A DNA stretch of 64,000 bases, taken from contig KL197725.1 of NCBI GenBank assembly GCA_000697665.1, positions 632,132-696,131 of the forward strand, read 5' to 3'. The stretch comes from Jaapia argillacea MUCL 33604 (taxonomy: Eukaryota > Basidiomycota > Agaricomycetes > Jaapiales > Jaapiaceae). Below the pieces are notes generated by a model that saw nothing but the letters and a program-made list of their open reading frames with translations, did no database searches and was not told where the DNA came from. Positions 1 to 64,000 of this stretch are shown piece after piece. A program made the position numbers and the translations under genes. Within the stretch, counting starts at the first letter, position 1; each line of letters starts with the position of its first letter.

Positions 1-870
1 AGCAAGAGAGGACTGTACATCCTGTCAAGTGCTGTGAGAATTGGTTTCCTTATAGGTCTCTCATGATTCTTGCCGTTGTTCTCGATACTCCTTCAACTAT
101 GGTGTCAATTCCTGGCAAATGATTTTCGTTCGGTATTGGATGATTTCGTCTCGTCCGTTTTGCTTTGATGATCAATCCTTGCTCTGTTTTAGTTCTCGCA
201 AACAGTCTTGGTGAGACGGGGATGATGTATCTCGTCCGTTGATGAACCGTAAGATGGTCCCAGATCCTTCAATTTCTCTAGAAAGCGATCGGAAGCTCGT
301 GCGTTTCTCTTCTACCGTCGAGGCGCTTTGGCATTCACGTGTCCCGTCCCAACCATGACAATAGGCAACAGACATTTCCCCCCTGAGTGCTTTGCCATGA
401 TCTTCAAAGCAAAAAATCTACGCCCATCGTGTGTCAGCTCGCCTCTCTTTGTTCATATCTGCCTTGTATTTCATCCCAGATTTGGTGCTCTAGTACATTA
501 GAAGAGAACCGAATCTCCACGTCATTGTCTGGAGGACAAAATGAATATCGTCTTGCGCATGAGCTTGCTTTGCAGTACCGAATATCAATGCTGAAGTTGC
601 TTTGAACTTCACAGGCGTTACACTGCATAGAACCGGCATCCCGGCCGAGTGAAGGCCCAAGCATCGAGAAACGGGGGAAGCCCGAGCCAGAGACCATCCA
701 CAGGTCCGTGAACGCGCCGGGTTTGTGGGCGCTTAGGAGCGTCGCGCTTGTGGCGTATCTTGTGGATTCAAACGAGAACACGCTTTGGTTCAACCCCGCT
801 TCCTTTCCATCCTCATTCCATCTGACCTCAACACTGCTCTTTCCTCCTTCCTCTTCATCTTGCTCCAATC
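1..870. other. Upstream region of zinc-finger gene A; no gene recognised
   Basis: No reading frame here looks coding. The longest minus-strand frame (434-868) starts on TTG, has low-complexity ends and no recognisable domain. The last 150 bases before position 871 are pyrimidine-rich (runs of cctc/ttcc), as expected of a fungal 5' leader. ACGCG-containing words (for example near 709 and 735) recur upstream of other members of the zinc-finger family in this window; I infer no function from that. Confidence 0.4.
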
Positions 871-3093
871 ATGGGCTCATACGTCGTTGACCCTTCCCTC
901 TACGACCCTGCCAAACTGGAGGAGGTATCGCAGCGGTGTGGGGTTCAAGTACCGATGATGCAGGCAATGAGAGACCTGTTCTCCGACAATGCTTCGTCAA
1001 TCCCAAGGCGCTCATCGTTTGCTAATCCCCTCGAGTAAGTTCTTGCTTGGGATGGGTACTATCGCGTGGTTGTTGCTGACCTCACTGCTCTCCAGACGAG
1101 CGACATCCGTTCAACTTGCGAGTGGCACAACTCCAACCAACTATCAACCATCAGTAGCATTGAGAGCCAATGTACCACGAACGACAAGTGTACCCGACGT
1201 GTACTGGAATCAGTATGAACACGTTGGCGTTCGAGTTTATTGCTTGTCTAACTTGTAGTGTCAGGAGTTCCCCTTCCCTACCATCGACGTCCGCGGCTCG
1301 GCCGTACTTCTCTCCGGTGCCTCAGTTTCCCCAAGAACCTCTGCCAGCGCCCAGTGAATGCACGCCATCCATGCTCCCAACCGGGCTACGAGATGCCACT
1401 GCTCGCCTTGATTCATTCTTCGCAGATTTGGATGAGCCCAAAGAGAGTCCTCAGTAAGCTTGACTTTCTTTATTCGGTATAGCTTCTAACGTTTTGTTCT
1501 AGGGGAACTAGAAACTCTCTGCCACCGTTGCAACGTCAACCGAGTCGAAACTTCAACCTCTCTTCTTCAACTGCAGGTCCATCCAACGTTCCGTATTATC
1601 CCGCACAAGATTCGCAACAGCCCCCTGTCGGAAGTCTGGATTATGGACCCTATTGGTTCGAAAAACCCCAACACACTCATAACATGTCGTGAGTTGATTT
1701 CCTGAGCCCCTTCCGACTTTTTTGTTGATCAATTTGTTGCTCGTACCAAAGATACGTTCCAGAAAACCGGATGTCAAGGATTGAGATACCTGACGATTGG
1801 AGATTTCAAGTTGGCCTCCAGCGACAAACCAGACGAGGAGAGAATAATGAGACGCTTGGGCTTCAGTAAGTTGTCAACCTAGCATATTGGGAGACTGAAC
1901 CTTACCACTTCGCCCATTCAGCACTTCCATGAATTCACCAACTATGAACGGTGGCGAGAGAGCCGTCCAGCATCAGACGTCTATGGCCTATCCAGTGCCC
2001 ATCCCTGAGCAGAACGTCGCTCAGGCATCCTCCTTACCTGTGTACGTCGTTATTGTAAAGTCAATCTCAAGGGTCTCATCTCACCCTGTGATCACAGTGC
2101 CCCATCCTCTCGCCCCGTTCGATCCAACAAGAGGGTCAAGAAAGCGAAAGCTGTTCCGTGAGGATGATTTGATCTATTCGTGTGTATCGGATATTCACTA
2201 CTATTCATCTAGGGTACCTTCAGCTCCAGCTGGCGAACCCATTGCCACATCGTCTCGTATCGAGGCTACACCTAGCGGATCTGCAGTCCCGACACCAGGC
2301 ACCTCAGTGAGCACCCCTTCGCAAGCGACCCCTGGCGCCGACTCCCCGTATGATAACCCCCACGTCACAGTTCTTATCCCGTTCGATTGTTTTACCCATG
2401 TCCCAGCCACGAGCTCTAGCGGCTTGCCCATGTTCCCCTCTCCCTTCCCCGCACCGAGACCGTCGTCAGCCGACCCCGAGGACTCAAAGCCCATCATCTT
2501 GCCCCAGCCGAAGAGGCAGAAGAGACCTCGTTCGACGGATGAGCTTGGTCTATTCTTGGCTTTTGTGGACAAGGTCACAGATGCATACGAAAAACTCAGT
2601 GGGCTCGATCATGTGGCATGTCCTTGGCCCGTCGCTCACAGTCTATCCTGCGGGAAGTCGATCGGGGCCACCAGGAACTCTGTTTGGAAACATCTGAAGG
2701 AGGATCACGGGCTGACGGACAGTGTTCAACCTACGTGCCAACTTCCTAATGGCGACGGAACAGGACAGTGCGCAGCGACCATGACTGGGGATTCGTTGGG
2801 CCGTCACATTCTTTCTGTCCATCTCAAGCACGGCAGAAACTGTCCGATCTGTATGACAGACTTCTCGAGAGATGATTCTGTCACGCGACACTGCCAGACC
2901 AAACGTTGTTATGAGTCCAACGTTAACGCTACCAGGGTCGCCATGTTGCGTTATATGCAGTGGGAGGAGGAGAGGACGGGCAGTATCCCGAGGTCGTGTG
3001 CGTATCCCTAGGTTTCCGTTATGCTGGGTTTCGTGCTCACAAGTTATCTTCTTTGTAGACGTTGAAGGATTGTTCGATCCAGAGTTGAAGTGA
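871..3093 (+). CDS. Zinc-finger family protein A (disordered N-terminus, C-terminal C2H2/C2HC fingers)
   Basis: Probable nuclear nucleic-acid-binding protein; function unknown. Start ATG at 871 (MGSYVVDPSLYD). Exons read as 871-1034, 1096-1212, 1259-1453, 1503-1688, 1752-1865, 1922 onward, with further introns near 2042-2097 and 2159-2213, and a last exon ending at TGA 3093. The first five introns all have phase 2. The N-terminal 400 or so residues are Ser/Pro/Gln-rich. A basic stretch (KRQKRPR) precedes fingers at about 2610-2920: a C-x-H-x4-H unit, a second Cys/His unit with an HILSVH end, and CPICMTDFSRDD followed by RH and C. The last exon encodes DVEGLFDPELK, matching the D-x-x-x-L-(Y/F) tail of genes B, F and G, and the DDWRFQ block resembles their GWRK block. 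A is therefore a diverged paralogue. Splice sites in the middle are less certain than the ends. Confidence 0.72.
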
Positions 3094-4742
3094 TTTCTGG
3101 GACTTTTACGTTTCTCTATTTTGTTTTGGGGCGAAAAGTTCATTAGGGTTCTCGATCGCTAATATCATACATCCTCTCCCGCCCCATACCAGTGTACGTT
3201 ACAAGTCTTGGGCGCAGTCGTTGGAAATCATTGTATTACATCCCCGCAATTAATTTATTATCCTTCCACATCCATCTTGTTTCAGAGGAGTTGAAGCGCC
3301 GCCTTGTTGGTTGACCCTTCCTTCACCGAGTCGGCCGACAACTTGAGTGGTTGGTCTTCTAGAGTACTTTTACGCGCAACCACGGCGAATCGACTTGCCT
3401 GAACCAGGTCTATTAAGTATCAATAGTCTCGAACATCAGCGGGCGAAGCACAGCATCTTCAATTCACTCAACTTGAGAAACATCAATTCTCAAACCTGTA
3501 ATTCCCTTTTACCGGTGGAGGAGCGTACCCAAATTGCAGATCACCCTCCCTTGGGGAAACCCCCTTTCCTGTAACTTTTGGGATCCTCCTAGTACAGGAT
3601 TTTCGATGCCAAGTGCGAATCTACTCGTGTTCCATGTGGTACAAGATACTTCCTCAGCTGGGGGAATCGGATATAAGTACCAGCTTCGCTGCATTACATC
3701 ACGGAGCCGCGGTCTTAGACTATGCAGATATTGTTGGGGTGACCTCCGAAGGTCTCTTAGAGAGGCCTAGAGAGCTCGATACGGAGCCCCTAGATGGTTA
3801 CGAGATGGGTGCGACTGGTGCGAGACCGTTCCTGCAGAAATTCTGTCGGTGGGTCCGCCTTGCTTGACGCCTGGAGACGGCGAGGTGGAATGGGGAGATC
3901 TTCAAAGACCTGTCATGCGAGCATGATCAGTTCCGGGCATATCTGCAGGATACCAAACTGGATGCAGGGGCGCGGTCGTCAACCAACGCCACGTCACCGC
4001 CACACTCGACAAAATGCTGGCGGCCTTTCTCGTGGAAAAATCCCAGATAGATTCAACCAAGCACTCAAGCTACAACTGTTGATTCCTCCGCTTCGGATCG
4101 CAGAGAGGTTCTTATGTTGTATGAAAGACACGAGGCAAGGCGTTGCGGAGCTGGAAGAAGGGTGATGCCGAAGAACAAGCAATGATCTATGTCGTTACTG
4201 ATGTCGTTACCATCCCTCGAGCGCTTCTATCGAAGCTTTATGAATGCAGCTCATGATGGTCGACGCTGAGGACGTTGGCAATGTCGCCCGACGTGCGACA
4301 ACTTCGAGGGAAAATTGGAGAAATGTGGAACGACAAGGTGAAGTACTTCGATCCTGACAACGGCGATATACATGGAAATTCACGGAGTGTATGAAATTCT
4401 GCAGTCCAGGTTGTTCTGGAGAGCATCAGAATGGGCTCTGGCTGAGTCGATTGAGAGCTGGGAGGGAGGACCCCGGAAGTCAATCAAGGGAAATTGTGAT
4501 TTGGGGGCCTTCGGAGCGGCTCTGCACTACCAATTCCATGATATAATTCGAGGTTGGGCCATTGGCAACCCCCACACCCAACAACCACACTCTTTTTTCT
4601 CTCCTTCATCGTTTGTCGTCGCAGACAACTTTCTCCTAGTCCGACCCTAATAGTCTCAATATCTTATTGCCTTTACTATCAAGACTATTGTATCGGACTG
4701 TCCTATCTTTTTTTCGCTGCACCTGCGACGACATCGACCACG
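3094..4742. other. Intergenic region with possible decayed coding relics
   Basis: No intact gene is visible. Between about 3850 and 4480 short plus-strand frames change phase every 60-150 bases and are broken by stops, for example a stretch around 4200-4380 reading DVVTIPRALLSKLYE and then, after a stop, GEMWNDKVKYFDP. This could be a long-decayed gene or chance. I could not assign a family. From about 4550 the DNA becomes pyrimidine-rich with an inverted CCAAT word (4557-4563), which fits the promoter and leader of the glyoxal oxidase gene. Confidence 0.3.
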
Positions 4743-7223
4743 ATGAGGATCCCCCCCCTATCCCTACTAGCCATCTCGTTGGCCACCGCTGCTTCAGCAA
4801 TCGCTCAGCAGGCTGGTACTTTCCAGATTGTAGGCAGCACGCAAGTTAGTGCTATGATGGTATGTGTGTTGCATTTTTAGAAAGTGATCGACGCGTTAAC
4901 TCTATGGATGGTCGTAGATGTTTTTGGGTAACGAACAAAAAGTTTATATCCTCGACAAAGCCGAAGGGAATGCTGCTCAGATCAACGGACATCCAGCTAA
5001 CGGTGCAGTATGGTGAGCCTAACCTCCGACTGATACTTCTCGTATTCGTTTTCTTATTCTTGTCCAGGGATCTCGCATCGAACACTGTCACTTTGATGGA
5101 AGTTAGATCGAACTCTTTCTGTGCTTCCGGCATGCATTTGCCCAACGGCTCTTTCGCCACGTTCGGTGGTAATGGTGCCATCGGCCCCGGTGGTAACATT
5201 GGATCGCAGAAGAATCAATACGGCTCCGGCGCATACGATGCGACCTATCAAGACTATGATGGTACGAAGTCCATTCGTGTTTTGAATCCCTGCACCGGCA
5301 ACGATCTATCCGCTACCAACTGCCAATGGTTCGACGACGCCAACGTTCTGACTATGCAGAAGCAACGTTGGTACTCCGCCGCTGAGGCTCTGGGTGACGG
5401 TACCGTCGTGATGATTGGTGGTTTCGTAAACGGAGGTTATGTTAACAGGAACTGGCCCAATGTCGATCCCGCAACCGAGGGTGGTGCTGCTGAGCCAACC
5501 TACGAGTTTTATCCCAGCAAGGGTCCCGCGCAGACTATGCAGTTCATGGTTAAGACATCTGGAATGAACTCTTACGCGCATACCTTCTTGCAGCCGTCTG
5601 GAAAGCTCTTGGTTCAAGCTAATCTTTCGACTGGTACGAAAACTCGCCCGATATCCCCTCCTTTTTTCACTGATTAAAATTTATTTGTCAGTCCTCTTCG
5701 ATGCGATCAATAATGTCGAGACCCCTCTCCCCGACATGCCCCACGGTGTTCAGCGTGTATACCCCGCATCCGGTGCCGTCGCCATGATACCCTTGACTCC
5801 CGCCAACAACTACACTCCCACCGTTCTCTTCTGCGGAGGCTCTGACATGCCCGATTATGCATGGGGTAATTACTCCTACCCCTTCATCAACACCTGGGAC
5901 TACCCTGCTTCGAAGGATTGTCAACGCATGACCGCCGAGCCCCAGGACGGCTCCGCTCCCGTTTATGTCCAGGACGATGATATGATCGACGGAAGGACCA
6001 TGGGTCAATTCATCAATCTTCCCAACGGCAAAATGCTCGTGCTCAACGGTGGTATCAACGGTACTGCTGGGTACGCCACCGCGACCCTCTTGACTCCCAC
6101 TTACGGACAAATGCCCCTTGGCATGTCCCTCGCTGCTGGTCCCGTTATGACCCCTGCGTGGTACGACCCCACCGCTCCCGCTGGTAAGCGATGGTCCAAC
6201 GCCGGAATGAGTGCTTCCACTATTCCCCGCCTATACCACTCTTCGGCCATCCTCCTCCCTGACGCCTCCGTCTTTGTTGCTGGATCCAACCCGAACGTTG
6301 ACGTCAATCTGACCACCATCTACCCGACCGAGTACAGGGCTGAGATCTTCTATCCCCCTTACTTCTCTGCGACCACCCGTCCCACGTATTCCGGAGCTCC
6401 CTCTACGCTCTCTTACGGCGGTGCCTACTTTGATCTCGTCGTCCCCGCTACCGCTTACTCCGGAGCGGCCAACGCTGCCGCGGATAACACTACCGTCATG
6501 TTGATGCGTGGTGGGTGGACTACCCATGCGATGAACATGGGTCAACGTTCGATGCAGTTGAACAATACCTATACCGTCAACTCCAACGGTTCCATCACTC
6601 TTCACGTTTCGCAGCCTCCCCCCAACCCCAATCTCTTCCAACCCGGACCTGCTCTCCTCTTCGTCGTCATCGACGGCATTCCCAGCAATGGTACATTGGT
6701 GATTCTCGGTAACGGACAAGTCAGCACTCAACCTACCAGCCCTCAAGCCGTTCTCCCCAACAACGTCAGGCTTGCCTCTGCGCAAGGCTCTGCTGGATCA
6801 GGATCCGCTGGAGGAAGCAGCGGTGGAAAGACAAGCGGTTCGACCTCGAACACTACCAAGATCATTATTGCAATCGTCGCTGCTATCGCGGTCGTTGGTA
6901 TCCTCGGTGCGTTATTTGGTATCTGTATGGCGCGAAGGAGACGAGCTGCACGCGCGGGTTCCCCGAAGACGGCGTATGCGATGAGTTCGGCAGGAGCCCC
7001 GGCGGCTCTCGGCGGTATTGGCGCGGGGAGGACTAGTGATTCGAGTGCATTCATGCCATTGAAACAGGATAACGCAAGCATGGCATGGGGAAACGCGAGT
7101 TCGAGCAATGTAAATTTACCGGGTGGGCAGCATGGTTATCGTGACGAAGTGTTGACTCCAGCCTCAGGGTATGGGAATCATCAGCAGAGTGGAGAGTATG
7201 ATCCCTATTATGAACGGAGGTGA
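4743..7223 (+). CDS. Glyoxal oxidase-type copper radical oxidase (AA5), membrane-anchored
   Basis: Predicted secreted/cell-surface oxidase that oxidises small aldehydes and produces H2O2 for peroxidases. Four exons: 4743-4859, 4918-5012, 5068-5633, 5692-7223, giving about 769 residues. A signal peptide (MRIPPLSLLAISLATAASA) is followed by the seven-bladed galactose-oxidase-like propeller. The copper/radical residues known from Phanerochaete GLOX can all be placed: Cys in NSFCASG (about residue 89) and Tyr in RWYSAAE (about 173), the cross-linked pair; Tyr-His in RLYHSSAILL; and His in TTHAMNMGQR. After a Gly/Ser linker there is a transmembrane segment (IIIAIVAAIAVVGILGAL) followed by RRRR and a short cytosolic tail, so the enzyme should be anchored outside-facing, as in Ustilago Glo1. 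Intron boundaries are canonical and keep frame. The substrate cannot be decided from sequence. Confidence 0.95.
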
Positions 7224-8095
7224 AATGTGCGTCCCTTCTTTCATCGTTGATCGTCTTTCGATACTGAGTTGTCTATTTCAGACGCGGTGGTGAATAATAA
7301 CTTATATGCCATTGTTACGACCGCTCGGCTGACGCCCATGGATTTTCTCGACATCGACACGGAATCTGTATTTTTCTTTTGCTGCCCCTCCCAACTACCC
7401 TGTCACGATATTCTCGTCCCTCGTTTATATATACACACTACTTGATGGGCGCTCTTTGACTTCTCCAGCGTTTCTTGCCTTGTCTTGTCTAGGGATTCCT
7501 TCTTACTACATCATCATCATCCGAACGGACTTTAGCGTAGCCTCTGTCTCATTTCCTTCCTGCCACAATGCAATGCCTTGCAGCGATTCGTTTGACACGA
7601 AACATGATATTGCTTGCGAAGTGAGATTTTCAACGTCAACGAATATTGACCATTCAGGTTCACCTCCGGATTCGTGCCGTCGTGGTAGTCATTCAGCGCT
7701 CAGCGTTCAGCGGCTCAGCTTCATATCCAGCTGATTTTCTGTCTCTGGTGGAATGGACCCTTGGGAATCGATGTCTGCCTGCCTGCCGGCATTTCCTACA
7801 CCCGCCCATGTTGACCACAAGACCCATCCTGTGCCGCCATATGGAACGTGCATTGTCTCAGCTACGTGTCTGTCTCAAGCCTTTCTCAGAAGCTTGGTTA
7901 TTCCTATCTTACCATCTAGTCGACCTCGACCACGCTGGACAAACTGCTTCTTGATCTTGGCTATCTTTGAACCAAGATCATAACTGTGTCTTATAAAGAC
8001 TCCAACAAACCTTCGTTCTTGTCTATTTTAACCTTGGGCGCTCTTTCCCATACCTGATTTCATCCCTGGCTTTCTGAGGAATCCTTGAGTGCAAT
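7224..8095. other. Intergenic: 3' end of glyoxal oxidase gene and promoter of deaminase gene
   Basis: No supported gene. A TATATATACAC word lies near 7427-7437. The rest is pyrimidine-rich DNA with short unsupported frames. Confidence 0.4.
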
Positions 8096-9563
8096 ATGCG
8101 TACGTCGCAGACGGTCGGGGGGTTGACGATCGCCACTTGACTTGGATCTACTCATAGGTCTCATCATCCGCGACGATGCAGCGGCAGTGGGGGAGTACAT
8201 TGGGAATTACATTTGCAAGAGGTATATGCACCCTCGCTGTTCACTGGGATGCTGTTTACACTGTCATTCACCGAAAGGATCAACGAGTTTGCACCAACCC
8301 CAGAGAAGCCTTTCGTTTTGGGTTTACCCACAGGATCATCACCGATCCCTACATACAAGGTCCTCATCCGATTGGTAAAGGAGGGCAAACTTTCGTGAGT
8401 ACCTGATCTTTGTTCAGTCTGGGTGGAGAAGGGAGGAATCGCGGACTGCACTAACATGTTCGGCATTCTTGCCTGAAACGAGCTGCCTGTGTCTCCTGTC
8501 TCCTAGTTGTGCTCGAGATCTCTGACTTGACCCAACTCCCTGGCAGATTCAAGAATGTCGTCACTTTCAACATGGACGAGTACGTCGGCCTCCCGCGGGA
8601 TCACCCCGAATCGTACCACACGTTCATGTTCCGCGAGTTCTTCTCACACAGTGAGCTCATATCCCTCTCCCTTCCTCACTCAATCGTTGTCTGATATCGA
8701 TTCCCCCAGTCGACATCCCACCAACGCAAGTAAACATCCTCAACGGAAATGCCCAAGACTTAATTACTGAATGCAACTCTTACGAAGCTCGGATCAAGAA
8801 ATACGGAGGGATCGAGTTGTTCCTTGGTGGGATTGGTGAGGATGGGCATATCGCGTTCAACGAACCAGGTGTGTAGCCGTTCTCATCTCTGGGCTCTGCA
8901 GCGCATTTGCTGCCCCCTCTGCCGTTCGACACTCAACCGACATCCCTCCCATTCTCCGGCGCCTAGGTTCCTCCCTATCCTCCCGTACCCGCATCAAAAC
9001 CCTTGCCTACGACACAATTCTCGCTAACGCCCGATTCTTCAACAACGATATCTCTGCTGTTCCAAGGATGGCTCTCACCGTTGGTGTCGGTACCGTGTTG
9101 GATTCGAGAGAGGTTGTGGTCGTTGTTACAGGTCAGAGGAAGGCTTTGGCTTTAAGTAAAGCTATCGGTGAGTGGTGCTCCCCAGGATTGTAAAAGAGAT
9201 GCTAATGAATGGTATCGGCGTTGGGTAGAGGAGGGAGTTAACCATCTGGTATGTCCTCTTCCGCTCGGTTGAGAGGGTATCGCCTCCGTGGTTGATGAGT
9301 GCTCTGCGATTAGTGGACATTGTCGGCGCTTCAGTTGCACAAGTGGGCTCTCATTGTCGTGGACGAGGACGCTACAGCAGGTCAGCTATTCACTTCTCAC
9401 TTTCAATTATGCTTGATGAAACGTCCCTCCAGAACTCCATGTCAAAACCGTCAAGTACTTCAAATCGATCGAACGTGTCCAGGATGAGGTAGAGGCAATG
9501 CACGAAGCTTTACGTGCCAAGGGCATCCCTGATAACGAGCATAATATCGGGAGCATGGATTAA
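8096..9563 (+). CDS. Glucosamine-6-phosphate deaminase (isomerising), NagB family
   Basis: Converts glucosamine-6-phosphate to fructose-6-phosphate and ammonia in the cytosol (amino-sugar/chitin breakdown). Nine exons read: 8096-8099, 8158-8221, 8278-8394, 8547-8650, 8710-8868, 8967-9167, 9229-9248, 9314-9380, 9433-9563, giving 288 residues, the usual family length. The first coding exon is only ATGC and exon 7 is 20 nt. Diagnostic blocks: [12 protein letters not shown] (phosphate loop), NMDEYVGL (catalytic Asp), [15 protein letters not shown] (catalytic Asp/His/Glu cluster) and LALSKAIEEGVNHLWTLSAL near the C-terminus. Residues around RARIKKYGG and VDEDATAEL also fit the family. In Candida the homologue (NAG1) sits in a GlcNAc-use cluster; no such neighbours are seen here. 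The 152-nt intron 8395-8546 is the longest and has alternative upstream AGs. Confidence 0.96.
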
Positions 9564-10047
9564 GAACCTCACGGATTCGTCAAGTAAAGATTACTTGAGG
9601 TGAGTCTCTGGGACAAGGTTGTTTACCGAATTCCATGAGACTCAGTAATTCTCAGCAGGTTAAGGAAGCGCGAAGTCTTTATGTTGTATTTCTATTGCGA
9701 ATATACTCAGTACAAAGAGGTGAAACATGGAATCTAACCAGTCACTGTCTATCGATTTGAGGCGATATCGGTAGATGGATATCCCTTCGGTGAGGGTCAC
9801 GCACAAGCCGATCCTATCCAAGCGGAAGCAAGTCCAACGAGATGGCACCGTCTTCGAGCAATCTCTGATACAAGAAACACGATGCAAGAGGTAGGTCCCT
9901 CGGAGGGACAGTCGTGCACTCATCTGGAAACTGGAACCTGGCTCTACTTGAGTATTGGGTTGACACCTCGAGCCGCCAGATAGTCTTTTGCGGCACTTGA
10001 GCTCTGCAGTCAAACGTTGTGAGGGAAATGTCAAGGGGTTGATGCAG
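9564..10047. other. Convergent intergenic region between deaminase and IES6-like genes
   Basis: Both flanking genes end here. I see only unsupported frames and no RNA gene. Confidence 0.4.
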
Positions 10048-10830
10048 TCAACGCACCAGACTCTTGATTAGCTCGTATACACTCTTGTCGTGATAACGGA
10101 GGCCGGTTATAGGTTCTGTATACGGTGCCTAGCCGCACAGAAATCAGAAAAAGAACGGGTTGGTTTAAATGAGATGACTATACCTCCAACCCTGTAATAT
10201 CACAATACCGTCGAGGGGGGAGAACCGAAGGGGGTGCCTCGATTGACGTATCTTGCGACCAATAAGCATCAGTTTCCAAGGCAGTAGAACCAGATACGCA
10301 CAGAACGGCATATCATCCTCTGTATTAAGTTCTTCTCGCCTCTCTTCGTCAACCTCCATAGCTTCCTCCCTTTCCTGTCTTCTTCGTTCTCGCTCAACTC
10401 GTTCCCTCTCGCGCTCCTGTGTCAAGACATTCTTCAAGTTCTTTGCTCGCCTATTGACGTTCTTTGTGTAATTGGGGTTCTTGAATGGTCGTGGGGCGTG
10501 GAGATATGAGAATTGTTCGGCCAGACTCTGATAATGTGAACGAGGCAAGGGTCAGAATTTGAGAGAAGGTAGATGGTGAGGTAGGACGAACGGGGATCTG
10601 AGGGGTCGCAGTGCCATCGTTGATAGCTTTCTTCTTCCCTGAGCCTTTAGGAGGCCTGCTTTGCAAAAACTATCAGCACATGCAGGAGGTTCGGTGTGAC
10701 GGAAGGCATACATCTTGGACTCCCGCTTGTGAATGCCAGAGGAGGGTGGTCGATGTGATGTTCGCGTGGCACGATGTCTTCACACGAGTTGTTGGTGGCA
10801 CAAACCTCCGACCTATTGACGGCGAACATG
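10048..10830 (-). CDS. IES6: INO80 chromatin-remodelling complex subunit, Ies6/INO80C type (YL1-C domain)
   Basis: Small nuclear subunit that partners Arp5 in the INO80 remodeller. From the C-terminus: exon 10048-10128 codes APYTEPITGLRYHDKSVYEL; exon from 10184 codes TSIEAPPSVLPPRRYCDITGLE, the YL1-C signature shared with yeast Ies6; a longer exon (about 10315-10538) codes SYLHAPRPFKNPNYTKN, then RRAKNLKNVL and a charged ERERER helix; and an exon near 10600-10670 codes RPPKGSGKKKAINDG. Introns are canonical, including one with a GTTCGT donor. The first exon and start ATG are not resolved: the preceding exon seems to read HKRESKI in frame, but an in-frame stop lies upstream, so one more intron is likely. 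The gene's 5' flank at about 10812 coincides with the edge of the large inverted duplication. Confidence 0.85.
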
Positions 10831-13800
10831 ATTCGATAACATTGTAAAGGGAGGTCAGATACATTGGTAACTACTATGTGGCACTACTATATCGAATGGA
10901 ATGATAAAGAAAACACAGGTATACTTACTACACTTGATGATGGCTAACGCTACACAAACCTGGCGAGATGACGACCAAAAAGTTGGGGAGAGGCATAGAA
11001 ATGGTGATGCATGAGACGGAAACCAAAGAAATCATATAGGGGAATAAACGAGTCGCAGGAAGGACGCGATAACGCACCCTATAATGGTGAAAAAATCTAT
11101 CCAATGACCAAGAGAAACGGATTAAAATGAGATAACTGAGATGGAAAGAGATGAGACTGGGAATGAGACCGAGATTCCTAACACGTCGAGAATGCAAAAC
11201 GAACAAGAACAAGAAAGATAAGACTCCTGATATACGCATCATGAGTAGAGATTGACAATGTCTACGAGAGAGAGAGATGAGGGACGCGGTCAGGTTACGA
11301 GGCAGCTAGAGAAACGAACCTTGTCGCAAAGTAGGTCGCCGCATCATCTCCTTCAGCTTATCCACCTTGGGTTGTTTTCCTGGGATGGAAAGACACCCTT
11401 GCTCCCTGAGATGCCTCCTCAAACTATCTATCCTGGACGTACGCTTAAAACAAATCGGACACGCCATCGTAGCCGAGTTATAACGTGTTTTAGTCTTTAG
11501 ATGCTGACAAAGGCTCATCGCCTGTAGCATTGGTGGCTCAACGTTGGGATCGGGATCCACTGGACACAGGGCATTGTATAAGGGCGTCCTTCTCGAGACC
11601 ATGCTCCTTAATGTGTTTCCTCCAATCCTTCTTGGATAGGTCTGTCTTGAAGACCACGCCGCATCCTGGGAGTGGACAGGGCATATCGCGGATAGATTGT
11701 GCTTTCCATGCCTCTACAAGTTTCAGGATGAATTCGATAAAATTGGTCAAGTCTTTCTCCGCGTCGGTGTCGTCGCGGCGACGTTTCTTGCCCTTCGGCT
11801 GGGCAAGAGTGACGGGAGCGAGGAGTGCGTTGGCCGGGGTGGCGGCTCGAGCTTCATCCGATCCGCCAGGTTGTGGAACCAACTCAGGACTGGACCATTG
11901 TGAAACGGATAACCAGGTGGAGGTCCCGGAGGAGATGGGTACCGGGGAAGATCCTTAGGGATCTGTGGATTGAAGGGATGGGGATTGGAGGGAGTCGCAG
12001 ACGTCGAAGCGACAGGACGCTGAGGCTCAGGATGATGTTGTGCTTGAAGTGGTCTACGAGGGTTGACAACGTTGGCGTGACCACCCCGAATGTTCACGGA
12101 AGAAGTGGGGGGAAGAGCGTTCGGATACATGGGACGAGGCATGGCCATTTGGGGGTCCGACATGCCTTGGTGCGGTGGCATCGGGGAGTATCCAAAGAGG
12201 CTGTGAGAATCGGGTAGCAATCAGCAAGACGCAAATAGCCAACAAACGATGACGGAACGTACCTAAGGTGGTCGTTATGCATCGAAGAGCCATAACCCAA
12301 TCCTGGCGGGTAAGGAACGGTAGCCGCATGATGATGCGTATTGTTCGGCGTACGATTCAACACTTTCGAGTCCGTCAACGGCCTTACAAAGGTGTGTACC
12401 ATCAGAAGTGTACTCGAAGGGGAAATGGGTGACAACATACCCCACATGACGCTCACCACCGTATTCTCGAGCCCGAGAAACTTGGCGATGCTTGGCGGCA
12501 AATTTGCGCCATCCCTCAGTGGCCGCAAAGGGTTGGGCCTGATAGTAGTCAATTGGGGGATACCTAAACATGATTTAGGGTAAGGAAAAGAGAACAATAT
12601 CACCAGGAAGAGGACTTACTCGGCATTGGCTTTAGGAGATGGGTTGTTCGATCCTTGAACAAATCCATTTCCATCACCTGTCGGGGAGGGGTTGGAAGGT
12701 CTTTGAGAGATTCCATGTGAGATGTGGACACCAGAGGTGTCAACCTCAGCAGACCCAGGGCGTCGATCTTCACGGATCGGCATACCGAAGTTGACGCGAG
12801 GTTGTGTCGCCGGGTGCCTGAACGGAACAGTCAATTGTCAGTCGGGGTGTTGAGTAAATATGAAGCGCACAGACCTTTCAAAGGGAACTCCTTGATATGT
12901 AACCGAAGTCGGAAAATAAGAGTCCCCATCGCCGTTGGCATCCTCCGGGCTCAGAGCGGACTCCGGAGTGCTGTAACTGGACACTACACCCTGGTACATC
13001 GCAATATCAGGCAGAGGGGAGCTTCAGGGTCTTCGCTCGTGGGAGGGCGCTAACCAGTGGTCTGCTTTTGAATTTTGGGCATCGGAGGCATGAGTAACCA
13101 CAGCTGCGGCACCAACATCGCCAGAGTTCGTCGGGGACGATGGATTGGTGACAGGCTGAAAGGGGGATTGGTGGCTGCCTTTGGTAGCCTGGGCGGCATC
13201 GAAAGCGTTTAAGACAGCCAGCAGGTCAGCGGCCGCATCGCCTGAATGCGAAGGGGTACAACCTGCCGCGTGTGGATGATCAATACCACAAGACCTGTAA
13301 TGAATATGCCATGGTGAGACAGTCGGAGGAGTGAAAAAGGGTTGAATCTCGTCTTACTCAAGGAACCCTAACCCCAACGTCCCAGCACCCTCGCCTGCGA
13401 GGGCCTTTTCTCCACCCTCCACGGTGGCATGTGTTGAATCTACTTTTGAAAAGCCTACACAGTACTCAGAAGATGCGGATACGGTATCTTCGTCGACGGG
13501 AGATCGAACGGTAGCAGCCTGGCCGGCGAGGGTATCACCTCCCGGGTACGCGATCGCGGGAGTGGAATCGAACGTCGATAGGCTTGTTTGAGGCTCGTGA
13601 GGTGCGGCAATAGTGTCTTCATCGACCGGACATGCAATGCCACCTTGTTCCATACTCGAGGAAGTCCTGGAGCGACAAGTGTGAGTGAGAGGAAGAAAAC
13701 GGTGGGGGATAAGGTATTCGATTTACCCTGCAGCCACGCCAGCTGAAAGTCTCCTCAAGGCCGACGTGTTGGAGCCCAAGTTATCTTCAGAGGACGCCAA

Positions 13801-15008
13801 GGATGCTCCTTGGTCGTCTAGACCGAAAAGCGAATCCAAGGTGGGCAACAAGAAGGAATCCATGGTGAAATCTACGGTGAAATCCATGGTAGGGCCTAGA
13901 ATATACCCAGCAGATGCACAGGTAGGTGAAAGGTGAGAAGAAGTAAAAGGTGTAGAAGGTAAAAACAGAGAAAGAAATGGAGACTCGTGATGGCAGGTGA
14001 AGGAAAGAGAGCGGGCGAACGGGCGCGTCTTAAGGGAGCACGTGAAACGCGAACTGTGGCCATCAATCGCGGTTCAAACGAAAACGTGGTTGAGCCCACC
14101 GATGGTCAATGCAGAGCGCGGTGTGGGCGCAGCCTATTAACTTTCCCAAACGCGATCGTCAGTGCGGAATCGACTCTGGCTGCTGTAGTATTCGCAACAC
14201 TGCTGAGTCAGATGTGTATCAGGTGATTTGCGCATTTCTGGTCAACCGCAATGTCGAATGTAATCAGAGTTCCCATTTGTTTGTTTCTCTCCGGTGTTCC
14301 ATTGTATGTCTGGTCAAGGTCAGCCGTATAGGGTTGGCTGTACTTGTCGCTGGGGAGAAACTTGGTCTTAGCAATTGTACGAGAGATATGGGACAAGAAC
14401 TGTTTTAAACGCTGCGAAAAAACGCAGGGTACGACCAAGGGAAGGCATCATATGGGGTGCAAACAGAGCTCATGATTCATGGTCCACCGGGAGAACATTC
14501 GTCTCTCAAGGGGGAAAAAATCAAAAGGAAGGAGACCGAAGTTGCACAATCGTCCTCGCCCATAAGCAAAACGCATCGAGGAATTGATGACACTCCAGCG
14601 AACCCCCCGGGAAAAGTCACAAAGTGCAAGAGAAGGATATTCACTTACCTCAGACCTTATTCACGGGATTCAAAAGAGTCCAAGCGTGCAGTAAATTCTC
14701 GCAGCGCAATAGTAGCGGAAAGTAAGGTCATCCAGGGTTGACGGTGCGACGGGTGGGGATCTATGGGGATGAAACGACTCCAACTCCAACTCCGGCTTCA
14801 AAGACGCTCATGCTGGAATACCATTCTGACATGACGATGGGCGTTTGGACACGACATTGGGATGCCAATCTGCCTGAGCAAACCAATGGTTCTGATCGAG
14901 CTCGTCAATGGGCGAGGGAGTTATGGGTGATTTGCAAAGAATGGGATCATCCACGTTCAATACGGATACCGGGCCGGTACGCCGGTCACCACCTTCACGA
15001 CAACTTCG
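10812..15008 (-). repeat. Inverted segmental duplication, left arm
   Basis: This block is similar, in reverse orientation, to 48920-53443. Matching landmarks on the complementary strand: the CCAATGTATCnnACCTC and GTTATCGAATCATG words at 10812-10860 versus 53405-53442; all exons and introns of gene B versus gene G; the upstream DNA reading NRGSNENVVEPTDGQCRARC at 13987-14225 versus 49609-49900; and the far edge with GGGCCGGT(A/a)CGCCGGTCACC at about 14971-14995 versus 48934-48960. Similarity stops at about 15008 just after CACGACAACTT. Arms differ by several hundred bases because of insertions in the right arm. Edges are accurate to a few tens of bases. Confidence 0.9.
11239..13887 (-). CDS. 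Zinc-finger family protein B (inverted paralogue of G; probably frameshifted)
   Basis: Start ATG at 13887 (MDFTVDFTMDS); terminal microexon ends at TGA 11239-11241 and codes DIVNLYS, identical to G. The exon order matches gene G: acidic/Leu-rich N-terminus; MEQGGIACPVDED exon; one copy of the DAAADLLAVLNAFDAAQ helix (G has two); RRPGSAEVDTSGVH exon; KGWRKFAAKHRQVSRAREY exon; LGYGSSMHNDHL exon; then a long exon with one copy of the Pro-rich PVASTSATPSNPHPFNP unit, KGKKRRRDD, and fingers CPLPGC...HIKEH and CPIC...SRIDSLRRH...C. At about 11561-11572 the second-finger region differs from G by a net loss of two bases: the upstream frame (LIQCPV) then runs into a stop, and the rest of the finger region continues in another frame. 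Unless an unusual roughly 40-nt intron is used, B makes a truncated protein. It is a probable recent pseudogene. Confidence 0.7.
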
Positions 15009-15384
15009 CCATGACACAGGAAACGCGAGAACAACTACCCAACATCGAGGCATAGACATGTGCATATGTAGTGAGACAAGCATATGTATTAAGCTGAGAC
15101 ATGCGTACAGTACTGAGGGCGCCAGGGAGGATTAATAGGGTATAAATATGTAGAGTAAATGAACTAGCACTGCGCTCACGCGCTCACGGGTCGCAGAGCA
15201 GATAACCAAGGGAGGATCAATAGGGATTAATGGGGAATAAATATGTAGAGTAAATGAACTAACCCCGTAACCCATTGGGTCGCAGGGCAGATAACCGAGG
15301 GAGTAGATTAGAGGGCATGTTGCATATTACGAACGACCGAGACAAGGAATGGCCCGTTGACCAGACACGCGGAGTAAAAAGTCA
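13888..15384. other. Upstream region of gene B plus unique DNA to gene C
   Basis: Up to about 15008 this is duplicated in the right arm, so open frames shared between arms (such as 13987-14226) reflect DNA similarity and not proven coding. From 15009 to 15384 the DNA is unique apart from a local direct repeat. No gene recognised. Confidence 0.45.
15126..15304 (+). repeat. Imperfect tandem direct repeat, two copies of about 90 bp
   Basis: Two successive units share GGGAGGATNAATAGGG, then (A)ATAAATATGTAGAGTAAATG AACTA (split here), then GGGTCGCAG(A/G)GCAGATAACC followed by (A/G)AGGGAG. The first copy spans about 15126-15216 and the second about 15217-15304. The repeat lies directly outside the left duplication arm and just downstream of gene C. 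It has no coding potential that I can see. Confidence 0.8.
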
Positions 15385-17111
15385 TCAAAACGCAAAACCA
15401 CCCGCATCGAAACCAGGTATCTCGAACATTTGCATGAAGGCATCCCCCGAGGAGGCAGCTTCGACCGGAACTTGAATATCCCGCAGGAAGGAGAAATCGC
15501 TAGGAGGAAACACTTCCTTGTCTGTCGGAGAGACCGACGGGACAGAGATTTTGCGAGCCACTGGAGCGGGGCTCTTGGTTTGGGCGAAGTTCTCCTTATT
15601 CGGCGAAGAGGCTCGAGTGGGGATGTCCTCGTCGAAGAGCGGGTCCCACGAGCTTGCAACCACGGGGAGAGGGTGATGTGAGAGGCTCGGGGAAGTGGTG
15701 AGGTTCATGGCCTGAACATCGGCGAGGGGATCTCAGGAGCCTGCAACTACAGGGAGGCTGGGGAGGGAGACGTTACTTGAGGAATCATTGACACGGGAAT
15801 CAGTAGTATTGAGGGGATCCCACGAGCCGGCTACCACAGGGAGCGCGTGCGCGGGTAACGATGCTGGAGTGGGGAGCGTGATAGGTGACGGAGCTTCTCG
15901 CTTCTGACGACGGGCACGACGAGTCCCTTTGTCTGTTTGAGTGGGATTTCGAGCTGGATATGGAGCTGCTCGGGTACGTGGATTGACCCTGACCTGCGAC
16001 TCGGGACCACCTGGGGTCGGAGGTGTTGGGGGAGAGGTGGACGACGCCGAAGAGGAGGAGGGAGGAAGGGATAGATAACTATGTGGGTGTGGACGTGAGT
16101 TGTGGGTGGTGGGATGAGAACTGGCCGTGACCGAAGGAGGGATGAAGGGCTGGCCCACAGTCGCGGAGGGATAAGAGAATCCAGACTCATCATCGCTGTC
16201 ATCAAGGCTTAGGTCGATGACCTCTCTTGACGACGAAGGATTGGGGTGATTTGGTGGGGGAGGACGAGGAAGAGGGGCAGCAATCGAGCCTCTTTTACTC
16301 TTTTTCTGAGGTTGTTCTCCGTGATCATTCTTGTAATGAGTCAACCTCATGCTACGGCCAACAAATCTTTGGGTGCATTCTTCGAACTCGCAAGGGTATA
16401 TCAGCTTTTTTGCGCTAGAGGCCAAGGAATCAGAATGAAAACGAGGAGAATGAAAAAAGAACGAACTGGTGTATGTTGTAATGTTCATTAACATTTGTTT
16501 GCTGGGAGTCCTTGTACGTACATCCTGGCTGTTGGCACGGGATTCTGAAAATGTAGAGCCCCAAGTAAGAAATCATTTTGAAGTAGAGAACGAGACCCGT
16601 CTGAGATTGACAACCCACTTCGCGGTCTTACGGTGGACGCCATCAATATGGCGGGGGAGATCAGTGTAGCGAGTCAGCGTTTTGTCGCACTCGGTGCACC
16701 CCGCTGGGATAGATGACTTGCTGCCAAGCCGGGTTGATGAGCTTCCTTCGGAGGGGTGCTTCTCTCTGACATGATCTGGAATGGCTGTATGCCGGCTGAA
16801 CGTTTCACGGCAGATAGTGCAGCGAGCGGGGTAATAGTCAGTTGCCGGCTGTGATATTAAGTCAACTTGAGGGAGCAGAAAGCGAAGCGAAGGTTTGAAG
16901 GGTACCATATTGTTGTAGATCTCGAGTAAAGCGAGGAAGGACCGGTGGACAGGATACAGCAAACAGCAATTAGGAACAATTCAGGTAGTCGCGGGTGGGG
17001 AAGTGGTAGAGGTGAAGGGAAGGGCGGTGGTCGGTGGTCTGTGGACATACTTATGAACATCCCGCCGTGGGTCGACCGCAATTCACAGGAACGTCGCATC
17101 AACGGAGCCAT
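15385..17111 (-). CDS. C2H2 zinc-finger protein C with four fingers
   Basis: Putative DNA-binding transcription factor. ATG at 17111 (MAPLMRRSCELRSTHGG), first intron phase 1 joining to IDLISQPATDYYPARC. Four classical fingers follow: CTICRETFSRHTAIPDHV..H, CTECDKTLTRYTDLPRHI..H, CQQPGCTY...HYNIH and CEFEECTQRF...HYKNDH, the last three on separate exons. The remainder is disordered, Ser/Pro-rich, with a basic patch (RRARRQKRE) and three repeats of LPVVA(G/S)SWDPL. In the middle repeat the Trp codon is TGA (15731-15733), yet the frame stays open for another 110 codons to 15385 with the third repeat intact. Either the protein ends at 15731, or a 39-nt in-frame intron (GTAGTT...TTCAG) removes the stop, or the allele is damaged. 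Intron phases and finger type differ from family A/B/D/E/F/G, so C is a separate gene type. Confidence 0.75.
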
Positions 17112-17717
17112 GCTTCTCGTCTTTGAACTCTGACGCGAGGTTTGAGTCCACCCTATTACCAAAGCACTTTGGTTGTGGCTGTGGATCGAGACAAATTAGT
17201 ATTTGTGGATTCGGGAAAACTGGGTTCGAAGGTCATGCGAGGCCATGGGTGTTAATGCTTTGGTAGGACAATAAGCCAAAAAATTGGGCCAGAGCGGTTG
17301 GATTGACGAGATAAAACAAGCTTCCCAGAACCAAGAAAGAGGACTCACATCAATCCTTTTCTCTTTCTCTGTCGACAAGTACCCAAATTTTCACGTCGGG
17401 GAGGTCATCCCGCGATGAGGCGAAGTGCATTGTCTTATCGCGGTTCGAGGACCTCGGGTGGGCGTCCCGTAGATATGTTCTATTGGCAAAGTGAGTGCAG
17501 CATATATTGTTGGATCTCTCGTTACACTTAGATTCAAAACCTAGTGCAGATGCGACCTTCAAACTTGCGTCGGAACGAGGCAGCAGTGAACTTGGAGCTT
17601 CGCCCCGTTGGAGACAGTTTTCCCACGCATTCCAACGTGCAATATTTGCGACTTCATCATCGACGGCGACCAACACAAGACCGACATCTGTCATCTGCTG
17701 CTCACGGCCCCGGGAAA
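17112..17717. promoter_or_regulatory. Divergent promoter region between gene C and TGS1
   Basis: Start codons face away from each other across 606 bp (17111 and 17718). No frame inside is convincing; the minus-strand frame 17350-17916 overlaps TGS1 codons and is a shadow. No clear TATA box. Confidence 0.5.
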
Positions 17718-18815
<1,098 letters not shown>

Positions 18816-19606
18816 TACAATCGTTGTCATGGCTTTGTCGAGTGGCAACCCTTGTATCTTGGAGAATGCGCCTGGTAATGCACTGATTGGTTATGAACCA
18901 TCGCTCATCTGATCCTGGTTTGCAGTTCTTGGCTCCCAGTTCGTTCGTGGATATCGCACATTACAAAGCCTGTATCCCCTGGATCGTGTCGTGGTTCCAA
19001 AGCTGTACGTCCAAAGCTCGTGTACGTCAATTGAAAATTTCTCGGCAGCTCCCCTCATTGTCGTTACCTTTGGTCCAAGCGCCATCCCTCCAACGCCGCC
19101 GGTCGACCCGGCCGGTGGATAGGTCAATGAAAACCACGCGATTTCGCCAACCCGAGGCCTTCCTATTTTCACCATTTCACACTCGCACAAGCACAGCAAA
19201 ACAACCGGAAAGACCGGCGGAGGATCACTGCGAAGTGGCATTTCATTGTTCGTTGTGGCCGCGGGGGCTTTGGCTCCCACCCGCTCTTGATACGGGGACC
19301 TACAAACAATTCTGGGGACCCACAATGAAGTTTCTCAATCCTCCTTCCATTTCGGTGTGATCCTGTGCAAAGGACACAAAGACGAGAACTATGATCTTCG
19401 TGCCGGTTCCTGTGGCTGGTCGTGTTCGTTGGACGTAACCAAGGAGATCAGCGTCGAGTCCCGTGACACGAATTTGAACCCGGCGACTTACTCTAAATGT
19501 TTAAAAGCTAGTTCTGTGGGGTTCTTCACCTTCACCTGAACGCGAACCTTGCATCCCCCTTGACACCTATCTCACCCTACATTTGCCCTACTCATCCTCT
19601 CTAAAG
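18816..19606. other. Intergenic region upstream of gene D
   Basis: Open frames on both strands (18887-19360 plus, 18891-19325 minus) overlap each other and have no domain. I treat both as chance. The 40 bases before 19607 are pyrimidine-rich. Confidence 0.35.
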
Positions 19607-20986
19607 ATGTCGAACATCTACAACGATTACTTCTCTCAACTCCCCGCTTCCTCACAATCCAGTTACCCCTCCTTTTCTCCCAGCCAACTTCTCAATGCCA
19701 CCTCGACGGTGACTGAGAATCGTCCGAACAATCTATCCCAACCGACCACCCTCCCCATTGGGTCTTCATCGGGTTCTGACGCTTTGGCGGAGCTCACGCA
19801 TTGGCAGCAGGCAGAGAAGAACAGGCCACCATCGCCAGAGTGGTTCGTTAAAATGATGGCGGATCTGTCTCCTCGGGACCGACAGTTTTTGGATGAGGGC
19901 GAGCTGCCAGAGGTCAACCCGTTCAACGGGGGGAGTGTTCCTGCCACCGTGCGCTCTCGGTCTCCACGGTTTCGGGGCGACATGCCTGTCTCGTCCTTCG
20001 AACCGGTGCTTTCGAACGCAGTCGCTCAAGTACGATGGTCTTCCTCTCCCGAGAATTTCCAGCCACCCTTCTCGGAGCCACTCCCAGCGCCATTCAACCC
20101 CATGCTGACGGCCGGACCTCCAGTACTTTTCACGTCGGACCATCTCAGATTGTCTGCGGACATCTTGAGTACCTTGGGACGGTACGTTCTCAGATATCCC
20201 TAGTACCTTCCGCAACTTACCTGGTTACTTTATTAGGACTCTCAATCGCCCTGCTCCTCCTCCTTATATGGGAGCTGCGAGCTCTTCGGTGGCTGGGTAT
20301 TCTGTCGATGAAAATGCCGGGCCGTACGTCTTAATCATCTCCCTCCCATTGCGTCTTTTTAACTCTTTGGATCTAGAATGGCGTACCCTTCTTATCATCC
20401 CCAACCAAACTTAATGTACCACGCCGACCCATCGATCGCATATCCCCCTCCCTATCCTCCCGCCAATTACCTCCAGGCTCCTCCTTACTTCAACCCTCAG
20501 CCCACCCCTGCGGCGTCTCACTCGGTCAATCCTCGAAAGCGTCAACGGGAGGGAGAAGCTGAATACGACCCCCGTCCTTCCAAGCATGTCGAACTCGCCA
20601 ATCCAGACACGGATGTGTGGAACGATGCCACATTCGACTCCCAACAAGCTGGGCCTTCCTCCCTCACGCCATCTGGATCGTCTTCGTCTTCGCCGAACGC
20701 ATCCTCACCCGCCGATACCCAGTCACCGCCGGCTGGGACCCCTGTCGGTGGCAAGAACGTTGGGAAAATACGATGTCAAATCGGGGGTTGCGACAGAGAG
20801 CTCGTACCCAGCAGCATGGCCAAGCATGTTCGAAACGTACACGACCATCTCAACAGGTGGACGTGCCCGATCTGCCAGAAGCGTAAAGCGGAAAATCGGG
20901 ACCGTCATACCGAAGCTTGTCTGAAAAGGAAACGACGTGAGGACGAGCGTAACTTGGCGAAGGCACAGCGGAATTCTGGGGTTTAA
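19607..20986 (+). CDS. Zinc-finger family protein D
   Basis: Exons 19607-20181, 20237-20323 and 20377-20986 give 423 residues; both introns have phase 2, as in the related genes A, E, F and G. The N-terminal two thirds is Ser/Pro/Tyr-rich and disordered (for example AYPPPYPPANYLQAPPYF). A basic segment NPRKRQREGE is followed after about 90 residues by two fingers: CQIGGCDREL...HVRNVH and CPICQKRKAENRDRHTEAC, a C2HC variant. The protein then ends in a basic tail (LKRKRREDERNLAKAQR). Unlike A, B, F and G there is no terminal microexon. Role unknown; DNA or RNA binding is inferred only from the fingers and basic patches. Confidence 0.8.
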
Positions 20987-21380
20987 TCGAGAGCTGCGTA
21001 TACCTCCAAGTCGTTCAATATTAGATCACCGTCCATTTCCCCAATTATTATGTATCCATGCGTTCATGTTGTATCCGTACGTCACCCCCAAGGACAATCG
21101 TAGTAGCGGTCATATGTTGTACTGTAAGTATCCTCATCCCTCGTCCCTCGTCCCATGTAGCTATCGACCTCTCCGAGTCTATATGCAATCTTGGAATCAT
21201 TTCACTTTTCGGAAGCGCCACTGAACACAATATGAACAAATAAGAGCCTCGAGCGAGGGTGGAATGGGTGGCGATTTCTCTTAGACATACATAACACTCC
21301 GTCAATAACCTACATACACTGGCCTCTATGGCCTGAGGACTTGTAACACAACAATTCACGCGACTCGCTAGCACAGTGGT
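20987..21380. other. Convergent 3' intergenic region
   Basis: Gene D and the glycine-rich gene both end here. No features seen. Confidence 0.4.
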
Positions 21381-22868
21381 TCAGAAGCCTGAAAGAAAAA
21401 ATCAGCTTATGACGACCTTGAACTTTGCGACACCTTACCCCCGAACTTGCCCAGGCTACCTCTGAGGCCTTCGCTTATCTTCTGAGCCGTACCTGAGTCC
21501 TGGCGTTTTGGGATAATGTCAGACAGCCAAGCACAGGTAAATTTGGGATTCAAGGCTCACGAGAGGGACACCCGCTTTCTCCGCAGCGAAGGAGATGCCC
21601 TGGTCGAGCCAGTCTCCATTTCCACCACCGCTCTGTTGGTTTCCAGCCTGGGACTGTCCTCCAGCCTGCCCGGATCCACCGTATCCGCCGGAAGCCCCTT
21701 GAGGTTTGTTTGATCCACCGCTCGAGCCTCCGTGGCCTCCAGCCTGTCCAGATCCACCATATCCTCCCTGGTTGCCGCTCGAACCATAGGAGTTGTCGTC
21801 ATCTCCACCACCGTATCCACTGGACTTGTTCGCACCACCTTGACCACCAGTATTCCCGCCCGATCCGTATGAACCGCCTCCCTGGTTGCCGCTCGAACCA
21901 TAGGAGTCGTCGTCACCTCCACCGCCATATCCACTGGACTTCTTCGCACCGCCTTGACCACCCTGGTTTCCACCACCATATCCACCGGTTTGACCACCTG
22001 ATCCATACGAGTCGTCGTCTCCTGAGGCGCCGTATCCTGTCTGCTTAGCGCCACCCTGCTGACGACCTTGATTTCCGCTGGAGCCGTAGGAGTCATCATC
22101 TCCGGTTCCTCCATAACCACTCGACTTCTTCACCTGACCCTGATTGCCACCCGACCCATACGAATCGTCGTCGTTTGAACCACCGTATCCTCCTTGGGCT
22201 GCTCCGCCATACCCCCCAGCCGCACCGCTCGACTTCGAAGCTCCCCCATAACCACCTGTATTTCCGCCCGAACCATAGCTATCATCGTCGCCCCCAGTGT
22301 TTCCATACCCACCACTGGAGCTCTTGTTTCCTCCCTGCCCTCTCCCTCCAGTCGAAGCCCCCCCATAACCACCTGTATTTCCGCTCGAACCATAGTTATC
22401 ATCGTCGTTTCCGCTCGAACCATAGTTATCATCGTCGCCCCCAGTGTTTCCATACCCACCACTGGAGCTCTTGTTTCCTCCCTGCCCTCTCCCTCCAGTC
22501 GAAGCCCCCCCATAACCACCCGTATTTCCGCTCGAGCCATAGCTATCATCGTCGCCCCCAGTGCTTCCGTACCCGCCTCCGGAGCTCTTGATCGCACCCT
22601 GCCCTCTCCCCCCGGTCGAAGCCCCATATCCTCCTGAGGTGGTGTCATCGTCTCCATAGGATCCCCCTCCCGACTGCTTACTCCTACCGTACGATCCTCC
22701 AGTGCTCTGTTGGCCTCCGTACGCGCCTCCAGAGTCGTCAGTGGAGTCGTTGCCTGTGTAGGACCCTCCGACTTGGCCACTTCCATATCCACCTCCTCCG
22801 CCACCATATCCACCACCACCTTGCCCGTATCCAGAGGTGGGATTGTCGTTATCGTCGTAGTTACTCAT
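21381..22868 (-). CDS. Glycine-rich YGG/DDDSYGS repeat protein, possible stress protein
   Basis: Start ATG at 22868 (MSNYDDNDNPTSGYGQ). About 420 residues of low-complexity sequence follow, built from units such as GGYGGASTGGRGQGG, KSSGGYG and DDDSYGSSGN. The C-terminus is different: GDWLDQGISFAAEKAGVPL, then by two short introns DSGTAQKISEGLRGSLGKF and GF-stop at 21381-21383. The DDDSYGSSGN units resemble the repeats of yeast Ddr48 (a stress-induced protein), but with such composition convergence is likely. The helical C-terminal block resembles short basidiomycete proteins I cannot name. The DNA carries near-identical copies of 120 bp (22291-22410 and 22438-22557). Predicted cytosolic and disordered. 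Open frames in the other five frames across this repeat are shadows. Confidence 0.85.
22291..22557 (-). repeat. Near-identical intragenic repeats in the glycine-rich gene
   Basis: Two copies of a block of about 120 bp start at 22291 and 22438 (period 147). Between them a 30-bp unit coding SGNDDDNYGS is doubled (22379-22408 and 22409-22438). Both periods are multiples of three, so copy-number change would keep frame. Confidence 0.85.
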
Positions 22869-23422
22869 TCTGAAGACTGGTCAAGTGGGCAAGAAAGCGG
22901 ACGACTAGATTGCTTTCACAATCCTGCTCTATTTAAAGAGTTGCAATCATCCTCCGACTCTTCCACGTTCGTTATCCGTACCTTGACCACAAGACCATGT
23001 CGTCGTAAATGGACTAAATCGCCCACCCGTGATTAACACTTTTTCGACTTTATCGCTTCCGCTTTGACGACTTGACACTATCGATGATCAGTGCCAACCC
23101 ATTGTGGGATGTACTCAGCATCGCGAGAACACTGTTGTCTGGCCCGTCCAGAGCCTCGTGCTGTTAGGACAAGGACGTCTTTAAAAATAGCCCTCGGGAT
23201 ATTTTTGCACAGCCCTTAGCGTATTTGGGTCGTACATTACTCGTACCTTTCGTCGGAACCCTCTTGCGAAACGGTCGTCGTGACCCAGCCGAGCTAGAAT
23301 GTGCCTGCCGACATAACGTGCGACCTCATGATTTCAACATCATCGTACATACGAATAAATCTCTTACACCGCCTTCGCGACTTGGTCATTCGCCGAGTCG
23401 CGCATTTGACAACTCCTCACCC
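22869..23422. other. Promoter region of glycine-rich gene and 3' flank of dioxygenase gene
   Basis: No supported gene. Confidence 0.4.
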
Positions 23423-24126
23423 TCACTTCGCTTCCGCGATCTCTCCGCACTCCTTACATCGCCGGTACTCTTCATCTCCCATCCACTTCTCTATCAATGG
23501 TTTCAGCTGAGATCCCAAGTCCGTCACATGGAGCGATTCTTCTTGGACTATGGTTGGATGGGTGTGGGAAGCGGACCGGCAATACCAACGCAAGCGATCT
23601 ACCAGAAGTGCAAAAGATGGCGTTATTTTGCGATGGTGGCGAATACGATAAGGGAATGGCTCACCAATGGCACTTTCGGGTCTCGTTCGTTCAACCACGA
23701 TCCCAACTGTGTCGGCGAAACGGACCGGGTTATGAGGTGTATTGGCTACATCGAGGAGGATCGGATGGTTAGAATAGCTTCAAGTATGCAAAATGATTCG
23801 CACCTGGTAATAAAAACATCTCTCCTTCTCCGATGTTGATGTCCTTGAATTCATCTCCGTCTACTACGCGCAATAGCATTCCCCCCTTGTATTGGTAGAA
23901 CCATTCCTGTCGAAATAGATGGCGTGAGTAGTGCGATCGGTGACGATGGTCCAGAACATACCTCTGTCTCGTTGACGTGATAATCTCTTCTCTCATTCGG
24001 TCCACCTACAGCCATGACAATATGATCTTTACCGGAATAGACACAGAAGTTGTTCACTGGCGGTCGTAAGAGATGCCCATTTTCAGAGAGCCACTTGGGT
24101 AAGTTCAGAGGGGGTAACAACGGCAT
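23423..24126 (-). CDS. BNA1: 3-hydroxyanthranilate 3,4-dioxygenase
   Basis: Cytosolic Fe(II) enzyme of the kynurenine pathway that opens the ring of 3-hydroxyanthranilate to give the quinolinate precursor for NAD. ATG at 24126 ([20 protein letters not shown]). Exons joined by short canonical introns read [15 protein letters not shown] / [69 protein letters not shown] and a Cys-rich end [13 protein letters not shown]. Iron ligands of the family fit: His and Glu in YHVNETEEWFYQ and His in NTPHNP. Length (about 180 residues) suits the family. Same strand as RAD17, only 254 bp upstream of which it begins; no functional link implied. Confidence 0.95.
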
Positions 24127-24380
24127 GTGGGAGAGAGGGATGCGAGAGCGACGTGGAGGGGGATGTTGAAGAGATCTGGTGCCATTTTCATCGTTGGCCG
24201 GAACGTCTTACAAACCAGCTAGTATGCGCATCTCGGTCTCGTGACACATGCTCGTGGTCACGTGTTGGGGCGCGACACAAAACACCCACCCGAAAAGATG
24301 ATGGAATGGAATTAGATTCCGCAAACGCACCGATCATAAAAATAACAATACACAAATAAGTGAAGCGTGGCCGTTGGCGC

Positions 24381-27102
24381 CTAGAAATCTTCAATATCAT
24401 CTTCCTCCAACCAACCGCCAGACTCCCTTGATCGGTCCACGCTGGACGCCCTCCGTGGAGGAGTCGGTACGTCGTCAGGGGCCTCGGTTGCACCAGCATC
24501 ATCTTCATTCAAGGCTATACCCGTCGAATTCGTCTGCTTGACAAATGGAAGAAGGGAGAAACGGCGATGGCTGGGCGGAACGGCTAGAGCGACGCAACAA
24601 ACGAGCGAGTCATTAGTATTGACAACTGGACCATCCATCCAGGTAAATAAGGTCTCACTGTGCCGTCCAGTCAAATCAAGAGCCTTTAACACCCCTCCGA
24701 GCTCCGTGGCAACCTCGGATCTGCTAAATCCGCCTAGTAGGTTTGTATGCTGTTCCAAGTAATTGTAAGCTCCACAGCGTAGGGTTGTAATTTCAACTGA
24801 CTTGCGAAGCGTCTCTCGTCCACTCGAGAACATCCTCGACCGCGTCTTCGCATTCTCTATGTTTAGAAAGGACATCGAAGAATTCAGGTTTGAAGATTTT
24901 CTGCGACCGTCGCGTGACAGGACTGGGCAAAGAGTGAAGTGTGCCCATTGTAAGGAGATGAAACCGATGGGGGTTGGCTTGATACCACTGTACAAGAGGG
25001 ACGACGTGAGTATCTATTAAGTAGGGCATAAGATGTGGGACAATTACAGCTTCGCCACCACTATAATCGACCCAACTCAACCATTCTGATATCGCTTCAC
25101 TTTCATCAACCTCATTGCAGAATTGGGTGTAGTTTTGATGAATGTATAGAGAATACAATGAGGAGTCGATGGGAGAGTCACCGTAGATCGCCTGCACATG
25201 GATAACTTGTCAGTTGAACGTGGTGCATTGAATGGGGCACGTACATCGATATCGACGCGACTGGATCTTCGGTCATGCAACTGAAGATGGGATGGAAGAG
25301 GGGGAGGATCTTTGATCTTGGCATCCAGCTCTTTGTCCCTTTGAATGTCTTTCTTGGTGGCTGACGACCCGGGGGGATCTCCCTTGCCTTCGAGTCCATA
25401 TGGATGCACAGATGCCAGCAAAATGTCAGTGGTGAAAGAATTAACATAAATCGCTGTACATACGCTTATTGTAGAGCACTTTCCCCATCAAATGAAACAA
25501 AGCCAAACTCTGCTCTCTCCTTGTAACAGCCTCGAGAAGAGCTCTCGAGTTACCTGTCGTCCCCTTCTTTCGCTTCTTTCCTTGAGGTTCGAAGGAAGGC
25601 TGTCGTGCCCCACAAGCAAACTGTAATGCCATAATAGCACTCCGAATATCTCCATTCGACGACTCGACGACCATATCCAGGGTTTCTTTGGACGGATGCT
25701 GCAAGGATGAGGAGGAGAGAGATGTCAACATTGACTGCAGAGCTCGTGTCATCAAGGTAGAGGCTATAGGGTTGAATCTATGGAAGACGTCAACTGGGGC
25801 GTGTGATGAGGCATACAACACTCTTACTTGATTTCCGTCACCCATTGAGACCCCAGTAGCGAGGAGGGTAGGGCTGTCCTGATATCGACCGTCTCCTTGA
25901 CTCTTCCCCTGCCACTAGCCATCCGATCATCGCTCGCCTCACCCCGAACGCCAGAATCACTCACGATCAAAACGACGGGCGTCAGATCACGAGAATGAGC
26001 GACAGTTTCAAGAACTGCGTGGAACTGTTGTTGAGTGCCTGAGTGGAGAATATTGGGAAGGTCTTCCAGAAGGATTATTCGGCGCTTGGATGATGTGTTC
26101 AGTTGTGGTGAGGAAGTTGATGAGGTTTTGGTAGATGGTTTGGCTTCACTTTGACTCTGCGGTGGAGGTCCAGAGAATAGTGATCGACATGTAGATGCTC
26201 GGGTAATAAATGCTTGAAACTTTTGCATCAATCCCTCGTAGTCTTGATTCCTCCAAGAGGATTGGCCCTGCTCGTCATCTTAATGCAATCATCTTAGCTA
26301 GGAGTCAATCTCGAATTGGTGATCGACGGACCGTGATCATCATCTCCGGCGAATGACTCGTCAACGGTATTCTTCCACTCCAATATTTCTAGGTTCAATT
26401 CTCTGGCAAGCACACGAATTGTAGCGGTCTTTCCCGTCCCTGCAGCCCCGGTCAAGGCTAGTATTCGCTGAAAACGTAAGAGAAACAATGTAAGCATCAA
26501 AAGATAAAGGCGGGCATTGACATACGCGATATGCTTTCAGTCGGCCTCCGGGTCCGCCATCTAAAGCCTCGTTCAGCCAACTTCTAACGTTTTCGATCTT
26601 TCTCTTGTGAACGGCGAGATCCTCCTGATTCGACGTGCATCGGTCAGTAAGATATGTCATCAAAGCTTTGACGGAGCTACCTCAGCGGTCGGTTCGTACA
26701 TGTCGATCCATAGTTGATCATCTGGGAAGGATTCAGTATCAGGATAGCAGAAAAATCCAGCAAACCAATTCCACCGACTTTCATTTCCTTGAGCTCGCGA
26801 AGTACTGGTCGCCTTCTCCTTCCCTTTCCCCTTGACGTTGGATTGGGACGAGGACAATAAGTTGGAGTTGCCTGGAACGATAAACTTGGGAGGTTGGGAC
26901 AACTATTCACTACCTCAACATCAACATGCATTCCTGCACCAAAGGAGGGGGGTTCACGCACGGAAGGCATCGGTTTGAACTTCTTTGACGGAGGTCCCGC
27001 ATCATTTCTGACCGAGTTGAGGTTCGTTGTACGCAGAGAAGTGGGCTTTAGTCTTTTGTTGGGTTTTGAGCCAGAGCTTTGAGAGGAGGAGAAAGGCGGC
27101 AT
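24381..27102 (-). CDS. RAD17: Checkpoint clamp loader Rad17 (RFC-like AAA+ ATPase)
   Basis: Loads the 9-1-1 clamp at damaged DNA as part of the Rad17-RFC complex. ATG at 27102 (MPPFSSSQSSGSKPNKR). After a basic disordered N-terminus the spliced frame reads LRELKEMKVDDQLWIDMYEP, EDLAVHKRKIENVRSWLNEA (typical Rad17 opening), LTGAAGTGKTATIRVLAREL (Walker A), RIILLEDLPNI (Walker B), TEIKFNPIASTLMTRAL (sensor/arginine-finger region of RFC-type proteins), LMGKVLYNKRKGDPPGS, and SLYSLYIHQNYTQFCNEVDE. The C-terminus is acidic (GGWLEEDDIEDF, stop at 24381-24383), a conserved Rad17 end that contacts the clamp. About ten short introns; estimated product 700-750 residues. Several splice sites were chosen by frame and homology logic. 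Confidence 0.94.
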
Positions 27103-27335
27103 GGCAGAGCCGGAACTGGCAGGGGGGGAGGAAATTGGAATAGGTGCAAAGCTATAGCACTCGGCGGAGGTCGAGGTTGAGGACAAGCGCGTATGTCACG
27201 TGTGACTTCTCGCGTTTCATACCACATAAATTCGCTCGTAGCAAGTACATACTCTGACATAGCATAACGGGAAGGGTGTCATAATAGTACGTGGGTATCG
27301 CTACAAACGATTGACATCCAATTTCTAGAAACATA

Positions 27336-28974
27336 TCAAGGAGATGCAGCAACAAATGCGTTGAAGTTGTACGAGGACGGGTTCGTCTGGAAGTTGAAAC
27401 CGTTCGGGGCGAGGGTGAGCGTCGTCAGGTCATCTCGAATAACCGATGCCTGAACGCTACAACTTTGCGAAAATGGTAGCTGAAGCCTCGAGAGACCGGC
27501 TGGCACAGTGTATGTGTTGCGGGTGGTTCCGCATGATAGCTGAACTTGGGCAGGCGCGGTGAGGAGAACAACGGCCCAAAGGTAGTCTTGGGTCTGGAGG
27601 AAAGGCATTCAGAGTGGTGGTTGTGACGGGCGGTGGTTAAGACGTACCCAGTCCCAATGGTTGGGTTTCCCAACGCTATCAGGCGCATTCGCAGCAGCCG
27701 GCGACAATCTAGCCCACAAGAAAATACGATCCTTCTCAATGGATGGGTAAATTCCAGTCTTGTACGCCTCGATGTAATAGGACAGCAAATCCAACCAATC
27801 TACAACGAATCAAATTGTAGATCAATGAGGTGCTAGAGAAAGGCAGAACATACCAGTATGATCATAGCCGTTCGTCCAGGCTTCGGACCCTGCCTGATCT
27901 CCGTGACGCGGGCCTAGATAGTGAGATTCACCAAAGTCGTTCCAGGTCACAGCTTCAACGAGTCCGACTACGTCACGGTTCGCACTACTCATAGTCAGCC
28001 ACCTTATTCAAGATGATAAAAGGAAGAACGAACATGATGAGTTCCCATCGATGGGAGAAATGCCAATCGTCTGCTCGAAAGATGAAGTTTTTGTTGAAAC
28101 TATTCGCTCCATAATGCTGAAGACACCAAAGTTGATCAGTCAGACAGGGCGAGGGCAACAAGAATAGGAAGGAACTCACAGTAAAAAACCATGGCGAAAA
28201 GTTTGCCATATAAGTCCGTCCCTCCAAATGAGCCACATAGTTATTGTCCGAATCAAAGTTCCCATCAGAAGCACCCGACGGCCAGCCAGAATTCCACTAC
28301 AACCCCAAAAATCAGCTGAATCCCACCCCACCAAAAACCCAACAAATAAAACTCACATTAAACGCTCCATCCATGACAGTCATACCCTCAAAGGCTCCAG
28401 GATCAATAAAGAACGCCGGAATAAAATGAATCGGAGGCATCCCAGTCTTAACCGCATTCATCCACCCCTGATTCAAGTTCCCTGTTCCAAAAGTACAATA
28501 CTCTCCACCAAAAGTCGACACCAACGATTTGCCGTTATACTTGAGTTGACTTGGGTGAGTGTCATAGTTGAGGATGTAATTGCGCAATGTAGTCGCATCG
28601 CCAGCACCACTACACGGAAGGGAAGTCATATCAAAAGACAAGAACAACTTGAAGCCAGTGTCAGCCGCCGCTGTGAAGGCATCTGCTACTTTGGATGCTT
28701 CGTAGTCGTCCCGTCCAACGTTGAGTGCGAAGGCGTCAATTCCTTTCGAAGCGGCGAGGGCTATGTCTGGATGGTTACGGAGATGTATCAGAATAAAGTG
28801 TGACTGGGAGATGGAAATAGAAAGCTCACCTTGAGCCCAATCGCTGACAGTGAAAGAACGCGTATTCCCAACGATAAAATGGGCGAACACCATCTTGGGG
28901 CTGACATTATCGAGAGGGAGGGCCAGGGCAGAGGCAAGTGTAGCACAGAGCGAGATGACAAGGAGGCTCAACAT
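27336..28974 (-). CDS. Glycoside hydrolase family 71 alpha-1,3-glucanase (mutanase), secreted
   Basis: Hydrolyses alpha-1,3-glucan in fungal walls. ATG at 28974 with a signal peptide (MLSLLVISLCATLASALA). Spliced blocks: KMVFAHFIVGNTRSFTVSDW, IALAASKGIDAFALNVGRDD, FKLFLSFDMTSLPCSG (catalytic Asp region), LVSTFGGEYCTFG, WPSGASDGNFDSDNNYV, NFSPWFFTHYGANSFNKNFI, and EAVTWNDFGESHYLGPRHGD (highly typical of the family), then a C-terminal beta-rich part ending NPSSYNFNAFVAASP at 27336. At least six short introns. The protein lacks any visible carbohydrate-binding module or GPI signal. In fungi GH71 enzymes act in cell separation, wall remodelling or mycoparasitism; which of these applies cannot be told here. 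Confidence 0.94.
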
Positions 28975-29470
28975 CTTGCAAGGGATGGGATGGGAGGAGT
29001 AAAGGAATATGGGCGAGAAGAGACAAGAAGACTCTTGCCTCAAACACCGTCCATGTCGCGTTTAAAAGGGTTCAGAAAATGGATCGAGCGGTAGTCAGCC
29101 ATAGGGATAGTCCAATGTTGTGAGCCGCCATCTACGCGAGACAACCCTCGATTGTCACAGTCCAGATCAAAATCTCGCAGGCAAGTCGAACGAGGGGGAT
29201 CTTCGCAAATACGAGAGTTTTAGCCATATGTATTCCACAGCCAAAAGACAAAGTATCTATCAAGCACCAAGTCAGCAAAAAAGCAAAAGAAAGCAAAAAA
29301 CATAACGACGCACCATTACTCTCAGGCATATAAATAAAGCACCATAAGTACGCCGACCACAAAAAAAAAAGAGAAAGTCCATAATTTAAACAAAGAAATA
29401 ACCGTACCCAACCTCAGCTCCCAAACTTCTAACCGCTCTAAATCTCCAACCCACCCACCCACCAAAACAC
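28975..29470. other. Promoter of GH71 gene and 3' flank of UBA2
   Basis: A TTTTAAA word on the minus strand (29065-29071) could be the GH71 TATA-like element. A/T-rich with a poly-A run at about 29361-29371. No gene seen. Confidence 0.4.
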
Positions 29471-32400
29471 TCAATCAATCTCAATAACATCATCCTCCAA
29501 CTTCTCATTCGCATTCTCCAACAACACCAACCCATCCTCCTCCAACCTCCTCTTCTTACTCGGCGCATACGGAACAGAAGGCCCCACAGAATCCGAAACG
29601 ATCCTCGCCCTTTTCAACTGAGGCTCAATCTCCAAAATCCCATCATCATCCGGAGCACGCCTTTTCCGTGATGGCGTCGCAGGAACCACAGGTTCAGGTG
29701 GAGGCGTCGCAACCTTCACTTTCCTAGGTGGGATCGGCAAAGGTGACGGTAATATGAACGCAGGTCCATCAACCGGATGACCCGATCTACCAACCAAAAT
29801 CAACAACCACACCTCTAATCCAAAAGGAAAACAAAAAGAACTCACGGAAGAATACCAATAGCAACTTCAACAGTCCCCCACTCCCCCTCCTCATCAACAA
29901 TAGTCAAGAACTTCCCCCTCCCGACTCCCAAACTCTCCAAAGTCCTCTCCAAATTATCATCCCAATCCGGATCACTCAAAACCCTCTTATCCTCATAAAC
30001 ACTAACCTCCCTGATTCCCGTCCCTCCTTCCCCATCACCCCCGCCCAAAATCCCCTCAACAAGCTCCCCAAGCTTCGTCCTCCCAGGATCACAAAGCACC
30101 CTACAGTACGTGTTCCTGCAAACCCCACACGCAGGGTTCGGTCGATCAACCCCAATCGCACTCAACGGTTTACTAGGCTTGATCTGAATATACAAATTCC
30201 TTATCGCATGATAAGATTTTCGTAAGAGGTGCATCGCTTGGAGTACGATGAGACCTGCGATGATGGCGTTGGTGGTAGCGATCGCTGGTATGATATTCCC
30301 CGCCATCTCTTCATGTACCGTCACCCAACACAAACAACATTAGCGCACACCCTGTCACAGAACCAACGAAAACACATACCTTTCACTTCCCACCTAGTCT
30401 TCCCCTCAATCCCATACGCAGCCGACCTCAAATTAGCAGCAGCAGTAACGAAATCCAAAGTATCATCATCATCCTTATCAAACGAAATCGTCTCCTCTCC
30501 AGCTCTTAACCGCTCTGCCAACCTCTCCGTACTAAATAAATCCCACCCAATCAGCTCGGCGTACTGCAAAGGATAGAAGAAAACGCACCTGGAAACGAAA
30601 AGATCCAAACTATCCTGCAAACTCAACACTTTCTGATCCTTCAACCCTTTCCCAGCCTTGTGCGCACTGCCATTCGACGCATGCCCATTCCCACTCCCAT
30701 TCGATTGCCCGTCAGTCCCATTGACACGCCCGTCCACCCCATTAACACGCCCGTCCACCCCATTAACACGCCCGTCCACCCCATTAGCATGTCCATCAAC
30801 GCCATTAGACACAACGCCATTCACTCCCTTCCTCTTCCCTCCCTTCCCACTCCCACCCCCAACCAAAACATCAACCCTAACCCCCCTCACCTCAAACGTC
30901 CCCTCCTTAATCCCCTCAAACTCCAACGGAACAGGCGGAGCCCTCGACTTCCACATATCAGCCATCGACAAAAGGTTCAAAATATCCGAGTGGAAGACCT
31001 GTCGAACAATTCCAAGCGATTTCAAGCGAGTCAAGCGATGTAGATTCGCACAACTCCAAACACATACCTTCTCAAAAGCCAACCTAGCAGCTCCCTTTCC
31101 GGTCTGTCCCTTCCCACTAAGTACAGGCGGCGAACGCAAAGCATCCCTCACAATCTTGAACGCCCTCGCCTCCTTCCTCAAATTCGCAATCTCTTGCGCT
31201 TTCCCACACACTGCACATGAGCTAAAAGCAAACCAAGCATCTAAAATGAACACTAACCATTCTCCCCCTGCTTCTCAGCATCATCCAACTCACTCCCTTC
31301 CTCGTCTTCCCCAAACAACTGTCTACAACCAACAACCAGTCAGTCAGTCAAGTAACCGTACAGGACGATTCCGTGGAGACGAGTACTATCGAACCCCAAA
31401 GCACATACCCCATTAAATAACTCTTCGCCCAAACGATACAATGTATAGGTTGAGAAGGCGTCGACCGAATTGTACAAACGGGAAAAGTCTTGGGTGTAGG
31501 TTTTGTTATGCAATCAAAACATTCCGTCTTGTCCTGCAGATCGAGGGTGATTCAGCGATGTGACCAATGGGGGAGGGGGTGAAGGCAAGAGAAAGTGACG
31601 AGATAGGTGACGGGGACGCGATGAGGAGGGGTGGTTCAAGAGAAGGAAGGAAATGATGGAACGAGGACAAAGAAATGACAAGACAAACCTTCAACAACGG
31701 CTGCACCTGCCCCAAATACCCCGCAGTCCCACTTTCCACGAGCGGTACGTTCGCAGCCATACACATCTTGTTCACATGTCTCCTCGCATCTACCCACCAT
31801 CGAACAAACACAGTCAGCACACAATCGTCGTCTTCAACACAAGCATAATCAAAGCACACAAACAAGAGAAACCAAATACTACAACCAGAAGCAACGACCA
31901 CACAACAGAAAAGAAAAGGGGGAGAAGGTAACACACCAAGATTATCCAACGCATTCAACACCAAATCAAACCCCGCAAACCACCCAACATCAAACTCTTC
32001 ATCTTTGATGTTCGCATGTATAGGCGTGAGATGAACGTGCGGGTTGAATTGTGATGCAGTCGCAGCCGCTACCTATCAAAAGTGTTACACCAGTTAGCCG
32101 CTTGTTCGCATCGATGAGTGAGGGTAAGACTTGGGTGGAGAACACAAGGGGACGAGGGCGTGGAGAAATGGAGCACGAAACCAGAACGAAAAACAACCTA
32201 CCAAAGCCTTACTCTGCTTAACATCCTTCTTCCTAAACAAAAACTGCCGATTCAGATTCGACAAATCTATCGTGTCGAGGTCGAGTAAAGTGATATTCCC
32301 GAAGCCTGTTAGAACGAGGTTCTTCACTATATAGCCATGAGAGTAGGAAAGTCAGTAATCTGCCTTTACGGGACGAGAAGAGGGCGAGAAGATAGGGGTT

Positions 32401-33259
32401 AGAAACGGGGAATGCGCACGGGACAAAAAAAGGGAGGGCGACGGTTGATACAGGCAGGAAACGATGAGCCATAGTCATAAACAAGATCAAGCGACATCCC
32501 ATCGAGAAGGAAGACAGAAATCGAGGTACCAAAAAGTCGTGTGGGGTTAGGGCTACCAGAGCACCCCTACCAAACTCCACCCAAACTTCCCAAAATCAAG
32601 AACGTCGTGAACGGTGCCCACAAAGTATCCTCAGGACGATAAACAAAGTGGAAGAGACAATAAGCATGGAGGAGGTGAGGTCAATCCAAAAGTAGCCAAA
32701 TGCCACATTCGGAAAACTGAATAACAATTCGAGACGCCGAATGCCACGCAAGTCGTCGGTGGTTGGTAGTGTGGTCGTCAAGACATGCAGGGACGACGAA
32801 AAGCAAGGAAAAGGACAATCTTGAACCTCCCTACAACTAGTGGCCCAGGTCACATTGGATCCCGACAATCACAAACGCCCAAAAATCCCAAGGCGTCTCC
32901 TCCAAACCGACTAGCATCCTCAACCAGCAGCCAACAAAAGTATCTCCCAAACAATCCAGCGCTGGCAAGGAACCAAACCACCACACCAACCACGCTCCCA
33001 AAACGCGTCCCAAACTCCCACTCAAGTCACAAAAACAAACCACAACGCAACACCCAAAAATGCCAACGAAAATCACAAAAAAAAACCCCAAAAACCAAAC
33101 ATCGCAAGGAGAGAAGAACGACTCACAAAGCTCACAACCGATCCCACCAGCCCCAACGAGTAAAACCCGAATCTTTGGCAACCTGGCACAAAGCTCCGGA
33201 CCCAATATAGCCTGAGCGTGAGTGGTCCTCCCGCGACTGCTGGAGTGAGAAGAGGACAT
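29471..33259 (-). CDS. UBA2: SUMO-activating enzyme subunit 2 (E1 catalytic subunit)
   Basis: Activates SUMO with Aos1 and passes it from the catalytic Cys to Ubc9; nuclear. ATG at 33259. Exon 1 codes [20 protein letters not shown], the adenylation nucleotide loop; after an 800-nt intron (32327-33126) [20 protein letters not shown] and [18 protein letters not shown] follow. Further exons: NMCMAANV-like [40 protein letters not shown] with the active-site Cys in [27 protein letters not shown] and [20 protein letters not shown], then a Ub-like domain. The C-terminus has two basic clusters (SRKRR, SKKRR) and ends DDVIEID, matching the conserved DDVIxxD end of UBA2. An insert near 30724-30790 codes tandem GVDGRVN repeats. 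Estimated 650-700 residues. Confidence 0.95.
30724..30790 (-). repeat. 21-bp minisatellite inside UBA2
   Basis: About three nearly perfect 21-bp units (plus-strand word CGTCCACCCCATTAACACGCC repeated) code GVDGRVN on the minus strand. The neighbouring Asn/Gly/Asp-rich codons look like older, decayed units. The insert sits in a region where UBA2 homologues are loop-like, and keeps frame. Confidence 0.88.
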
Positions 33260-33626
33260 GGGCGAGCACGAGATGATATGCGAAGACGCGTGGGGTGTCG
33301 AGGAGCAAGGCCGAAGACGAGGAGGGTTGTGAGGAGTACCAAGCGAGGTCAAATGGCAAATGAGCCGCCAACTTCAAGTCTCGGTTGCGCGGATATTGAT
33401 CGGACGCGACAAGATAATATGTGGGTCACGCGTGACAAAAATTGGGACCTGCTGGACTTGGTGGACTTGGGCTTACGGTGGACCTATGCCAGTGGACTCG
33501 TCGGACCTCCTCTTCAAAGTTATCAATCTCAGTCCAAGAATCAAACCCTCTACTAGTAATAATGAACAACCATATCAACATATCACACATCAACCAGTCC
33601 CCACCCCACCCCATCCCGCTCACTCG
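33260..33626. other. UBA2 upstream region
   Basis: No gene supported; the downstream gene ends at 33627. Confidence 0.4.
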
Positions 33627-35611
33627 TCAGAACAACCCAGCGAGATCAGCAAACGGATCTTTCTTCGCTTGCTGTTGCTGCTGACCACCACCTGTCGTCG
33701 CTCCAGCACCCATCGTCGTCGTTCCAGACCCCATACTCATCCCAGCCCCACCCATCCCAGATTGTGTCTGTTGACCTAACCCACCGAAGTAATTCGGCGA
33801 CCCTCGGTTACCTGTATTTAATCGTTAGCAGTTGTAAAAGAGTCCAGGCATAATAGATAGAACAGTCAAAGCACAACAAGCAGAACACCCTCCAACCAAC
33901 ACACAAAAAGACCCAAAAAAAACATACCAGAATTCTGCTGCTGCACCTGCCCACCTGACCTCGGAGTCCCAGGTAACATAATACTCCCATGTTGCGAAGA
34001 AGGCGCAAACCCTCCAATAGCAGGACTTGAAGACCGGTTCGGTGCAGCTTGTCCCGCTTGTCCAGGCGAGGAGAACGGTATTGTCGTCTGCTGCGAGAAA
34101 GGTGTCGAAGTTGGTTGCGAGAACGGTGTCGAGGTCGGTTGTGAGAAAGACGAGGAAGTTTGTTGCGAAAACGGTTGGAAGGGCTGCGAAAAGTTCATTC
34201 CCTGCGCCCCACCCAATCCATTCCCATTCCCAAACCCTCCCATCCCACCCAAAGGCGCCGACCCACCCCCACCCCCAAACAAATCAGCCAACTCCTCAAT
34301 CCCTTTGCCCTTCCCCCCTTCCGCCGCACTCCCACCAACAGGATCATCAAAATCAATCAACGAACTCCCCGGCGCTCCAACCGAGCTACTCTCCAACTCA
34401 GGTGGGACGGGGTTCCTAGCCATTGTATAATCACCCTTCTTGTACGCTTCATATCGTGTCAACACTGTGTTGATTTGGTCATTTATTTGGAGGTAGGTGT
34501 CTTTGATCGGATCGAAGTTAGTTGGGGGCGAGGGGTGGAGAAGGGGAGGAGAGGAACGTACCCAGTGATTCTGGATCTTCAGTCTCAGCATCCGACACCC
34601 ATTTCTGTATTCTCGGACGTGCACCAATCAAAACCTGCGCAACTTGCTGAAAAAAAACCAAACCTCAAATCAGCACCAAATCTCACACAAACCCCCCTGC
34701 AAAACCCTCACAAAAAGAGAGAAATAAAAAAGGAAACGCACATCATAAACATCCCCCCCAACAAACCTCTCCCCCTCCCTAACCTGATCAAGCATCTCAT
34801 TCATCAAAACAACCTTCTGCTCCAACTTATTCAACTCATTCAACGCCTGACTCTTATAATCCGGTTTCCTATCATCAGGCAAAGCCCCCGCAAGACTCTT
34901 CATCAACTCCTGCGCAAGTGCCAAATCCCTAGGCGTACCCCTCCTAATCAACTCCTGCAACTTCGCAGACTGAGCTTCCCTATCCTCAGCTTCCAACTCT
35001 TCCGCCGTTTTCAGTGACGCTGTAACTGTAGTAGCTGTATCGCGGGCGTTCCGAGCACCGAGATCTCTGAATCGGTACCCCTTGAAAGTTAGGAGCCGAT
35101 GCATGTCCCTGATATTTCCTAAATCTTCTTTCCAACGACTTTCCATGCAGAGGGTTTCACGCCATTCTTGGATGATGTCGAGGATTCGTTGCATGACGGG
35201 TCCGGGGAATGGCGGCGGTCGTTCAGGGAACCGACGAACGAGCTCGTTTAGGAATTCCTTGGTGGAGATTTGGAGATGGAAAGGATAACCGCATGTTTGG
35301 ACTAGAGTCGATAAGAGTGAAAGAGCCAAGATGCCAATGTGAGGGTTTCGATGGTTCGCGAGACGGGCTATTAACATGGCTGTTTCTCGTGGGCTGTACG
35401 AGCATGATTAGCCAAGTAAATCGAGGAAGAGGGAGAGAGAGGAAAGGACGAACGTATTGGCTTTCTTCTTGTTGATATACTCTGCAACTTCAAGGTGAAG
35501 GGCATAGTTGGGTTCGGGAAGAGATGGATCGCAAGCTCTCATGACGAGAACCTCTACAGGTGGAGCGTTCATCCATTCCCGAGGATTGTGCAGGTTATTC
35601 AGCGTTAACAT
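33627..35611 (-). CDS. GGA-like clathrin adaptor (VHS-GAT domain protein)
   Basis: Trans-Golgi/endosome sorting adaptor: VHS binds cargo, GAT binds Arf and ubiquitin. ATG at 35611 (MLTLNNLHNPREWMNAPPVE). The VHS domain reads PNYALHLEVAEYINKKKANT, SPRETAMLIARLANHRNPHI, LALSLLSTLVQTCGYPFHLQ, then EFLNELVRRFPERPPP. The GAT part reads KLQELIRRGTPRDLALAQEL and LNKLEQKVVLMNEMLDQVRE. A hinge rich in Gly/Phe/Gln with repeated FSQPTSTP units follows, and the protein ends KDPFADLAGLF (stop 33627-33629), clathrin/adaptor-type peptides. I do not see a C-terminal gamma-ear domain, which canonical GGAs have, so this may be an ear-less GGA or a Tom1-like relative. Four to five short introns. Confidence 0.85.
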
Positions 35612-36247
35612 CGCATCGAACCCTTGGAAGAGAACAGAGAGACCAGGTGAACGGGAAGCCAGTGTATCAGCGCAGCGTTGGCTGGCAGGCGTCCGCTACA
35701 CGGTAGCGTGGGAATCAGGATCTGGGTGGCTGTGTCGTTTTTGAGGATTCGAACAAAGAAAGTTGCCGTTATGAAACGAGACGAGAGTTCTAAGGATATG
35801 AAGTCTTACTACATATACATTATACATACAGACTAGGAGTGTGCGTATACAAGAATCAGGACCAAAAACACCCATACGGACCTGGAGTGAAGCGAGTAAG
35901 TTAGACTCTGAGGTGACGCTGAACGTGTACGAGTCCTCACCCAAACACAGTGTTCAAGTAAACCGTATAAATGTCTGCCATTGCGGGTTCCTGAGTCCCA
36001 CTTTCACAGTCCCAAGGAGGGAAGAGGGAGCGCAGTCCAAAACAATCAAATACGCTCAGGCCTGACGAAGAAATCCACCTACATGTCGGTCAAGTTAACA
36101 AAGGCGAGCAGGAGGGGAAGGGTCGACGTACCAGATATACGGCGTGGAGCCAAAGGATTGAACCTCTTCAAACGGCAGATGGGGTTTCTCACCACCCTAG
36201 GCCCCAAACATAAGGCAACCGCGAGAGGATATGTTCCAAGCAAGAGA
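35612..36247. other. Intergenic; nothing recognised
   Basis: Short frames only. The long plus-strand frame entering from 35981 runs antisense through the next gene and has no domain. Confidence 0.35.
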
Positions 36248-37075
36248 CTAGTGTCTCCACCCTTTCTCATGCCCATCCTCCATCATAGGCTCGACGAATC
36301 CCCGAAATACCCAAGGCCGATCCTCCCTCAATCCAGGGAGCCCACCTCCTCCATCCCCAGACGAACCATCCGCCTCTATCCTTACACCATCTACTCCTCC
36401 ATCCCCTCCACTCTGATCCTGAGACCACCTCATTCCATACCCCTCCGGCACTCTAACCTCATAAACCAAAACAAAATGCGGCAACCAATGCAAATTCCTC
36501 CAACTAGCCCCATCCATAACCCTCCAAAACAATTTCTCAGCCAGCTCATTCAACGAACTCACACTCCCTTTCGCAATTCCCCACCAACCCTCACTCTTCT
36601 CCTTCCGCTTCTTCTCAGACTCCTTCGCCGTCACGTCGTCATCGCCAGGGCTGGCCGCGATGGGACCTTGAGATCGATGAAAATGTTTCGTCCAAGCCCT
36701 CGCCCCAGCTGTCAACCCAACCCTGTTAGGCACCAAAAACGCAACGTGACATTGTTCAACCGAAGGTGGATGAGATCCCAATGCCGAACCCGTCGTATAC
36801 GCGAGACCATGAGAGAGGTGGATGGAGAGTGGCGTCGGAGGTGTCGGTGCGTGAAGCGCGAGGAGGGCCCGTTCAGAGGTAGCGGATGGTAACTCGGAGA
36901 GGCCTTGACAATACGGTGTGGGTGGAGTACTCTGGTTCGAGACTGGATGAGATGGAGATGGGTTCAAGTCCTCAAGTTGTGTTGACATTCTGTTAGTTGG
37001 CGCGACCGTGATTGATGTGAGCAGTCGGTGAGCGAACAGTGATTGCTTAATGGCGACTAGGAGGACTCTGAGCAT
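36248..37075 (-). CDS. Uncharacterised protein with a conserved-looking C-terminal half
   Basis: A single open exon of 275 codons from ATG 37075 (MLRVLLVAIKQSLFAHRLLT); a later in-frame ATG (MSTQLEDLNPSPS, 36988) is an alternative start. I do not recognise the family. The first 100 residues are Pro/Ser/Thr-rich. The second half is structured: a charged EKKRKEKSEGWWGIAKG helix-like segment, ELAEKLFWRVMDGASWRNLH, LPHFVLVYEVRVPEGYGMRW, a Gly/Asp-rich loop, then PWVFRGFVEPMMEDGHEKGW and RH-stop. The dense aromatic and His residues near the end suggest a real fold. No signal peptide or clear membrane span. Neighbours give no hint. Confidence 0.65.
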   Translation of the reverse strand: MLRVLLVAIKQSLFAHRLLTSITVAPTNRMSTQLEDLNPSPSHPVSNQSTPPTPYCQGLSELPSATSERALLALHAPTPPTPLSIHLSHGLAYTTGSALGSHPPSVEQCHVAFLVPNRVGLTAGARAWTKHFHRSQGPIAASPGDDDVTAKESEKKRKEKSEGWWGIAKGSVSSLNELAEKLFWRVMDGASWRNLHWLPHFVLVYEVRVPEGYGMRWSQDQSGGDGGVDGVRIEADGSSGDGGGGLPGLREDRPWVFRGFVEPMMEDGHEKGWRH

Positions 37076-37530
37076 CACCTGTGTAAGGCGATTTGGGCCA
37101 TCGACTGTAACAGATGATGCGGAGACAAGTCAAGCGTTACGATGTGGTCGTCGTGACTCGAGCGCGAACGAGGCTTCGGAGAAGCCTCAGATCACCTCAC
37201 CTTACTGAATCCGGAACGGCAGACAAGATTTAGGGTGATCTGAGTAGGCGGAGACAAGGGTAAAACAGTATGGATTGCGGCTCTAGAATCAAGATACAAA
37301 GTACAAAAGTTACAATAAAACTTGCGACAAACTTGGAACGCTGAAAACAATGTGAAAGCAACATCTAAGCAATGCGACAACGAGACAGGAATGATGAACG
37401 GCACCAAGACCATAGGCAGCCCTGGGTAAGCGGTGGGTCAGATGATTACACCAAAGAGCCATGGAACGAAGGTTACACACCTCTAGCTGGAGCTGATTTT
37501 CCGCGTGCAGTGTGAGAACGTCAGCGAACA
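37076..37530. other. Intergenic; nothing recognised
   Basis: Contains an inverted repeat GAGGCTTCGGAGAAGCCTC (37168-37186) that could fold into a short hairpin. No gene. Confidence 0.35.
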
Positions 37531-39060
37531 TCACTTGGAACAAGTCTCCTCATGCCTCCTCGCCGCATCCCCCCTCGACAACACCTGTCCACACTTCCCA
37601 CAATTCCTCACCAACAACTTACAATGCACATTCTGCACATGTCTCCTCAAACTCCCATACGCCAAATCCTTTCCACAATCTCCCCACCCGCACCTGATAA
37701 CCGTCTTGGTATGGAGATCCTGGATATCCGGTTTGTGGGCTTTCATCAAGTGGTCGGCGATGGAAAATTGGGTGAGAGTGATGTGGGAAGTGCAAGAGTT
37801 GTATTGACATGCGATTGAGTGGGGTGGAGGTGTCGATGAAGAGGAGGTGCTCGGTGAGCTGGGGAACGTGGGCGAGGTTGGCGAACGGCGGACTTGGGGA
37901 AGGGTGCGAGCACTAACACCCTCTGGGACAAAGACAACAGATGGGGACCAAACTTGTTGGCGCTTCGCTTGAGTCCCTTCAGTTGCCCTATTATCTTCAT
38001 CTCCACTCGCCATAGATTCGAAGGACCTCTTGTTGCTCAACGAACGCGCATGTGAGCTGGATCCCCCAGGCTGAGATCTTCCATCGACGTTCGGGGAGGA
38101 ACCACTGGAAACTTGGCTCTGCAAGTACTGAGCCACTGGACCGGGCAGCGCCGCCCGTTGAGGCCGATCCGGAGAACACGGAGCGTTCCTACCAGGATTC
38201 GACTGAGTTTCGAACTCCTCATCCGTGTCCGAAGACAGCGACGACGAGGAGGTTGCAGGGGAGGTCGATCCTCGGCTTGATAGCGGCGATGGAACAAAAT
38301 GGACAGGACTGTTGGTTCGTGTAGGATCAGGTGATTCATCGGATGGGGGTGACCAGTCATGGTGTCCATCGTACAGAGCCATCGCGAGACTGGAGGTGTA
38401 TGTAGAACTCGGTTGAGCAACGGGCTTCTCGAGAATTTTAGCAGATGGTCGACACAGAGTAAGCACGGCGGGGTTGATTGTCTCAGGCAGGTTCCTTGTT
38501 CGAGTTCAGTGGCATGCGTACGCCTCCAGATGGACAGACATACCTCAGGAATGAATTTCCATACACAACCGCTCGCGCAGGCGAAGGGTAACCAGCGAAG
38601 TGGATGTCACTGGGACAACGCCGTTAGATCATATCTAGTAGATTCCAAAGTGGAGACATACAGTAAGAGTGGCTCTTCTGGTGCAGCCTGGCTAGGGTAA
38701 CCTAGTCGTTCGGGCGGCGTATTGCGTGGCGGCGATTGGTGCCTCTCAGAAACGACGAGTGGCCTACATTGTTCGAAAGGAACAAAGGGGGTGAGTGGCG
38801 TGCGACTCCAAGGTCGTTGAACGTGGTGGACCTACCCTTTTAGGGGCCTGTCGAACAATGACGGCCGAGAGTTCAAGGCATCGCCAGGTGTAGGAACAGT
38901 GAGATTAATGTTCTTGACCTGTCGTAGCGACTCGACGCTACTGGGGGAAGAGGGGGCAGGTTTTTGGAATGTCTGTGGGGGAGACGTTATGTTTGGTATG
39001 ATCCCGGTGTTTCTGATAAATAGAGAATAATTGAGAGACAGTCGAAGCGTGTAATAGGAG
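37531..39060 (-). CDS. Zinc-finger family protein E
   Basis: The main exon (37531 to about 38490) is preceded by at least three small exons, read as RNTGIIPNITSPPQTFQKPA..RPLKG, PLVVSERHQSPPRNTPPERL, then LDIHFAGYPSPARAVVYGNS. All joins have phase 2, as in the other family members. The N-terminus is Ser/Pro-rich, with KRSFESMASGDED and a basic AKRQQ. Fingers at the C-terminus: CQYNSCTSHI...HLMKAH, CGWGDCGKDLAYGSLRRHVQNVH and CGKCGQVLSRGDAARRHEETC (C2HC), ending SK-stop at 37531. The third finger has the SRxDxxxRH pattern seen in A, B, F and G. There is no terminal microexon. The start codon is not resolved and lies upstream of about 39055. Confidence 0.75.
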
Positions 39061-41377
39061 CCCAAGCGAGCAGAGCCACCTACATTGACGATCGATGAGA
39101 CACGTGAGGGCGTCTGGAGGTCAAAGCGAAAGTTAAAGCCTGCTCTATTGACTCAAAAAGTGATAACAAACCTTGGAACTATCGCAAATACTGTACCAGA
39201 CGGCGCTGAGGTGGAGAAAGAGCCAAAGCTATGATCGAAGGATCAGAAAGTACTCCAAGAATTATTGGGGGCAGAAAATCCGCTCACTCTGCTCCTCTGC
39301 CTTTGGCTGGGCGAGCCCTTGTAATTCGAGGGATATCTTCCATTTTATTCTGCAGGATCTGGTGACTGGTGGTTCGGTGTGTGGGTGCGAGGATTAACAA
39401 TCGCAGAGAGTAGCACGGTGAGTGGGAGTGCAGTGAGGATAAGTCAGGATACCACAGAGAGGTTTGTGTTATACTAGGACCTATTGCCACAAACTGTGCA
39501 AAACATGCACCCATTGGAGCAACAACTTGGTATTCAATCACCGCGTCAAAGCAAATTCGAACCGAAGGGGGAAATCCTTGTCAAAAGAATCCACATTTGC
39601 TCGGGCCAGAAGATCGTACAAAGGAACTCGGCATTTCCCTTATGTCTAGGAAAAAACATGTTCACGGATCTATAGGGATCGAAACTGGAATTAGATACAG
39701 GGTAAGGACCGCCAAAGCACAGATCGCTCACCCTGGATTTTTGTTTTTGCCTATCAGCCATCTACCGCGCTTTGCCAACAACACGTTTTTGAAAGTGCCG
39801 GACCCAAGAAGATAGCCTCTAAGGGGGAGAAAACTCGGGTCAGCTTCACAGGAAACACCCACAGCTTGATTTCAAAGCACACACACCTTGCTGTGTTGTT
39901 GGCTTTAACCACACGTTCCGGTGGCGAGAGGGCTTGATCAATCCCGATCCCGGGCGTCAAAGATAAATCGGGGAACGTGTATTGGGGTGCTCTGTCGGGG
40001 TAGAGGCTTCCTAGTATCCCAAACGATGTGATCCAGCAACCCATCCGCTCGGAAACACTCGCTCGAGTGGAAATATTCTGGTATATTTCCGCGCTTCTGT
40101 TTGTATCGCTGAGGATATATATTTAGGTACCCACTGCTCACTCGCCGACAAGTTCTTAACAGGACATACCTCCTAGAGAGTTCATCCCCCTCGGCGCGCC
40201 ACTGGGTGTATCCTCCAGGGAGGGGGACGAAGGATCCTGATCTTGAACACATACCGAAAAACGATAGTGACGCCCTTCCGACCGTTCCTTGCGCAAGTGG
40301 TGAGTGAACAGTTGCGTTGCTTGGAGAGCTTTAAGTCCAACAGGACAAGCTTCGAGGGTACCGACTCTAAATAAGCCAAGAAACCTTCGGTATGTCACGT
40401 ACCGGGAGTTAGAATGGTGGATACTATCGTAGTGGACCTGTGAATGTTCCACCTAGCAACTGAAAGGATGGGTCGTTTCGGAAGGCGACGAAAGTTTGCC
40501 TCCAGAAATCCGACCAACATTATGGTCTGCGATAATGTAGAGAAGAGCTGACGCCTGTAGCAGACCCAGGATAGCCTTCACTCAGGAGCCCTACGCTGCC
40601 AGTCCGGCGAAACTGTCAATTGTTGGGCATCGTCCCCATAAATCCGCGTGTTCTCCTTGAACCCCAATCCTCCGTCGTTTGCCAAGGCCATCCCAACCCT
40701 TTGGTGCGACAAGGTTGTCGAATTCCGGGAGGTAGAAAATGGTCTCTCCATAGACGCAATCCACGCCCTACTTGAAGTGAGTGCCGTTGAACTGCTCCTG
40801 GCGTAATGAGTCGATGAATTCAAGAGCCTCTGATTCGACTTCCGTAGTGGCCGAAATTGGGTGAAACTGCAAAGCCTGCCAGTTTTCCACTCGGAGAAAA
40901 GGACTAGATCAAGATGAATCGATGAAGGTACGAGCAGAACCAGGTGTACTATGTTGGTGCAGTACAAGGAGGTTTCATGTCGTTACGTAACTGCTTGAAC
41001 ACCCATAGACGCCCATACTGATACTCGCCAATATCACCAAAGTTCCTCCAGTGGGCAAGGCTGGCAGAGAGCTCAAGCTCGACCTCAGGGCCCTAACAAT
41101 CCACAATTCACCTGTGGGATTATATGGCAGTGGAAGCCCACTTCTAGTAACTGGTCGTGCCAATGACAGTTCCACCTCACACCACAGCTGCTGGACTTGT
41201 TTCCTGTTCGATGTTACTTACAACCGTCACGGCTCAGGCTACTATCGTTGAAGGTGGCGGTTATGTTCATCAAGATTCATCTATGGCCATTCCTACATCA
41301 ACGAACAAAGTTCGTGGCGCATCGAGAGTCATTATATCTTTTCCTCATTCGAAACTCATCACCCAACACCCAGCAAT
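39061..41377. other. Long stretch without a resolved gene, possible decayed coding relics
   Basis: Beyond the unresolved first exon of gene E I find no intact gene. Two minus-strand stretches look faintly coding: about 39940-40450 (for example RYVTYRRFLGLFRVGTLEAC) and about 40580-40970 (one frame reads ALEFIDSLRQEQFNGTHF, then a stop, then ETIFYLPEFDNLVAPKGWDG). Frame changes and stops suggest old relics. No family could be assigned, and chance cannot be excluded. Confidence 0.3.
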
Positions 41378-42515
41378 CTAGCTGAACCAAGTCGTCCACT
41401 CATCCGACGTCCTCTTGATTGCGGCAGTGATCTCCCTCGCCACAATCCTATCTGATTGCTCTGAGGGGTGGAGCTCATCGTACCTTGATACCAATCCCTT
41501 CAACATGTTATTCGATGTAAGGTCGACGAAACACTCACCAGAGGAAGCTGTCCCTGTCAGTACCATTTGCAATGGTGCACACGCCTGGATCTCCGGTACT
41601 CTCATTGAGGTTAAATACGCAGGAGTGTACACATCCAGTCACGTTCAACGGAGCGGTACCGTTCAAGTAGTTGGCGGGGTTGTTGTACATATCAGTGAAC
41701 AACCCGTAGGAGTCGAAGAGCCCTGTATGAAGAAGTTAGTCCTCCACGAACAGTGCCGAAAACGGAAGTACTGACCGACATGGGCACCAGGTAAGGCGGG
41801 AGCAAGACCACGAAGCAAGAGCCTGGAGATCGCGTTACCAGCATTAGTGACCTCGGTCATCTGGACATTCCACGCAGTGGTGTTCCTCTCGGCTGTCCAG
41901 TAGCGATTGGGGTAGGAGTTGGCGGAGTAGAGGATTGTGTTTTGGAGGGGGATCATCTAGATTATCGGAAGCGGATTAATTAGGTTTGTCGGTCATGAAA
42001 TAGCTTGATCGAGTGCTCACATTTTGGAAGAGGAAGTTCCTGGCACCAACCGCATAGAGTGCGCTGACCCAGTTGACGGCGCATTCCACGGTATCCACGA
42101 CTGTCACGCCGGGATCTGACCCAGTTTCGAGGGCATTGGCTCCGACATCATTCGTACCAATCCATAACGTGTAGATCGTCGTATTCGGGTCAAGCTTCAA
42201 GGACCCGTTGTTGATCTCGCTAATGTACGTCGGAATCTGGGACTCGAATACCGGAGGGAAAGGTCGGTATGTCAAGTTGTTCGAGCAGGTCGCACCAGAT
42301 TTCGCGAAAGGATAGAGGTTGAAGGGACCGTATCCAGCCGCATACGTGGGCCAGGCGTATCCTCCATCAGCGATGTTGACAACATCGGTGTATGAGTCCC
42401 CGAATGTTACGAGGTTTTGGATCTGCCCTGGCTGAACACCAGTTGACCAAGCCAAGATTGATGGGACAAGGGTCAGGCAGACGGAGAGGAGTCGGAGAGC
42501 GTTGGTGTGGACCAT
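41378..42515 (-). CDS. Secreted GDSL (SGNH) esterase/lipase, copy 1
   Basis: ATG at 42515 with a signal peptide (MVHTNALRLLSVCLTLVPS). Four exons as in copy 2; all introns canonical and the frame intact to TAG 41378-41380, about 321 residues. Catalytic blocks: VTFGDSYTD (nucleophile Ser), WIGTNDVG (Asn block) and YDELHPSEQSD (Asp and His). Many N-glycosylation sequons (NNGS, NNLT, NTT, NGT) fit secretion. Probable carbohydrate acetyl-esterase or lipase of CAZy CE16-like type, substrate not decidable. Copy 2 lies head-to-head at 43690-44827 and the similarity includes the promoter. Confidence 0.92.
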
Positions 42516-42705
42516 GGCTGGATTCGGGGTGCCTCTTCGGTGGGGGGGACAAACATGTTTTGTCTCCTTCAAATAGGACGGGGGTTGAAACGGGAAGTGT
42601 TCAAAGAAGCACACGTGGATTAAAAGGGGAAATAATGCCCAATTTTACATTGGTCACGAGCAATAGTATGTGTGTGCCGATGGCCAGGGAAGAGTAGACG
42701 AACTT
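41378..42705 (-). repeat. Inverted duplication, arm 1 (GDSL pair)
   Basis: Similar in reverse orientation to about 43500-44827, covering the entire gene plus some 190 bp of promoter; shared promoter words include CGTGACCAATGTAAAATTGG-like sequence (42645-42660 region versus 43550-43570) and TTCCCTGGCCATCGGC-like sequence. Confidence 0.88.
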
Positions 42706-43499
42706 CGTGGAGGACAAACCAACCCTATCACCGCAAATTGATGGATGAGACGACGAGGATGGGAGTGCCGTGCTCCCAAAAGTAGACCACCCTGAGAAGG
42801 AGAATCGCAAGGTTAACGTTAAGGGTAAAAGTATAACTGAGAAGTACTGACGCGCTCGCTTCGATTGAGCCACAGAAGCAAACTGGTACCAATCGCGGTA
42901 ACTCCGAATAATTCCCTCCATACGTTCATTCCTGCACGAGGCAGTTGCAAGAAAAACATAGTCAAGATCTGGACGCCTGACCCCCATCCATCGGAATAGG
43001 ACGTCCTGGTTGGCGAAGAATCTCCCATCTACATGCGAGTCCGGAATCGGTACTTCATTGACAATGCCCGGCGGATTGAGAGGTTACGACACGGCGGGCC
43101 GTGATCTATGCAGTCACAGGGAAGGGGGACTCGGACCTGGCAGTGAGAGATCGCAAAGTGTATGGCGATAGTTATCACAGGCCCGCTGGCCATGGGTGTG
43201 TAAGTAAAAGCTGGGAGGAGGTGAGATTCGAGAATGAGCTGACGGTCCTGGGGAGCCTGTCAACCAAGTCCGTGGACTGGTCTTGGGACCGAACCCCCAT
43301 CGCAAACCGTCACTCTGCTCTGCTTGATGCATTGCACTTATCTATTCTCCATTCCAAGGAAACCCTCGTCTCTCAACCGATTTGAGGGCAATGTCTGTTA
43401 ATCCTGCCAGTGTGCCAGACGGCCCTCCGGTTTGTGATATGATCCATTTCTACTCGTAACATCGGGCTTCTCATTACGATTCAATGCTGGCCTCCAAGA
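42706..43499. other. Unique spacer between GDSL arms
   Basis: About 0.8 kb with no counterpart on either side. No convincing coding frame. The minus-strand frame around 42820-43028 is hydrophobic (VTAIGTSLLLWL) but short. Confidence 0.35.
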
Positions 43500-44827
43500 A
43501 GCTCATTCATTCTTCCATGGCCATCGGCAAAGGCACATCGCAGCACTTGTGACCAATGTAAAATTGGTCATTGGTTCTCCTCGTAATCCACGCTTGCTTC
43601 TGAGAGCTCATCCCCACCCCCTGCCCCAGCCTATTTGAACAGGATGAAATCTGAAGTTATCCTCATCGGAGTGCATTTCCTCTCCAATCATGGTCCAAAC
43701 TAACGCTCTACGACTCCTCTCTGCCTGCCTGACCCTCGTCCCGTCAGTCTTGGCTTGGTCCACAGGCGTTCAGCCAGGCCAGATCCAAAACCTCGTCACC
43801 TTCGGAGATTCATACACCGATGCCGGCGCTCCCGCTGATGGAGGAGTTGCATGGCCCACTTATGCAGCTGGATACGGTCCTTTCAACCTCTATCCATTCG
43901 CTAAATCCGGCGCAGTCTGCTCGAACTATTTGACACCTCGACAATTCCCCCCGGTCTTCGAGTACCAGCTTCCCGCCTATTTTAACGAGACCAGTAACGG
44001 AACGATAAAGCTCGACCCGAACACTACGATCTACACATTGTGGATCGGTACGAACGATGTCGGCGTGGGTGCACTCTTAACGGGTTCTGACCCCGGTGTA
44101 ACCCTCGTGGATACAATTGGGTGTGCTGTCAACTGGGTGAACGCACTCTATGCATCTGGAGCCAGGAATTTCCTATTCCAAAACGTGAGCAGCACAGTTT
44201 TTCATGCAATTGCGAGACTAACATTTGGATTGTACCAGATGCTCCCCCTTCAAAACACTATCCTTTACTCTGCCAACTCGTATCCCAGTCGCTACTGGAC
44301 CGCAGAGAGGAACACCACGGAGTGGAACGTCATGATGACGGAACTCACCAACTCCGGCAACCAAATCTCCAGGCTCTTGCTTAGCAACCTGGCCCCTGCC
44401 TTACCTGGCGCCCATGTCGGTGAGCAGCAAACGTCTTGTATCTCAACCTTCCGCCAGTGAAGCTAACTTCGTGAAAGGTCTCTTTGACTCTTATGGGTTG
44501 TTCACTGATATGTACAACTACCCTGCCAACTACTTGAACGGTACTGCTCCCCTGAACGTGACTGGATGTGTGCATTCATGCGTCCTAAACGTCAACGAGA
44601 GCACCGGCGATCCAGGTGTTTGCACCATCGCCAATGGCACAGACAGGGACAGCTTCCTCTGGTGAGTACTACTACGAATATCCCATTCGATACCATCAGC
44701 GGCTCATGAACTACCCTCAAGGTACGATGAGCTCCATCCTTCAGAGCAATCAGATAGGATTGTGGCGAGGGAGATCACTGCCGCCATCAAGAGGACATCG
44801 GAAGAGTGGACTACGTGGTTCAGTTAG
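43500..44827 (+). repeat. Inverted duplication, arm 2 (GDSL pair)
   Basis: Counterpart of 41378-42705. Exon-intron structure is the same in both arms; introns differ more than exons. Confidence 0.88.
43690..44827 (+). CDS. Secreted GDSL (SGNH) esterase/lipase, copy 2
   Basis: Exons 43690-44184, 44239-44419, 44478-44661 and 44722-44827 give 321 residues. Signal peptide MVQTNALRLLSACLTLVPSV. Catalytic Ser in VTFGDSYTDAG, Asn in WIGTNDVGVG, Asp/His in WYDELHPSEQSD; the last block is created across the third intron. Cysteines in GCVHSCVLN may form a disulphide. Substitutions relative to copy 1 are scattered (for example DAGAPADGGVAWP versus DVVNIADGGYAWP) with no stop or frameshift in either, so both appear functional. 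The divergent arrangement of copies leaves about 1.2 kb between start codons. Confidence 0.93.
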
Positions 44828-46074
44828 ATGACTTGGAGGGCGATGGGTGTGGTAACGAAGAGAGGATGATGATAAAATCGACACGAGTTCCTTCACGAAT
44901 ATCTGTCAACGTACTTAGTGACGAAAGGGAACGATTTGTGACGACTGTTGATTCGAAAGTTGGGAGCCTTGCAAGGGTCCACGGACCGGTCTCGCGACGG
45001 ACCACCTTTTATTGCCCCCGCCCTACTTCGTTCCCTTTCGTTCCCGAAAACATACTCGTTGGTTGTTGAATCATCGATTCGTTTGATGCTCTTGGGACCT
45101 CGATGATCAACCATACTTGCTTCATTTCTCGAAAACATCTAGCAGACGCACTGATAAATTGAACGAGAACACGATTTGGTCCCAATGCAAGTAAACCACA
45201 CTATAATGCCCTCCTCCCGGTGTTGCGAAAGGCCTATCTGTGCAATATGGGGCCTGTGATTCGGAGCAAGATCTTGGCCACTACTCGTCCGTTGTATGAT
45301 GTATCTCAGTGTTACAGAGACTCCCGCTTCGGCGGTTCCCATCATCGGCTGATGTGGTCTGGTGAGCTCAGTTATTGTCTTTGGTCGCAGTCACTTTCGT
45401 TGTTTGCCTACTCGGGGTTTCTTGTCTTAGATGTTGTATTTCGCGTTTTTATTACTGGAGTACAATCCCTATTAAGATGGCGCTTTGAAATGTGCTTTTT
45501 GTTCACTTTTATCTGAAACTTTACTTGTAATTTCTCAAGTTTCCCCCTCGCCGATCGATTCCATAACTTTGTTGTCGTGCATGTATACCAGTCTGCTGAC
45601 AATTTCCGTATCTCTAGCAATATATCCATGGGTTTCTAGCCATCTTTTGTGAATGTACTCCCAGCCTCGGGATAAAGCGAAGATATCAGAGCGAGCGACT
45701 GAGGTGATGGCGTACCTTGAATCGCGCCTTGCAAACCTGCACCCAGATATCTGGCTGATAATCACCCACGTCGTCTATCCCAAGGTACGGTCCCGGCGAG
45801 CCATAGTTCAGCCGATCGCAGCAACCTGAGCAATGGATCTCCACGCGCGACGCGCCGTTTTGGGGCCACGGTCGTCCTTGGTGGCTTGAATCACGCCCCC
45901 CGCTTTGAGTCGCGTTGTGGGTGCCTCACGTGCGCTCGCATTCATAACGCGCTCCGTTCGTTCACTTGCCCTTTCCTTCACCATCCACTACCACTGCACT
46001 TTCCTCTTCCTCTTTCTACTTTTACTCCTTCTTCCCCCATCGCTCACCTGCTCCACCACTTTGGTATTCTGGCA
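44828..46074. other. Intergenic; upstream region of gene F
   Basis: No supported gene. The last 200 bases before 46075 are pyrimidine-rich; ACGCG/GCGCG words occur at 45840-45960. Confidence 0.35.
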
Positions 46075-48493
46075 ATGTCAAACACGGAGCTCCATCCACT
46101 CTACGACGATGAACTAGAGTACATCGACGTCGATTTTGACGATGGCTCTGAGGAAATTCCTATTCCTCGGTTCCCTTCTCTCGATACAACCGCCTACCCC
46201 AGTCAATCTACTCTTGCGCAGACACCCATTGAGGTTCTCGGCCAGTACGTGGATCCCCTTTACGCCGTGATTCCCCCACCTCACGGTTCATCTCCTAGGC
46301 CTTCCTCGTGGATGCAACAGGGTGGCATCGAGTTTCCCTGCTATGAGGGGTCCAATCCGGCCGCTTTCAGCACTCCTTCAGGTTGTTCGGTTCAGGATGA
46401 TGTTCATGCCACCGTAAACAATGCCACTGTAGTTGTCGCTGGCGAGGCTACTAATGGGTACAGTCTTGGGGATGACATTCATGGGTACGATTCCTTCCCT
46501 CGAGTTGTTGTCATGGTTCGGTCGGCTCACGATCATTTGCATTCCAGGCGCCTTGGTTCCTCTAGCTATGCTTGTAGGCACGATACTCGATCCTCACCGG
46601 TACCAAGTGGCTTTTCGACTCAGCTGGGAGATGCATCGGCTGGTTTACCCTCCGATGATTTTTCCAGTCTAACGCCGGAACAGCTACTCGCACTCGCCGA
46701 TGTCGTACTGAGGGTGTATATACCGGGAGAGGAAGCCTCGGCCTCGCATCCCGCAGAGCGTTGTGGAATCGATCCATCGATGATTTCGAACACCACAGCT
46801 TCTCAGTTTGAAACTAGCGGTCCTCGGCCCCAATCAATGGAGGCTACTCCATACGCTGACCCAGCGTTCGACGTGAATACGCCGGAATCTATCCCGAGTC
46901 CACAAGAGATGGGATTATATTTCCTGCAGTCGAAGTCTGGTAACATTGGAGGGTTCGATGACGGTGATTTCCAGTATGTGTAACTCATGATCTTCATTGA
47001 CGTTCTCTCTGATTGTTGGGAATATCTGTAGGGCGTTCGAGGAAGGCCCTCGTAATGATCTCGGTATGCCCCGTGGAGACGATCGAAGGCCTGGTTCTAC
47101 AGACTCCCAAGACTCAGCACTGTCCGCCCAGAACGACGTTTCTCCCTTTGCTCCTGAGACTGCCAGCGCTACACCCCACGGGATGAACCAGTGAGTTCTA
47201 GCATCCTGATTCATTCGCCACCTTTCTCACAGCCCGTCTTCACGGCCTTACTATGAACTTCTTCTTTATCAAAGCCAAACCCAACCTATCGGCATGTCTG
47301 AATTCCAGAAGCATACGGCTAGGACTCGGGAAGTTTCGAGGGCCCACACTCAACTTGAGCTCCAATGCCATCCGGAGTACGCCCGTTTGCAACTCTCCGT
47401 CCCTCAAGGACCAGTTCTGACTATCCTCTTCTTTTAAGGCCGCTCATGGATTCCCGTATGATGAACTACGCTCAGCGTGACGTTCATCACCCTAGCGGTG
47501 CCATTAACCTGCAAAGGGCTCAAAGTCAAGACGGAGCTCGAAGCCTTGGGATGAGGTACGCCCTTCTCTTCTATCTGCCGGTTTGACTCTCACCTATTAT
47601 GCTCATAGACCGTACACTTTGCCTGTAAAGCAACCACAACCCCGATACTCCATGCCTGCCCCGATATTGGGATCTGGGCATCTCCACGAAACGGTCCCTT
47701 ACCATGCGAATCGTTTTCCATTCCCCTCTCACCCACGGCCGGAACAAGTCCCATCGAGCTCCACCCCTCTTGGTCACCCACCACACCATGGTGTCACCAT
47801 GAGTTATCCCTCATATCCTGCCCCTCCATATCCACCACCCGCTCCTCTGCCTCAATTTCAGCATCCTCATGCCGCGTCTCCCGCTGATCATCCCGCTGAC
47901 GTCGCACCCGCTGTAGCCGCTGCCCCAACTATAACGGCTTCCAGAGGCGTGAAACGTCGCCGGGAAGAGCCTGATGCCGATCCTTTCGAAACCTTCGTGA
48001 ATTTCACCGGAGAGATTGTTCGGTTACACAACGAACAAACCCATCCCTCCAGCATATCTTGTCTGGTAACAGGGTGCCAGACACAGTTCACGCCGAAGGC
48101 TTCGAAGGGTGAATGGACGAATCACCTCGTTAACATGCACGGTTACTCCGCTACCGATCCCGTTTGCTGTCACGTCTGCAAGAAGCCAAAAGCGATGAAG
48201 TTGGAGAGCCTGGGCCGACACTATACAACCAAACATCTGAGTCTTGCCAAGTCACAATGTCCCATTTGCTTGACCTCGGGATACTCGAGGGTTGACTCCA
48301 TGAAGAGGCACATCCGACAAGAGCGCTGTGATGAGCAACAGAGACACGCAGGTAGAGTAGAGAAGTTGAGGAGGCTCCAGGGGCAGGTCGGGGCCCTTTC
48401 CTTTGAAGGTTCGTTCTCAGACCACCCACTCATCACTGTCTTCCACTGACTGACACCCTCTCAGATATCCGTGATCTCTACCCACTGCCTTGA
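46075..48493 (+). CDS. Zinc-finger family protein F
   Basis: ATG at 46075 (MSNTELHPLYDDELEYIDVD). A long first exon (to about 46966) encodes an acidic, Ser/Pro-rich region with LTPEQLLALADVVLRV. Following exons mirror gene G: GPRNDLGMPRGDDRRPGS, TQPIGMSEFQKHTARTREVS, RPLMDSRMMNYAQRDVHHPS, then a long exon with Pro-rich SYPSYPAPPYPPPAPLPQ, a basic GVKRRREEPDADPFETFVNF and three fingers: CLVTGCQTQF...HLVNMH, CHVCKKPKAM...HYTTKH and CPICLTSGYSRVDSMKRHIRQERC. A final intron with GTTCGT donor (phase 1) precedes the microexon coding DIRDLYPLP, TGA at 48491-48493. Other introns have phase 2. No frame damage seen. Role unknown. Confidence 0.82.
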
Positions 48494-50067
48494 GTGGAGC
48501 TGTTTCTTCTCGTTCCTCGACTTTCCGTTGATTGGGAATCTGGGTTCCTTTTTGTTGATCCATGCTCTTTCTCCCTTGCATTCTTTCCCCACGTCGTTAG
48601 ACGATTATGGCCCGCCCACCTTCATTCTTTTATCTATCAGCATGCGCTCCCCATGATTTCAGCTCTTATGCCTTTCACAACTTGTGTTCCGACTTCCGTC
48701 ATTATGCCTATCTATATCTGTAGCCCTAGCCGATTTACTATAAGTAGGTATCCCAGATTCTCAAGGTATAGTAGTCTGTAATCGCAATTCGACTGTAGTA
48801 CCCAAATTAGTTACCAATGTATCGACTCTCCTTCAATAGCAATATATGTCACCAGATGTTCTACTATCCGCGCGTTTGGCCAGGATTTCTGAGGCTGACT
48901 ACGAACCTGAAGTTCAAGTTGTCGTGAAGGGCCGAAGGCGGTGACCGGCATACCGGCCCGATACCCGGATTCAACCGCCAAGTTACATTATTTGCAAACC
49001 GCCCATACTTGACGTCCTCGCCCATAGACCAGCTCGTTCAGGACCATTGATTTGCTCAAGCAGATTGGCCTCCCAATGTCGTATCACAGCGCCTATCGTC
49101 ATGTCATCTCCAGAACGACATTCCAATATGAGAGTCTTCAAAGCTGGAGTTTGAGTTTTGGTCATATCATCTCCATCCGTCGCAGCAGCAATCCTGGATG
49201 ATCTTCCTTCCCACTACTATTTCCCTTCGACAATTTCCTGCTCGCATTAGGCACTTTTGAATTCTGTGGACAAGGTCTGAAGTAAGTGAATATCCTTATC
49301 TTGCATTTTGTGACTTTTTTTGGGTATTTCTCATCTGGCTGGGGTGTCGTCACTTCATCGATGTGTTTTTCTTATGGTTGAGGACGATTGTGCAGCCTCC
49401 GTCTCCTTCCTTTTGATTTTTAATCCCTTGAGGGACGAATTTTCATCCGATGCACCATGAATCATGAGCTCTGTGTGCACCCTACATGATCCCCCCACTT
49501 CGTACTACTACCCTCCGTTTGTTTGAAATAATGAAAACAGCTCTTATATCGTATTTCTAGTGCAATTGCTAAGACCAAGTTTCTCCCTAGCGACAACTAC
49601 GGTCGGCCCTATACGGCTGTCCTTAACCAGACATGCCATGTAGTATCGGAGAGAAACAAATGGGACCTCTGATTACAGTCGACACTTCTGGTTGACCAGA
49701 AAGGCTCAAATCGCGTAAACCGCATTCGACCCAGCGGTGTTGCGAACACTACAGCAGCAAGAGTCGAGTCCGCATAAGCGACCGCGGTTGGGAAATTGGA
49801 CGGGCTGCGCCCACACCGCGCTCTGCATTGACCATCAGTGGGCTCAACCACGTTTTCGTTTGAACCGCGATTGATAGCCACAGTTCGCGCTTCACGTGGT
49901 CCCTTAAGACGCGCCGCTTTGCCCGTTCTCTTTCCTTCACCTACCATCACGACTTTCCATTTCATTCTCTGTTTTTACCTTCTACACCTTTTATTTCTTC
50001 TTCTTCTTCTTCTTCTTCTTACCCTTCACCTACCTGTGCATCTGCTGGGTATATTCTGGGGCCTACC
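48494..50067. other. 3' flank of F, then upstream region of G (duplicated from 48920)
   Basis: From about 48920 onward this is the outer part of the right duplication arm. Frames shared with the left arm are explained by DNA similarity. No gene supported. Confidence 0.45.
49994..50021 (+). repeat. TTC trinucleotide tract in the leader of gene G
   Basis: About nine consecutive TTC units 50-70 bp upstream of the G start codon. The matching place upstream of gene B (about 13930-13960) has only scattered GAA/TTC triplets, so the tract expanded in one arm or shrank in the other. Confidence 0.85.
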
Positions 50068-53025
50068 ATGGATTCCACCGTGGATTTCATCATGGATTCC
50101 CTCTTGTTGCCCAGCCTCGATTCGCTTTTCCCTGAAGTGAGCTATCTGGACGACGAAGGAGGAGCATCCTTAGCGCCCTCTGAAGATACCTTGGGCTCCA
50201 CCGCATCAGCCTCGGGGAGAGTTTCAGCTGGCATGGCTGCAGGGTAAACGAACACCTCCCCCCACCGTTTTCCTCAACTCACTCACACTTATCACTCCAG
50301 AACTTCCTCGAGTATGGAACAAGGTGGCATTGCATGTCCGGTCGATGAAGACACTGTTGCAGCCCCTCATGAGCCTCAAACAATCCTAACGACGTTCGAT
50401 TCCACACCCGCGATCGCGTACCGTGGAGGTGACACCCTCGCTGGCGAGGCTGCCACTGCTCGATCTCTCGTCAACGAAGATGTCGTTTACGTATCTTCTG
50501 AGTACTGTGCAGGCCTTTCAGAAGTAGATTCAACAGATGCCACCGTGGAGGTTAGAGAAACGGCCCTCGCAGGCGAGGGGACTGGGGCGTTGGGGTTAGG
50601 GTTCCCTCAGTACGACAATATTCAATCCTGTGTCAATCCTCCAGGTACCTAATCATGACTTATCCATTACAGGTCTCATGGTATTGATCAACCACACGCG
50701 GCAGGTTGTACCCCTTCGCATTCGGGCGATGCAGCCGCCGAGCTGCTGGCTGTCTTAGACGCTTTCTATGCGGCCCAGGCTACCAAAGTCAGCCACCAAT
50801 CCCCTTCCGACGATACAATTGCCTCGACTGGTGTCGTCGATGCAGCCGCCGACCTGCTGGCTTTGTTAGACGCGATAGATGCGGCCCAGCCTACCAAAGG
50901 CAACCACCAATCCCCTTTTCACCCTGACACCAATCCATCGTCATCGACGAACTCTGGCGATGTTGATGCCACAGCTGTGGTTACTCATGCCTCCGAACGC
51001 CAAAACTCGAAGGCAGACTACGGGTTGGCGCCCTCCCACGAGCAAAGACCCCAAAGCTCCCCTCTGCCTGATGTTGCGATGTATCAGGGTGTAGTGTCCA
51101 GTTACAACACTCCGGAGTCCACTCTGAGTCCGGAGGAAGCCAGTGGCGCTGTGGACTCTTATTTCCCGATTCCATATCAAGGAGCCCCCTTTGATAGGTC
51201 TGTCCGTTTCGTATTTAATCGACGTTCCGGCTGATGATTGGCTGTTCCGTTCAGGCACCCGGCGACACAACCTCGCAACAACTTAGGTATGCCGATCCAT
51301 GAAGATCGACGCCCTGGATCTGCCGAGGTTGACACCTCTGGTGTACACGTCCAACGTGGAATCTCTCAAGGACCTTCCAACCCCGTCCCTGTAGGGTATG
51401 GAAATGGATTTGTTCAAGGACCCAACAACCCATCTCCTGCAGCCAATGCCGAGTAAGTCCCCTTCCTGATGATATTATTCTCTTTTCCTTACTCCGCATC
51501 GTGTTCAGGTATTCCCCTATTGACTACTCTCAAACCCAACCCTTTGCGGCCACCAAGGGATGGCGCAAATATGCAGCCAAGCATCGCCAAGAGTCTCGGG
51601 CTCGAGAATACGGAACTGAGAACCATATGGGGTATGTTACTGCCCATTTCACCTTTTTGAGCACCTTTCTGATGGTATTTATCCTTGCAAGGCCGTTGAC
51701 CGACTCGCAAGTCTTAAACCATACGCCGCACAGTAGCCATCATCATGCGGCTCCCATTCCTTACCCGCCAGGATTGGGTTATGGCTCTTCGATGCATAAC
51801 GATCACCTTAGGTACTTTCCCTCATCGTTTGCTGGCTATCTGCGTCTTGCTAATTGCTGCCCGATCCTCGCAGCCTCCTTGGATATCCTGCAATGCCACC
51901 GCACCAAGGCATGTCGAACCCCCCAATGGCCATGCCTCGTCCCATGTATCCGAAAGCTATTCCCCCCAGTTCCTCCATGAACATTCGGGGCGGTCGCACT
52001 AGCGTTGCAAACCCTCGTAGACCACTTCCGACACCACATAATCCTGAGCCCCAGCATCCTGTCGCTTCGACGTCTGCGACTCCCTCCCATCCCTACCCCT
52101 TCAATCCACAGATCCCCAGGGACCTTCCCCGGTATCCACCTCCTCCGGGACCTCCGCCTGGTTACCCGTTTCACAATGGTCAGGGAGGTCACACCAATGT
52201 TGTCAACCCTCGCGGACTACTTCAGGCACCACATAATCCTGAGCCTCAGCATCCTGTCGCTTCGACGTCTGCGACTCCCTCATATCCCCACCCCGTCAAT
52301 CCACAGATCCCTAGGGATCTTCCCCGGTACTCACCTCCTCCAGGACCTCCACCTGGTTATCCGTTTCATAATGGTCCAGTCCCTGAGTTGGCTCCACAAC
52401 CTGGTGGATCGAATGAAGGACAAGACGCCGCGCTCCTCGTTCCCGTTACTCTTATCAAGTCGAAGGGTACCAAACGTCGTCACAATGAGACTGACGAGGA
52501 GAAGCAGTTTACGGAATTTATCGAATTCGCCCAAAGCCTCGTAAGGACATGGAAGGCACAATTCGTCCGCGACATGCCCTGCCCGCTCCCAGGATGCAAC
52601 GTGGTACTCACGACAGACTTATCAAAGGAGGATTGGAGGGAACACATCAAGGAGCATGGTCTCGGGCAACATACCCTTATACAATGCCCTCTGTGCTTAC
52701 TGGATCCCGACGTCACGCCACCAATTCTACAGGCAATGAGCCTTGGCGAGCATCTCAAGCTTGAGATGCATTACGACTCGCATCGGGTGAAATGTCCGGT
52801 GTGTCTAAGGACTGAGTCCAGGATTGATAGTTTGAAGAGGCATATGAGGACGCCGGGGTGCCATGCCGATCCAAACAATCAGCACAGAGCGGATAAGCTG
52901 AAGGCGATGATGCGGCGACCCGACGCTCTTATTTTGCGACAAGGTTCGTTTTTTCTTGTTACTTCGTAACGTGTCCGTGTCCCTCATCGCTCTGTCTCGC
53001 AGACATTGTCAACCTCTACTCGTGA
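50068..53025 (+). CDS. Zinc-finger family protein G (intact inverted paralogue of B)
   Basis: Exons 50068-50243, 50301-50609, 50673-51197, 51255-51452, 51509-51631, 51692-51811, 51874-52943, 53003-53025 give 847 residues with no break. The first six introns are phase 2, the last phase 1. Domain order: MDSTVDFIMDSLLLPSLDSL acidic start; VDED/LAGEG-rich exon; two tandem copies of a 37-residue unit with DAAAELLAVLDAFYAAQ helix; RRPGSAEVDTSGVHVQRG; KGWRKYAAKHRQESRAREYG; LGYGSSMHNDHL; two tandem copies of a 65-residue Pro-rich unit (PVASTSATPS...GPPPGYPFHNG); KGTKRRHNETDEEKQ; fingers CPLPGC...HIKEH, CPLCLLDPD...H and CPVCLRTESRIDSLKRHMRTPGC; tail DIVNLYS on a 23-nt exon. Probably a nuclear nucleic-acid-binding protein; function unknown. 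Confidence 0.85.
50728..50949 (+). repeat. In-frame 111-bp tandem duplication in gene G
   Basis: The unit starting at 50728 (GATGCAGCCGCCGAGCTGCT) recurs at 50839 with a few changes. It codes a predicted amphipathic helix (DAAA(E/D)LLA(V/L)LDA). Gene B has a single copy. Confidence 0.88.
51992..52381 (+). repeat. In-frame 195-bp tandem duplication in gene G
   Basis: Unit 1 51992-52186 and unit 2 52187-52381 code two 65-residue Pro-rich copies, both with HNPEPQHPVASTSATPS and RDLPRY. Gene B has one copy, so the duplication arose in the right arm or was lost from the left. Confidence 0.9.
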
Positions 53026-53775
53026 TTCGTATCTCAGGAGTCTTTTTATTTTTCTCCCTCTTTCTCTTGCATTTTCAGCGTGTTTGGAATCTCGGTGTCA
53101 TTCCCAGTCTCATCCCTTTCCTTCTCGTTATCTCATTTTTATCCATTTCTCTTGGTCATTGGTTAGAATTTTTCACGATTATAGGGTCCGTTATCGCGTC
53201 CCTCCTGCCACTCATTTATTCCCCCATATGATTTTCTTTGGTTTCCGTCTCATGCATCACCATTTCTATGCCTCTCCCCACTCTTCGGTAGTTCCAGTCT
53301 CGCAAGGTTTGTGTAGCGTTAGCCATCATCAAGTGTAGTAAGTATACCTCTGTTTTTTTATCGTCTCATTAGATATAGTAGTGCCGTACTGTAGTTACCA
53401 ATGTATCCAACCTCTCTTTGCAATGTTATCGAATCATGTTTTCGCTAGGAGGAGAGGAGTGACGGTCGTCACTGGGGTCACGAGGCTGGTCACGCGGTCA
53501 CGACTGAGACCAATGATTGCATCGCGTCCTGTTTGTTGACCGCGTCGATGTTGGTGCAGCGCTTCACATCAGGTCTTCGATGATATCCAGCCTCAAAATT
53601 AAACCCCTTCCTCGACCGTGAGTCTGGTTCTCTTTCTAAGCCTGGTTTAGTGTCAGAGTGCCATGGTTTTCCTTCAGATTCCTTTGACCATTCATCCCAC
53701 ATAAAGAACACCACGCGACACAAGGCGACGAAGAACTTACCATTCCCATATAAACCCGGTCCTCTCGTTTTCAAG
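53026..53775. other. 3' flank of gene G and leader of next gene
   Basis: Up to 53443 it belongs to the duplication arm (counterpart of 10812-11238) and is strongly pyrimidine-rich, as expected for 3' untranslated sequence. From 53444 it is unique. No gene. Confidence 0.4.
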
Positions 53776-55398
53776 ATGGAATGCGACTTTGGATTTGACT
53801 ACTTTGACATGGACCACGACCCCCTCTCATCTCCTCCCGCCTCCTCCCAGCTCACTGGCTCACAGTGGGTTGCTCGAGCTCGGAGAGGACCAGAACCTCC
53901 CCAGGGTGACTTTGTAAAGTGGCAAAGCTCTCAAACGACGTGTGCTGCCCTTGGTGCTCTTATGGTGGAAGCGGCTCAACCGTCAAGAATCGGTGAGTTC
54001 TCGAACGTCGTTCACAGCCTACGTACTCACTTTAGTGGGATAGCACCTAGAGTCCCTGATTGGGATTCATCAACTTCGGCGTTTCTTTCCTCTGCATCGA
54101 AGCCACCTTCCTCATCTTCCACATCTACTGCGACGCGAACTCGACCGAGGCCAGCACCCAGGACTCGGGCGGCTGACTCCTCCGAAGCGATATCTGCGTC
54201 TAATTCAGCAACTAGCCAAGCAATCCGAGATCCTGCTCACTTTCTCAATATCGTCAAAGTTGTTTCGCATCAGATAGACGAGAATGCCAGAAAGAAGAAG
54301 AGGAGATTGGAGAAAGTGAAGGAAAAAGGGAAGGGGAAGGGTTTTGAGCTACCAAAGATGGTGGTTGGTCACTCCAAGCCCGTATCGACAAGCGTTGGCA
54401 GCGAGAAAGTGGTCAAGAAGGTTGATCACGGAGTTGGACTGAAGACAGCTGGGATCGAGCCAAAGGGCAAAGGCGTTTCCCGTGGGATGATGAGGACTAT
54501 TTCGTTGGACGTTGTCGATGTGTCTGACAACGATGGGGACGATCTCTATATGGACGTTGACACAAGTATGCGAGTCGAGCCTGGGGCCTCCACCTCCACT
54601 CACACTGGCGTCAACAATCCTGAGTCATTTTCCGTTGAACAAACATCCCACCGATCATCATCCTTCAAAACACATTCCAAAATCCCCGTTCTCCCTCCCG
54701 AAGCGCGGGTCACCCAACATTCGACATCTTCAGTGTCCATGCCTCCACCGCCCGTCCCAATCAAATCCAAGAGCGTCGCCAACCATTCCCCTTCCTCCTT
54801 CGATGGCGACGTGTCCATGACAATCGAGGAATCACCTCCAATCCCTCGTTCCCTCCGACCTTCTCCTCTCCCCTCCACTCCCCAGCCCCCACCCATCACA
54901 ACTACTAATCTGTCTAATCACCTCACCAACACTACGAAACCTCCACAACAGCTCCCCACTCCATCCCAACCACTGACCTATTCCCAAACTTCATTCGCGA
55001 CAAACTCCCGGCCACCTCCCCTTGGAATGCGACGCGTCCATTCCAATCCCTACGCGGGACTCACTCCCTCACAACAACTCCCAACAAAACAGAGGGGTTT
55101 CAAACCTCCTTTGGCCAGAGCCGCTCCTGCACCCGCTCCTCCCCGATTCACTCTCATGCAGGTTCAAGTCCAAGATAAGCCCGGCCGTTCCAAATCGACT
55201 CTTCCCACTCCAGATACTACACCTTCTCCAGCTGGTATGCGAGGTGGTAAAACCCTTCCGAACTTTGATGTCAATCTTCCCCCTCGCGTATCTGCGGGCG
55301 ATAGGCCGCCATCACCTGCACCCGCAGATGCGGACTCGAGTTATGGGGATATGTCATGGGATATGGAGATGGAGGAGGCCGTTAGACAATATGATTAG
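53776..55398 (+). CDS. Large disordered protein of unknown function
   Basis: ATG at 53776 (MECDFGFDYFDMDHDPLSSP). The frame is open to TAG 55396-55398; a likely 51-nt in-frame intron starts at the GTGAGT near 53990, giving about 523 residues. Only the first 80 residues (GDFVKWQSSQTTCAALGALM) and a segment near residue 190 (AHFLNIVKVVSHQIDENARK followed by KKKRRLEKVKEKGKGKG) look ordered; the rest is Ser/Thr/Pro-rich, with stretches of acidic residues (DVVDVSDNDGDDLYMDVD) and a final EMEEAVRQYD. The basic KKKRR could be a nuclear signal. I do not recognise the family. An upstream in-frame extension to 53650 has no ATG supporting it. Confidence 0.7.
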   Translation: MECDFGFDYFDMDHDPLSSPPASSQLTGSQWVARARRGPEPPQGDFVKWQSSQTTCAALGALMVEAAQPSRIGEFSNVVHSLRTHFSGIAPRVPDWDSSTSAFLSSASKPPSSSSTSTATRTRPRPAPRTRAADSSEAISASNSATSQAIRDPAHFLNIVKVVSHQIDENARKKKRRLEKVKEKGKGKGFELPKMVVGHSKPVSTSVGSEKVVKKVDHGVGLKTAGIEPKGKGVSRGMMRTISLDVVDVSDNDGDDLYMDVDTSMRVEPGASTSTHTGVNNPESFSVEQTSHRSSSFKTHSKIPVLPPEARVTQHSTSSVSMPPPPVPIKSKSVANHSPSSFDGDVSMTIEESPPIPRSLRPSPLPSTPQPPPITTTNLSNHLTNTTKPPQQLPTPSQPLTYSQTSFATNSRPPPLGMRRVHSNPYAGLTPSQQLPTKQRGFKPPLARAAPAPAPPRFTLMQVQVQDKPGRSKSTLPTPDTTPSPAGMRGGKTLPNFDVNLPPRVSAGDRPPSPAPADADSSYGDMSWDMEMEEAVRQYD

Positions 55399-55710
55399 TT
55401 TCTTGTATGCTTACAATAATGCTCAACCAATTGACACCATCCTGTATATCGATAGAGGGCGACGTTCACCTTCGTCTGTGTCGTTGGGGTCCATGAGCAC
55501 GCTGAGATAGCTCGAGATGGGACGCCATAATTATTCAAAACTCCAAGTGATGGTGACATACAGTCTGTCTGTTGGGCGTCTAAGAAATACAGGGAAGTTG
55601 ATGGTACAAACGAGTCAAAAAAGTTGGTGGCGATGAATAGTATCAATCCAGAAATGTGAAGAAAAGACAAAAGATGCAATATGAATGATATCTGTACAAT
55701 GTTTGGTAGC
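55399..55710. other. Convergent intergenic region
   Basis: Both neighbours end here; nothing else seen. Confidence 0.4.
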
Positions 55711-58700
55711 TTAGCGTCGTCGACGCCAGGGAGGCGTCAAGGATCCAGATGACGAACTGTCATCGCCATCGGGGTCATCAGGAAGTGCACTAGTACTTGG
55801 TTGAGGAGGGGGCTGAGGTGTGGCACCACGACTCCTCACATTCGAGCGACAAACAGGACATGTTCTCGCTGTGCGGAGCCATTGCTATACCCAACGGAGA
55901 GTAAGCATGCGACTGGCAGAAGATAAATAAAGCGCAAACCTCGAGACATCCCTTGTGCAACCAATGTCCACAGTCCGGCAGTCGGAGGACTGGATCGTCG
56001 TCGGCATACTGAGCGACGAAGGTCAGAGCTTGACTAGGATAGTGATACTTAACAAGACTCACATCGTCCAGACAGATTGGGCATCGCTTGTCAGCGTCTT
56101 CCGTCGCCCATTGACTGTAGGCGGCATTTGGCAAAGATTCGATCACATTTTCAGGTACACGTCGTGGTCTCACATCGCCAAGAGTGGCTGCGAGGGACAA
56201 CAGGCTTTCATACGAACCATCAAAGTCTTCATCACGCTGGACACGAAGATAACTCACTCAGCTTCGCCGAGAAACGGAAAGAGGGCGTTAGCACTTACAA
56301 CGTAGTCACCAAGTGTTCGAGCCAAACGACGACCAAGTCGAGGTCCAGAACCTGGAGGGAATCCAAGGAGGTCAATGAACGGTACATCGTCCAGAAACAT
56401 CTCTCGGTCTCGCATCCTTGCATGCATTGCGCGGAATCTCGCCCCTCTCTCGACGACTGGGTTTCTCCTAGGTACATCGGAGGGAGGTCCGTCACGGGTG
56501 GGGCTACGAGTGGGAGAGCGATGACGAGAAGATGTGGAGCGGTGGGCAGAATCCGGACGACTTTCAGATGCGCTTGAAGCACTCATCTCAGCAAAGTCAG
56601 ATGTACGTCCAAAGATGAGTCCCCTCCGCCTTCTGTCGCCGGCGAAGCGAGGAAGCGAAGGAGCAGCTTCCCGCCTAGTTTCCCTCTCGAGATCTACCCA
56701 AATCGCTCTTCTGCGTTCCTCGCTCTGCTCACGCTCACGCTGATATCGCTCCATAAATTGTTGTTCCCGTCGAGCATTGAAACCCTCAGGACGGAGAGTG
56801 TCGCCTGTGCGTCTGAGGCTTGGTGGAGCATCAGAGCCGGTACGAACTGGCTCTGGGAACCGTTCAGGTTGCCACCGTGGACGTGTGGTCAATAAGCGAT
56901 GCAGCTCGCTGCGTTCGGCTTCAGGAGTGGGAGGTGACGGTGGCGATATACTGATAGATGGTGAATAAGCAGGTCTTCGAGGAGGTCGAGCTGGGGGGGC
57001 TCTTGTGCGTCTATTGGTTAAGGTATGAGCATCGGGCCATGACAGAACTGAAAAGACCTCACCGCTCCATTTCAGTGTTGCGATTGTCTGCGTGATCGAA
57101 CGCCTGCAGGTAGATGAAGGTCAGGATGTGATTCGACGAGTTGCAGTCTGAGCTTACATTTGAAGACGAGTTCGTGTTCACTCGAGGTGGGATAGGTGGG
57201 ATCGGAGCATGCTCCGTTGGCAGTCCCCCATGAGAACGGGATCGATGGACCCTGGACCTCTCAGACTCTACCATTCGCATTACCGACGATCGGAATGGGC
57301 CCTCACGATAGACATTGAGGTCGATGCTCCTGTACACTGAGCTGCTGGGAGGATGATCAGAGGAAGATTCGTTCCAGGGTTCGTCAGGGATTTCTGCTGC
57401 GGTTGGGAGCGGGCGGGGAGGCTCTGCTGATGACATGGTATCTGGACGCTCCGATCGTGGCGATGGAGGTGAGAATAGAGAAGGACCAGCAAAAGACGAT
57501 CGGAAAGCCGCACGAGCCCGCAGGTCGTCAAATGGAAGGGCGGGCATTGGAGGAGACCGTGGCTCAAAGGGGTGAGGGGGTTCGTCAGGATAAATGGGCC
57601 CAAAGTCGGGAACAGTTGGGGACGAGATACGGGACCCTCTTCGGCGGAAATCGAGGGACGTAGTCCTGTTCCTGATAGAAGATGTTGACGGGGGGTCGAA
57701 TAATGAAGAACGACTCTGAGGACGATGATCAGGAATGTTTCTTGTTTCTCCAATGATGTCGGAGACATCCCAATTCGGTGATGCAGATGGTGGACGATGG
57801 TCGTCGAATAGACTCAAACCTTGGTCGTGCAATGCCAGGGATAGTCGGCTTTGAGCTGAATCGGTCCTCCTGATCCCGGTATCAGTAGATGGGTGGTTTG
57901 GACGTTGTGGATCCACCATTCCATCGAACGCTGCTGGCTCTCTCTCCGAACGAGAAAACAGGGATCGTCGACGCAATCCCTCAAGTTCTCTCTCGGATTC
58001 TGCGTTGCTTTCAACAACTGGAGAGAATTCAGGACTTTGTGCCCCTCGTCCATGTGAGAAGAGAGTTCGCGGTCTTCTCCGGATTTCCAGCGTAGGCTGC
58101 CGCCGTACAGAGGCTGCCTCGTTACTCATTTGGGTATTTTGGGCCATGTCCCTTGCGAGAGCGTCCCTGGTCAAAGAGGGGAGCATCTGCACCCGAGCAG
58201 CTCGACGCCGGCGCTCCGTAGCATCCTCGTCCGCGAAGGATGACATGGGGCGAGGGTCTCTTGGACTACTAGGATCTGGAGGATCCGTTGAGAGCAAATC
58301 GATCACCAGATCGACAAAAGAGTTACCTTCTCGAATGGGAAAGCGAGAACCAGATAGTGCATCTATAGGTGGCGGTGGAGGAGACCCCCGGTTGCGGAAA
58401 GGAGATCGACCAGAAGCGAAGGGCCCTGCAAGCAATCGATCGGTGAAAGACACATGGTAGAAATAAAAATCCCGCGCACGATTGGGTTGCTCAAGTCGTG
58501 GATCCTCGAAAAGTTCAGGCTCCCTGATCAAGTCAACAGCACTGGAACGAAGGTGACCTCCCAATATTTCATCTAGTGAATCATCCAAGTCATCAATACT
58601 TGGCAGAGGAAATCGTCTTCTGAAATGCCTGCGGGCCTCAGTTGGTCTCCCAGCTTCAGGTTGCCTCCCAGTTTCAGGCGGTGACTGGGCCGACGAACTG

Positions 58701-60135
58701 GCGCCGCGCCCCCAGGACCAGATAGAACGAGGGAGGGGTGGATTCTCTAAGTGAGGATCCCGTGGAGGTCTATCTTCATCTGAAGCCCTTGACAAAGTCT
58801 GAGGGAGCGCGTTTTGGCTTTGTCTCTCAATCCTCATATGCGGAGTAGTCTCTGCAGAATGTGACTGGCTGACTGAGGGGATATCCGAATGCCGACGCGA
58901 GGGAAACCCTCCTGGGCGGTCCCGATCTAAAGCAGCCCACCATGGGGGGCCAGGATCAAAGTCGCCAGAGTCAGCGTATGATGACGAGGGTGGGACTTCA
59001 TCATTTGAGGTGGAAGTCATGGAGTCGGGCAGAGAAGATGATGGAGGTATTGGGACCTCGCGAAACATATCCGATAGCAACCGCTGGCGGCGCATGTTCC
59101 TCGAGGAATCTGGACGTGCACCCGGCTCGCGAGAGGTTGGTGGACCGGGACTGCGAGTGCTTCCAAGCGAAGAGGCACGATGATGGTGACTAGTTTGTGT
59201 TTCAAAAGGGGCAGGTGAACGAGGGCCAAATAAGGACTCCCGAGCATCTTCATCGGATGCTACAGATGATATCAGATTCAGATTCGTCAACTAAGACAGG
59301 ACAAAGACTTACGAGGATAACGCTCAAGTGCCCTTCGCCTGTCATGACGGCTCCATGGAGGTCGAGGAAGATCCTCGCGAGGGTTGGCCGGCGGAGGTTG
59401 AGGACGATGAGGCTGAGACGAGTGGAAGCTATGACGAAATTCAGGACGAGGAGGGAGGTGGTTCATGGTCTCCATAGGATCACCAGGCGGAAGCAAGAAA
59501 GTGACAGCATTATTGTCTGGACGGTTACGAGGGTTACGGGGGTTACGAGGTGGTGGGCGGAGGGGTGCCAAAGTGGGTGGCGAAGGTGAACGATGAGGCT
59601 CAAAATGTAGAGTAGCAGGGGATCTCCTCAGGATGGATATATGACTGTCGAATGCATTAAAGCGCTCCATCGAAGTTCTATAAGGCTCGACCTCCTCGGG
59701 AAAGGCGAACGACGGTATGGTGGGTGGATAGGAAGGTGGTGCATCATCTATTTCCATGTCCACATTCTGCGGGACACTGTCTTCGGTGGTATCCAATAGA
59801 ACATCGGAGCGCAGAGCCACTGGCTCCAGTCGGCGCTGGCTTTGGGAGAGCGAGACGTCCGACTCATCCGAGAAGGCGGTTACGCTGCTTGATGCTTGAC
59901 TAGACGGACCCAAGGACATACTGGAACCTCCGCTACCGCTATCATCTCTGGATGAGCGACTCTCACTCCTTGGGCGTTTCTGCCTGTCCCTCTCGCCACT
60001 GTCGACCCGGCTCCCACTGCTAGCGCTGTCACTCGATAGATCCGATTCAATATTGAGCTGTTCAAAGGAGCGTTTGACTGATCCAGTATGCGGAGACAAT
60101 GGAAATCGACCCTCAGTACGAAGGTCATCAGCCAT
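55711..60135 (-). CDS. RING-H2 protein, putative E3 ubiquitin ligase with very long disordered N-terminus
   Basis: ATG at 60135 (MADDLRTEGRFPLSPHTGSV); stop TAA at 55711-55713. About 1,390 residues over roughly six exons, mostly two giant exons (60135 to about 59335 and about 59280-57060). Nearly all is Ser/Pro/Arg/Asp-rich and predicted disordered, with repeated RRR and RSP-type patches and short ordered patches (for example DDLDDSLDEILGGHLRSSAV, ARDFYFYHVSFTDRLLAGPF). Near the end: RRLARTLGDYV, SYESLLSLAATLGDVRPRRV, VIESLPNAAYSQWATEDADK, then RCPICLDD, VAQYADDDPVLRLPDCGHWL, HKGCLEQWLRTARTCPVCRS: a complete RING-H2 (C-x2-C...C-x-H-x2-H-x2-C...C-x2-C) interrupted by two introns. It lies 1.9 kb from the UBC13 gene on the same strand. 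Substrates unknown. Confidence 0.88.
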
Positions 60136-62060
60136 GGTGGCAGAAAGAGAGTTGCGGTGAACCGTGCTGCAGCCACACTTACCCGCCACAGACAATGGGT
60201 GCAATGAGGACCTTATGTAAACATGCCGTTGTCAGCCAATCTGAGGCTCGGCAAGACTGGAAAGCGATTCGGACTTGCAGGTGGGGGGAGAATATTAGGA
60301 GAATACATGGGTAATCGAGGGGGGAATCGTGTCAACGGGGAGGGGCTCAAAGGAACAAGTCTGGAACATCGCCTAATATATGCCTACTGACCGACAGACC
60401 TCCCAGGCAAATGGGAAGGGACAAGTACCGCGACAACAGCAGCTCGAACACTGGAACCAATCCATCGACATTGACTTCAATCGCACAATCCAAGTAAGAG
60501 TCTTGATAGGTATTCAATCCGAAACTGGGATCTTTTTTGTCCAAATTCAATCCCCTCCAAAGATGGGATACAGGTCGCAAAGGCGAATGCGCACTGCCTC
60601 TCCGCTTTCTGAAGACGTTCCGGTCGTCGGAAGCTTCGTTTTCATCCTGAGAAGACAATGTGCAGTGGACACAGAGGTTGTTTCAAACGGGGCAGTTGGG
60701 TGACGGCACCTGTGCACCTGAAACCTTCAATCGTCAATGAAGGGTACGCACATCAAGATTCTTGGAGACTAACATGATCTGAGCAGTTTCTCACCTGTGA
60801 TTTATTTTTGAACCGAAACAAATAGAGCAAATTCTCCAAGAATTCCAAGTACGGGAGTGTCGTGGCGACAAAGGAACATAATGCTGGAGAGGTCGAACAC
60901 GATCATGCGAGGCGGACGTGGTTTTAACTAATGTCTAAAGGAGGTCCCTTACTTGCTGGTTGTGAAGACCGAAGACAATACGGAGAATATTGGAGATGCC
61001 CAAGAGGTAGCCGTGTGTCGGAATGAAGGAAAGCCCTAGATGATCGTGTCAATTAGCACCAACGGCGTCAAACGAGAAAGTGTCTTCGCCTCCTTCTGAA
61101 AATCGGCCAAACGTTAGGGATTCAAGGCCTCGACATCGCAAAAGCCTACAGATAGTTAGATACTTTGCGGGTGTTCCGCATGATCGGTCAAGAACAAGAT
61201 CATGCTCTGTATCTCCAGAGCCCATCGAAAGGGAGCTGAAGGATTATACCGCTCCTTCCAAGCGATGACGCGTCTGGAGATGGTCGAAACAAAACTGGAT
61301 CTTCGAGATTGATTCGTTCAGCCCAAACCCGAATCACCTCCCTAGCAAGTGTGAAGGACAGCAGAAGTCAAGCTGGGGGTTCTAGTCACTCCGAGGAGGA
61401 CGCCATCCAAAGAGTGGCGTAGGTCAAATGTGGGGGATGTCGGACGACCGAACTTTCCAGAGAGGCCAACCCGAGTTGGGAACTTGAAGGGCACTGATCG
61501 ACGACCTGGTGGATCTGCAGCACCCGACCATCGATGAGCCCATTCGATACGAAAGGTCCTGGAAAATAGTTTGAGACTTTTACTAGTAACCACGATGTTC
61601 AACAGAGGCCGCCTACCGTATGTAAAGACCATGATAAGGGGAATAAGGGGAGAGCGGCGACATAGTAGCATCACCATGATGAGACCAATTGTCATGAAAC
61701 TGTCAAGAGGATCGGCCCGAGACGAGCGTCTCGAAAGAAACGGAAGGAACAGCAAATGGATCGTAATCTGAAGTCTAAGGGCGAGGTGGACGCAGCTGCA
61801 TTGATCATGTGGATAGTACCAGTTATGAAATGAGATCTGGTTGGATGGTGGAGGTAGAGGTAAAGGAGCAAAGTACGATTCACAACTTCCATAAGGGGTC
61901 GCCGGTCACCTGTGCCAAAGATAACCAGCTGACGCAAAGCTCAAAGGACGGTCATTAACGGTGCAAAATGTTATCCATACAGCCCGCGTCTCAACTCCAG
62001 ACAGTCCTAGTCTACAATATATCCTAACCTCTTCCAGCTCTTCTCGGAGCATCATCACCA
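60136..62060 (-). other. Unresolved stretch with probable spliced minus-strand gene, not modelled
   Basis: Minus-strand pieces look coding and are bounded by good splice signals: SSSGEVIRVWAERINLEDPV / LFRPSPDASSLGRSG (about 61240-61340), LSFIPTHGYLLGISNILRIV (about 60950-61035), ALCSFVATTLPYLEFLENLL then YLFRFKNKSQ (about 60800-60890), and a hydrophobic frame MTIGLIMVMLLCRR..PLIPLIMVF (about 61630-61700). Together they suggest a small multi-span membrane protein whose exons run from roughly 62000 down to 60400, but I could not join them into one frame with confidence, nor fix the start or stop. NILRIVF-type wording recalls PQ-loop membrane proteins only weakly. Confidence 0.4.
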
Positions 62061-62793
62061 TCAAGCCATGGCATATTTCTCCGTCCATTCCCGACTAACG
62101 CGTTGAGCATCTTTCTCATTCTCCTTGTAATGTTTCGCAACATCGGTCGCGAGAGGGTCATCGGGATTTGGTGCGCTCAACAGGGCTTGGATGGAGAGTA
62201 GGACGGTGCGGATTTGTAATGCAGGGGACCATTTGTCTGGAAAGATGAAGGTCGGTGAGAGAGTTTCATGTGACAAGTCAGGATGACGGACCTTTCAGGA
62301 TATCAAGACATATTCTTCCGAGTTTGTCTGTGGGGGGATCAGAAAAGTCTCGAAAGAAGAAGTGATCTGCGCACCAATATTTGGGTGGTATATCTTTGTC
62401 AGGAATCGTACTTTGGGAGGGCTCATGGGATATTCCTCAGGCAAGAAGAGCTCGAGATGAAAGACACCATCTAATGAAAGTCAAACTGGATGAATCTTGG
62501 ACCAATGAAGCGACTTACTCGCGAAGGGACTGCCATCTGGTCCCTGGATAGTAACGTCAAAGTATCTCAGGTTATCTTCATGAGGAGCAGCAGTAATTCC
62601 GGGAGCGGGATCAGCAACTAGACGCTCGGTTTCCTGCACATTCCAAGATGTCAAGAATGGTTCAGTTCACAGATGAGCAGAAGCCACACGAGCGCTCACC
62701 TTGATGATGCGCTGCAATCCGATAATGAGAAGCTGGTCAACAAATGGGTCTGATCTTGGCGGCAGTTGTCGTACTTGCCTTGGGAAGAGACAT
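62061..62793 (-). CDS. UBC13: Ubiquitin-conjugating enzyme E2 N type (Ubc13)
   Basis: Forms K63-linked ubiquitin chains with an Mms2/Uev partner in DNA damage tolerance. Six exons; ATG at 62793, exon 1 62779-62793 (MSLPK), exon 2 only 12 nt (62700-62711, RIIK), exon 3 62519-62633 ([20 protein letters not shown], then [18 protein letters not shown]), then [43 protein letters not shown] with the active Cys, and [37 protein letters not shown] (split). Stop 62061-62063 after KYAMA. The first intron has a GC donor (AAG|GCAAGT). The length of about 150 residues and the near-identity to animal UBE2N blocks make this secure. Divergent from elongin C with 139 bp between start codons. Confidence 0.97.
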
Positions 62794-62932
62794 GGTGCTG
62801 CTCGTTGGTGTTGATGGTGGGATCGAGAAGAGGAGAAGGGTGGAACTGTAAGTCTATGTCAAGCTCAGTCGCTGTGCCCTTTCCTTGATAACTCCCCTTC
62901 TGGTATATTCCCACGCTTAGCTTCCTATCACT
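62794..62932. promoter_or_regulatory. Short divergent promoter between UBC13 and elongin C
   Basis: 139 bp separate the two ATGs, so both 5' leaders and core promoters must fit here or overlap the other gene. There is no clear TATA box. Confidence 0.7.
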
Positions 62933-63559
62933 ATGACTGGCGACGTTGAAATGACAGTACGGACTACATTTCAGCTCAATGAAACGGTCCATCCAATCAT
63001 TTGCTATCGAGTAATAGGACGACAGCACCCCCAAGGATGACTGGGTGTTGATCACCAGCGCTGACGGATTTTCCTTCATGGTGAAGCGGAAGGTGGCCAT
63101 GACCAGTGGCACGCTGAAGAACATGTTGAACACAGAGAGTAGGTGTCCATCAGTACTCTCCATGACTGAACCTAACCACCTCGCCTTGTCCCAGGTAACT
63201 TCAAAGAGGCCGTCTCGAACACCTGTGAAATGAGCGAAACGAGGTGAACTCGAAGCCAAGGCATGGCGTACATCGTCCCTGACCCACCTGTATTTCCCAG
63301 AGGTGCTGTTGTCGAGAAACTCTGCGAATACATGGCATATAAGGCACAGTATGAACAAGTTCCCCCCAAGGAGGATATTCCCGATTTCACCGAGCGCATC
63401 CCTCCCGAGGTGGCCTTGGAGCTGTGAGTGCTTTCCCCACCACTCGGCTGATGGTGTCTTATGTGTTGTGATTAGACTTGTAGCCGCAGATTACTATGAA
63501 GGTTCGTGGATGTATTTTATGTGTACTCCCGCCTGACCCCGGTGTCCTTCATAGTTTGA
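62933..63559 (+). CDS. ELC1: Elongin C (BTB/POZ-fold Skp1-like adaptor)
   Basis: Adaptor of elongin A and of cullin-based ubiquitin ligases. Exons 62933-62956, 63036-63138, 63195-63243, 63301-63423, 63476-63501 and 63555-63559 give 109 residues, the normal size. The protein reads MTGDVEMTDDWVLITSADGF, SFMVKRKVAMTSGTLKNMLN, NFKEAVSNTCEMSETR, GAVVEKLCEYMAYKAQYEQV, PPKEDIPDFTERIPPEVALE and LLVAADYYEV, matching elongin C from start to end. The last exon is only TT-TGA: it supplies the end of the Val codon and the stop. The second methionine (residue 7) is an alternative start. Confidence 0.95.
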
Positions 63560-63747
63560 GCTTGGACGTCTATCCCCATAGTACATTGGTCTTCTTAATC
63601 ATATTTGAACGTCAATATGAGAGTCGAAATCATTGGAGATATGGGTATTGTGAAACAGAACGTGCATATAAGCTCCGTTCCCAGTTGTCCATCGCATGGT
63701 AACTTAATAGTCGTAAAGTCATAAATGGTATATATCCACCGTCTAAA

Positions 63748-64000
63748 TCAAGCAGTTTCGTGTCTCTTCAGTGCCCTAGGTCGCCCAGTGGGTTTCCGAC
63801 CACGAGCTATCCTCTCCGCAACTCTCTCAACAACTCCTCCATCGCCCTCATCCTCCTCCAACACACGTTTAATCAAAATCTCCATATTGTCCGTTCGCTG
63901 AGGCCTCATGCTTGGTACTGGAACCAGCGGGAAAGCAGTGGGTGAGAACTCGGGCAAACGTTCATTGACCATATCCACGCGACGACTGTTATAAAATGTC
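63748..64000 (-). CDS. 3' end of an unidentified gene, cut by the window edge
   Basis: Open minus-strand frame from the window edge to TGA 63748-63750: NERLPEFSPTAFPLVPVPSM, RPQRTDNMEILIKRVLEEDE, GDGGVVERVAERIARGRKPT, GRPRALKRHETA. The basic RGRKPTGRPR segment resembles an AT-hook (core RGR/GRP), which binds the minor groove of A/T-rich DNA. Too little is present to name a family. It converges on elongin C, with 188 bp between stop codons. Confidence 0.6.
   Translation of the reverse strand, partial: TFYNSRRVDMVNERLPEFSPTAFPLVPVPSMRPQRTDNMEILIKRVLEEDEGDGGVVERVAERIARGRKPTGRPRALKRHETA

Follow-up and report, generated by a model that had tools for sequence, protein, structure and literature searches.

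We consider it fairly likely that the zinc-finger genes clustered in the window (a 64,000-nucleotide stretch of the Jaapia argillacea MUCL 33604 genome) form a small, fast-evolving family that arose by local duplication, encodes regulators that probably act in the nucleus by binding DNA, and has inherited an oddly uniform intron layout. The intron layout is unusual; the kind of protein is otherwise ordinary. A local, fast-evolving zinc-finger family with near-uniform phase-2 introns had been proposed in the first-pass annotation and is supported; the cluster, the gene models, the phases and the kinship of the fingers are shown at the level of sequence.

Members of the family

Genes A, B, F and G were recovered where they had been annotated, and the annotated genes D and E presumably correspond to E20 and E38 (Table 1). 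Beyond the window we identified three relatives: H0, located 2 kb to the left, C52 on contig 52 and C87 on contig 87. The hand-set models of A, E20, E38, F, G, H0, C52 and C87 (8/8) are complete ORFs of 423-847 aa, running from ATG to a single stop. The encoded proteins have a common plan: (i) a long Pro/Ser/Thr-rich N-terminal arm, which is probably disordered, (ii) often a basic patch, and (iii) a zinc-finger array at the C-terminus. The zinc-finger gene at 15.3-17.0 kb, apparently gene C of the earlier annotation, is not a family member. We dropped a further intron in A, at 2348, because its acceptor runs into a stop.

Table 1. Features of the zinc-finger cluster (window positions, hand-set models)
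Feature	Position	Strand	Description
Gene A	871..3093	+	9 exons, 589 aa; complete ORF; seven phase-2 introns, then one of phase 1; tail YVEGLFDPELK
Exons of A	871-1034, 1096-1212, 1265-1453, 1503-1688, 1752-1865, 1922-2041, 2098-2157, 2213-2997, 3059-3093		
Three-finger region of A	2619..2909	+	first finger CPW; finger 3 SRDDSVTRH
Gene B	11239..13887	-	broken, inverted copy of G
Gene E20	19607..20986	+	3 exons, 423 aa; introns 2,2; two fingers
Finger region of E20	20774..20920	+	
Gene E38	37531..39343	-	7 exons, 483 aa; six phase-2 introns (one model-dependent)
Three-finger region of E38	37540..37809	-	CQY and CGW fingers, then CGKC..SRGDAARRH..C
Gene F	46075..48493	+	6 exons, 715 aa; introns 2,2,2,2,1; tail DIRDLYPLP
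Three-finger region of F	48060..48329	+	
Gene G	50068..53025	+	8 exons, 847 aa; six phase-2 introns, then one of phase 1; tail DIVNLYS
Tandem repeat of G	51985..52374	+	195-nt in-frame repeat, two copies, in the last large exon; single in B
Three-finger region of G	52580..52861	+	
Coding part of the terminal exon of G	53003..53025	+	counterparts: A 3059-3093, F 48465-48493, B 11261-11239

The proposed family of six proved uneven: A, B, F and G make up a tight group, but B is broken and E20 only weakly tied. The finger profile of A, F and G matched that of C87, C52, E38 and H0 with the three fingers in order (97.4%, E 9.4e-12). The best matches of E20 were to an unrelated-looking locus (E 0.03; contig 17, position 582371), which sits among other genes and was not taken, and to E38 (E 0.1; z 6.0 in the exon comparison); judged by sequence, E20 is the weakest link of the family. 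In whole-genome searches, strong matches of the G, F and A queries were confined to this cluster.

Weak matches on contigs 2, 3, 8, 12, 16, 25 and 27 were left out of the family count. Those on contigs 8 and 16 differ in finger layout and, in crude models, have introns of mixed phase; the one on contig 12 showed no finger frame. The gene on contig 27, which we take to be a canonical CRZ1-type regulator, was not counted; C87 matches this ordinary finger gene better (E 7.3e-6) than it matches H0 (3.4e-5). A tblastn match in the right flank, L044, lies inside a gene for what is presumably an acetylglutamate kinase/reductase (ARG5,6-type) and does not belong to the family. Support was low (0.19-0.86) in a tree built from the finger regions, which was set aside.

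Near-uniform intron phase

All non-terminal introns of the hand-set models are in phase 2 (35/35 in eight genes: the five intact window genes of Table 1 plus H0 with 2/2, C52 with 4/4 and C87 with 4/4), and the three terminal introns are in phase 1. The strong-splice-score figure for these models is 23/24, one terminal intron included. The uncurated automatic models of H0, E20, E38, F and G overran into adjacent sequence, so that the unfiltered family count was 7/13/30 for phases 0/1/2 (strong splice scores only, 0/4/19). Recounted by position, the introns inside the boundaries of H0, A, E20, E38, F and G gave 2/0/22, that is 22/24 in phase 2 (strong scores, 0/0/14, that is 14/14), and those outside gave 5/13/8. 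The two phase-0 exceptions are one intron in E38 and, in G, an alternative form of the terminal intron. Neighbouring genes modelled by the same automatic method showed 55/43/30, i.e., 30/128 in phase 2, and hand-picked control genes of the window, some with crude models, 16/17/10. Gene B, left out because it is broken, and the zinc-finger gene at 15.3-17.0 kb are in neither the family nor the neighbour counts.

The intron cost of the gene finder was raised, a low cost having yielded many false introns; at the stricter cost one E38 intron is in phase 0. Introns 6 and 7 of A sit in a stretch that is also open without splicing. We infer from sequence that splicing proceeds as modelled. With splicing so predicted, the claim that introns are in phase 2 at every readable site holds as near-uniformity.

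The final phase-1 intron that had been noted before a short tail in A, B, F and G is present in all four, in B as part of a broken gene. The proposed tail pattern D-(I/V)-x-x-L-(Y/F) does not extend to A, where the first residue is Y, from the split codon T|AC. Nor did we retain the term terminal microexon: the tail exon contains the stop codon and must therefore extend into the 3' UTR, so the tail is presumably the short coding start of the last exon.

Zinc fingers and a possible mode of action

The tandem-CWCH2 class includes GLI/ZIC/GLIS, Zap1/ZafA, PacC and AEBP2 (Hatayama and Aruga 2010, PMC2837044, as excerpted). Judged by its sequence, the three-finger array of the family is related to this (GLI/ZIC/Zap1) type, clearly in C52 and C87 and in eroded form in A, F and G. 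The earlier statement that no named family has such a layout was thus half right, since the array is not of an unknown kind. The strict published pattern, two C-x-W fingers in tandem, was found only in C52 and C87 (2/8 members; 0/20,000 shuffles each), as fingers 1-2 of 3. It was absent from A, F, G, E20, E38 and H0, so no window gene was filed in the class. C-x-W fingers number none in F, G and E20, one in A and E38, and two, with an over-long loop, in H0.

The profile of C87, C52, E38 and H0 matched the published tandem-CWCH2 consensus (94.5%, E 7.9e-8). PDB profile matches include GLI (5.4e-10), ZIC3 (4.3e-5) and ZAP1 (2.2e-4), although the ordinary C2H2 proteins Aart and TFIIIA outscore GLI, and WT1, KLF4, EGR1 and others outscore ZIC3 and ZAP1. 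With the A, F and G profile, GLI gave E 0.14 and Zif268/EGR1 1.5e-7 at finger 3. The predicted C87 finger model (pLDDT 82) had AEBP2 and GLI as its two best Foldseek matches, the best at E 2.9e-3 with 0/189 matches at or below 0.001 and a poor superposition on AEBP2 (rmsd 11.0); the G finger model was poor (pLDDT 64). No Pfam gathering score was reached by A, F, G, E20, E38, C52, C87 or H0. For zf-C2H2 (PF00096, cut-off 25.2) the best scores were 20.2 bits for C87, 19.4 for the broken B, 19.2 for C52 and 13.0 for G, and in A, F, E20, E38 and H0 nothing matched up to E 1; for Zap1_zf1 (PF21816, cut-off 27.2), C87 scored 19.9 and C52 9.6 bits, other members not being listed.

The degenerate fingers had been described as ending in CPxC..SRxDS..RH..C; E20 lacks SRxDS, and E38 reads SRGDA. 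The helix of finger 3 carries R(-1), D(2) and R(6) in 7/8 intact members, the exception being E20, and the same residues occur in the Zif268 sequence. Finger 3 of C52 ends in H-x-C, and with this spacing zinc might not be bound.

These features suggest the following scheme. The family would have grown by local duplication in this fungus. In C52, C87 and nearly H0, fingers 1 and 2 would be of the tandem-CWCH2 kind, and their two tryptophans would be expected to join them as a single structural unit. The last finger is C2HC-like with Zif268-type contact residues; the paired fingers would hold the array while finger 3 and the basic patch read a G-rich triplet (5'-GNG) and the disordered arm attracts partners. 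A, F and G have largely lost the tryptophans but retain R/D/R of finger 3. The uniform phase most likely goes back to an ancestor whose 5' half was already interrupted by several phase-2 introns; afterwards introns would have been lost or gained and exons lengthened or shortened in frame, changing exon number and length with the reading frames preserved. Here we infer nuclear location, DNA binding, the triplet read and the ancestral origin of the introns from sequence. If so, a tandem-CWCH2-like array would be shedding its tryptophans while retaining one putative DNA-reading finger.

Alternative origins of the intron layout

Symmetric 2-2 exons might instead be kept by selection, through skipping, duplication or shuffling that yields variable disordered arms, an explanation that we regard as unlikely. 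Exon number varies from 3 to 9 among members at constant phase, and excerpts of PMC9168663 call uniform-phase layouts rare and offer the fast-evolving aphid bicycle genes as a precedent. However, no within-gene exon pair exceeded z 5 (861 exon pairs, exons of at least 15 aa, eight genes), exons 2-5 of F are colinear with exons 4-7 of G, and the exons of B and G differ in length by in-frame segments within them (195 and 111 nt). The exon duplication and shuffling suggested in the first-pass annotation was therefore not upheld.

It is rather improbable that the cluster is decaying, its genes being degenerate zinc-finger duplicates that have mostly lost function under relaxed selection. Aligned to G, B carries an in-frame TGA in exon 3 and two frameshifts, a 1-nt deletion near 11889 and a 4-nt insertion near 11562; the B-G dN/dS of 0.63 allows weak constraint, with dS (0.229) close to intron divergence (0.225), and tryptophans and spacing are eroded. 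Against decay, the eight other members retain complete ORFs, each of the three indels in exons 1-6 of B has a length divisible by three, and the finger 3 contact residues are widely kept. A 78-nt intron considered in exon 3 of B and G was rejected because F retains matching coding sequence there (by eye, RPQS...NTPES).

We give little credence to the further idea that the layout, 2-2 exons in the 5' half followed by a single large exon with the fingers, has been preserved much more closely than the protein sequence, and that it is actively maintained so that exon skipping or resizing gives in-frame variants of the regulatory arm. Gain of the introns from introner-like elements, or by insertion at a favoured target site that by chance lies in phase 2, would fit their nearly single phase and short, similar lengths (42-73 nt) but is the least probable origin: the introns are not alike (mean local score 6.9 vs 6.7 shuffled, 703 pairs; four pairs reach 13 against a shuffled maximum of 12, and only the orthologous first intron of C52 and C87, at 18, is well above it), and the preceding base shows no sharp preference (G 14, A 11, T 7 and C 3 of 35).

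Comparison with known systems

Gene structure may expose kinship after sequence has ceased to, an approach taken with the aphid bicycle genes (PMC9168663, excerpts), and intron phase with exon order could trace degenerate zinc-finger regulators in a fungal test case. In those excerpts bicycle genes form a fast-evolving family with almost all internal exons in phase 2, and the present family shares such a uniform structure in both hand-set and automatic models. It does not have their numerous small internal exons (3 to 9 exons here, about 17 on average in bicycle genes) and encodes zinc fingers; the likeness noted is one of gene structure.

Like tandem-CWCH2 proteins, C52 and C87 have two C-x-W fingers first in the array and then a further finger; unlike them, this family has a C2HC-like last finger and fingers at the C-terminal end. 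C87 also scores below the Zap1_zf1 cut-off. PacC/Rim101-type proteins also have three fingers with the CWCH2 pair first, whereas here degenerate fingers follow a long Pro/Ser-rich arm.

Among the matches listed for openly licensed PMC papers (titles and abstract starts), we found no report of uniform-phase zinc-finger genes in a fungus, which is not proof that they are unpublished. A survey of C2H2 genes in Basidiomycota (Duan and Yang 2025, PMC12295980), as excerpted, describes tandem, proximal and dispersed duplication and intron-containing genes; the word phase is absent from its main text. According to these excerpts the genes were picked by PF00096 at domain E 0.01; the weak matches of C87 and C52 might enter such a survey, whereas five of the eight members here have no PF00096 match. 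The Ka/Ks given there for peripheral clusters, 0.73, is near the B-G value.

Gene models and intron phases

Models of the clustered zinc-finger genes, which have a Pro/Ser-rich N-terminal arm and C-terminal fingers, were built for contig 17 (window 632132-696131) and for relatives in the 43.7-Mb genome of 95 contigs by a small splice-site dynamic programme without a phase term, followed by manual setting of gene boundaries and a few splice sites. All eight hand-set models run from ATG to a single stop.

Features in and around the window (window coordinates unless a contig is named; lengths from hand-set models)
Feature	Location	Strand	Length (aa)	Remark
A	871-3093	+	589	Family
B	13887-11239	-		Family, broken
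Finger gene	15327-16980	-		Presumably C of the first-pass annotation
E20	19607-20986	+	423	Family, presumably D
Repeat protein	21519-22880	-		Glycine-/tyrosine-rich
E38	39343-37531	-	483	Family, presumably E
Divergent pair, left	41369-42522	-		Inverted duplication
Divergent pair, right	43683-44836	+		Inverted duplication
F	46075-48493	+	715	Family
G	50068-53025	+	847	Family
H0	Contig 17, 628604-630081		453	Family, 2 kb left of window
C52	Contig 52		469	Family
C87	Contig 87		532	Family
Finger matches	Contig 21, 427777-523305			Possible cluster

As modelled, 35 of 38 introns (42-73 nt) are in phase 2, and the remaining three, each the last intron of its gene (A, F or G), are in phase 1; this bears out the phase-2 layout proposed by the first-pass annotation. 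Some models have weak points: (i) one E38 intron becomes phase 0 under a higher intron cost, (ii) the stretch around introns 6 and 7 of A is also open when unspliced, and (iii) the acceptor is AAG rather than CAG/TAG at four modelled sites (F intron 3, G intron 5, E38 intron 6 and A intron 4), of which those in F and G are counterparts flanked by matching exons.

When 114 kb (the window and a further 50 kb of flanking sequence) were modelled automatically with no manual curation, 22 of the 24 introns falling inside H0, A, E20, E38, F and G (recounted by position) were in phase 2, as were all 14 of those whose splice scores were strong. The non-family genes of this run had phases 0/1/2 of 55/43/30 (n=128), or 30/19/11 for strong introns (n=60); hand-picked window genes, some from crude models, gave 16/17/10. 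Among strong introns of the hand-set models, 23 of 24 were in phase 2 and the one exception was a terminal intron. Compared with 11 of 60 strong non-family introns, this yields a Fisher probability of 2e-11, from counts that are not independent because related genes have introns in common: F introns 1-4 correspond to G introns 3-6, and the layouts of C52 and C87 correspond. If a single set was inherited by every gene, the largest set, seven introns in A, would fall entirely in phase 2 at one third each about 5 times in 10,000. The pattern is therefore real, with a strength somewhere between this kinship-limited bound and the Fisher value; judged from the modelled sequences, it is a statistically solid layout in a protein of an ordinary kind. 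As background, PMC3584928 reports that the phases of a horizontally acquired basidiomycete amylase gene do not differ significantly from equal thirds.

Inheritance from an ancestor already holding several phase-2 introns fits the intron positions common to F/G and to C52/C87, although it leaves the uniformity of the ancestor itself unexplained. Exon duplication or shuffling, raised in the first-pass annotation, is not supported: among 861 pairs of exons of at least 15 aa, no within-gene pair exceeded z 5, and the F and G exons are colinear. Insertion of introners is at odds with intron sequences that are unlike one another.

The terminal phase-1 intron precedes the tails DIVNLYS in G, DIRDLYPLP in F and YVEGLFDPELK in A, and broken B retains DIVNLYS; the aspartate previously ascribed to position one is thus found in G, F and B and replaced by tyrosine in A. 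In E38, C52 and C87 the protein stops shortly after its last finger; E20 and H0 carry different tails, which are basic. The last exon has 23-35 coding bases including the stop and must therefore extend into the 3' UTR, so that it is no microexon in the usual sense, as it had been called. One might guess that the tail is a short binding motif.

Family membership and genomic distribution

In whole-genome searches scoring the best candidates, strong matches to the G, F and A finger regions were confined to the contig 17 cluster. G gave six matches including itself (one outside the cluster, E 0.08), F eight (three outside, E 0.016-0.05) and A six (two outside, E 0.004-0.013). E38 retrieved C52 (6.2e-12) and C87 (7.1e-11). 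With C87 as query the matches were C52 (4.6e-18), E38 (1.3e-11), a contig 27 gene with ordinary fingers (7.3e-6), H0 (3.4e-5) and, at a weak level, F (0.0085). Since the contig 27 gene outranks H0, the H0-C87 link alone is no better than one to an ordinary C2H2 gene; H0 is also supported by its match to C52 (3.8e-5), its CxW pair and the exon comparison. E20 is tied in weakly (E 0.1 to E38; exon z 6.0). Profiles of the A/F/G and C87/C52/E38/H0 alignments matched across all three fingers (97.4%, E 9.4e-12, a single comparison). Counting B, a 57-kb stretch of contig 17 contains at least seven loci, and at least two lie elsewhere; both figures are lower bounds because only best candidates are scored.

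Another zinc-finger gene, at 15327-16980, has three ordinary C2H2 fingers, reaches Pfam zf-C2H2_4 at its cut-off and was returned by none of the family searches. Six zf-C2H2 matches in about 95 kb of contig 21, two at loci L004 and L006, are possibly a second finger cluster.

Finger type and proposed mode of action

None of the eight intact members reached a Pfam gathering score, which fits the earlier description of the fingers as degenerate. The strict tandem-CWCH2 pattern, taken from PMC2837044, was found in C52 and C87 (0 of 20,000 shuffles each). Both tryptophans are present in H0, whose loop is long; E38 and A each have a single one, and F, G and E20 lack them. The C87/C52/E38/H0 profile matched the published class consensus at 94.5%. 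Among the best 60 of its 120 PDB matches were GLI (5.4e-10), outscored by Aart and TFIIIA, and ZIC3 (4.3e-5) and ZAP1 (2.2e-4), outscored by WT1, KLF4, EGR1 and others. The A/F/G profile matched mostly through finger 3 (Aart 7.7e-8, EGR1/Zif268 1.5e-7), and GLI at E 0.14 only. For the predicted C87 finger structure (pLDDT 82, pTM 0.64), the two best fold matches were AEBP2 (2.9e-3) and GLI (6.9e-3), which both belong to the tandem-CWCH2 class, at modest E-values; superposition was good for GLI only (TM 0.61, rmsd 3.8; AEBP2 rmsd 11.0). The poor G model (pLDDT 64) was left out of the fold search.

In the standard helix numbering, finger 3 keeps R(-1), D(2) and R(6), as in the Zif268 helix RSDELTR (from sequence), in seven of the eight intact members. 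Under the arginine-to-guanine rule of zinc-finger DNA reading, these residues argue that finger 3 would read DNA with a GNG core. Fingers 1-2, as a pair, may brace the array, as proposed for the tandem-CWCH2 class in PMC2837044. Pro, Ser and Thr make up 30-37% of the N-terminal arms, a figure that has no comparison set, and a simple rule finds basic patches in five of the eight members, missing G, E38 and C87. We infer nuclear location, disorder and activation for the family proteins.

Gene B and neighboring features

B and G are the two arms of an inverted duplication that spans coding sequence, introns and flanks (78-95% alike by block); between them dS is 0.229 and dN 0.144 (ratio 0.63), and the introns diverge by 0.225. 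When aligned to G, exon 3 of B is interrupted by a stop, and the finger exon of B shows two frame-breaking changes, a deletion of 1 nt and an insertion of 4 nt. B is most likely a pseudogene, unless its transcript is spliced in some unusual way that bypasses these breaks. In-frame segments of 195 nt, a tandem repeat, and 111 nt are present in G and missing in B.

The divergent pair is a second inverted duplication, about 80-91% alike by block, of genes we take to be GDSL-esterase-like from their GDSY motif. The class II peroxidase extension PF11895 had one match, which, like the short introns of the family, would suit an agaric-like basidiomycete. The glycine-/tyrosine-rich protein contains internal repeats of 86-147 nt.
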